Below are positions 1 to 28,686 of a stretch of 28,686 nucleotides of DNA, one piece after another. How positions within the stretch are numbered: position 1 is the stretch's first letter; each line of letters opens with the position of its first letter. The notes below the pieces were generated by a model. That model was not told where the DNA came from. It worked only from the letters and a program-made list of their open reading frames with translations, and did no database searches. This DNA is from a virus. The stretch is taken from IMG/VR virus record IMGVR_UViG_3300032334_000372, positions 1-28,686 of that record. One strand, 5' to 3'. Made by a program: the position numbers and the translations under genes.

Positions 1-1
1 G

Positions 2-31
2 ATCAAATACAAGGCACGAAAGGCGAAGTAA
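2..31 (+). CDS. 3' end of an upstream gene (partial, frame 2)
   Basis: The first bases read, in frame 2, as the short basic tail IKYKARKAK followed by TAA at 29-31. That stop overlaps the tape measure ATG as TAATG, the stop-start fusion this genome also uses at 2851, 7446, 7751, 7942, 8190, 10239 and 26031. The fragment is probably the C-terminus of the gp10-like gene that runs off the right edge. A direct join of the two window ends puts that gene in frame 1 instead, so one or a few bases may be missing at the junction. The call rests on the overlap style alone. Confidence 0.4.
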   Translation: MKYKARKAK

Positions 32-1407
32 TGAACAGCAAACTGATGAACCTTGTAATCAAGGCGACCGACTCTGCAACGCCGAGCATCCGCAAAATCG
101 GCAAGGCTCTTGGCGGTCTCAAGAAGGTTGGATCGTCCGTAGGTTCCGGACTCAAAACAGCCGCGCTCGGAGCGATTGGGATTGCCACGTCGGTCGCTGC
201 ATTCACAGGCGCAGCCGTTGCTGCTGCAGCGGATGAACAGAAACAGATTGCGCGTCTCAACAGTGTCCTGAAAACGCGGGGAATGCTGACGGAGGAGAAC
301 AGCGCCGCGATCGACAAGCAGGTCACCAAGCTCCAAGATCTAGCCTTCAGCGATGATCAGGTACGCGAGAGTCTCATCACCGCTACCGCATTCACAAAGA
401 AGTTCAGCGATGCCATCCGGATTCAGAACGTGGCTGCAGATGTTGCCGCCGCGAAGGGGATCAGCCTAGAGGAAGCGACTGCGCTCGTCGGCAAGGCGTA
501 TCAGGGAAATACAAAGGGACTCAAGTCGCTCGGAATCCAGACCAAGAAGGGCGCTAAGGGTCTAGAGGTACTGACCGCAGTCTCGAAGAAGTACAAGGGC
601 GCTGCAGCCGCTGCAGCGGATACCGTCAGCGGTAAGTTCGCTCGCGCACAGATCTCACTCAACAATGTATTTGAGGACTTCGGCGCGAAGTTCCTCCCGA
701 TCGCTGCGGATGGACTTGATTTCCTCAACAAGACCGCTATTCCTGCATTGAGCAATGTGCTCGACACAGTAGCTCCGATTGTGCAGAACGTTGGCAAGGG
801 GCTGGCGGACACATTCGGTCCGATGATTCAGGACAACATTGAGAACTTCACGAAACCAGGCGGCGTGCTGGATTCAGTCGGCAAGGTTGTCGGTCCTATA
901 TTTGAGACGCTCGCCAAGAAAGTCGGAACATTCATCGCCGCGCTAACAGGTCCGGAAGGGCTACTGACAGCAATCGGCGATGTTGTTGGCGCGCTATGGG
1001 GAGACGGGAAAGGACCACTCGCGTTCGCTGTGCAGGCAATCGGTGCTGCGCTCGGAGGTCTGTTCGACATCATTACTGGAATCGTCGGAGTGCTCGCTAC
1101 GGTTGTTCGTGGGATCACAGACTTCCTCAATGCCAGCAATGCTGCGAACGCATATCAAGAAAGTCTTGGCAAGAACTCAACGTTCAACAATCCGAATCCC
1201 AATGACTTCTTCGCCAACGCAAACTTCGCAATGACTGGTCCGCTGCTATTTGCACCGCCAGCGCCAGCGCCAAGGTTCTCCGGACCAACACTTGGAACCT
1301 CTTACGGAGCGCCAGAGTTCAAGGTCATTGTTGGACAGAAGTCATTTGATGCAACGGTGACCGATTCAATGGATCGTGTTGTTGGTCGAACAGGTGGTCG
1401 TCCGTAA
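31..1407 (+). CDS. Tail tape measure protein
   Basis: 458 aa. The tape measure sets tail length and is threaded through the tail tube; in this family it also helps DNA entry. The N-terminus (residues 1-35, MNSKLMNLVIKATDSATPSI) has the usual tape-measure opening. It is followed by an Ala/Gly-rich hydrophobic stretch (about 44-68), a long helical region rich in Lys, Ala and Gln, a second hydrophobic block near residues 330-365, and a Pro-rich C-terminal part. It lies downstream of the tail chaperone pair and upstream of the tail tip genes, the standard place. At about 1.5 angstrom per residue the tail would be roughly 70 nm, short for a siphovirus. The ATG at 31 is preceded by AAAGGCGAAG as a modest ribosome binding site. 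The frame stays open to the left window edge, so a longer N-terminus cannot be excluded from this window. Confidence 0.85.
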   Translation: MNSKLMNLVIKATDSATPSIRKIGKALGGLKKVGSSVGSGLKTAALGAIGIATSVAAFTGAAVAAAADEQKQIARLNSVLKTRGMLTEENSAAIDKQVTKLQDLAFSDDQVRESLITATAFTKKFSDAIRIQNVAADVAAAKGISLEEATALVGKAYQGNTKGLKSLGIQTKKGAKGLEVLTAVSKKYKGAAAAAADTVSGKFARAQISLNNVFEDFGAKFLPIAADGLDFLNKTAIPALSNVLDTVAPIVQNVGKGLADTFGPMIQDNIENFTKPGGVLDSVGKVVGPIFETLAKKVGTFIAALTGPEGLLTAIGDVVGALWGDGKGPLAFAVQAIGAALGGLFDIITGIVGVLATVVRGITDFLNASNAANAYQESLGKNSTFNNPNPNDFFANANFAMTGPLLFAPPAPAPRFSGPTLGTSYGAPEFKVIVGQKSFDATVTDSMDRVVGRTGGRP

Positions 1408-2853
1408 ATGGCAACGCATCCGTTCGCGATTCTCGTTGATGGTGTGAATAGCGGTAACAATATCCTTGAGGACTATTCAACAGCCAGCCCGACAACCCCA
1501 TGGGTTGATCCAGAATCCGTGAACCTCACGCAGGATGCAGACGGCGCTGGCGGGTCAATGTCATTCGATGTCGTGCAAGTAAAAACGCCTGTGGGTGGTC
1601 CTTGGTGGAAGTCTGGTGCGGTCTATGACAATGCGCGCGTTCGATTTCAGGTAAGCGGTACGACCACATTTCTCGGATTCATCACAAGCATCAATGCGCA
1701 ACTTGCCGAGAATGGTCTTGGCACTCGCGCAACAGTCAATGTTGCAACAGCGTCAAGCTTCCTAGACAAGATCATTGTTTACAAGGGTAAGGTCGCCGCG
1801 GCTGGCTATTCGCTGGAATACACCGCGAACTTCAACATCGGTGTTGGTGCTGCTGGTGATGCATCGGCAACAACCGATCAGGCTGTGGTCACGTCGCTCG
1901 TCTCAAAGGCTGATGCTGTTCAGGCATTCAGCGGCGGCACGTCTGGACGCACGGCGAATCGACTGATCGTCAATACAGGAACCACACCGAACTATACAGG
2001 GACTGCTGTCAAAATCGGACTGCAGAAGTTCGTACCCGGAACGCTGCGCTCGTGCCTTGATACTGTCAGAGAGGCGGCTGAATCTCTGGATGGTGAGCAG
2101 CGCAGGTACTGGGTCGCAGCCAATGGCACAATCAACTACGCGCGGCTCGGATCGGCGATCCCAACCTACGCCACAGCGCCGTTCAAGGTAGTCACGACCT
2201 CAACATATTCGCCATATGGATCAAGCTCTGCGGCTGCAACGCTGCAGGTTCGCAACCTGAGCGTGTCGCTCGACCACGACAGCATCGTCAAGAAGGCGCG
2301 CTTCGTGATGAACTCCGCGTGGAGTAAACTGGACAGCCAAATCTCAGGAGGTGCATATACCGTGGCTGATCCTTATGGACGCGTTTATGACGAAGCGGCA
2401 CCTGATGGCGCTGGAATGACGACGCGCAGCGGAGCTCGTCCGGAAACGCTCATCCAAGTCAATCCAGTACCAAACCGCAAGGCTGACCCAACGTTCTGGA
2501 CGAGCACGCTCACTGATTATTCCAAGAAGTTCTTCGGCACGAATACCTATCCGAATCGCGCTGCGCCGCTGCGCTCGATCACATTCAGCGTGCGCGGTGC
2601 AGACACCACCAACAATCCATACGGATTCGCGAAGGGCTACAAGCAAACGGCTCCGAGCACATTCGTGCTACAGGATGGATGGGAAGCGGGGCAGTACGTC
2701 AGCATCGTTGCAGACTCGCTCGACCTCAATGGTTTGTACCGCATCGAATCCCTGTCAATGTCGTTTGAGGCTGGGTCAATGATTCGCAAGTACGACATCA
2801 CTTGCGAGCGCGTTCCGCGCAGCCCACTCAAGAAGTTCTTGGACAAGATCTAA
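1408..2853 (+). CDS. Tail tip / baseplate hub-like structural protein
   Basis: 481 aa, starting directly after the tape measure stop (TAA then ATG). The position between tape measure and tail fibre is that of distal tail or tail-hub proteins. Residues about 50-100 (NARVRFQ, TTFLGFITSINAQ) read as the beta-rich domain found at the start of hub proteins. The C-terminal part (GQYVSIVADSLDLNGLYRIESLS) resembles the segment in prophage tail/gpD-like hubs that contacts the tube. It is rich in Ser, Thr, Ala and Gly with no transmembrane segment. I recognise the general class from motif style and context, not a specific named family. It could equally be called a minor tail protein. Confidence 0.6.
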   Translation: MATHPFAILVDGVNSGNNILEDYSTASPTTPWVDPESVNLTQDADGAGGSMSFDVVQVKTPVGGPWWKSGAVYDNARVRFQVSGTTTFLGFITSINAQLAENGLGTRATVNVATASSFLDKIIVYKGKVAAAGYSLEYTANFNIGVGAAGDASATTDQAVVTSLVSKADAVQAFSGGTSGRTANRLIVNTGTTPNYTGTAVKIGLQKFVPGTLRSCLDTVREAAESLDGEQRRYWVAANGTINYARLGSAIPTYATAPFKVVTTSTYSPYGSSSAAATLQVRNLSVSLDHDSIVKKARFVMNSAWSKLDSQISGGAYTVADPYGRVYDEAAPDGAGMTTRSGARPETLIQVNPVPNRKADPTFWTSTLTDYSKKFFGTNTYPNRAAPLRSITFSVRGADTTNNPYGFAKGYKQTAPSTFVLQDGWEAGQYVSIVADSLDLNGLYRIESLSMSFEAGSMIRKYDITCERVPRSPLKKFLDKI

Positions 2854-4529
2854 TGGAACGACTCGGTTCTGATCAGGCGCAACTCGCAGCCTTCGGAGGT
2901 GGTGTTATCTCAGAGGAGGGCGCTGTCCTCTTGAGCGGCGAGAGTACAGGACAAAGCTCACTGCTGTTCGGTCCGGCTGCGCTGCGCGAGATTCAGGCGA
3001 ATGTTGCCAATGGTGACTTCGCAATCCCGCCGCTCGACCCGCTTGCAACAGTAGACAATGACAGCAATCCACTGCCGTACTGGACTGGCGTTGCAACGGG
3101 GACTGCACCAGCGGTTACAGCAGTGATCACCGCCTCAGCATCAACAGCCAGTGGGAATGTTCTCACGTTCACTGCTGCGGCTAGCGCAGGGGTTGGAACA
3201 GCATACGAAATCAAGCGGTATGTCCCGATTGCTGGCAATGCCAATCGATCAAGCGCCTACCATCTTGAGGTATATGTTGGAACAACGACAGGCGGCGCAA
3301 CGGACAAGACGCGAGTCCGGATCACGCTCACCGCTACTGCGGTCGATGCTAGCCTCAATGCGCTCACCGTCACGGCAACGGCGAACGGAACTGCATCAAC
3401 GATCACGAGCAAGTCGCTGTTCACGAACTGGATTGTTCCAGATGCCAATGCTGCGTTCATCCTTGTATCCGTAAAGGTAGACGTGCCGACAACATCTCCT
3501 GCAGCAGCAGTAACGCTGCCAGTCACTGAGGTGCGCGTAGCTCGGTCAGAGGGTGCCATTTCGTTTCCTGCGCTGCAGAATCCGAGCGGGGATCAATGGA
3601 TCGTCCAGAACGACAACCTGATTTTTGAGGTGTTCCCACAGACTGCGCTTACGCCTAGCCTGACGATGGAGGCGAATGCAGGAACTGGCAACTACAACAT
3701 CAACCTGAGTAATACAAACGCAAGTGGAACGATCAACATCAGTTCCGCTGGAACCTCAACGGTTAGCGGGGAATCTACATTCGTTGACGCGAATGCGAAT
3801 GTGACAATCGAGAGCGGTACGGATGACATCTACTTGAAGTCCGGATCGTCGGATGTAATCGTGCAGGACACACTCGCATCAAACGGAACGAACCCACGCA
3901 TTATGTTCCGTGACAAGAACAACACAACATATGCGTCTGTCAAGTCTGGAGCCGCAAACATTGTCCAGATTCTCAACGGCACAAGCACAACGGACTATGC
4001 ATACCTCTATGCAGAGCGGTTCTATCCGATGGACGGCGCAACCGCGAGCCGCTACATTTTTGATAACGGCTCACAGACTGCATTCAGCGGTGCTGTTCTT
4101 GCTGGATCGATTACATCAACAGGAACTGTTACTGCCAACACGTTTACCGCTGACACCATTACAGGAACCACGGCAACAACAAACGCAGCCATTTGGGTGT
4201 TGACGGCTGGAACCACCTACAACCTTCGCCGCAATACGTCGTCGGCGCGCTACAAGACCAACATCGTTGATGCCGACGAAGCAGTGCTGGAGGCTGCGCG
4301 TCGCATCACCGCTCGGCACTTTGAGAGTACGATTGCGGATGAGGCTGGAGCTACCCGCCTTGGGTTCATCGCCGAAGAGGTACACGATGCTGGACTTACT
4401 CATGCGGTAGGATACGACGCTGATGGTCGTCCGGAAACGCTCGACTCAACCGCGCTGATCGCCGCCCTATGGCATCGCGTCGCGGACTTGGAGGCAAGGC
4501 TGCAGAAACTAGAGGGCGAGAATGGCTGA
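2853..4529 (+). CDS. Tail fibre with C-terminal peptidase S74 chaperone
   Basis: 558 aa from the ATG at 2853, which is fused to the previous stop as TAATG; an upstream in-frame ATG at 2802 would overlap the tail hub gene by 52 bases and is unlikely. The body is low-complexity, beta-rich and full of Thr, Ala, Ser and Asn, as in trimeric fibre shafts. The last ~95 residues are an intramolecular chaperone domain (peptidase S74): SSARYKTNI at 463-471 holds the Ser and Lys expected at the self-cleavage site, and LGFIAEEV plus a terminal coiled coil (LWHRVADLEARLQKLE) follow. In this family the domain trimerises the fibre and then cuts itself off. The product is the likely host-receptor binding fibre. 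Confidence 0.85.
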   Translation: MERLGSDQAQLAAFGGGVISEEGAVLLSGESTGQSSLLFGPAALREIQANVANGDFAIPPLDPLATVDNDSNPLPYWTGVATGTAPAVTAVITASASTASGNVLTFTAAASAGVGTAYEIKRYVPIAGNANRSSAYHLEVYVGTTTGGATDKTRVRITLTATAVDASLNALTVTATANGTASTITSKSLFTNWIVPDANAAFILVSVKVDVPTTSPAAAVTLPVTEVRVARSEGAISFPALQNPSGDQWIVQNDNLIFEVFPQTALTPSLTMEANAGTGNYNINLSNTNASGTINISSAGTSTVSGESTFVDANANVTIESGTDDIYLKSGSSDVIVQDTLASNGTNPRIMFRDKNNTTYASVKSGAANIVQILNGTSTTDYAYLYAERFYPMDGATASRYIFDNGSQTAFSGAVLAGSITSTGTVTANTFTADTITGTTATTNAAIWVLTAGTTYNLRRNTSSARYKTNIVDADEAVLEAARRITARHFESTIADEAGATRLGFIAEEVHDAGLTHAVGYDADGRPETLDSTALIAALWHRVADLEARLQKLEGENG

Positions 4530-4710
4530 GCGCGCAACCAATACCGAGATCCTCAAGCGGCTCGATCGAATCGAGCGCGACCTGGCCGACATCAAGGTTG
4601 AGATGGCTGAGACTCGTGGCGCGTATCGACTCGCCAAGTTCGTGATCGCGCTGCTCGGAATCAGCGGATTGGGCGGGATGCTCGCGTGGCTGAACGGTCA
4701 GGGCAAGTGA
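4522..4710 (+). CDS. Holin-like small membrane protein (XhlA type)
   Basis: 62 aa, overlapping the fibre gene by 8 bases. The N-terminal half is a charged amphipathic helix or coiled coil (ILKRLDRIERDLADIKVEMAE) and the C-terminal half is one transmembrane segment (about residues 37-57, FVIALLGISGLGGMLAWL). This is the layout of XhlA/haemolysin-type proteins that work with a holin and lysin in phage lysis. It is the first gene of a presumed lysis pair with the lysin that starts inside its stop codon. Short membrane proteins are easy to over-call, but the position supports a lysis role. Confidence 0.6.
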   Translation: MAERATNTEILKRLDRIERDLADIKVEMAETRGAYRLAKFVIALLGISGLGGMLAWLNGQGK

Positions 4711-5831
4711 AGTACAAAGTCAAGTCGCAACTCTACGCCGACGCAGAGGCGCAGCTCAAGGGCTCCAAGCAAGTACTGGATGACTGCACGTGGTCGTCCT
4801 GCGCGGCTGCAGTTTCTTGGGCATCCGGATATGCAGTGGATTTCACCGCAGCGCAAGGCGTGGCTGCCTTTGAGAAGGCGACAGGACGCAAGGACAAGCA
4901 GGGGGTCAGCGATGCTGGCGGCTCGCTCGCTGAAGCGGTCAAAACTGTTGCAGCACTAGGCGGCAAGGCGAGATACGCGAAGTCGTGGGATGACGCAATC
5001 GCTGCAGCCAAGCAGGGTGCAGCCCTTCTCGTTTGGGTACAGCAGCCAGTCGGCTATCCCGCTGGACTACGGATCAGCGCGTGGCACGACCGATGGGTCA
5101 AGTGGTGGGCGAAGAAGGATCCAGCGCACCTCAAGGCTGGGTACGGACATATGACCAGCGCAGGATGGGATGAGGTCGATGGGTGGCAATGGGCGTGCCC
5201 AACGCGCGACGAGAAACTTGTCGCCGAGAAGTTCGCCGTGAGCGTGTCGCTCGAGCAACTCGTGCACATCGCTGACAGTAAGCGCAAGGCTGGTAAACTA
5301 GCCGTGAGCTATAAGGCTCTGTTGATCGTGACCCATCCAGCGAGAAAGGCGACGATCAGCCAACCACGGGCGCGAGTAGCAGCGGTGCAGCCGCCAGCGG
5401 CGGTGAATCCGGAACGCGGGGTGCAACCCCCCGCCGCGTCCACCAAGAACACAGCGCAGCCGAGCGCGGTCGATGTTGAGGTCGCGGCGCTTCGGAATCT
5501 AGACTGGGCTGCAATCGGTGGGAGGGCAATCAGCGCAGCCAGCGCGGCAGTCGCCGTGGCTGGCGCAGCGAAAGGAACGAGTGCCAAGGTGATCGCCTTC
5601 CTCAAATACATCAAGGACAACACAGGAATCGACGAAGCAGTCCTAGAGTTCATGCGTACCTTTGTTACGGTCAGCATTAGCGTGGCGCTGGGGCTGGGTA
5701 TCCCCCTGCTCGACATCAACGGGGGCGACTTCCGCACCATCCTGAGCGCAGGACTCGCGTCCGGACTTCAGGTGCTGGTCAAGTTTCTTGACCCTCAGCA
5801 CACCGCGTTCGGCATCAAGGCGAAGGACTAG
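4707..5831 (+). CDS. Cysteine-peptidase-like lysin with C-terminal membrane domain
   Basis: 374 aa from the GTG at 4707, which overlaps the previous TGA as GTGA; a GTG at 4686 is possible. Residues 1-170 look like a papain/C39-like fold: DDCTWSSC with Cys27 as candidate nucleophile, a Gly/Ala-rich middle, and GYGHM with His148 as candidate base. An Ala/Pro-rich linker (about 215-260) follows. The last ~100 residues contain two hydrophobic segments, FVTVSISVALGLGIPLL and ILSAGLASGLQVLVKFL, then DPQHTAFG, a pattern seen in small membrane proteins of actinophage lysis cassettes. I infer peptidoglycan or protein hydrolysis joined to a holin-like part. Catalytic residues are assigned by eye. No classical amidase or lysozyme is present elsewhere in the window. 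Confidence 0.5.
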   Translation: MKYKVKSQLYADAEAQLKGSKQVLDDCTWSSCAAAVSWASGYAVDFTAAQGVAAFEKATGRKDKQGVSDAGGSLAEAVKTVAALGGKARYAKSWDDAIAAAKQGAALLVWVQQPVGYPAGLRISAWHDRWVKWWAKKDPAHLKAGYGHMTSAGWDEVDGWQWACPTRDEKLVAEKFAVSVSLEQLVHIADSKRKAGKLAVSYKALLIVTHPARKATISQPRARVAAVQPPAAVNPERGVQPPAASTKNTAQPSAVDVEVAALRNLDWAAIGGRAISAASAAVAVAGAAKGTSAKVIAFLKYIKDNTGIDEAVLEFMRTFVTVSISVALGLGIPLLDINGGDFRTILSAGLASGLQVLVKFLDPQHTAFGIKAKD

Positions 5832-5901
5832 ACATCGTACAGGTTTGGGTGTAGGGTACGGCTAGGTCGGGGCACACGCTCCGCAATAGTCGGGAGGATA
5901 T

Positions 5902-6132
5902 ATGGACCCGCTCCAAGAGCTTCGCGATCTCAGCACGCCCCGCAAGGGACCACCGTGTGCAGTCAGCCACGTCGCCCTCAGCGGCGCGGATCTCGCCGCA
6001 TTTCAGTCCGGACTGATTGATCCTGCGATCACATCAAAGGCGATTGCGTCATTCCTGCAGAAGCGGGACATCAGTATCAACTTCTGGACGATCGGTCGAC
6101 ACCGTCGCGGCGAATGCGGGTGTGGCAAGTGA
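5902..6132 (+). CDS. Small putative DNA-binding protein
   Basis: 76 aa, first gene after a 70-base gap, with a strong ribosome binding site (GGGAGGA at 5892-5898). It has a Cys at residue 19, a helical centre (ALSGADLAAFQSGLIDPAITSKAIASFL) resembling helix-turn-helix, and a basic, Cys-containing tail (IGRHRRGECGCGK). Small proteins with this arrangement occur next to metallophosphoesterase genes in other phages. Here the stop codon is fused to the start of such a gene, so the two are translationally coupled. A regulatory or DNA-end-binding role is inference; the exact function is unknown. Confidence 0.6.
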   Translation: MDPLQELRDLSTPRKGPPCAVSHVALSGADLAAFQSGLIDPAITSKAIASFLQKRDISINFWTIGRHRRGECGCGK

Positions 6133-7145
6133 GCGGCGACGAGATGCAGTTGGAACAGCGACTGCAGGAGATCACCGCAGCACATCAGCGCGCCCTCAGG
6201 CAACTTGCCAAGCGTGATGCGGCACGAGAGGAACTAGTCGCAGCGGTCTATCAGGCGGCGAAGGATGCAGCCATCAGCATCACGATCCCTGCGGTTCCAG
6301 AGCCGAAGGCATCGACCAAGAAGGGCGATCCGGAAACGCTGGTCGTTCTCCTTGGCGACTGGCAACTGGGGAAACATTCGGAGACCTACAACATTGATGT
6401 TGCGAAGGCGCGCATCGCCCTGCTCGCCAAGAAGGTCGCACGCCTGATCGAACTCCACGGGGTTCCTGTCCGCGAGATCAGCGTTGTCCTGCTCGGTGAC
6501 TTCGTGGAATCCGACGGGAACATCTTCCCCAGCCAAGCCTTTGAGGTTGAGCGCGGCGGTCTATATGTCCAGATATTTGAGGGAGCGGGAATGCTAGCTC
6601 AGTTCGTTCGGTCGATGGCTGCGCTGGCACCGAAGGTGACCGTGCGCGGGGCGATCGGCAACCACGGTCGGCTGGGGCGATTCGGCGACCACAGCAACGA
6701 GAGTAATGCTGACGCGATCTTGTATCGGGTAGCAGCCGAGCACGTCCGGACTGAGAAACGAGTCGACTGGCGCGAGAGTCTCACCCTTGGTGGTCGGCAT
6801 TGGTACGACACGCTCGACCTGCCAGGCTCCAAGAAGGCGATGCTCGTGCACGGCGATCAGTTCAGGGGTGGCGCCTTTGGGCTGCCCTACTATGCAATCG
6901 CGAAACGAGCTCAGGGCTGGAACCTCTCGGTTCAGCCATTTGATTTCCTGTTCTATGGACACTGGCACACACCAGCTAGGCTCGTTCTGAGCGACGGAGC
7001 CCATACCGTGTGGGGGAATGCGAGCATCGAGTCCAGCAACCGCTATGCACAGGAGTGGCTCGCAGCATCGGGAACCCCTGCCCAGTGGGTGCTGTTCTTC
7101 GGCAAGGAAGGACCGACGGCTGAGTATCTGGTGCGCTTAGGCTGA
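6129..7145 (+). CDS. Calcineurin-like metallophosphoesterase (Mre11/SbcD-like)
   Basis: 338 aa from the GTG at 6129, overlapping the previous TGA (GTGA); an ATG at 6114 and an ATG at 6144 are alternatives. Metal-binding motifs appear in order: GDWQLGK (76-82), LGDFVES (about 122-128), GNHGR (177-181), VHGDQF (240-245) and GHWH (277-280). The first motif has Trp-Gln where many family members have Asp-x-His, so one metal ligand may differ. Residues 1-50 form a charged helical or coiled region that could bind a partner, perhaps the small protein upstream. Relatives are DNA nucleases or phosphatases; I infer a nuclease role in DNA processing. A hairpin follows 9 bases after the stop. Confidence 0.85.
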   Translation: MSGDEMQLEQRLQEITAAHQRALRQLAKRDAAREELVAAVYQAAKDAAISITIPAVPEPKASTKKGDPETLVVLLGDWQLGKHSETYNIDVAKARIALLAKKVARLIELHGVPVREISVVLLGDFVESDGNIFPSQAFEVERGGLYVQIFEGAGMLAQFVRSMAALAPKVTVRGAIGNHGRLGRFGDHSNESNADAILYRVAAEHVRTEKRVDWRESLTLGGRHWYDTLDLPGSKKAMLVHGDQFRGGAFGLPYYAIAKRAQGWNLSVQPFDFLFYGHWHTPARLVLSDGAHTVWGNASIESSNRYAQEWLAASGTPAQWVLFFGKEGPTAEYLVRLG

Positions 7146-7153
7146 TTGTTACG

Positions 7154-7194
7154 CTCTGGGAGCCGACCCGCAACTACGGGTTGCGCTCCCAGAG
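7154..7194 (+). terminator. Hairpin after the metallophosphoesterase gene
   Basis: CTCTGGGAGC at 7154-7163 pairs perfectly with GCTCCCAGAG at 7185-7194. Inside, GCAAC and GTTGC can pair around a TACGG loop, with a six-base bulge on the 5' side. No T-run follows, so it is not a classical intrinsic terminator. It may stop or stabilise the late transcript. The 3' arm overlaps the -35 box of the promoter below. Confidence 0.55.
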
Positions 7195-7208
7195 GCACGC
7201 TCTATAGT
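7181..7208 (+). promoter_or_regulatory. Candidate sigma70-type promoter for the early gene block
   Basis: TTGCGC at 7181-7186 and TATAGT at 7203-7208 are separated by 16 bases. The -10 box matches five of six consensus bases and the -35 box three of six. It lies in one of the longest non-coding gaps (7146-7262), directly before the run of small genes starting at 7263, which fits an early promoter. The -35 box sits inside the 3' arm of the preceding hairpin. Confidence 0.5.
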
Positions 7209-7229
7209 TATGACCAGCGGGACAGGATA

Positions 7230-7243
7230 GACCCATGCGGGTC
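7230..7243 (+). promoter_or_regulatory. Short inverted repeat in the 5' leader
   Basis: GACCC, loop ATGC, GGGTC. It lies 21 bases downstream of the candidate -10 box and upstream of the AGGAGG ribosome binding site (7253-7258) of the next gene. It could be an operator or a leader hairpin. Only the symmetry is seen; the role is inferred. Confidence 0.35.
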
Positions 7244-7262
7244 AACCGCTACAGGAGGTCAC

Positions 7263-7448
7263 ATGAGTGACAAGAACACGAATCCGGAAATGCGCGCCGC
7301 AGCGCCGATCACAATGATCAAGGTTGGGCGGGGCTATCGCTGCATCGCTCGCGTTGATGGCGAGATCGTATCAATGCTCTACAAGAAGAGCACGCGCAGC
7401 GCAGCATTCACCGCATTCCACGCGCTGATTTCAAAGGCGGTGCGCTAA
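7263..7448 (+). CDS. Small hypothetical protein
   Basis: 61 aa. The ATG at 7263 is chosen because AGGAGG lies 4 bases upstream; an upstream in-frame start would begin inside the terminator hairpin. The protein is a short basic alpha/beta sequence (MIKVGRGYRCIARVDGEIVSMLYKK then a helix FTAFHALISKAV). I recognise no family. It opens the chain of early genes, each joined to the next by a TAATG overlap, so it is probably expressed from the promoter at 7181-7208. Confidence 0.65.
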   Translation: MSDKNTNPEMRAAAPITMIKVGRGYRCIARVDGEIVSMLYKKSTRSAAFTAFHALISKAVR

Positions 7449-7753
7449 TGAAGCGCGAACTGAAGTTCAACCCTGCACATCTAACTGGTCGAACTCAGGG
7501 GCAGCAGGAAATCCTTGCAGGGGTTGCCCTCTGCGGCGCGAAGTGGGGGACGCGAGCCGTCCCCCGCACTGACTGCCGCGCGCCGATCTCAATGCTTCAG
7601 CAGGATGGTCGCCGCCGATGGATCATCATCGGGTTCTGTGAGACCCACGGAACCCTGACCCGCGACCTGCAGCAACGAGAGGGCTATTCCTTCTCGTGGG
7701 CGCGACTGGCTGACGTGCTGCCATTGATCGCAATCCCAGAGGAGGTGCGCTAA
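7448..7753 (+). CDS. Hypothetical protein with scattered Cys/His residues
   Basis: 101 aa, start overlapping the previous stop (TAATG). Cysteines at ALCGA, TDCRA and GFCETHG could form a zinc site (Cys, Cys, Cys-x2-His), but the spacing is loose. The middle contains a strong beta strand (RRRWIIIGFC). No family recognised. It belongs to the small-gene operon 7263-9171, probably host take-over or regulatory functions. Confidence 0.65.
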   Translation: MKRELKFNPAHLTGRTQGQQEILAGVALCGAKWGTRAVPRTDCRAPISMLQQDGRRRWIIIGFCETHGTLTRDLQQREGYSFSWARLADVLPLIAIPEEVR

Positions 7754-7944
7754 TGCTGCCCTATCACAGCGATGGGTTCTACGCGGTGCGCTGCAGGCGC
7801 TGCCGCAAGGTAATGGCGAGCGATGAGGCGATCCGCATGGACAAGCGGTGGTATTGCCAGAGCCACGCGCCAGAGGTTGATAGCCGAATCCGGAATCTAC
7901 GCCGCGAGTTCGACAAGCGGTTCAACAAGAAGGAGGGGATCTAA
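7753..7944 (+). CDS. Small zinc-finger-like protein
   Basis: 63 aa, TAATG-coupled to the gene before. VRCRRC near residue 14 and WYCQSH near residue 34 give a CxxC and CxxH pair separated by about 17 residues, typical of a small treble-clef or LIM-like zinc finger. The C-terminal third is a highly charged helix (RIRNLRREFDKRFNKKEG) suited to nucleic acid or protein contact. Zinc binding is inferred from the spacing; function is unknown. Confidence 0.7.
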   Translation: MLPYHSDGFYAVRCRRCRKVMASDEAIRMDKRWYCQSHAPEVDSRIRNLRREFDKRFNKKEGI

Positions 7945-8192
7945 TGACCGACACGAACTTCAGCGCGATGGTCACAAGCCGCCGCGCCAAAGCTCTTGAG
8001 CAACTGGACGGCTGGCGGGATTTCGCCGTCTATATGACCGATGAGGAGGTGCAGCACTGGCGAGATGTTGCCACGCTATGCAACCGCATCCTGATCGCGG
8101 TGCGAGCCGATGCCGATCAGGTCGAACTATCTGGGCTAACTGACCAGATGTATAAGGCGACAGATGCTGCAATCGCAGCGGGAGGGAACTAA
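7944..8192 (+). CDS. Hypothetical helical protein
   Basis: 82 aa, TAATG-coupled. Predicted all-helical (RAKALEQLDGWRDFAVYM, DEEVQHWRDVATLCNRILIAV, DQMYKATDAAIAAG) with an acidic tendency and no known motif. An AAGGAGGG ribosome binding site lies just upstream (7930-7937). Function unknown. It belongs to the early small-gene block. Confidence 0.65.
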   Translation: MTDTNFSAMVTSRRAKALEQLDGWRDFAVYMTDEEVQHWRDVATLCNRILIAVRADADQVELSGLTDQMYKATDAAIAAGGN

Positions 8193-8407
8193 TGAACAAG
8201 CACTTCAGCAAGGGCATTGAGGCGATCACAGTCCGGAATGCCGTGAACGGCAACACGGTGCGAACGTACTTCATGTTTGACTGCACCTGCGGCTATCACG
8301 TCTCAAGTGACGACCGCACAGAGGTCGTTCGGGCGATCAACAAGCATTGCGCCGAGCCATCGGCGCGAGAGGTAGCAGCCCACGCAGGGCGGGAGGTGAG
8401 CAAGTGA
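8192..8407 (+). CDS. Hypothetical protein with CxC motif
   Basis: 71 aa, TAATG-coupled. A beta-rich middle with FDCTCGYHVSS and a later INKHC could form a small metal site (Cys, Cys, His, His/Cys). The C-terminal tail is Ala/Glu-rich. No family is recognised. The next gene starts within its stop codon (GTGA), indicating translational coupling. Confidence 0.65.
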   Translation: MNKHFSKGIEAITVRNAVNGNTVRTYFMFDCTCGYHVSSDDRTEVVRAINKHCAEPSAREVAAHAGREVSK

Positions 8408-8751
8408 GCGCAGCAACAGAGATCAAGGCTCCAGAGCGCGATACCTCCTACAACGGGTGGTCGAACTACGAAACGTGGGTTGTCAAGCTCTGGATTGACA
8501 ACGACGGATACGCGGGAGGTGCTGAATCGGTCAGCGATCAGGCGAAATATTTCCGCGCTGAGAATCCGGACGACGCGGATACCGCAACTCACGAACTTGC
8601 CAAATGGATTGAGGATGCGATTGATCAGGACATTGATAACAGCGACGAGAAGGCGCTGACGGAGGGGCTATTCGCCGACCTGCTCGGTCGCTCGCTGAAA
8701 CAGGTGAACTGGGGTGAAATCGCCGCAGCATACATTGAGGAGGTCGAATGA
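8404..8751 (+). CDS. Conserved phage protein of the YNGWSNYETW type
   Basis: 115 aa from the GTG at 8404 (GTGA overlap). The segment YNGWSNYETWVVKLWIDND is the hallmark of a widespread phage protein family of unknown function (DUF7249-like). Family members are about this length, with the motif near the N-terminus followed by acidic helices, as here (ATHELAKWIEDAIDQDID). Its sporadic occurrence in phage early regions suggests an accessory host-interaction role, but no activity is known to me. Confidence 0.75.
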   Translation: MSAATEIKAPERDTSYNGWSNYETWVVKLWIDNDGYAGGAESVSDQAKYFRAENPDDADTATHELAKWIEDAIDQDIDNSDEKALTEGLFADLLGRSLKQVNWGEIAAAYIEEVE

Positions 8752-8852
8752 CGATCAAGGCAGCGATTCGGCGGGGACTTGGGATCGGAATCATCCTTGG
8801 TACTTACGCGGTGCTGGGCTATGTGATTGCGTGGGTGATCGTATGCGGCTGA
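8748..8852 (+). CDS. 34-aa single-span membrane protein
   Basis: A short gene fitting exactly between its neighbours: the ATG at 8748 overlaps the previous TGA (ATGA), and GAGGAGGTCG directly upstream supplies a ribosome binding site. It encodes a basic N-terminus (MTIKAAIRRG) and one hydrophobic helix (LGIGIILGTYAVLGYVIAWVIV) ending VCG. The tight coupling on both sides is the main evidence that it is real. The role is unknown. Confidence 0.6.
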   Translation: MTIKAAIRRGLGIGIILGTYAVLGYVIAWVIVCG

Positions 8853-8992
8853 ACCGTAAGAACCAGCCGCGCACCTATCGCAACTTCTATACTACAGCGC
8901 AGCGCACTCAAGCTAAGTCGCGATCAGTCCGGAACGCGACGGCAGCCGTGCTCGTGATCCTAGCGGTGCTGATCCTGCGCGGGGTAAACTGA
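8843..8992 (+). CDS. 49-aa basic single-span membrane protein
   Basis: The ATG at 8843 lies 10 bases inside the previous gene. The first 31 residues are strongly basic (RLNRKNQPRTYRNFYTTAQR, then TQAKSRSVR), followed by one transmembrane helix (ATAAVLVILAVLILRGV) at the C-terminus. Positive-inside topology would place the N-terminus in the cytoplasm. It could bind nucleic acid at the membrane or inhibit a host membrane protein, but nothing here decides that. Confidence 0.55.
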   Translation: MRLNRKNQPRTYRNFYTTAQRTQAKSRSVRNATAAVLVILAVLILRGVN

Positions 8993-9171
8993 TGCCGATT
9001 CAAGAGTTCACCTGCTTGATTTGTGGCGCTCGGAAGTATCGAGACTTGTCGGTCGTGCGACCGCGCAACGTGGTCTGCGTACCTTGCCATGCGTTCATGG
9101 ACAGGACGGCGGTGCTTCCCGATGATGCACCAATCCCCGACGCGCAAGCGGACAGGGTTCGACCTCAATGA
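8992..9171 (+). CDS. 59-aa zinc-ribbon protein
   Basis: It has start-stop overlaps on both sides (TGATG at 8990-8994; ATGA with the methyltransferase at 9168). It has two CxxC knuckles, Cys8/Cys11 and Cys29/Cys32 followed by His33, 17 residues apart, the pattern of a zinc ribbon. An acidic, Pro-rich tail follows. It is coupled directly to the cytosine methyltransferase, which may mean a role in the same process, but small zinc ribbons are common in phage early regions. Confidence 0.7.
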   Translation: MPIQEFTCLICGARKYRDLSVVRPRNVVCVPCHAFMDRTAVLPDDAPIPDAQADRVRPQ

Positions 9172-10241
9172 AACACGCTTCGTTTTTCAGCGGGGTCGGC
9201 GGTCTGGATCTCGGATTCCATCGTGCGGGAATCACGACCGTAAGCGTCTCCGAGATTGATCCATACGCAAGCTCTGTACTAGCCGAGCGATTCCCAGACG
9301 CTCTGAATCTGGGCAATATCTTGGAGGTCAAACCTAATGACATTCCGGACGCAGACATCTGGAGCGGGGGATTCCCCTGCCAAGACCTCAGCGCAGCAGG
9401 ACTCAGGAAGGGATTCGCTGCAGGAACACGATCTAGCCTTGCATTCAGGTTCCTTGACCTTGTGGAGCAGCGACGACCAAACTGGCTCGTGCTTGAGAAC
9501 GTGCCAGGGCTCCTCACATCCAATCGCGGCGCTGACTTCGCCCGACTTCTCAGCGAGATGGTCGAACTCGGGTACAGCGTCTCGTGGCGGGTTCTCGATG
9601 CTCAACACTTCGGAGTCCCCCAGCGAAGGCGACGCGTGTTCATTGTCGGAAATCTTGGAGCCGACCGTGCCGCTGAGGTTCTACTTGAGTGCAAGGGCTG
9701 CGAGCGGCATCCTGCGCCGAGCCGAACGCAGAGGGAAGGTGCTGCCAGCGGAGCTACATCAGGCGCTGGAATCTCTGGCGAGCCAATCAGCCAAGAGCGC
9801 GAATGGAATGCGACGGCTCACTCCGACAGAAACGGAACGACTGATGGGATATCCGGACGGCTGGACGATCAGCCACTCGTGGCAACGGCGACAGCGTTCG
9901 GGCAATATGAAATGACTTCTATTGCTGGAACACTCCGAGCGAAGGGAGGGGATGCTGGTGGTGGCTCCGAGACGATCCTCTCGTTCCCATCTCGCTTCGG
10001 AAGCAACGCGAGCGTGTCAATCGACCAAGCGCAATCAATGGCGCACAGCGCGGGGGCGCCAGCCATTCTACGCATACCAGAACAGCAACAGTCAGCATTC
10101 AGCGACGGCGCATTGTTGCCACAGGGGATTGATTCGCACCGCTACCGCTGCTGCGGGAACGGGGTGGTCGCTCCTGTAGCGGAATGGATCGGACGGAGAA
10201 TCCGTTTGGTCGAGCAGCAGTATCAAGAAGGAGGGAAGTAA
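9168..10241 (+). CDS. DNA (cytosine-5) methyltransferase
   Basis: 357 aa. Transfers a methyl group from S-adenosylmethionine to C5 of cytosine in DNA. Motifs in order: I FSGVGGLDLGF (7-17), IV GGFPCQDLS with catalytic Cys71, VI ENV (110-112), VIII QRRRR (152-156), and X with GNGVV (330-334) followed by VAEWIGRRI. The region 175-320 holds the target-recognition part and includes TLRAKGGDAGGGSE, common in phage enzymes. The usual LTPxExERLxGxPDGWT segment before motif X is not in this frame; it is encoded in the +1 frame by the overlapping gene at 9337-9915. The product may be the first enzyme of a hypermodification pathway, since a TET-associated-type glycosyltransferase lies downstream. Target sequence is unknown; TCCGGA is a candidate. 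Confidence 0.9.
   Translation: MKHASFFSGVGGLDLGFHRAGITTVSVSEIDPYASSVLAERFPDALNLGNILEVKPNDIPDADIWSGGFPCQDLSAAGLRKGFAAGTRSSLAFRFLDLVEQRRPNWLVLENVPGLLTSNRGADFARLLSEMVELGYSVSWRVLDAQHFGVPQRRRRVFIVGNLGADRAAEVLLECKGCERHPAPSRTQREGAASGATSGAGISGEPISQEREWNATAHSDRNGTTDGISGRLDDQPLVATATAFGQYEMTSIAGTLRAKGGDAGGGSETILSFPSRFGSNASVSIDQAQSMAHSAGAPAILRIPEQQQSAFSDGALLPQGIDSHRYRCCGNGVVAPVAEWIGRRIRLVEQQYQEGGK
9337..9915 (+). CDS. Overlapping gene inside the cytosine methyltransferase (+1 frame)
   Basis: 192 aa wholly within the methyltransferase gene. An independent start is suggested by GGAGG at 9323-9327, 9 bases before ATG 9337. The N-terminal half is Ser/Thr-rich, as expected of an overprinted frame. Residues about 100-140 (CSLSEILEP, FYLSARAASGILRRAERRGK) match, from memory, a protein type that recurs in phages as an alternate reading of methyltransferase DNA. 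Residues 159-177 (RRLTPTETERLMGYPDGWT) are a textbook C5-methyltransferase segment that normally sits just before motif X. So this frame holds a methyltransferase element that frame 0 lacks. Options: a separate partner protein, a frameshift product, or a relic of rearrangement. Function unknown. Confidence 0.6.
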   Translation: MTFRTQTSGAGDSPAKTSAQQDSGRDSLQEHDLALHSGSLTLWSSDDQTGSCLRTCQGSSHPIAALTSPDFSARWSNSGTASRGGFSMLNTSESPSEGDACSLSEILEPTVPLRFYLSARAASGILRRAERRGKVLPAELHQALESLASQSAKSANGMRRLTPTETERLMGYPDGWTISHSWQRRQRSGNMK

Positions 10242-11185
10242 TGGCGAAACAGTACGAGTTTGTCAAGGCGCCGCAGCGATCCGACGAGTGGCTCAAGCTC
10301 AGGAAGCGCGGAATCGGTGCATCGGATATGGCTGCGGTGATGGGGGTCAGCCCCTACAAGACCGCCTATCAACTGTGGGGCGAGAAAACAGGGACGCTTC
10401 CGGAACAGAAGGTTGGCGCTGCAGCCAACCGTGGCGTGCTGCTAGAGGATGCGGTCGCCAAGTATTACGAACAGGAGACTGGACTCAAGCTCCGCAAGAG
10501 CAACGGGGTCGTGCGACTCAAGAGCATCCCGCGATTCATGGCGAGCCTTGATCGAACCATCGCAGGATCAAGCGGGATCGTTGAGATCAAAACGAGCGCA
10601 TCCCCACGCTGGTCAATGTACCCAGTACCGCCTGAGGTGATCATCCAGACAACTTGGCAAATGGGAATCGTCGGCGCACCTTGGTGCGATGTCGCCGTCC
10701 TGCTGGGTGGTCTGGTATTCCGGATTCAGCGAGTGCAGTTTGATCCTGAACTGTATGCAGGGATGCAAGAGGTAGCCATTCAGTTCTTGAAGGCGGTTGA
10801 TACGAATACGGCTCCGGACTTGACTGGTCTGGACGCTGCAGCATTCGCGCTCGCCACACCACAGACTGCAGAGGAATATGTTCCTGCAGCCAGCGAGCAC
10901 GAGACCCTGTTCGGGGAGTATCGATCAACAAAGGCGCAGGTCATCACGCTTGAAACGAAGCTCGCCGACATCGAGATCAAACTCAAACAGGCGATCGGCG
11001 AGAAGGCTGGTCTGGTCGGCAACGGCTGGACGATCAACTGGCGACAAGCCAAGCCGTCTGAGGTGACCGACTGGAAGTTGGTTGCACAGGCTGCTGGCGC
11101 GCTGCCACAGGTGATCGCGACCTACACCGACATCAAGCAGGGCAGCCGCCGATTCGTGGTCAAGGACGGGGGTCTGAATGATTGA
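10241..11185 (+). CDS. YqaJ-type recombination exonuclease
   Basis: 314 aa from ATG 10241, preceded by AAGGAGGGAA and fused to the previous TAA as TAATG. Lambda-exonuclease-like PD-(D/E)XK fold: RSDEWLKLRKRGIGASD (13-29) with the family's substrate-binding Arg and Ser-Asp, Glu69 in the helix RGVLLEDAV, Asp104 (SLDRT) and Glu115-x-Lys117 (VEIKTS) form the catalytic set. The family resects DNA ends to give 3' single strands for annealing. The C-terminal ~100 residues hold a charged helix (QVITLETKLADIEIKLKQAIGEK) seen in phage YqaJ proteins. It is coupled with the Rad52-like annealing protein downstream, forming a two-component recombinase system. Confidence 0.9.
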   Translation: MAKQYEFVKAPQRSDEWLKLRKRGIGASDMAAVMGVSPYKTAYQLWGEKTGTLPEQKVGAAANRGVLLEDAVAKYYEQETGLKLRKSNGVVRLKSIPRFMASLDRTIAGSSGIVEIKTSASPRWSMYPVPPEVIIQTTWQMGIVGAPWCDVAVLLGGLVFRIQRVQFDPELYAGMQEVAIQFLKAVDTNTAPDLTGLDAAAFALATPQTAEEYVPAASEHETLFGEYRSTKAQVITLETKLADIEIKLKQAIGEKAGLVGNGWTINWRQAKPSEVTDWKLVAQAAGALPQVIATYTDIKQGSRRFVVKDGGLND

Positions 11186-11681
11186 ACAGACGGTCGTTCT
11201 GAACGCCGACCAATGGGGTCGAGCGGGATACATCGGCGCACTGCGCGACGCTCGCAGCAAGGCGCGGGGACAGCAAGGGCGCAATGGACAGAGTCCGGAC
11301 CGCTCCCTGCAAAACCACATTGATGGCGCCGCAGCCGAACTAGCAGTCTGCACCGCACTTGGGTTACCTTGGGCGGCTCATGTCGACACCTATTTGTCCG
11401 AGCCAGACGTGGAGGTACCTTGGCTCGGCGGTATAGAGGTGAAATGGACGGCGAGCACTGGGCTCATCGTTCGCGAGAACGACCAGCACGAGCAAGCGCA
11501 CGTGTTGGTCACAGGATTCGGTCCGATCAAACGGATCGTGGGCTGGCTGGACGTAGAGCGACTACGATCCTTGAAGGCGCAGCCAAAGCATCAGTTCGGG
11601 AATGGTCGCGCCGACGCGTGGCTGGTTCCGTTTGATGAGCTAAACGACTGGGGACTATTCCCCAAGGAGGTAGTTCGATGA
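11178..11681 (+). CDS. PD-(D/E)XK-like nuclease domain protein
   Basis: 167 aa, overlapping the exonuclease gene by 8 bases. Candidate catalytic residues: Glu54 in the helix DGAAAELAV, Asp77 (SEPDVEV) and Glu87-x-Lys89 (GIEVKWT), with beta strands between, as in restriction-enzyme-like nucleases. A Trp-rich C-terminal part (GWLDVERL, AWLVPFDELNDWG) follows. It sits between the exonuclease and annealing genes, so recombination or repair is likely. The exact substrate is unknown and the fold is assigned by motif only. Confidence 0.6.
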   Translation: MIEQTVVLNADQWGRAGYIGALRDARSKARGQQGRNGQSPDRSLQNHIDGAAAELAVCTALGLPWAAHVDTYLSEPDVEVPWLGGIEVKWTASTGLIVRENDQHEQAHVLVTGFGPIKRIVGWLDVERLRSLKAQPKHQFGNGRADAWLVPFDELNDWGLFPKEVVR

Positions 11682-12385
11682 ACAAGCACTCGGAGATTCT
11701 CGCCGCGCTTGCGGCTCCATTCCCGCCTGAGGTCATCAGGCATCGACCAGGTGTCGGCGGTAAGGACTTGACGTGGGTTGATGCCCGAACCGTTGCAGCC
11801 CGACTGGATGAGGTGCTGGGAATCAGCGCATGGGACTTCGCGGTCGAGCCAGTCGGCGAGACGAGCACCGTGGTCGGCATCCTGACCCTGCGATTTCCGG
11901 ACGGGTCAGTAGCTCGGCGGCAGGACTTTGGGTACGAAACAGGCGGCTCTGGCGAATCCCTCAAGGAAGCGTCCTCAGACGCTCTCAGGCGCTGCGCTTC
12001 CCTGTTTGGGGTCGCGAGATACCTGTACGCGGGTGCAAACGCCTCTACGGGGCGCATTCCCGCCCCTACGGGGATTCCTGCAGCCCCTGCTCGACCAGCC
12101 CAGCCAGCACGGGCTATTCCGGAACCGCAGGACACGGTCGTCCTGAAGGCAGCGGTCGCCCTATTCCAAGAGGATCAGTGCCCTGAGCACGGGCTACCGT
12201 GGAGCCAGAAACCAGCAGGGATCTCAAAGGCGGGGAAGGCGTATGCAGCCTTCTGGACCTGCAGCGGTAAAACGGACGGACAGTGGTGCAGGAACAAGCC
12301 CTCAATCGCGTGGGTGAATCGACAGAGCGAACCAATCGGCGCACCAGCCGAAGGCACGGATCGCCTAGAGGATCTACCTTTCTGA
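11678..12385 (+). CDS. Rad52-family single-strand annealing protein
   Basis: 235 aa, ATGA overlap with the gene before. The N-terminal ~115 residues match Rad52/22 annealing proteins: WVDARTVAARLDEVLGISAWDF, then the signature SLKEASSDALRRCASLFGVARYLY. It anneals complementary single strands, here probably those made by the YqaJ exonuclease. An Ala/Pro linker (about 119-150) leads to a C-terminal Cys-containing segment (CPEHGLPW, FWTCSGKTDGQWC) resembling a zinc ribbon. The last residues, RLEDLPF, resemble the acidic DxPF tip of bacterial SSB, which recruits partner proteins. A hairpin follows the stop codon. Confidence 0.85.
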   Translation: MNKHSEILAALAAPFPPEVIRHRPGVGGKDLTWVDARTVAARLDEVLGISAWDFAVEPVGETSTVVGILTLRFPDGSVARRQDFGYETGGSGESLKEASSDALRRCASLFGVARYLYAGANASTGRIPAPTGIPAAPARPAQPARAIPEPQDTVVLKAAVALFQEDQCPEHGLPWSQKPAGISKAGKAYAAFWTCSGKTDGQWCRNKPSIAWVNRQSEPIGAPAEGTDRLEDLPF

Positions 12386-12407
12386 CCCGCCAGCAGCGAT
12401 AGCACAC

Positions 12408-12439
12408 GGGGGAGCGGCGGCGGGTTACGCCGCTCCCCC
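12408..12439 (+). terminator. GC-rich hairpin downstream of the annealing protein gene
   Basis: A perfect 12-base stem (GGGGGAGCGGCG at 12408-12419, CGCCGCTCCCCC at 12428-12439) with an 8-base loop. There is no T-run after it. It fills most of the gap 12386-12459 and ends before the GGAGGAC ribosome binding site (12449-12455) of the next gene. It may attenuate transcription or protect RNA ends. Confidence 0.55.
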
Positions 12440-12459
12440 ACCAGAACGGAGGACAACCG

Positions 12460-12882
12460 ATGAGCTTATGGATCAAATGGGACGTGAATGCCCACAAGGA
12501 TGCGGCTATCTCGACGATCAGCGACACAGCATTCCGCGCCTTCATTGTCGCGATTGCAGAATCCAAGCAACTGCGAAGTGCAGGGCGGTTCAAGAGCCGC
12601 GAACATCTCCGGACCTGCATCGGCGCACGGCTGGGACGAGCGATTCCGCAACTGCTTGAGGCTGGTCTACTGATGCAGACTGGGGACGGCGACATCCTGA
12701 TCTCGAACTATGCTCGGTATCAAGTGGATCCCACGTCGAGCAAGCGTCAACGAGATTTCATCGCGAGATCAAGCACGAAATCCAGAACGGATAACGCACT
12801 AGAGCAGAGCAGAACTAGAACAGAGAAGAATCCCCCTACCCCCTTAGGGCTAGGCGAGATTCTCAAGAGGGCGACACGATGA
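12460..12882 (+). CDS. Winged-helix-type replication-associated protein
   Basis: 140 aa with a good ribosome binding site (CGGAGGAC, 12448-12455). Residues 1-85 (LWIKWDVNAHKD, TAFRAFIVAIAESKQLRSAG, LGRAIPQLLEAGLLMQT, ILISNYARYQ) have the helix pattern and the acidic-to-basic switch of the winged-helix N-terminal domain in phage replisome organisers. The basic segment SSKRQRDFIARSSTKSRT and a Pro-rich tail follow. The usual C-terminal DnaD or helicase-loader domain is absent, so it is short for that family. It may recruit host replication enzymes, since the phage has no polymerase or helicase of its own. Function is inferred. Confidence 0.55.
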   Translation: MSLWIKWDVNAHKDAAISTISDTAFRAFIVAIAESKQLRSAGRFKSREHLRTCIGARLGRAIPQLLEAGLLMQTGDGDILISNYARYQVDPTSSKRQRDFIARSSTKSRTDNALEQSRTRTEKNPPTPLGLGEILKRATR

Positions 12883-13418
12883 GAAACGTAGCACTGAGCG
12901 GACGCGCAGGGACGGGGAAATCAACGCTGGCTGGTCTACTGGCGCAGCATTACGAGTACCACACGACGAGCATCGCAACGCCGATCCGGACGATCGCGAC
13001 GATGTCGTATGGACCGTTTGACAAGACGAAGAGCTATCCGATGGAACAACTTGGGCTATCGACCTTTGTTTCTGGACGAGAACTGTTGCAGAACATTGGG
13101 GCATCGCTGCGGGAGATGGATTCGTACTTCTGGATGCGAGCGTGGGAGCGCAGCCTCTGGACCAAGGGTGCTGAGCCGTGGGTGGTCGACGATCTCAGAC
13201 TTGATGCCGAGCACGAGTACATCAGACGGCTATTTCCGGACACGCTCTTCGTCAGGCTGGTTCGACCAGACCAGCGCACCGATCAGGCGTGGCAGCAGGA
13301 CATCACCGAGCGCGGGGCAGGAGATCTCCCTGCTGCGCTGGTACTAGACACCGTCGCGCTGACGGAGGTAGAGTGCCTACAGGCAATCGTCGAGATGGCG
13401 AGAAGGGAGAACGCATGA
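12879..13418 (+). CDS. Deoxynucleoside monophosphate kinase-like P-loop protein
   Basis: 179 aa, ATGA overlap with the previous gene. Walker A GRAGTGKST at 8-16, a nucleotide-binding core, VVDDLRL as a Walker-B-like strand, and a Gln/Arg-rich lid region (VRPDQRTDQAWQQD) are the pattern of phage deoxynucleoside monophosphate kinases and related AAA-like kinases. It would phosphorylate dNMPs and help supply dNTPs, possibly including altered ones. Length fits the family (about 170-240). The substrate cannot be read from the sequence. Confidence 0.75.
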   Translation: MRNVALSGRAGTGKSTLAGLLAQHYEYHTTSIATPIRTIATMSYGPFDKTKSYPMEQLGLSTFVSGRELLQNIGASLREMDSYFWMRAWERSLWTKGAEPWVVDDLRLDAEHEYIRRLFPDTLFVRLVRPDQRTDQAWQQDITERGAGDLPAALVLDTVALTEVECLQAIVEMARRENA

Positions 13419-13642
13419 GCACCTTTGAGGAGCTTGAGACGAGCGCGTCTATGCTCGGATTCCGGAACGTGACGATCTCGGTTGATGTAGAGACACGAGT
13501 TGTGATCCTGCAATGTGAGGATGCCGATGGGAACAAGATGACCGTTGAGGTTGACGGTGTGCAGGTGGCAATCGACCGAATGCACGCCAGACTCGCTGCG
13601 CTGCTGAGTGCAGAATCCCCAGCCGCAGAGGAGGTACACTGA
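13415..13642 (+). CDS. Small hypothetical protein
   Basis: 75 aa from ATG 13415, which overlaps the kinase stop (ATGA) and has an AGGGAGA ribosome binding site (13404-13410). Acidic alpha/beta composition (VTISVDVETRVVILQCEDADGNKMTVEV then the helix AIDRMHARLAALLSAE). No family recognised. Translationally coupled to the kinase and to the next gene. Confidence 0.65.
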   Translation: MSTFEELETSASMLGFRNVTISVDVETRVVILQCEDADGNKMTVEVDGVQVAIDRMHARLAALLSAESPAAEEVH

Positions 13643-13941
13643 TGATCGTCAAGCGGGTCACTTTCAAAGGCGAGCCATATTTCGTTTCGCAATCACTCGC
13701 AACCGCTGAAATGTTCTCCGTTGACGGACAACTTTGGGCGAAGCTCAGTACCTACGTGGAAGGGGAGACCCCTCCTGCTGGGTACTTCTTCTGCAAGGCA
13801 TACAGCGAGAACGAAGAGTTGGTCGATGAGTTGATTCGGCAGGGCGCGCTGGTCGTTCGACCTGAACCAATCCTGCTGCCACCGTATGGCGCTCGCGTCT
13901 ACATCGCGCGTGTCAACGCCGATCCGGAACCAGAACAATGA
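13642..13941 (+). CDS. Hypothetical protein
   Basis: 99 aa with an AGAGGAGGT ribosome binding site (13627-13635). It starts with a beta hairpin (MIVKRVTFKGEPYFVSQSLA) and is otherwise mixed, with a Pro-rich C-terminus (PEPILLPPYGARVYIARV). No known motif. The next small membrane protein begins inside its stop. Confidence 0.65.
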   Translation: MIVKRVTFKGEPYFVSQSLATAEMFSVDGQLWAKLSTYVEGETPPAGYFFCKAYSENEELVDELIRQGALVVRPEPILLPPYGARVYIARVNADPEPEQ

Positions 13942-14102
13942 TCAACACACTGGTTGTCGCGCTCGTGCTGATCCACACAGGGATCGCTATGTGTATGGCG
14001 TGGATCGCCCTCACGGTTCCGCGCGCGAATCTCGTGATCGTATCTGTCTGGTTCGTGATCAGCGTGCTGACAGCGATTCTACTTGGGAGGGCTATTCGAT
14101 GA
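13938..14102 (+). CDS. 54-aa two-span membrane protein
   Basis: A small gene with ATGA overlaps on both sides (13938 with the previous TGA; its TGA at 14100 with the next ATG at 14099). It encodes two hydrophobic helices (LVVALVLIHTGIAMCMAWIA and VIVSVWFVISVLTAILL) joined by TVPRAN, ending in a basic tail. The exact fit between neighbours strongly supports it. It could be a second holin or an inhibitor of a host membrane protein; neither can be shown. Confidence 0.7.
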   Translation: MINTLVVALVLIHTGIAMCMAWIALTVPRANLVIVSVWFVISVLTAILLGRAIR

Positions 14103-14608
14103 AGTTTGCATACGCCGACCCGCCGTATCACAAACAGGGCAAGAAACTGTACGGCGAGCACCACAAGGATGCTGCTGTTTGGGATTCAAAGGACGAGCAC
14201 CTCAAACTTATTGCACGACTGATTACTGAATATCCGGACGGCTGGGCGCTCTCGTGCAATCCTGCAGACTTGCGCTGGCTGCTACCAGCAACGCCCGAAG
14301 GGACTCGCGTGTGCGCGTGGGTGAAAACATTTCACCAGATTCGACCGACGACTGTGCAGTTTGCATGGGAGCCAGTGATCTTGTACGGAGGGCGCAAGGA
14401 CAACAAGCGCAGCCCAATGGTGCGAGATTGGTACATCGGAGTTCCAACGCGGATGAAGGGACTTCCGGGGGCGAAATCCGACGAGTTCAACGACTGGATT
14501 CTGGACTTGCTGAACTATGAGGACGGCGATCAGGTAGACGATCTGTTCCCCGGAACGGCTGGAATGGCTCGTGCGATAGACCGCCTAAACCTCTGGCGGC
14601 TACGATGA
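14099..14608 (+). CDS. DNA adenine N6-methyltransferase-like protein
   Basis: 169 aa from ATG 14099. Motif IV DPPY lies at residues 7-10 and the SAM-binding motif I (FPGTAG, 150-155) is at the C-terminus, the beta-class order (catalytic motif first). The middle (PDGWALSCNPADLRWLL, VCAWVKTF, WEPVILYGG) matches small phage N6-adenine or amino-methyltransferases, some used to block host restriction. It is short, so target recognition may be minimal or supplied by another protein. Substrate base and site are unknown. It is separate from the cytosine-5 enzyme, giving the phage two different DNA methylation activities. Confidence 0.8.
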   Translation: MKFAYADPPYHKQGKKLYGEHHKDAAVWDSKDEHLKLIARLITEYPDGWALSCNPADLRWLLPATPEGTRVCAWVKTFHQIRPTTVQFAWEPVILYGGRKDNKRSPMVRDWYIGVPTRMKGLPGAKSDEFNDWILDLLNYEDGDQVDDLFPGTAGMARAIDRLNLWRLR

Positions 14609-14979
14609 GCCACATGAGTGATCTGGACATCGACCTCAAGAACGCACGCAGCCGCCGTGGGCGAACTGCTCGACAACGCGGAAACGCGTTTGAGCGAGAG
14701 GTTGCCAAGCGGTTGAACGGTCAGCGCGTCGGTCAGTTCGGCGGGAAAACTGACGTGGCTGCAGACTGGATCGCGATCCAATGCAAGGTTGGCGGTGCCT
14801 ATTCCGAGCGATACGATGGCTGGCTCCGCAGCATCCAGACCAAGGGCGACCAGATTGCGGCGCTCGTGGTCGGCGACGCTCCGGGGGCTGGAACGAAGCG
14901 CCGCACGATGATCGTGCTTGACCTTGAGGATTTCATCGGTTGGTTCGGCAAGCAGTCGCAGGAGACGAATGAGGAATAG
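14605..14979 (+). CDS. Holliday-junction-resolvase-like nuclease
   Basis: 124 aa, ATGA overlap. The order RGNAFEREVAKRL (Glu30/Glu32), GGKTDVAAD (Asp50/Asp54) and IQCKVGG (Gln59-x-Lys61) is that of archaeal-type or phage Hjc-like resolvases in the PD-(D/E)XK superfamily, where Gln can stand for the second acidic residue. The N-terminus is very basic (NARSRRGRTARQRG). Such enzymes resolve branched DNA before packaging, which fits a phage with an active recombination set. VRR-NUC-type nuclease is the main alternative. Confidence 0.75.
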   Translation: MSHMSDLDIDLKNARSRRGRTARQRGNAFEREVAKRLNGQRVGQFGGKTDVAADWIAIQCKVGGAYSERYDGWLRSIQTKGDQIAALVVGDAPGAGTKRRTMIVLDLEDFIGWFGKQSQETNEE

Positions 14980-15442
14980 ACTGCGAATCGCAGTCGTCTC
15001 GATGATCGTTCTCGTCGCGTGGTCTCAACCAGTAGCTCTTGGGGCACCAGCCACGCCGTATATCCCTCAGGCTGCTACGGAGCCACACACCCCACTGCTG
15101 CACGAGATGCAGTTCCACGGCACAGCGACGTGGTTCGATGCCGAGCGTGGCAATCAATCAACGTGGTACACCCGTTCCGGAATCAAATACTACGGCGCTA
15201 TCGGTGCGCTGATTCGCAGCCTGAAACAGCACTACTGGCGCACCTCTTGGGACGTGAGGATCACAAGCAGGATAACGGGCAAGAGCGTCATCGTGCACGT
15301 GGTCGATGAGTGCACCTGCTGGGGCGTTCGATCAGACCCCGCGGACGATCGGCTGATTGACTTATCCCCAGCCGTCTGGGATGCTCTCGGCGTTCCACTA
15401 TCTCGTGGAGTAATGCCGATTACGTTGGAGGTGATGCCGTGA
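14969..15442 (+). CDS. Secreted RlpA-like double-psi beta-barrel protein
   Basis: 157 aa from ATG 14969 (11-base overlap). Residues 1-26 form a Sec-type signal peptide (basic start, hydrophobic core, cleavage near ALGA/PATP). The mature part resembles RlpA/expansin double-psi barrels: FHGTATWFD (49-57), WYTRSGIKYYGAIG, VIVHVVDECTCWG, RLIDLSPAVWDALG and a final strand PITLEV. Relatives bind or cleave denuded peptidoglycan. The Asp of VVDECTC may be the conserved active-site acid. It lies among DNA-processing genes, far from the lysis genes at 4522-5831. It could aid lysis, block superinfection, or alter the host wall early. Confidence 0.7.
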   Translation: MRNRLRIAVVSMIVLVAWSQPVALGAPATPYIPQAATEPHTPLLHEMQFHGTATWFDAERGNQSTWYTRSGIKYYGAIGALIRSLKQHYWRTSWDVRITSRITGKSVIVHVVDECTCWGVRSDPADDRLIDLSPAVWDALGVPLSRGVMPITLEVMP

Positions 15443-15915
15443 GGGTGCTGCGAGCTACTGCGATCCACAAGAGGATGCTGGAAGCGTTTCCGGACAGCAC
15501 GGTGGTAATCGCCAGCGAGAAGGTCGCACAGCGGTTGATCGCTGAGGGGATCACCGTCACGGGCAGGACAATCAGAAGTTATACCCAGCAGGAGCGTCGA
15601 CCAACCGAAGCGTTCTGTTTGGCATTCGCTGCAGCATTCGGTCCATTTGAGAACGACGAATGGATTGACCGCAGGGATCTCCCGCGAGCTCGCCAGCCAG
15701 AGCGAACATTGACCATCTCGCCGACCGAGATGGAATCAAGAAGGCTCCAGTTGCTGATAAACCGATTCTGTGGGTGGTGCGCTGGCGGTGATGATGCGGA
15801 TGGGAAACAAGGGCGCTGTCGAGACGCGACCTGTGTGCTGCGACCAGCGTCACCACTCGCGCTGGCAACGAATGCCTTTGAGAATCCTGTGGCAGCGGGT
15901 GAACAATGGGACTAA
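15439..15915 (+). CDS. HTH and zinc-cluster regulator
   Basis: 158 aa from GTG 15439 (GTGA overlap). Residues about 24-70 (IASEKVAQRLIAEGITVTGRTIRSYTQQERRP, then EAFCLAFAAAFG) read as a helix-turn-helix of the Cro/CI style. The C-terminal region holds CGWCAGG, GRCRDATCVLRP, a four-cysteine cluster typical of small phage and plasmid regulators. The two parts suggest a DNA-binding regulator stabilised by zinc. It precedes a gap with a strong hairpin, so it may control the genes that follow. Not a canonical lysogeny repressor: there is no integrase or divergent promoter. Confidence 0.65.
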   Translation: MRVLRATAIHKRMLEAFPDSTVVIASEKVAQRLIAEGITVTGRTIRSYTQQERRPTEAFCLAFAAAFGPFENDEWIDRRDLPRARQPERTLTISPTEMESRRLQLLINRFCGWCAGGDDADGKQGRCRDATCVLRPASPLALATNAFENPVAAGEQWD

Positions 15916-15956
15916 TGCGCTATCCTGCGGCGATGCTGTGCCTTCGGGTGCAGCAC

Positions 15957-15990
15957 CTCCCCGCTGGTGCATCCTCCCGCCAGCGGGGAG
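15957..15990 (+). promoter_or_regulatory. Leader hairpin that contains the Shine-Dalgarno
   Basis: CTCCCCGCTGG (15957-15967) pairs perfectly with CCAGCGGGGAG (15980-15990) around a 12-base loop. The 3' arm includes GGGGAG, the ribosome binding site for ATG 15998, 7 bases downstream. When folded, the hairpin would hide that site, so translation of the next gene may depend on unfolding by a passing ribosome, a protein or temperature. Confidence 0.5.
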
Positions 15991-15997
15991 ATTAGCC

Positions 15998-16393
15998 ATG
16001 CGGCGAGATGTTGAGAAGTATTGCAACGCTGCGCTCCCGATCCTTCGGCTACCGCAATGGAGCGTCCGGATTTCAGCCGACATCCCTGCGGATGATTCGT
16101 GGGCGGACATTGAGGTCAGCACAAACCTATGGCAAGCAACCATTAGGATCTCGGATGACTTCTTCAGCCAAGAGCCTGAGCTACAGCGCAGGATCATCGC
16201 GCACGAGTTGCTGCACATCCACAACGCCCCGCTGGAACGGATGATCGAATCGCTGGAAGGGGTACTTGGGAGCCAAGCGTACGAGATGCTCGATCACCTC
16301 TGGGATGCTGAGGGTGAGCGAATCGCTGAGGCACTTTCGTTCTTGATCGCTGATCGGCTACCGCTTCCGAGCTTTAGGCGCCGTGCCAAGTAG
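15998..16393 (+). CDS. HExxH putative zinc metallopeptidase
   Basis: 131 aa from ATG 15998, chosen because GGGGAG is at correct spacing and the upstream in-frame sequence overlaps the previous gene. HELLHIH at 69-75 gives the zincin motif with His69, Glu70 and His73. It lies in a helix after a beta-rich N-terminal part (WADIEVSTNLWQATIRISDDFF). A third zinc ligand might be one of the acidic residues downstream (ESLEG or WDAEGERIAEAL). Similar small HExxH proteins are scattered in phages and are of unknown target. Possible roles are cleavage of a host protein or simple zinc-dependent folding. Confidence 0.65.
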   Translation: MRRDVEKYCNAALPILRLPQWSVRISADIPADDSWADIEVSTNLWQATIRISDDFFSQEPELQRRIIAHELLHIHNAPLERMIESLEGVLGSQAYEMLDHLWDAEGERIAEALSFLIADRLPLPSFRRRAK

Positions 16394-16727
16394 GTTCGCT
16401 CGCCCCTGTCTTGGCTGCAATCTCCTGCAGCGCAATGGCAACTATTGCCTTGACTGCGCGCGTAAGGCAGCGGTGGTGAGGCAGCGCAGCCGTGGGGAAT
16501 CGCCCTATGTAAGTCCGGAATGGCGACGCTTGAGCCGTGAGGTACGAGCCGAGCGACCGTGGTGCGAAGGCTGCGGTGGGACGACCGACCTGACGGTTGA
16601 CCACATTACGCCGCTGGTGACGGGTCAGTCCCCAATAGTCCCGAAGGCGGGGCTGAGAGTGCTCTGTCGATCGTGCCACGGGCGTGTGACGCAACACAAG
16701 GGGAGGGTGGGTCAGAATCTGGGCTAG
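16383..16727 (+). CDS. HNH endonuclease
   Basis: 114 aa from GTG 16383 (11-base overlap). A four-cysteine zinc ribbon (Cys9, Cys12, Cys22, Cys25) precedes a classical HNH domain: WCEGC (60-64), VDHITPL with His74, and LCRSCH (94-99). In HK97-like phages a small HNH protein near the terminase genes is needed for genome cutting during packaging. Here about 2.3 kb of modification genes lie between it and the small terminase. It is more likely part of the packaging machinery than a homing endonuclease, because it is not inside another gene. Confidence 0.85.
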   Translation: MPSRFARPCLGCNLLQRNGNYCLDCARKAAVVRQRSRGESPYVSPEWRRLSREVRAERPWCEGCGGTTDLTVDHITPLVTGQSPIVPKAGLRVLCRSCHGRVTQHKGRVGQNLG

Positions 16728-16742
16728 GATACCGCTAGGATA
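16723..16742 (+). repeat. Two direct copies of GCTAGGATA
   Basis: Copies start at 16723 and 16734, 11 bases apart, close to one helical turn. The first overlaps the HNH stop codon. They lie at the left end of the 93-base gap before the ParB-like gene and could be a protein-binding site. Only the repetition is seen. Confidence 0.5.
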
Positions 16743-16775
16743 TCCAGCGACAAGACCCACGCGTGAGCGGTGAGG

Positions 16776-16790
16776 TTTCTGGATTTCTGG
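16776..16790 (+). repeat. Two direct copies of TTTCTGG
   Basis: Copies at 16776-16782 and 16784-16790, 8 bases apart, upstream of the ribosome binding site AGGAGGG (16811-16817) of the ParB-like gene. Possibly part of an operator for the modification genes; function is inferred. Confidence 0.4.
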
Positions 16791-16820
16791 CGGTAACAAA
16801 ACTTGGCAGCAGGAGGGATT

Positions 16821-17459
16821 ATGGACGTTCGATCTCGAATCGTTGGGCACGGTGAGGAATCTCCGGACCAGTTACTTGCGAACCCGCTGAACTGGCGCAT
16901 CCATCCAAAGCACCAGCAGGATGCGATGCAGGGCGTGCTGGAAGAAGTCGGCTGGGTGCAATCTGTGATCGTCAATCGAACGACTGGCAATCTGGTCGAT
17001 GGTCACATGAGGGTGGCGCTCGCGCTGCGTCAGGAGCTCGCGTCAATCCCAGTCGTGTACGTGGATCTCAGTCCTGAGGAGGAGGAGATCGTGCTGGCTA
17101 CGCTTGATCCTCTCGGAGCGGCTGCAGCGACCGACAAGGTCAAGCTCGCGGAACTTCTCGCCGACGTTTCGGTGACCTCTCAGCACCTTGAGCGTTTCCT
17201 CTCCGGACTCGGGGACGATGGCTCAGGAATGACCCACGCAGAGCGGCTAGCTGAATGGACTGGGATGCCTGAATACGAACAGCAGAATCTCACGCCGCAC
17301 AAGACCATTTTCGTTCACTTCAAGAACGATGAGGACGTGGCTGCGTTTGCCAAGTTGATCGGTCAGGTATTCACGCCGCGCACGAAATCAATCTGGTTCC
17401 CTGTTGCAGACGAGCCAGCCGATTTGTCCACAATGCGGTACACCGCTGATGAATCCTAG
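16821..17459 (+). CDS. ParB/sulfiredoxin-like domain protein
   Basis: 212 aa from ATG 16821, four bases after AGGAGGGATT; a TTG at 16803 is unlikely. The N-terminal ~100 residues match the ParB nuclease/CTPase superfamily: PLNWRIHP, GVLEEVGWVQSVIVN, and VDGHMRVALAL (DGHMR at 60-64) where many members have G-H-R. The C-terminal part (HKTIFVHFKNDEDVAAFAKL, TKSIWFP) is a second conserved module found with phage ParB proteins. Such proteins occur beside DNA base-modification genes, where they may mark or position target sites. It overlaps the glycosyltransferase gene by 11 bases, which supports a shared pathway. Its exact action is unknown. Confidence 0.8.
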   Translation: MDVRSRIVGHGEESPDQLLANPLNWRIHPKHQQDAMQGVLEEVGWVQSVIVNRTTGNLVDGHMRVALALRQELASIPVVYVDLSPEEEEIVLATLDPLGAAAATDKVKLAELLADVSVTSQHLERFLSGLGDDGSGMTHAERLAEWTGMPEYEQQNLTPHKTIFVHFKNDEDVAAFAKLIGQVFTPRTKSIWFPVADEPADLSTMRYTADES

Positions 17460-18336
17460 GCATCCGATCTACATCGTCAGCAAAGGGCGCTGGGATTCAC
17501 GGCTGACATCAAAGGCGCTACATCGACTAGGTGTTCCGCATTTCGTGGTGGTTGAGGAACAGGAAGCGGATGCGTATCGAGCGGCGCTCGACAGCAGCGC
17601 CACCGTTCTGATTCTCGACAAGCAGTATCAGCGCGACTACGAAACCTGCGACGATCTCGGAGATACCAAGAGCAAGGGTCCGGGGGCGGCGCGCAACTTC
17701 GCGTGGGAACATTCAATCAAGCAGGGAGCTTCGTGGCATTGGGTGATGGACGACAACATCAAAACGTTCTACCGACTCAACAAGAACCTCAAAACGCACG
17801 TGACGGATGGGGCAATATTCCGAGCGATGGAGGACTTCGTTGAGCGGTACGAGAATGTCGGGATGGCTGGTCCGGACTACTCAATGTTCGTCTACCGCAA
17901 GAAGAAGGAACCGCCATTCATTATGAACACGCGAATCTATTCCTGCAATCTCATCAGGAATGATTTGTCCTACCGCTGGCGTGGTCGATACAATGAGGAC
18001 ACCGATCTATCGCTGCGGATGCTGAAGGACGGCTGGTGCACAATGCAGTTCGTTGCGTTCTTGCAGGAGAAAGTTGCCACGCAGTCAATGGGTGGTGGCA
18101 ACACCGCTGAGTTCTACGCCGCTGAGGGAACACTTCCGAAGTCCAAGATGCAGGTCGCGCTGCATCCGGACGTGTCTAAACTTGTGTGGAAGTTTGGGCG
18201 ATGGCATCATCAGGTGGACTACGGCGTATTCAAACGAAACAAACTGATCCGCAAGGCTGGTGTTGAGGCAAGCGGCGTAAACAACTATGGAATGCGATTC
18301 CAGAAACGGGAGGGCGACAAATGGGTGGACAAATAA
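17449..18336 (+). CDS. TET-associated-type DNA-base glycosyltransferase
   Basis: 295 aa from ATG 17449. GT-A-like fold: IYIVSKGRW (7-15), VVVEEQEADAY, GPGAARNFAW (77-86), HWVMDDNI with the metal/sugar-binding acidic pair Asp101-Asp102, MNTRIYSCNLIRND, RGRYNEDTDLSLRMLKDGW, and QSMGGGNTAEFY. This series matches, from memory, the TAGT family described with phage TET/JBP dioxygenases, which adds sugar to hydroxymethylcytosine in DNA. No TET/JBP gene is visible here. The partner genes are a ParB-like protein before it and a Gp88 protein after it. The acceptor base might be a modified cytosine made from 5-methylcytosine by an unidentified enzyme. Confidence 0.8.
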   Translation: MNPRHPIYIVSKGRWDSRLTSKALHRLGVPHFVVVEEQEADAYRAALDSSATVLILDKQYQRDYETCDDLGDTKSKGPGAARNFAWEHSIKQGASWHWVMDDNIKTFYRLNKNLKTHVTDGAIFRAMEDFVERYENVGMAGPDYSMFVYRKKKEPPFIMNTRIYSCNLIRNDLSYRWRGRYNEDTDLSLRMLKDGWCTMQFVAFLQEKVATQSMGGGNTAEFYAAEGTLPKSKMQVALHPDVSKLVWKFGRWHHQVDYGVFKRNKLIRKAGVEASGVNNYGMRFQKREGDKWVDK

Positions 18337-19019
18337 AGCGCGTGCCGCTGCTGCGTCAGAATCGCGAACTGCGGGAAATCGGTGTCTGGAACTGGACGAT
18401 TCCTGCGCTCGGCGCTCGGCTCGATGACGGGCGAACAATCCTGACCTGCCCACAGGCAGGAGCTTGCGCGTCGCTGTGCTATGCACGCAACGGAACATTC
18501 CTGTTCCGGAATGTCAAGGCTGCACACGCTCGCAATCTCAAGCGCGTGCTGGATGATCTCAACAACTGGAAGGACGAGATGATCGCTGAGGCAACCAAGC
18601 GTGCTCGCGGTGGCTATGTCCGCATCCACGATTCAGGCGACTTCTTCTCGGATGAATACCTACAGACGTGGCTGCACATTGCAGCGGCAGTACCAACCAC
18701 AACCTTCTACGCCTACACGAAGGAAGTCAGCCGATTCAAGAGGATGGTGGAGGGCAAGGCTCCAAGCAACTTCAAATGGCTGTACTCAATGGGCGGCAAG
18801 GAGGACCATCTCATTGATGTTGAGAACGATCGACACGCTGAGGTGTTTCCGTCTGCGGAATCATTAGCAGCAGCGGGATACTTCAATCAAGAGGAGTCCG
18901 ATGTCTTGGCAATCGAAGCGCCAACGAATAGAATCGGGATCGTAGCCAATAACATTTCCCATTTCCGGAAACGTCAGGGGGCAGCAACATTTGGAGGGCT
19001 GCAGAAAGGTAGAGGCTGA
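18321..19019 (+). CDS. Gp88-family cysteine-rich protein
   Basis: 232 aa from ATG 18321, with GGGAGGG (18308-18314) upstream and a 16-base overlap with the glycosyltransferase. The pattern TCPQAGACASLCYARNG (Cys43-x5-Cys49-x3-Cys53), RIHDSGDFFSDEYLQTW, FYAYTKEV, then DRHAEVF and AAGY is that of the phage Gp88 family, first named in mycobacteriophages. Three closely spaced cysteines and an alpha/beta layout suggest an iron-sulfur cluster, perhaps in a radical-SAM-like fold, but the spacing is not the canonical CxxxCxxC. The product is unassigned biochemically. Its position next to a DNA-sugar transferase makes a DNA-modification role plausible. Confidence 0.75.
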   Translation: MGGQIKRVPLLRQNRELREIGVWNWTIPALGARLDDGRTILTCPQAGACASLCYARNGTFLFRNVKAAHARNLKRVLDDLNNWKDEMIAEATKRARGGYVRIHDSGDFFSDEYLQTWLHIAAAVPTTTFYAYTKEVSRFKRMVEGKAPSNFKWLYSMGGKEDHLIDVENDRHAEVFPSAESLAAAGYFNQEESDVLAIEAPTNRIGIVANNISHFRKRQGAATFGGLQKGRG

Positions 19020-19504
19020 TGGGCGTTCGTGGACCAGCGCCGAAACCAACACGCCTGAAGGTGCTGTCAGGGGAAACGCGCCCGAGCGTGATCAACTACG
19101 CCGAGCCGATTCCTGCTGCTGGCAATCTCACCGCCCCTGCGGATATGCGTGACGATGCGCGCGCAGTCTGGAATCGGGTACTAGATGCGCTCGGAGCTAC
19201 TGGCGTGCTCACGTCAGCCGACAAGGATTTACTGCGATTGTATGCAGAGGCGATGGCGCGCTACCTTGAGGCTGAGGCGATGCTCGCCAAGACTGGTCCA
19301 CTGCTCAAGGGTCGAGATGGTACCTTCGTCAAGAATCCGCTACACCAAATCGTTCGCGACAATGCGGAGTCGGTCAAGAAGTACGCACGAGAGTTAGGAC
19401 TCACACCCGCAGCGCGGGTCGGACTGAGGGGGGATATTGATGGACAAGCAAACTCGGCGACGGCGAAGCTCGACGCAATCATCCGAGCAGCGCGACGCGC
19501 CTGA
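19019..19504 (+). CDS. Terminase small subunit (P27 family)
   Basis: 161 aa, TGATG overlap with the Gp88 gene. MGVRGPAPKPTRLKVLSG is the classic opening of P27-type small terminases. Residues about 40-110 (DARAVWNRVLDALGATGVL, DKDLLRLYAEAMARYLEAEAML) and LGLTPAARVGL complete the family pattern. The small subunit recognises phage DNA and starts packaging with the large subunit encoded next. It overlaps the large-subunit gene by 65 bases. Confidence 0.9.
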   Translation: MGVRGPAPKPTRLKVLSGETRPSVINYAEPIPAAGNLTAPADMRDDARAVWNRVLDALGATGVLTSADKDLLRLYAEAMARYLEAEAMLAKTGPLLKGRDGTFVKNPLHQIVRDNAESVKKYARELGLTPAARVGLRGDIDGQANSATAKLDAIIRAARRA

Positions 19505-20945
19505 GGGCGAACTAGTCGCGACGTTCATAGAGTCGTTCTGTCGACTCTCAAAGGGCGATCAGGCTGGGCAGTTGATCAAACTGCGACCGTGGCAGCGCGA
19601 GATCCTCAACGAGTTGTTTCGTCATCGTCCGGACGGCAAGCGCAAGTACCGCCGTGGGCTGCTACTGATGCCACGCAAGAATGGCAAGTCGCTGCTGGCT
19701 GCAGGGATCGCGCTGTATTCGTTGTTTCAGGAGATCGGCGCTGAGGTCGCAATCGTCGCAGGCGACCGCGCTCAGGCACGGATTATATTCCGCGAGTGCT
19801 CGCGAATGGTTGAGCTTGACCCGATCCTGAGCCGCAAGTTGCACGTCCTGCGCGACGTGATCGAATACCCAGAAACAGGCTCCGTGCTGCGTGTGCTGTC
19901 GTCGGATGCGTCGAGAGCTGAAGGGTTCAACTTCTCAACCGTGTTGTTTGACGAGATTCACGTACAGCCGAATGATCGCCTTTGGTCGACCGTGAACTTG
20001 GGTAGCGGTGCTCGCAGGAATCCTCTCGTGCTGGGAATCAGCACGGCTGGAACGAAAACAGATAGCAGCGGTCAGGATTCGCTGTGCTACAAGTTGTGGC
20101 AATACGGACAGCGACTTGAGAGCGGCGAACAGAAGGACGATGCCTTCTATTTCCGATGTTTCAGCGCGCCAGACAATCTCGCGTGGGATTCTCCGGAAGC
20201 AGCACAGGCAGCGAACCCAGCCTATGGGGATTTCCTAGACCCTGAGGATTTCGCCGCCGCAGCGCGTTCGATTCCCCGTCATGAGTACGAAACGAAGCGG
20301 CTCTGTCGCTGGGTCTATAGCGCCGACCCATTCGTGCCAGCAGGGACGTGGGACGCGTGCGCGAATCCTGAGCTCACGCTGTCGCCCGACGACGAGATCG
20401 TGCTCGGATTCGACGGCTCGTTCTCATCCGACTCCACAGCCATCGTGGGTGTCCGGATCAGCGACAAGGCGGTGTTCGTGCTAGGGCACTGGGAGCGCGC
20501 GCTGGATGGGGATCTGTCGTGGCGTGTTCCGATTGAGGAAGTCGAAGCGCGGATGGTCGAACTCTGCAGCACCTACAACGTGCGCGAACTAGTCTGTGAC
20601 CCGTTCCGTTGGCAGCGATCAATGGAAGTGTGGGTACAGCAAGGGCTGCCAGTCGTTGAGTTCCCTCAAACACCGTCGCGAATGGTGCCAGCGACCGCAG
20701 GGGTGTACGATGCGGTCGTCAATGGGAATCTCAGCCATACTGGTGATCCACGGCTGGCGCGACACGTCGCGAACGCTGCGCCATACTATTCGCGAGCGGG
20801 TCTAATGGTTCGCAAGGAAACGAAGAACAGCCTCAAGAGGATTGACTTGCTGGCTGCAACCATTATGGCGCACAGCCGTGCGTGTACACTTGCAACTGCT
20901 CCAGCACCAAAGGCTGCAGCCAAGGTCGAATACATTGAACTATAG
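19440..20945 (+). CDS. Terminase large subunit
   Basis: 501 aa from ATG 19440, chosen because GAGGGGGG lies 7-13 bases upstream; a TTG directly before it is less likely. This is the HK97-type packaging motor and nuclease: Walker A-like MPRKNGKS (77-84), Walker B VLFDEI with Asp171/Glu172, coupling motif GISTAGT, then an RNase-H-like nuclease with GFDGS (Asp325) and CDPFRW (Asp387). A late acidic residue in the C-terminal helix region (RIDLLAATIMAH) completes the site. It drives ATP-powered DNA packaging into the prohead and cuts the concatemer. Length fits the family. Confidence 0.95.
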   Translation: MDKQTRRRRSSTQSSEQRDAPEGELVATFIESFCRLSKGDQAGQLIKLRPWQREILNELFRHRPDGKRKYRRGLLLMPRKNGKSLLAAGIALYSLFQEIGAEVAIVAGDRAQARIIFRECSRMVELDPILSRKLHVLRDVIEYPETGSVLRVLSSDASRAEGFNFSTVLFDEIHVQPNDRLWSTVNLGSGARRNPLVLGISTAGTKTDSSGQDSLCYKLWQYGQRLESGEQKDDAFYFRCFSAPDNLAWDSPEAAQAANPAYGDFLDPEDFAAAARSIPRHEYETKRLCRWVYSADPFVPAGTWDACANPELTLSPDDEIVLGFDGSFSSDSTAIVGVRISDKAVFVLGHWERALDGDLSWRVPIEEVEARMVELCSTYNVRELVCDPFRWQRSMEVWVQQGLPVVEFPQTPSRMVPATAGVYDAVVNGNLSHTGDPRLARHVANAAPYYSRAGLMVRKETKNSLKRIDLLAATIMAHSRACTLATAPAPKAAAKVEYIEL

Positions 20946-20953
20946 GAGATCGA

Positions 20954-22147
20954 ATGGGACTCATTGATCGGATTCTTGGGCGCGAAACCGAACAGCGTGC
21001 CATCGGCGGTGGCTGGGCGAATGACTGGTTCAAGGACGGCGGCAATCGCGTGGCTGGCGTTGCAATCAATCAGGACAATGCAACAGCAATCGGCTCTGTA
21101 TATGCAGCCATCAAGCTCTACGCAGACACCGTAGCGTCGCTCCCGTGGGGAGCCTACATTCGCGATTCCGGAACGCGCCGACCAGTGCAGCGACCGCGCT
21201 GGATGGATCAGCCGATGCCGAACAATCCAAACTTCACTGGATTCGACTTGCGACATCGAATCGTCACAAGTCTGTTGCTGGACGGAAATGCGTTCCTTCT
21301 CACGATCCGCGATAACATCGGGAATGTTCTTGAGATCCGCGTCCTTGATCCACGCAAGGTAGAGGTTACGCAACTGCCAGACGGCTCGCCAATCTACAAG
21401 ATCACAACGCGAGAGGGAACCAGCACACACGGAGCCGACGACATCGTTCACATCACGCTGTTCGCCTATGGCGAATCGCTGCGCGGCTTGTCGCCAGTTG
21501 AGCATCACCGCGTGACGCTCGGTCTAGCATCAGCCACGCAACTCTACGCAGCAAAGTTCTACGAGCAGGGTGCGGCTCCGTCCGGAATCATTCGTGTACC
21601 TGGTGAACTGACGCAGGATCAAGCTCAGTCGCTGCGCGCTTCGTTCGGTCGCAGTCACGAAGGGATTGATCGAATGCACCGCGTTGCGGTTCTCAGTGGT
21701 GGCGCTGATTTTAGTTCGATGAGTGCCAAGATCTCCGACCTCCAGATGATCGAAACAATGGCGTGGGGGACTGAAGCGGTGGCGCGGATCTATGGAGTGC
21801 CGCTGCACCTGTTGCAGTACCCCGGAGGAAACTCGTCGTATGCGTCGCTGGAAGTTGTGTCGGCTGAATGGCTGCGGCTCGGTCTAGGGCCGATGATCTC
21901 ACGCATTGAGGCTGGGCTACAGAGGCTGATCGTAGGCAATACCACGTTCGTGAAGTTCAACGCCGATGCGCTGCTACGCCCAATGACGAAGGAGCGGTAC
22001 GACGCGTATGCTGTCGCCGTAAACAATGGCTGGCTGTCGATCAACGAGATTCGGCAACTAGAGGATCGTGCGCCAATCGGTGATGTTGGCGACATTTACC
22101 GCCAGCCAATGAATATTGGTACAGCGGGAGAGGAGCCTCAGCCTTGA
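20954..22147 (+). CDS. Portal protein (HK97 family)
   Basis: 397 aa, with TAGGAGATCG as ribosome binding site. The N-terminus MGLIDRILGRE and later segments SVYAAIKLYADTVASLPWGAY, LLLDGNAFLL, VLDPRKVEV, YKITT, LRGLSP, YEQGAAPSGII, and VPLHLLQY through LRLGLGPMI are typical of HK97-type portals. Twelve copies form the ring at the packaging vertex through which DNA enters and to which the connector and tail attach. The stop overlaps the TTG start of the protease fusion. Confidence 0.95.
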   Translation: MGLIDRILGRETEQRAIGGGWANDWFKDGGNRVAGVAINQDNATAIGSVYAAIKLYADTVASLPWGAYIRDSGTRRPVQRPRWMDQPMPNNPNFTGFDLRHRIVTSLLLDGNAFLLTIRDNIGNVLEIRVLDPRKVEVTQLPDGSPIYKITTREGTSTHGADDIVHITLFAYGESLRGLSPVEHHRVTLGLASATQLYAAKFYEQGAAPSGIIRVPGELTQDQAQSLRASFGRSHEGIDRMHRVAVLSGGADFSSMSAKISDLQMIETMAWGTEAVARIYGVPLHLLQYPGGNSSYASLEVVSAEWLRLGLGPMISRIEAGLQRLIVGNTTFVKFNADALLRPMTKERYDAYAVAVNNGWLSINEIRQLEDRAPIGDVGDIYRQPMNIGTAGEEPQP

Positions 22148-23625
22148 GCTACTACATCGTTGATATGGACGGCACCCTGACGACGAGCGGGGATACACCG
22201 AACCAGCCCTTGATTGATTATCTCAACGCAGAAGTAATGGATGGCAGCGCACAGATCATTGTTGTTTCGGCGCGCCTAGAGGATCGCCTTGAGGAAACGC
22301 GAGCGTGGCTGCAAGAGCACGGCGTGGCTGGTGTTGATGCGGTGCACCTCAACGACTTCACAGAGAAGTCCGGACCGAATGTCGGACTTGAGTTCAAGCG
22401 TTACAAGTATGGTCTCCTGATCGAGCAGTACGGCTTGGATGAGATTGAGGAGGTTATTGACAACGATCCAGAGGTTCGCGAAATGGCGCGCAGCCTTGGT
22501 CTAAAGGCTGAATCCCCAGAGGAAGCGGTCGCAAATGACGCAGAGGATCGCGCCGTGTATTCCGTTCCGGATTACGTTCAGGCTGCAGCGCGCAAGGGTC
22601 TGGAATGGCACGAGCAGGGATTGTCTGGCGATGGGCTACAGCCGCGCACGGTACGAGAGGCTCGCGAGCTCACTGAGAATCGAATCACGTCCGACAAACT
22701 CGTGCGAATGGCTGCGTGGATTCGTCGCCATCGACAAGATTGGGAAGGCGTACCACAGAACAGCAATCCGGACGATGAGAACTTCCCATCGGCGGGAGCC
22801 GTTGCTGGATTCCTTTGGGGTGTGGACACGACGAAGCAGGGCGCAGCCGATCGCGTACTATCGTGGACTGACAGGCTCATTGCAGCCGAGCAGCCAGAGA
22901 GGTTTGATGTGAAGGAAACCGAAATGCGTTCCGTGCCGATGGGCGAGTTCCGACTCGCTGATGAGGACGGACAAAAGGTATTCAGCGGGTATGCAGCACT
23001 CTATGGTGCGCCATCGGCTGGTCTACCGTTCACCGAAGTGATCAACAAGGGCGCGTTCAAGAGGACGCTGGCTCGCGTTGCCAAGTCCGAGCGAGTCGTC
23101 AAGTTCCTCCACGGACACGACGAGAGTCGAATGCTGGCATCAACCGCGAGCGGTCGGCTCACGCTGACTGAGGACGAAGTCGGTCTACGCGTTGAGGCGA
23201 AGCTTGACCCAGCCGATCCAGATGCGGCTGCTGTGATCAGCAAACTTACGCATGAGGCTGCAGCGATGGGAATGTCGTTCGGATTCACCGTGCCGAAGGG
23301 CGGGGATTCGTGGGATAACGAACAGCGCACCCTCAACGAAGTCAATCTGTTTGAGGTATCAATCCTGTCCGGACATCAGCCAGCATACCCAGCCACGCTG
23401 GGATTGTCGGCAGTCCGCAAAGTTGCAGAGTCGCGCATCGGTGTTGATGCCGAGCGACTCTTGAATACGCTCGAAACCGTCAAGGCTGGCAAGAGCCTCA
23501 ATGACGATGAGGTCGAAGTGATTGATGCTGTGCGGTCGGCGCTTGCGCCGAAGCCAGCAGCGATTGACCAGACCATCGCGTCGGCGCGGCTCCTGCTCGC
23601 GGAGATGGAAGGCGAGAACCTCTAG
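22144..23625 (+). CDS. HAD phosphatase - linker domain - prohead protease fusion
   Basis: 493 aa from TTG 22144 (TTGA overlap with the portal; GGAGAGGAG upstream). Residues 1-~120 are a complete HAD phosphatase of the polynucleotide-kinase-phosphatase kind: DMDGTLT (Asp7, Asp9), VSAR (Ser42), FKRYK (Lys85/Lys88) and IDNDPE (Asp106, Asp108). Residues about 137-250 (VPDYVQAAARKGLEWHEQGL, SDKLVRMAAWIRRHRQDW, AGFLWGVD) are a domain seen in phage head-maturation proteins. Residues about 261-425 are an HK97-type prohead protease (GYAALYG, GAFKRTL, HGHDES with His323/His325, MSFGF with Ser378, LFEVSIL, PAYPAT). A second start is possible at ATG 22924 (AAGGA 7 bases upstream), giving the protease alone. 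Confidence 0.85.
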   Translation: MSYYIVDMDGTLTTSGDTPNQPLIDYLNAEVMDGSAQIIVVSARLEDRLEETRAWLQEHGVAGVDAVHLNDFTEKSGPNVGLEFKRYKYGLLIEQYGLDEIEEVIDNDPEVREMARSLGLKAESPEEAVANDAEDRAVYSVPDYVQAAARKGLEWHEQGLSGDGLQPRTVREARELTENRITSDKLVRMAAWIRRHRQDWEGVPQNSNPDDENFPSAGAVAGFLWGVDTTKQGAADRVLSWTDRLIAAEQPERFDVKETEMRSVPMGEFRLADEDGQKVFSGYAALYGAPSAGLPFTEVINKGAFKRTLARVAKSERVVKFLHGHDESRMLASTASGRLTLTEDEVGLRVEAKLDPADPDAAAVISKLTHEAAAMGMSFGFTVPKGGDSWDNEQRTLNEVNLFEVSILSGHQPAYPATLGLSAVRKVAESRIGVDAERLLNTLETVKAGKSLNDDEVEVIDAVRSALAPKPAAIDQTIASARLLLAEMEGENL

Positions 23626-23735
23626 GGCACGAAGCGCCGCCCCGCCGTCCTGTGTAGACGCGCCCGCGGAATGCACTCCCCCCGAAGGGTTGGGAAATCA
23701 ATAACCAAACCAAACAAAGAAAGTAGGTAGTACAA
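23626..23735 (+). promoter_or_regulatory. Untranslated leader of the capsid gene
   Basis: A 110-base gap. The first half is GC-rich with no clear stem; the last ~45 bases are A/C-rich (AATCAATAACCAAACC, then AAACAAAGAAAG) with very little folding potential, ending in AAGTAGGTAG as ribosome binding site. Such an open leader suits the most heavily translated gene. I see no convincing -10/-35 pair. Confidence 0.4.
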
Positions 23736-24875
23736 ATGGCAGACATCAAGAAGTTGGCTGAGAAGCGTGCTGCGCTCCTCACCGAAGCGTCGGCACTCGT
23801 AGCCGACACCGCTGAGAAGGGCGAGTCCCTTGTCGGCGAAGCTCAGGCGCGATTCGATGCGCTCACCAATGAGGCGAAGGCGATCACGTCGGCGATCACG
23901 TCCGAGCGCGAAGCGTCTGAGGCTCGCGCTGCTGCGGATGCTGCTCGTGCAGAGTTCGCAACCGCTACGGCTCCGAAGGTCGAGACGACTGACGACGCCG
24001 CTGAACTGCGCCGACTTGCCCGTGAGGGTGGCGAGCGCAACTTCGAGTACCGCGATGTGACCAAGAGCACGGGTCTGGGCAATCCAGTTTCCGTTGCTGC
24101 ACAGGTCAATGTTGTCGCTGGTCAGGTGAACCCATTCCTCAATCCGGATGTCGTGGACATCATCCGCGCCAGCACGGGTAACAACATCCTCCTCCCACGC
24201 GTCACGGCGCTTGGTTCGGCGGCTGCTGTATCAGAGGCTGGACAGATCAACGAGAGCGACGGAACGCTGTCCAACCTCTCGCTGACCCCTGCGAAGTACG
24301 CCACGCTGCTCCAGATCACTCAGGAGCTCGTGAACGACGCAGCGTTCGACATCACTCAGTTCGTTGCTGAGAAGGCTGGTCAGGAAGTCGCAATCGCGCA
24401 CGGCGCTGTTGCTGGTCCTGCCGTCGCTGCAGCCGCAACCGTTGGCAAGCAGGGCGCAGCAGTTGCGCCTGTGTACGCCGACCTTGTGGACTTGATCTAC
24501 TCGGTCAAGCAGCAGTACCGCCGAGCGCCAAAGCGCGGGTTCTTGATGAACGACGCGACGATGGGCGGCGTAATGAAGTTGCTCGACAGCCAGAACCGAC
24601 CGATTTTCGTTCCGGGTGACCTTACTCGCCCAGACACGATCCTTGGTTTCCCTGTCTACAGTGCACCGCTTGCGGACACTGGCGATGAGGCTCTGTCGAT
24701 TGTGTTCGGGGATCTCGGCGCAATCAAAACGGTTCTTGTCGGCGGCGTGGACATTGCGTCTAGCGCGGACTTCGCCTTCAACTATGGTCTGATCACCTAC
24801 CGCATTCAGGTGCGTGGCGTGACGGGTCTCATTGAGGCAACGGCGGTCAAGTCCTTCAAGGGCGCGAACGTCTAA
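23736..24875 (+). CDS. Major capsid protein (HK97 fold)
   Basis: 379 aa. Residues 1-~95 form a charged helical scaffolding-like delta domain (KLAEKRAALLTEASALVAD and beyond) that the prohead protease is expected to remove. The rest has the HK97 capsid pattern: DVVDIIRASTGNNILLPRVT, SEAGQINESDGT, LSLTPAKYATLLQITQELV, the helix AEKAGQEVAIAHG, RGFLMNDATMGGVMKL, LGFPVYSAPLADTG, IVFGDLGAI, then FAFNYGLITYRIQVRG. It builds the icosahedral head. Codon choice is cleaner and more GC-rich than in neighbours, as in highly expressed genes. It is followed by a stable hairpin. Confidence 0.95.
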   Translation: MADIKKLAEKRAALLTEASALVADTAEKGESLVGEAQARFDALTNEAKAITSAITSEREASEARAAADAARAEFATATAPKVETTDDAAELRRLAREGGERNFEYRDVTKSTGLGNPVSVAAQVNVVAGQVNPFLNPDVVDIIRASTGNNILLPRVTALGSAAAVSEAGQINESDGTLSNLSLTPAKYATLLQITQELVNDAAFDITQFVAEKAGQEVAIAHGAVAGPAVAAAATVGKQGAAVAPVYADLVDLIYSVKQQYRRAPKRGFLMNDATMGGVMKLLDSQNRPIFVPGDLTRPDTILGFPVYSAPLADTGDEALSIVFGDLGAIKTVLVGGVDIASSADFAFNYGLITYRIQVRGVTGLIEATAVKSFKGANV

Positions 24876-24901
24876 ACTGAACTAGAAGTTCGGTAGGTTG
24901 T

Positions 24902-24929
24902 CGGGGGTGGGGCTACGGCTCCACCCCCG
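24902..24929 (+). terminator. Stable hairpin with TACG tetraloop after the capsid gene
   Basis: A 12-base stem (24902-24913 with 24918-24929, one G-T pair) closed by C-TACG-G, a UNCG-class tetraloop known for high stability. No T-run follows. It probably caps and stabilises the capsid mRNA or partly terminates transcription, lowering expression of the connector genes downstream. Confidence 0.65.
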
Positions 24930-24947
24930 CAACTGCAAGGGGGACTG

Positions 24948-25175
24948 ATGCTTGTCCGGATGCTGCAGCGGGTAGCGGGATCACGAGATGGCATTCCGTG
25001 GGCGCCACGCGGCGGCGTGATGGATCTCCCCAAGGATGAAGCTCTGGCGCTGGTTGCACACGGCTATGCTGTGCCGCTCGCGCCAGCAACAGATACAATG
25101 CGTGAGGAAACGTCGCTCGACCAGAAACTGGAACGAGCAGTTACAACAAAACGAAAGGCGGAACGCAATGGCTGA
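24948..25175 (+). CDS. Small head-region protein
   Basis: 75 aa with AAGGGGGACTG upstream of ATG 24948. The pattern RDGIPWAPRGGVMDLPKDEALALVAHGYA is common in short proteins next to phage capsid genes. It has a charged C-terminal tail (LERAVTTKRKAERNG) ending inside the next gene. Probably a head completion or assembly factor; function unknown. Confidence 0.6.
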   Translation: MLVRMLQRVAGSRDGIPWAPRGGVMDLPKDEALALVAHGYAVPLAPATDTMREETSLDQKLERAVTTKRKAERNG

Positions 25176-25434
25176 TGTTGAGAGCGTACAGGTTACCTGC
25201 ACGACCAGTCCTACGCTGCTCGTGACGGCTGACACAGACGGCTGCCGCGTATACATTCACCATGCAGGCGCAGGATCTATCTGGCTGGGCGGTGCGGATG
25301 TGAGCACCTCAAATGGATTCAATCTCGTAAACGCTGACGGATTCATCGACCTTGTACTTCCGCCAAATGCAAAACTGTATGCTCGCGCTAACTCCGGAAC
25401 CGAATCGGTACAGATTCTGAAGGTAGGTAACTAG
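25168..25434 (+). CDS. Small beta-rich head protein (possible decoration protein)
   Basis: 88 aa from ATG 25168, overlapping the previous gene by 8 bases. Beta-strand pattern (VQVTCTTSPTLLVTAD, CRVYIHHAG, SIWLGGADVST, LYARANSGTESVQILKV) is that of short proteins often found between capsid and connector genes, where an exposed beta sandwich sits on the head or neck. No strong family match can be named. A structural role follows from position. Confidence 0.6.
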   Translation: MADVESVQVTCTTSPTLLVTADTDGCRVYIHHAGAGSIWLGGADVSTSNGFNLVNADGFIDLVLPPNAKLYARANSGTESVQILKVGN

Positions 25435-25436
25435 CG

Positions 25437-26033
25437 ATGAGCTACGCAACACTCGCTGAGTTCAAGTCCAGCATCGGGATCACCGATTCCACGGACGATG
25501 GCGCGCTGCAGTCTGTGCTCGACGCGACCGATCAACTAATCAATAACTATTGCGATACCAAACTTGGATTCGGCACGACCAGCAGCCAGACGCGCTATTA
25601 CACAACGAATAGCCTTGTGTATGTGCTGACAGATCCAATCGTCACGGTTACCTCACTGCAGACTGATGACGATGGGGATGGAACCTATGAAACAACGTGG
25701 TCATCAACCGACTACATTCTGGCTCCGCGCAACGCAGCAACCGATGGGCGACCGTATACCGAAATCGACACAAACATCTCGGAGACCAAGTTGTTCCCAA
25801 CTGGGTACTTGGGCGTGAAGGTGATCGGCACGTTCGGTTGGGCTGCCGTTCCATCAGCAGTGAAACAGGCTGCGCTGATTCAGGCTGGCGCTGTGTGGAG
25901 TAGCCGCACCGCACCATTCGGGGTAATCGGCAGTCAGGATCTCGGAGGTGTCATGCGGATGAGTCGAGCACTCCATCCTGAAGCTCAAGTCCTGCTGGAG
26001 CCATATCGACTGCGTGGCGGTATCTCAGCCTAA
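25437..26033 (+). CDS. Head-tail connector (HK97 gp6-like)
   Basis: 198 aa. The opening YATLAEFKSSIGITDSTDDGAL, followed by an all-helical start and the later GWAAVPSAVKQAALIQAGAVWSSR, is the common pattern of gp6/gp15-like connector proteins that sit under the portal. Acidic middle (TDDDGDGTYETTW). It joins the filled head to the tail. It starts 2 bases after the previous stop, with GGTAACTAGCG as a weak ribosome binding site. Confidence 0.85.
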   Translation: MSYATLAEFKSSIGITDSTDDGALQSVLDATDQLINNYCDTKLGFGTTSSQTRYYTTNSLVYVLTDPIVTVTSLQTDDDGDGTYETTWSSTDYILAPRNAATDGRPYTEIDTNISETKLFPTGYLGVKVIGTFGWAAVPSAVKQAALIQAGAVWSSRTAPFGVIGSQDLGGVMRMSRALHPEAQVLLEPYRLRGGISA

Positions 26034-26470
26034 TGGACGATCTCACGATCCATCAGGCGGTAGCAGCGCGGCTCTTGGCTGCGACCCCGCCCACGGGCTA
26101 CACGCTCCGAGCAGCACACGCCACCCCGCCCGACAATCTCGCCGTGGTTCCTGCAGCCGTCTGCATCCCGTCCGGAGATACGATCTCTTACGGCGCTGGC
26201 GGCGCTCGATCAACCGTGCTGTCGATCAGCGTCGTAATCTATCTCAACGAACAGGCTGACATGGGGCGCAAGTACGCCGATCTCCTCAAGTGGCGAGCGT
26301 GGCTGCGTGGGGTATTCGATGGGCAGGTGCAACTGAACACAGCGGGGGTAGCACAGGCGATCGTCGGGTCTACTACAATCGGGACTGATACTTGGGCAGA
26401 CACGATGTATCTCACGATCACGGCTGACCTGCAAGTAAGTATTCTGGAAGGGGTGAATGTTAGTGCCTGA
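26033..26470 (+). CDS. Tail terminator / tail completion protein
   Basis: 145 aa, TAATG overlap. Starts with a helix (LTIHQAVAARLLAATPP) followed by alternating strands (STVLSISVVIYLNEQADMGRKYADLLKWRAWLRGVFD, LTITADLQVSI), in line with gpU/gp10-type proteins that cap the tail tube before joining. Family assignment is by pattern and by position between connector and major tail protein. Confidence 0.65.
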   Translation: MDDLTIHQAVAARLLAATPPTGYTLRAAHATPPDNLAVVPAAVCIPSGDTISYGAGGARSTVLSISVVIYLNEQADMGRKYADLLKWRAWLRGVFDGQVQLNTAGVAQAIVGSTTIGTDTWADTMYLTITADLQVSILEGVNVSA

Positions 26471-26648
26471 TACGTTGCGAACTCTGAAGGTCAAGGTGGT
26501 GCAGCCACGTCCAGAGAACAATCCATACCTTCCAGCATCGGACGATGTAGTAGACTTGGACGCTGCAGTCGCGCTGTCGCTCGCTGCATCCGGACTAGTC
26601 GAAATCGTGCAGCCAAAGTCAAACAAGACTGATAAGGAGACCGAATAA
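26457..26648 (+). CDS. Small hypothetical tail-region protein
   Basis: 63 aa, ATG 26457 with GGAAGGGG just upstream, overlapping the terminator gene by 14 bases. A strand-helix pattern (LKVKVVQPRPENNPYLPASD, VVDLDAAVALSLAASGLVEIV) resembles small proteins preceding major tail genes. Function unknown; an assembly factor is possible. Confidence 0.6.
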   Translation: MLVPDTLRTLKVKVVQPRPENNPYLPASDDVVDLDAAVALSLAASGLVEIVQPKSNKTDKETE

Positions 26649-26650
26649 CA

Positions 26651-27667
26651 ATGCCAACGCTAGGCGCCAAGTCATTCACGAAGGTTGTTGCCAAGGGCGA
26701 TACATACGGAACGCCAGCAACATTCAATGATGCAAACGGCGAGCTCCTGCATACGGACATCGTCGGGATTGTTGATGCTGGCGTTGTAGTCGATCTCGCT
26801 GAGGACAAGAGCGTTGGCATTCGACCGCGCCGCGTCGCCGCATCGGCAACCGTTACGGCGAAGGCTCCAGTTGTCACCTTTGGTGAGGCTCCTGTATCGC
26901 TGCGAACACTTCCAATCCTGTTTGATTCGCTCGCGACCATTACACCAACGAACACCCCACCTTCTACCGTTTACCAGTGGGCATACGCTCCAAGCCAGAC
27001 TGATGTGGACACACTCAAAACCTATTCGCTCTACCTCACGGATGGCGTTCAGAAGTTCATCGTGGATGGATGTGTGCCAACCGAAATCAGCCTGAGCGCG
27101 GATCAGTCCGGACTGCTTCAGATGGGCAGCACGTGGGCTGGTCGAGCACTGAGCACGACGAGCGATACCAGCACGGCAGCCTTCGCAACTCAGTACTTCA
27201 TTCCTGGTCGTTTGTTCGGTCTAAAAACTCACTCGTCGATGATCACAGCCAAGACTGGAACTGGCACGTCGTACTCAAGCTTCATCACGAACTGGAACCT
27301 CACCCTCACTCCGGGGGCTGCGCCTCTGCAGGTGCTCAACGGTTCGACCACCAACGTGAATGCTGGCGGCGTTGCCTATACGGGCGCGCTTGATGGCACG
27401 CTGGAACTGACCATCGCATCGAACAGCAATGCCACCACGTCGTTCCCTGTGGGCGACATCGGCACGACCAAGTTTGTGCAGGTTCAGGGGCTAGATGCCA
27501 ACGGCTACGGGTTCACCGCGAACATCTGCGGCGTGGTTGAGAATGTCACCGTGATCGGCAGCGAGTCCGACGGGCTGATCCTCAACACCGTGACCCTTCA
27601 GCTTGCCAGCAATGGCACGAACAGCATTCTGTGCTGGGTGGATTCGCCGCTGGCGGCTCGCCCATAA
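26651..27667 (+). CDS. Major tail protein
   Basis: 338 aa. Beta-rich, with a tube domain at the N-terminus (GAKSFTKVVAKGDTYGTPATF, IRPRRVAASATVTAKAPV) and an Ig-like or extension part toward the end (FVQVQGLDANGYGFTANICG, VENVTVIGSESDGLILNTV). Position before the tail chaperones and the tape measure is the standard one. It polymerises as rings around the tape measure to form the tail tube. Composition rich in Thr, Ser, Ala and Gly. Confidence 0.85.
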   Translation: MPTLGAKSFTKVVAKGDTYGTPATFNDANGELLHTDIVGIVDAGVVVDLAEDKSVGIRPRRVAASATVTAKAPVVTFGEAPVSLRTLPILFDSLATITPTNTPPSTVYQWAYAPSQTDVDTLKTYSLYLTDGVQKFIVDGCVPTEISLSADQSGLLQMGSTWAGRALSTTSDTSTAAFATQYFIPGRLFGLKTHSSMITAKTGTGTSYSSFITNWNLTLTPGAAPLQVLNGSTTNVNAGGVAYTGALDGTLELTIASNSNATTSFPVGDIGTTKFVQVQGLDANGYGFTANICGVVENVTVIGSESDGLILNTVTLQLASNGTNSILCWVDSPLAARP

Positions 27668-27699
27668 AGTAACCCGCGAGCAGCGGGGAGGAGGAGCGA

Positions 27700-27990
27700 A
27701 TGGCAGACACGGCAACCGATCCTGTAATCGTGCACCTTGAGGGCGAGTTCTCCGGATGGCACGCGACATTCCGTCCATTGACGCGCATCTCGGCGCGGGT
27801 GCTGATTGACCTTGAGAGTGACTCAAATGCCAAGAGGCTACAGGCGTACACGCGAATGATCCTGAGCATTGAAGGCTGGAAGGATCTGGACGGCAACCCA
27901 ACCAGCGACCCGCTTGAGGCTCCGATTCAGGCGCTCGATGCTGCGGCGACCGCATTCCTTGAGAGGGCTGCAACACTCCCAAAAGGCTGA
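27700..27990 (+). CDS. Tail assembly chaperone, short form (gpG-like)
   Basis: 96 aa with GGGGAGGAGGAG directly upstream. The pattern PVIVHLEGEFSGWHATFRPLTRISARVLIDLESD and a helical end (IQALDAAATAFLERAAT) fits the first tail chaperone, which wraps the tape measure during tail assembly. The last codons before the stop contain the slippery sequence C-CCA-AAA at 27978-27984, so a fraction of ribosomes should move to the -1 frame and make the long form. Confidence 0.8.
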   Translation: MADTATDPVIVHLEGEFSGWHATFRPLTRISARVLIDLESDSNAKRLQAYTRMILSIEGWKDLDGNPTSDPLEAPIQALDAAATAFLERAATLPKG

Positions 27991-28181
27991 GGCTGGCTGC
28001 TCGTCAAATAAGTTTGGGGCAGCCGATCTCCCCACCAGCCGAAATCGTGTTCCACGTTCTAGCTGAGAAGTTCGGCAAGTTTCCGTGGGAAGTAGAGGAC
28101 GCGCCGCTACACTTGGTGCTCAAGGCGTGGGCATTGCACGCCGAAATGCAGCCAAAGGAAGTGAAGCGTGGTCGATCCTAA
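27700..28181 (+). CDS. Tail assembly chaperone, frameshifted long form (gpGT-like)
   Basis: Frame 0 from 27700 to the slippery site, then -1 frame to TAA at 28179-28181. The second part reads RLRLAARQISLGQP, then PPAEIVFHVLAEKFGKFPW, EVEDAPLHLVLKAWALHAEM and a basic end. The segment with FPWEV and a helical Ala-rich end matches the T part of tail chaperone fusions. The -1 frame contains no stop and no good start of its own, so it must be reached by frameshifting. Total about 160 aa. The next gene begins 14 bases before its end. Confidence 0.8.
27978..27984 (+). promoter_or_regulatory. Slippery heptamer for -1 frameshift
   Basis: CCCAAAA, read as C CCA AAA in frame 0, fits the X-XXY-YYZ rule. 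It lies two codons before the TGA of the short chaperone, and the -1 frame stays open for 65 codons afterwards. This is a conserved feature of tail chaperone genes. Confidence 0.8.
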
Positions 28182-28686
28182 GCGTTCTGGATTGGTCTAC
28201 TTGACTGAAGGTTCACTGCGCGACATTGACGAGTTCAGGCTCGGATTTATTGAGGCTAGTAATCCGCGCAAGTTCAGGGCAATGCTGCAAATGGCAACGC
28301 TCAATGCGGCGCGCACAATGGTGAAACCAGTCAAGGCTGAAGCTCCAGTCCGGACTGGAAGGCTACGCGGGGCTGTCGCTGCGCGCAAGGCGAAGTTCAA
28401 CAATCCAGCAGCCGTGGTCGGTGTCAAGGCGGGAGCCTCACGCGGCGACAGCAAGGGCGCGTGGTACCGCTGGTTCATCGTCAGCGGTCACCGCACGCGG
28501 GGGACTGGTCGAGCGCCAGAGCGCATTACGTGGGAACAGGCTGCGGCTGGAGTCCCGCTTCCAGCGCGACGCAACCGTGGATTCGTTCCAGCGCGCAACT
28601 TCGTCTACGATGCGACAAGCAACTCGTCGGTGCGAGCACGGGCTGAGGAAGTGCTCGCCAAGACCGTGCGCGCTTGGCTCGATGGC
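28168..28686 (+). CDS. HK97 gp10-like tail completion protein (cut by window edge)
   Basis: 173 codons to the right edge with no stop; GTG 28168 has AGGA 8 bases upstream. The pattern MVKPVKAEAPVRTGRLRGAV, GAWYRWFIVSGH and FVPARNFVYDA is that of HK97 gp10-type proteins, which help join or complete the tail. These are normally 130-190 aa, so little is missing. The C-terminus may be the IKYKARKAK tail at bases 2-31 of this window. If the window ends are joined directly, the frame instead runs into the tape measure, giving a 641-aa fusion that would be unusual. Confidence 0.75.
   Translation, partial: MVDPKRSGLVYLTEGSLRDIDEFRLGFIEASNPRKFRAMLQMATLNAARTMVKPVKAEAPVRTGRLRGAVAARKAKFNNPAAVVGVKAGASRGDSKGAWYRWFIVSGHRTRGTGRAPERITWEQAAAGVPLPARRNRGFVPARNFVYDATSNSSVRARAEEVLAKTVRAWLDG

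Follow-up and report, generated by a model that had tools for sequence, protein, structure and literature searches.

This viral genome raises the question of why a single palindromic hexamer, TCCGGA, recurs along it in such excess, and what keeps its copies in place. The window, by which we mean the whole analysed stretch of 28,686 bp, carries 60 exact copies between 145 and 28354 (no strand assigned), which makes TCCGGA the top 6-mer by count, as compared to 7.9 or 8.9 copies expected from first- and second-order Markov models, respectively. The resulting enrichment of ~6-7 fold is also apparent against a codon-preserving shuffle (n = 300), in which 10.9 ± 2.9 copies have been obtained with a maximum of 22. 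As the copies are distributed over all three codon phases (18/16/25, plus one intergenic copy), a codon or peptide preference does not explain them. These results bear out the original prediction, which had counted about 60 copies and had excluded codon preference from their spread over the three phases, and the excess, for which it had proposed Markov and codon-shuffle checks, stands.

What this prediction had missed is the even spacing of the copies. They are located at 145, 416, 951, 1279, 2439, 3316, 3840, 4430, 4824, 5408, 5760, 6007, 6329, 6745, 7283, 7889, 8232, 8565, 8928, 9344, 9852, 10399, 10719, 10813, 11294, 11896, 12118, 12608, 12985, 13235, 13461, 13923, 14233, 15176, 15489, 16065, 16514, 16862, 17202, 17871, 18165, 18505, 18964, 19628, 20192, 20452, 21167, 21581, 22369, 22566, 22767, 23368, 24143, 24955, 25393, 26171, 26589, 27107, 27751 and 28349 (the last copy spanning 28349-28354), with a mean spacing of 478 bp and a coefficient of variation (CV) of 0.43 on the linear and 0.42 on the circular sequence. 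Random positions give a CV of ~1, and none of 20,000 random placements has been as regular; among 351 common 6-mers, the lowest spacing CV is that of TCCGGA. In the window, 180 positions need no more than two changes, synonymous or non-coding, to become TCCGGA, and random choice among them has likewise never produced an equally regular array (0/5,000). The wrap-around gap from 28349 to 145 measures 482 bp, and since the window ends are contiguous in two relatives (L001 and L002), the record appears to hold the complete genome in circularly permuted form.

Further palindromes have been found to form grids in the same sequence. Nine additional CCGG sites (2036, 2973, 14465, 14550, 14881, 17680, 21822, 24612, and 27311, covering 2036..27314, no strand assigned) all carry TCCGG on one strand, in the contexts TCCGGG (five), CCCGGA (three), and TCCGGC (one), and the CCGG grid that includes them comprises 69 sites with a CV of 0.38. 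About nine such sites had been anticipated and nine have been counted, and A/GCCGG contexts are absent from the + strand of the window, as had been supposed; some of the positions originally given for the nine have been right, several have been off by 1-25 bp, and the site at 14881 had been overlooked. The AGCT grid (329..28344, no strand assigned) consists of 58 sites as compared to 117 expected, mostly within GAGCT/AGCTC, and has a circular CV of 0.46. The TCGA grid (311..28682, no strand assigned) contains 140 sites as compared to 172 expected and has a circular CV of 0.66; its short gaps are common, and none is longer than 550 bp.

The TCCGGA sites are under purifying selection. At 90-93% identity, TCCGGA has been retained at 38 of 39 sites, as compared to about two thirds for other palindromic hexamers, and this retention in close relatives, together with the 6-7 fold enrichment, implies that the sites are beneficial. 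A second comparison has yielded 35/43 retained sites over a background of about one third, and in the relative L175, which is 94% identical downstream of the methyltransferase gene, 18 of 23 orthologous sites have been kept, as compared to 46% of other palindromic hexamers. The earlier suggestion that TCCGGA is kept by selection has been substantiated by this higher retention.

It is well supported that TCCGGA represents this subclade's form of a wider four-palindrome spacing rule, and that each of CCGG, AGCT, GGCC, and TCGA forms an independent quasi-regular grid in a clade of small tailed phages. Evenly tiled restriction palindromes have been seen in related metagenomic phages from lakes, in which these four are the only over-regular words among ~5,700 tested; no regular spacing has been observed for the tested words of the types CCWGG, GGWCC, GCNGC, GANTC, and gapped 6-mers. 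The clade in which the rule is common is marked by a phosphoesterase/exonuclease (PHROG 284), encoded in the window at 6114..7145 on the + strand, and a GenBank MAG contig (L245) has shown the same spacing pattern. A nucleotide search has found no relatives among GenBank phages, no report on evenly spaced restriction palindromes in phages has been found in the open-access literature, and all four motifs are non-regular in the cultured phages T7, lambda, Dagobah, DSL-LC01 (partial), CRP-821, ct2os315, Rctr41k, and phiPsal1. As a separate observation, GATC is regularly spaced in phiPsal1, whose host is Pontimonas salivibrio (CV 0.63, p 5e-5 before multiple-test correction).

Among the relatives, each motif occurs in one of three states, namely absent, regular, or neutral, and the flanks are lineage-specific, with TCCGGA in this subclade and CCCGG, GGGCCC, or ATCGAA in others. 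CCGG, AGCT, and GGCC are usually found under expectation and TCCGGA, GGGCCC, and ATCGAA over it, and other palindromes have been entirely purged from the same genomes. The action is on DNA, not on RNA or protein; an RNA-level function has been rejected, as asymmetric motif contexts are present on both strands. Like sites exclude each other up to a distance of ~300-400 bp, with the same range for all four motifs, and gaps above ~1 kb are rare in the regular grids. Cross-correlations between the four motifs are flat, i.e., the motifs do not interact. When two phages are compared, the sites that only one of them has are scarce within 300 bp of a shared site and in excess at distances above 400 bp. 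Gaps are refilled, and long gaps in the non-depleted motifs number 98 as compared to 166 expected. In Gibbs models of exclusion, which are approximate and use a pooled interaction function, exclusion alone has resulted in a CV of 0.58-0.71 as compared to the observed 0.38-0.46, and therefore pure exclusion cannot yield the observed regularity.

We infer, tentatively and as a possibility rather than a probability, that the grids are shaped by host restriction and modification through two pressures that oppose each other. Each site would be a liability, as it remains a potential cut site until modified, and yet no point of the genome could be more than several hundred bp away from a modified copy of the motif; most likely, methylation by host enzymes would turn sites into putative marks of self, and a nuclease would attack DNA in which such marks are missing over long stretches. 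The least costly arrangement would be about one site per 400-500 bp for each motif, in the flanking context of whichever local methyltransferase protects it (TCCGG here), and a conventional restriction enzyme alone would simply lead to purging of the motif. The benefit half of this mechanism, in which modified sites are needed at a set density, is a guess, because no defence with such a demand has been identified here. The three motif states and the lineage-specific flanks fit changing host enzymes, and the flank rule would equally be consistent with longer restriction sites simply being avoided. Restriction-site avoidance as described for phages (PMC6286503) similarly concerns Type II palindromes, in line with CCGG, AGCT, and GGCC being under expectation in most members and other palindromes being purged; however, avoidance predicts neither the regularity (CV 0.38-0.46) and conservation of the remaining sites nor their strong enrichment in one context. 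Two observations count against the opposing-pressure mechanism: in the L168 group, the conservation of CCGG and GGCC does not clearly exceed that of control motifs, and the AGCT and TCGA sites of the window have turned over at about control rates relative to L081/L082.

Rather unlikely, in our estimate, is a spacing that serves anti-restriction, in which lone sites would be tolerated and pairs closer than ~300 bp would be harmful, due either to two-site enzymes (Type IIE/IIF) or to close breaks that RecE/Rad52-type recombination could not repair. In its favour, like sites exclude each other strongly at short range, four different motifs share a single length scale, and YqaJ, Rad52, and Mre11-like genes are conserved in the clade; in the window, a YqaJ/RecE-type recombination exonuclease (10184..11185, + strand; PF09588, E 1.6e-25) and a Rad52/22-type annealing protein (11678..12385, + strand; PF04098, E 5.5e-11) bear on the break-repair variant. 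For many Type II enzymes a single site is not enough, and lone sites are refractory to Type IIE/IIF enzymes (PMC4081073, and the EcoRII work cited there), for which, as in the grids, the distance between like sites matters. Such enzymes, however, predict close-pair avoidance only and no filling of long gaps, and looping between two sites should be least effective when they lie very close together, which is just where the observed exclusion is strongest. Apart from the CV that exclusion alone fails to reach, the strong enrichment and conservation of TCCGGA are left unexplained, and so are the missing long gaps in non-depleted motifs. Returning to opposing host pressures, we consider it quite unlikely that the grids constitute a spacing code, in which up to four independent palindrome grids, each with like sites kept at least ~350 bp and at most ~1 kb apart, would present 'self' marks along the whole genome to a host defence, not described so far, by which DNA is destroyed if no modified site is near.

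A molecular drive, in which cut sites promote recombination of their flanks into other phages at about one site per recombining fragment, is very unlikely. It has been proposed for the DNA uptake sequences of Haemophilus and Neisseria, which are likewise short motifs in excess and offer a precedent for even spacing (PMC1939737), and recombination genes are conserved in the clade. Unlike in these cases, the carrier is a phage and not a competent bacterium, four palindromic tetramers are involved, and the sites show no recombination signal: divergence as a function of distance from the sites is the same as for control motifs, and recombination hot spots at the sites have been rejected on this ground. 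Also very improbable is a grid that copies a motif highly iterated in the host's own chromosome, whatever its role there, which the original prediction had given as an alternative. HIP1 and other highly iterated palindromes of cyanobacteria are over-represented, selected, and associated with methyltransferases (PMC4390886), and the array resembles them as a short palindrome in strong excess that is kept by selection and associated with a methyltransferase. Unlike HIP1, it is found in a virus with copies even at ~0.5 kb, in several independent grids with flanks that differ between lineages, and it does not need the phage methyltransferase. Furthermore, a relative has been found in only one MAG, which may not be the host, and neither its bacterial contigs nor 15 stretches of its family contain a regular motif.

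The original prediction had regarded TCCGGA as the site of the phage's own cytosine-5 methylation and sugar addition. Cytosine hypermodification by phage TET and TAGT enzymes is a known system (TAGT model PF20691), and the window encodes both a C5-cytosine DNA methyltransferase of 357 aa (9168..10241, + strand; PF00145, E 8e-55; TIGR00675) and a homologue of the TET-associated glycosyltransferase TAGT (17404..18336, + strand; PF20691, E 3.6e-48); in addition, regular loci are enriched in the C5-methyltransferase set as compared to the TAGT set. However, in the alignment with L175 exactly the methyltransferase gene is cleanly missing, and this relative has 22 TCCGGA sites with a CV of 0.42; therefore, the gene is not needed for the array. 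Near-complete relatives with neither gene have the same regular spacing, most regular relatives likewise lack the two, and GGGCCC is iterated in L083, which has no C5-methyltransferase. A TET/JBP oxidase has not been found in the window (PF12851, no match at E<=1), and therefore the step from 5mC to 5hmC that would precede a sugar is missing; AGCT and TCGA are also regular in the same genome. The spacing rule is independent of the phage's own C5-methyltransferase and glycosyltransferase, own hypermodification is largely refuted as the general cause, and it is highly unlikely that the array exists to carry it. No better are the prospects of DNA folding or packaging, in which the sites would bind proteins that form ~500 bp loops: the single common length scale is near the easiest DNA loop size, but the motifs are dispensable, as some close relatives lack them, and folding does not require four independent grids. 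A metagenome sequencing or assembly artefact, suggested by the metagenomic origin of all regular clade genomes and by an exclusion range resembling the Illumina insert size, is barely credible given that the same site positions are conserved across samples amid normal divergence, that many IMG/VR contigs, and control motifs within the same contigs, are neutral, and that the GenBank contig L245 also shows the pattern.

Phages are expected to lose or ignore restriction palindromes, and here several motifs are kept at controlled intervals, with a two-sided selection on sites that is visible in natural variation. Any phage genome can be screened at little cost for the spacing of its sites, and from the flanking contexts the specificities of host enzymes can be predicted. 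If the cause is a repair-limited tolerance of cuts, the grids would provide an in-vivo ruler for phage break repair; should the cause instead be a defence that senses how modified sites are spaced, they would reveal a new principle of self/non-self discrimination.

The window, an IMG/VR virus record (28,686 bp, 58% GC), carries exactly 60 copies of TCCGGA between 145 and 28354, whereas 8-9 are expected from Markov models and 10.9 ± 2.9 from a synonymous-codon shuffle, which reached at most 22 in 300 shuffles. The copies are distributed over all three codon phases (18/16/25, with one intergenic), and the nine remaining CCGG sites read TCCGGG, CCCGGA or TCCGGC, so that the original prediction of about 60 copies, far above chance, in every phase and beside about nine other CCGG sites, has been borne out. 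A feature absent from that prediction is the even spacing of the sites. The gaps between successive copies average 478 bp with a CV of 0.43, the lowest among the 351 common 6-mers of the window, compared with 0.98 for randomly placed points (a value as low arose in 0 of 20,000 simulations), and the observed regularity was never obtained when 60 positions were picked randomly from the 180 at which TCCGGA exists or is no more than two changes away, synonymous or non-coding. AGCT (CV 0.46) and TCGA (CV 0.66) are likewise regular in the window, while GATC, TGCA, GCGC and others are randomly spaced; CTGCAG is in excess without regular spacing (40 vs 13 under a first-order Markov model, CV 0.79). 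Strong classical restriction-site avoidance coexists with these grids in the same genome, as AATT (0), TTAA (0), GGCC (2) and most CATG (22 vs 163 expected) have been purged. Because the relatives L001 and L002 cross both window ends almost unbroken, the window is apparently a full genome in circularly permuted form.

The sites are also conserved. TCCGGA has been retained at 38 of 39 positions relative to loci L081/L082 (90-93% identity) and at 35 of 43 relative to L001/L002 (82% identity), compared with about two thirds and one third, respectively, for other palindromic hexamers. In L001, nearby substitutes accompany lost sites (1279 by 1509 and 1942; 3316 by 3437). Since the changes among relatives include transversions and double changes, their pattern points to selection rather than a single mutational process. 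For CCGG and GGCC in the L168 group, conservation lies only at the upper end of the control-motif range.

Searches of viral contigs with the C5-methyltransferase, the TET-associated glycosyltransferase (TAGT), the terminase and the Mre11-like exonuclease have yielded ~240 loci. CCGG, AGCT, GGCC and TCGA are over-regular in 40-52% of the methyltransferase set vs 2-5% of the TAGT set. Among the remaining palindromic tetramers, only GATC is over-regular (12% of the methyltransferase set). At least one regular motif occurs in 61 of 71 exonuclease-clade loci (≥9 kb) vs 21 of 82 elsewhere, and four control motifs all lack regularity in this clade; pooled significance is inflated by kinship and shared contigs (e.g., L001/L177, L028/L189, L046/L243), of which the reduced sets and within-window tests are free. 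A scan of ~5,700 words in a reduced locus set returned only the four motifs and their extensions, CCNGG and GGNCC entering solely as CCSGG and GGSCC because CCWGG and GGWCC are mostly avoided. Each motif is absent, regular or neutral in a given phage. In several close relatives (L226, L231, L232, L234 and others) AGCT and CCGG, in some also GGCC, are wholly absent, and motif state therefore flips between related phages. GATC is regular in five distant, methyltransferase-bearing contigs (L062, L063, L068, L072, L073; CV 0.58-0.78), in L072 together with AGCT and TCGA, and the phenomenon may reach past the clade.

Pooled gaps of control motifs follow an exponential law, whereas for the four motifs gap lengths cluster around their mean and long ones are missing (99th percentile 1.1-1.3 kb). 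Like-site pair correlation stays below 1 up to ~350-400 bp for every motif (0.12 for GGCC under 50 bp) and all cross-correlations are flat, hence these are four independent grids with a single length scale. Sites private to one of two related phages avoid shared sites within 300 bp (CCGG 0.12/0.36/0.33; GGCC 0.29/0.49/0.25; controls near 1), and private CCGG sites are enriched beyond 400 bp. The flanks depend on the lineage: the window clade uses TCCGG(A), the L168 group CCCGG/GGGCC/CAGCT, L189/L223 CCCGGC and ATCGAA, L083 GGGCCC, and L059 a one-sided TCCGG. As asymmetric flanks are found on both strands, it is on double-stranded DNA that the rule operates.

To account for these data, a site must be costly when a like site is nearby and beneficial when none lies within several hundred bp. 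The cost could be supplied by Type II restriction, and the benefit would arise if modified sites were marks needed at intervals throughout the DNA and placed there by host methyltransferases, the specificity of which would account for the flanks; we favour this reading tentatively, as one possibility. The main rival, to which we give only slightly less weight, holds that close double cuts are unsurvivable owing to two-site enzymes or limited break repair; it accounts for like-site exclusion and leaves both the enrichment and the missing long gaps unexplained. Exclusion by itself has been rejected, as simulations with the measured exclusion at comparable densities give CVs of 0.58-0.71 and long gaps are few even for non-depleted motifs (98 observed vs 166 expected). 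The phage's own C5-methyltransferase (9168-10241) and TAGT (17404-18336), proposed to methylate and glycosylate TCCGGA, have been dismissed as the cause, since in L175 the methyltransferase gene is cleanly missing from the alignment across the locus and 22 TCCGGA persist (CV 0.42; 18 of 23 orthologous sites kept), and most regular relatives carry neither gene (30 records, many near genome length, most regular: methyltransferase in 5, TAGT in 2 over cut-off); nor was a TET/JBP gene found in the window, whose TAGT thus lacks a detectable partner. Locus L083, with a TAGT and without a C5-methyltransferase, iterates GGGCCC (29 copies vs 6.8 expected, CV 0.45), and its CCGG and AGCT sites are regularly spaced too. 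A 169-aa protein at 14099-14608 (start MKFAYADPPY) resembles by eye an adenine/N4-cytosine methyltransferase motif, with no match in Pfam, PHROG or NCBIfam.

Judged by terminase, portal and exonuclease, several actinophages (Pontimonas phage phiPsal1, Streptomyces phages, DSL-LC01) are among the closest cultured relatives, and a 6-kb relative lies in a Rhodobacteraceae MAG; neither the bacterial contigs of this MAG nor those of its family showed a regular motif. In the eight cultured or GenBank phages checked, each of the four grids is absent. In the whole phiPsal1 genome GATC is regular (58 sites, CV 0.63, uncorrected p 5e-5); no other cultured phage tested has a regular palindrome, and phiPsal1 might serve as a laboratory system.

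Follow-up and report, generated by a model that had tools for sequence, protein, structure and literature searches.

Genes of the Locus and Extent of the Genome

The window, that is, the whole 28.7 kb stretch of DNA analysed here (viral record G000), carries one after the other the genes of a ParB-like protein, a TAGT-family glycosyltransferase, a Gp88 protein and the two terminase subunits (Table 1). A preliminary description made from the letters alone had listed these neighbouring genes, together with the three TAGT motifs MDDN, GPGAARN and RYNEDTD and a C5-cytosine DNA methyltransferase at 9168. All are present where stated; Pfam or PHROG matches support the ParB-like protein, TAGT, Gp88 and the C5 methyltransferase.

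Table 1. Features of the window discussed in the text.
Feature	Coordinates	Strand	Basis or remark
C5-cytosine DNA methyltransferase	9168..10241	+	PF00145 E=8e-55; canonical PCQ motif
Deoxynucleoside monophosphate (dNMP) kinase	12879..13418	+	PF21448 E=1.4e-9, phrog_139 E=2.5e-22
Possible amino-methyltransferase	13886..14608, likely start 14099	+	DPPY and glycine-rich DLFPGTAGM-like motif, read from the sequence
ParB-like protein, 212 aa	16821..17459	+	several PHROG ParB / DNA-methyltransferase family matches
C-terminal TAGT-partner domain (CTD) of ParB, ~65-73 aa	17238..17459	+	pairing with TAGT across loci
TAGT-family GT-A glycosyltransferase	17449..18336	+	PF20691; probable start ATG 17449; ORF open from TTG 17404
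GP88 protein (Gp88)	18321..19019	+	PF17338 E=4.4e-50
Terminase small subunit (TerS)	19019..19504	+	ORF; directly downstream of the cassette; synteny kept in most relatives
Terminase large subunit (TerL)	19437..20945	+	ORF; conserved synteny
HK97-gp10-like gene	28168..28686	+	cut by the window end; last codons are the window's first 30 bases

In an alignment with the relative L084, the end of the window matches up to position 14493 of L084, and the beginning of the window matches from position 14496 onwards. Its two ends thus lie 2 nt apart in L084, at a junction inside the HK97-gp10-like gene, and the tape-measure gene comes next. The gene content covers the head, tail, lysis, recombination and packaging sets. 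Judged from this alignment, the window is practically a whole genome, about 2 nt short relative to L084. The putative amino-methyltransferase has no Pfam or PHROG match, and neither Rfam nor a tRNA scan gave a match in the window.

The Glycosyltransferase and Its Partner Domain

TAGT matches PF20691 along positions 2-205 of 205 (E about 3.1e-48 to 3.6e-48; 164.9 bits for a cut-off of 27.5). Counting residues from the TTG at 17404, D116, D117, N118, G92, G94, R97, N98, E198, D199 and D201 are invariant among 22 aligned TAGTs, so that the GT-A catalytic motifs DDN and NEDTD are intact. The ATG at 17449 is nevertheless a more likely start than this TTG because the relatives begin with 'MNPxxPIYI'; from this ATG, the gene overlaps that of the ParB-like protein by 11 nt. 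The structure predicted for L040, a relative that is ~67-71% identical and in which the CTD and TAGT are fused, matches GT-A glycosyltransferases, namely generic protein or glycan enzymes such as COLGALT1 and GnT-I, and this model supports the assignment of TAGT as a GT-A enzyme. In L083 and L084, a NAD-dependent nucleotide-sugar epimerase is inserted between ParB and TAGT, a gene order that would fit a role in providing the sugar donor. The phages and prophages that carry TAGT have diverse hosts, including Erwinia, Pantoea, Rhodovulum, Xenophilus, Chryseobacterium and Verrucomicrobia.

The ParB-like protein consists of an N-terminal ParB domain (about residues 1-130) and of the CTD, whose motif is W.GMPE[FY]...F..L..Q...K.IW[FY]P. 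The CTD has no Pfam match and only weak, scattered PHROG matches; it is apparently undescribed in these two domain libraries. Of the 91 assessable loci, 87 have the CTD immediately before TAGT or fused with it, a count that leaves out five more loci cut by contig ends. Three arrangements are seen: the CTD may end ParB-like proteins of diverse kinds, form a separate protein of ~80 residues, or make up the N-terminus of TAGT itself. This last form, a fusion, was found in 11 loci, including those of the Aeromonas phages Ah1, Aeh1, phiAS5 and 65. Used as a single query, a free CTD protein retrieved 33 new loci, all with TAGT as the next gene (33/33), and two other matches that are unrelated. In bacterial genomes, the CTD accompanies TAGT in 16 of 18 loci. 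Clustering of the neighbourhoods revealed nothing else common to the TAGT loci except terminase and portal genes. The gene neighbourhoods therefore indicate that the actual partner of TAGT is the C-terminal domain of ParB, which the preliminary description had overlooked.

Exchange of the Modifying Enzyme behind ParB

The ParB N-terminal domain was found in 80 loci, which are not independent since several are near-identical. In 73 of them, an assigned modifying payload follows ParB or is fused to it. This payload is an N6/N4 methyltransferase in 31 loci (in some as one ORF with ParB), TAGT in 18 (two clades), Mom in 17, ABC-GNAT in 4 (only L211 in the Pfam scan), a C5 methyltransferase in 2 and a GT-B enzyme in 1. 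The remainder includes four near-identical loci devoid of payload, two in which ParB is fused to a DUF4417 or phosphoribosyltransferase-like domain and one unclear case. TerS and TerL come after the payload in most of the 80 loci. The order is exactly ParB-Mom-Gp88-TerS-TerL in L085-L093, where Mom takes the place of TAGT. As in other ParB-linked cassettes, ParB is found in the window directly upstream of a modifying enzyme and of the terminase.

The payloads differ in their chemistry. Mom (phage Mu type, PF25680), which shares the ParB slot in L085-L093, L153 and L208-L221, is a GNAT-like enzyme that acts on the N6 of adenine and, unlike the TAGT payload, transfers no sugar. N6/N4 methyltransferases, Mom and C5 methyltransferases all have unmodified DNA bases as their direct substrates.

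ParBc domains are often fused with DNA methyltransferases or located beside them, and no function has been ascribed to them (PMC12783734). The ParB-linked methyltransferase/CmoX cassettes resemble the window locus in having ParBc beside, or fused to, a base modifier (PMC12783734; also L155) but the payload of the window is a glycosyltransferase. Furthermore, CmoX has an SPPC motif whereas the C5 methyltransferase of the window has PCQ.

Search for an Acceptor-Making Enzyme

It had been stated from the letters that the genome encodes neither a TET/JBP enzyme nor a hydroxymethylase. This holds for what Pfam recognises: at E<=0.1, no 2OG dioxygenase, Tet_JBP or thymidylate-synthase family was found among nearly all the window proteins, the TET profile PF12851 having no working positive control. 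A crude HxD...H...R pattern occurs 6 times in these proteins for 4.1 expected from shuffled proteins; a 2OG dioxygenase proposed from the HxD...H pattern was rejected since this frequency is near chance.

The search was extended to other genomes. PF12851, still without a working positive control, matched nowhere, including 397 genomes of one phylum. In the same way, 16 whole bacterial genomes that carry TAGT yielded no TET, again with a weak control. These TET negatives prove little, and the case is built instead on the thymidylate-synthase search and the 12-genome comparison given next. No thymidylate-synthase family member was detected in 39 environmental TAGT or Gp88 records, while named large phages and control genomes were positive. 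The dCMP hydroxymethylase, hallmark of the T-even hmC pathway, was found neither in these 39 records nor by the Pfam scans of the window. TAGT contigs of 28-100 kb and two cultured Vibrio phages of 48 kb gave no TET and no thymidylate-synthase-type hydroxymethylase (TET profile uncontrolled). Their C5-methylase matches are few and scattered, with a weak one in 1.124.O. Among cultured Vibrio phages, 1.124.O and 1.076.O both carry the CTD-TAGT fusion.

The window was also compared with 11 relatives, some of them incomplete contigs; among these 12 genomes, four carry TAGT and eight have Mom or a methyltransferase in the slot. TAGT alone is common to all four genomes that carry it while missing from the eight others, hence no phage-encoded acceptor enzyme tracks TAGT. 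A special role of the C5 methyltransferase together with TAGT is not supported: the gene is missing from two of the four TAGT genomes (G001 and G089) and present in six of the eight others, and of 30 environmental TAGT records only 5 have it. By this distribution it is a backbone gene whose occurrence does not follow that of TAGT, for which reason 5mC was rejected as the handle. The dNMP kinase is likewise found in relatives that have Mom in the slot. Carboxymethylation of the CmoX type was also rejected as a source of the handle, given that the window enzyme has PCQ and not SPPC and that no CmoA-like gene was seen.

Comparison with Known Glycosylation Systems

Phage hypermodification systems in which 5mC, TET and TAGT act together were reportedly described by Iyer and colleagues in 2013 and by Burke and colleagues in 2021. 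They share with the window the family name of TAGT and the presence of a C5 methyltransferase in the genome. They differ from it in two respects: no TET is recognised in the window (with the uncontrolled profile PF12851), and its C5 methyltransferase is not coupled to TAGT.

A TAGT does not presuppose TET, contrary to what had been assumed for the window. The TAGT-family enzyme of T2 and T6 adds a second glucose to the glucosylated hmC of phage DNA (PMC13390438, PMC13216743), and solitary TAGTs have been published: TAGT occurs without alpha-GT or beta-GT in 288 of 753 phage genomes (PMC13216743). This enzyme, the beta-glucosyl-HMC-alpha-glucosyltransferase (ggt), makes gentiobiosyl-hmC and is phage-encoded like the window TAGT. 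The T6 protein also matches PF20691 (E=1e-8) and has a GT-A fold (PMC13216743). However, it shows no useful pairwise similarity to the window TAGT. The two are remote relatives, so that the DNA substrate of the T6 enzyme is not simply transferable to the window TAGT. Furthermore, the T6 gene adjoins gene 42, encoding a hydroxymethylase, of which none is recognised in the window, and its 261 aa product has no room for a CTD. As an observation against reading the window locus as a DNA-modification cassette, the T6 enzyme needs a sugar on hmC, and hmC synthesis is not visible in the window phage.

The CTD-TAGT fusions of the Aeromonas phages Aeh1, Ah1, phiAS5 and 65 and of the Tenacibaculum phage PTm1 carry the same CTD as the window, to whose proteins they are 54-59% identical over ~285 residues. 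The closest named relatives, which include Ah1, Aeh1, phiAS5 and 65, reach 56-59% identity. Unlike the window, these fusion phages are giant myoviruses that encode a thymidylate synthase homologue of their own, and neither a ParB N-domain nor a linkage to the terminase was seen in them. Neither Aeh1 nor 65 is listed with a gene 42 (PMC2993671), and the modified base of Aeh1 is listed as 'unknown' (PMC8056088).

A Probable Modular ParB-Linked Cassette

What the sequences show is the gene content, the conserved catalytic motifs of TAGT, its pairing with the CTD, the exchangeable slot, the near-complete genome and the lack of a recognised TET or hydroxymethylase. In view of the slot, the CTD pairing, the catalytic residues, the epimerase of L083 and L084, the fold of the L040 model, the 12-genome comparison and the published T6-type and ParBc proteins, the window locus is probably the glycosyltransferase form of a modular ParB-linked phage DNA-modification cassette (probability of about 0.7). 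Such a cassette would be made of a ParB-like protein, one interchangeable base-modifying enzyme and, optionally, Gp88, followed by TerS and TerL. The ParB N-terminal domain would serve as a common adaptor, probably in DNA binding or targeting. The CTD would be a dedicated partner that docks or activates TAGT, as suggested by their near-universal pairing and their fusions. TAGT itself would move a sugar from a nucleotide-sugar donor onto bases of the phage DNA, an activity proposed because of the use of the slot and of the T2/T6 precedent. Glycosylation could occur late, near packaging, in view of the position beside the packaging genes, and the sugar would shield the phage DNA against nuclease defences. 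Three genes of the window are not specific to the glycosylation cassette, namely those of Gp88, the C5 methyltransferase and the dNMP kinase. As for the acceptor, the sugar would go either onto a base that carries no modification or onto a handle, which the host or an unrecognised backbone enzyme would supply.

Nature of the Acceptor and of the Target

To our knowledge, all characterised phage DNA glycosyltransferases use a hydroxyl, carried by hmC, hmU, 5-hydroxy-C or a sugar; the TAGT of T6, for instance, adds to glucose. The host, or a phage backbone enzyme that went unrecognised (a diverged oxygenase, for example), could make a hydroxyl acceptor for TAGT to glycosylate in the classical way, and the several window proteins that have no family assignment leave room for such an enzyme. 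This is a serious candidate, although short of even odds. A single shared host enzyme is unlikely among hosts as different as Erwinia, Pantoea, Chryseobacterium, Rhodovulum and Verrucomicrobia. Moreover, only the CTD and terminase/portal genes are common to the TAGT neighbourhoods, and the 16 whole TAGT-bearing bacterial genomes, weakly controlled as they are, lack a TET match.

Alternatively, TAGT and the CTD could put the sugar on an unmodified base, for example on an exocyclic amino group. This is a sub-case of the cassette reading, with an unmodified base as acceptor, and it arises because the other payloads of the slot (N6/N4 methyltransferases, Mom, C5 methyltransferases) modify plain bases. 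The 12-genome comparison, where no gene tracks TAGT, points in the same direction, as do the 28-100 kb contigs and the two Vibrio phages, with no TET or hydroxymethylase and few C5-methylase matches. However, the TET search had no working positive control, and the acceptor may be made by the product of a backbone gene that the Mom and methyltransferase relatives also have. We know of no DNA glycosyltransferase that acts on an unmodified base. Direct glycosylation is thus to be regarded as a tentative possibility, about equally likely as a handle that is host-made or due to an unrecognised enzyme. In its fullest form, which we would put forward only with reserve, ParB/CTD-TAGT would be a self-sufficient system for glycosylation of unmodified bases, targeted or activated by the CTD, widespread among phages and prophages, and interchangeable with methyltransferases and Mom at the packaging locus.

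It is improbable that TAGT targets a virion protein or a host surface polymer instead of DNA. The generic protein and glycan GT-A enzymes matched by the L040 model and the adjoining structural and packaging genes would be consistent with such a target, but TAGT fills the slot that, behind the same ParB domain, holds DNA methyltransferases or Mom in other loci, and family members of T2 and T6 act on DNA.

The preliminary description had proposed that Gp88, as an iron-sulfur or radical-SAM enzyme, makes the acceptor group of TAGT. This is now very unlikely, even though the gene adjoins TAGT in the window, Cys43, Cys49 and Cys53 are invariant in an alignment of 26 homologues and a weak similarity to DUF5131 was found (E=0.005, below the cut-off). 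Gp88 is also paired independently with TAGT in L180-L188, and such neighbourhoods are seen in L057, L072 and L115 as well. However, its cysteine motif is CX5CX3C while the canonical radical-SAM motif is CX3CX2C, and its predicted structure, although confident (pLDDT 91), matched nothing in the PDB at E<=0.001, a TIM-barrel included. A radical-SAM enzyme was therefore rejected, neither the sequence nor a PDB fold supporting it.

The distribution of Gp88 is equally unfavourable. Gp88 is present in 2 of 49 TAGT records; among 50 Gp88 records, TAGT is found in 7, Mom in 7 and neither in most, and in L085-L093 the gene stands beside Mom. The near-complete relative G089 (= L194; 28.45 kb) has a TAGT and a TerL that are respectively 71% and 74% identical to those of the window, but no Gp88. 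This absence and the 2/49 count led to rejection of an obligate Gp88-TAGT pair. A weak association between them is possible, and Gp88 is best seen, from its occurrence among these records, as an optional and separable passenger of the cassette.

Finally, although 28.7-kb virus records such as this one are often fragments, the loss of a TET or hydroxymethylase gene at the window edge, offered earlier as the alternative, is nearly excluded, because the two ends adjoin in L084 within the gp10-like gene, next to the tape-measure gene, and all the gene sets listed above are represented.

Implications for Solitary TAGTs

Every characterised phage DNA glycosylation pathway that we know of builds a hydroxyl handle first, by means of a TET or a thymidylate-synthase-type enzyme, and adds the sugar second. 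The window is a small, near-complete genome in which no acceptor-making gene tracks TAGT. Solitary TAGTs, which are numerous on record, gain here a defined partner, the apparently undescribed CTD, fused to the enzyme in some phages. They also gain a genomic logic, that of a terminase-side slot exchanged with methyltransferases and Mom. The function of solitary TAGTs thereby becomes a two-protein question, for which cultured phages amenable to mass spectrometry exist.

Additional candidate modification genes and forms of TAGT

A second, divergent clade of TAGT, the PF20691-family glycosyltransferase, occupies the ParB slot (the place after the ParB N-terminal domain) in two close relatives, with PF20691 matches at E about 1e-33 to 1e-35 (Table). 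Three other contigs (L115, L116, L119), which also encode the PF17338 protein Gp88, carry a tandem pair of TAGT domains within single proteins about 580-600 aa long. Among small phages from different groups of hosts, Lactobacillus phage c5, Porphyromonas phage phage005 and Nonlabens phage P12024L have TAGT proteins that are only distantly related (22-25% identity).

In the window, the protein with DPPY, for which no family match was found, is possibly an undescribed amino-methyltransferase.

In two relatives, ParB and TAGT are separated by an inserted PF01370 gene, which suggests that the nucleotide-sugar donor is tailored. The GT-B-like protein and the ABC-GNAT fusion are candidate additional base-modifying enzymes, and DUF4417 may also be a base modifier since it is fused to a ParB domain.

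Table. Features in the window and its relatives (L, locus or contig)
Feature	Locus	Position	Evidence or context
DPPY and glycine-rich SAM-site-like motif protein	Window	13886-14608	Motifs
NAD-dependent epimerase/dehydratase	L084	2263-3255	PF01370; between ParB and TAGT
NAD-dependent epimerase/dehydratase	L083	from about 4241	PF01370; between ParB and TAGT
TAGT, second clade	L196	895-1758	PF20691; ParB slot
TAGT, second clade	L204	4095-4961	PF20691; ParB slot
GT-B-like protein	L154	6255-7655	Downstream of the ParB domain that also precedes TAGT
ABC-GNAT fusion	L211	4549-5676	Downstream of the ParB domain that also precedes TAGT
ParB domain-DUF4417 fusion	L232	3995-4981	DUF4417 E=7e-35
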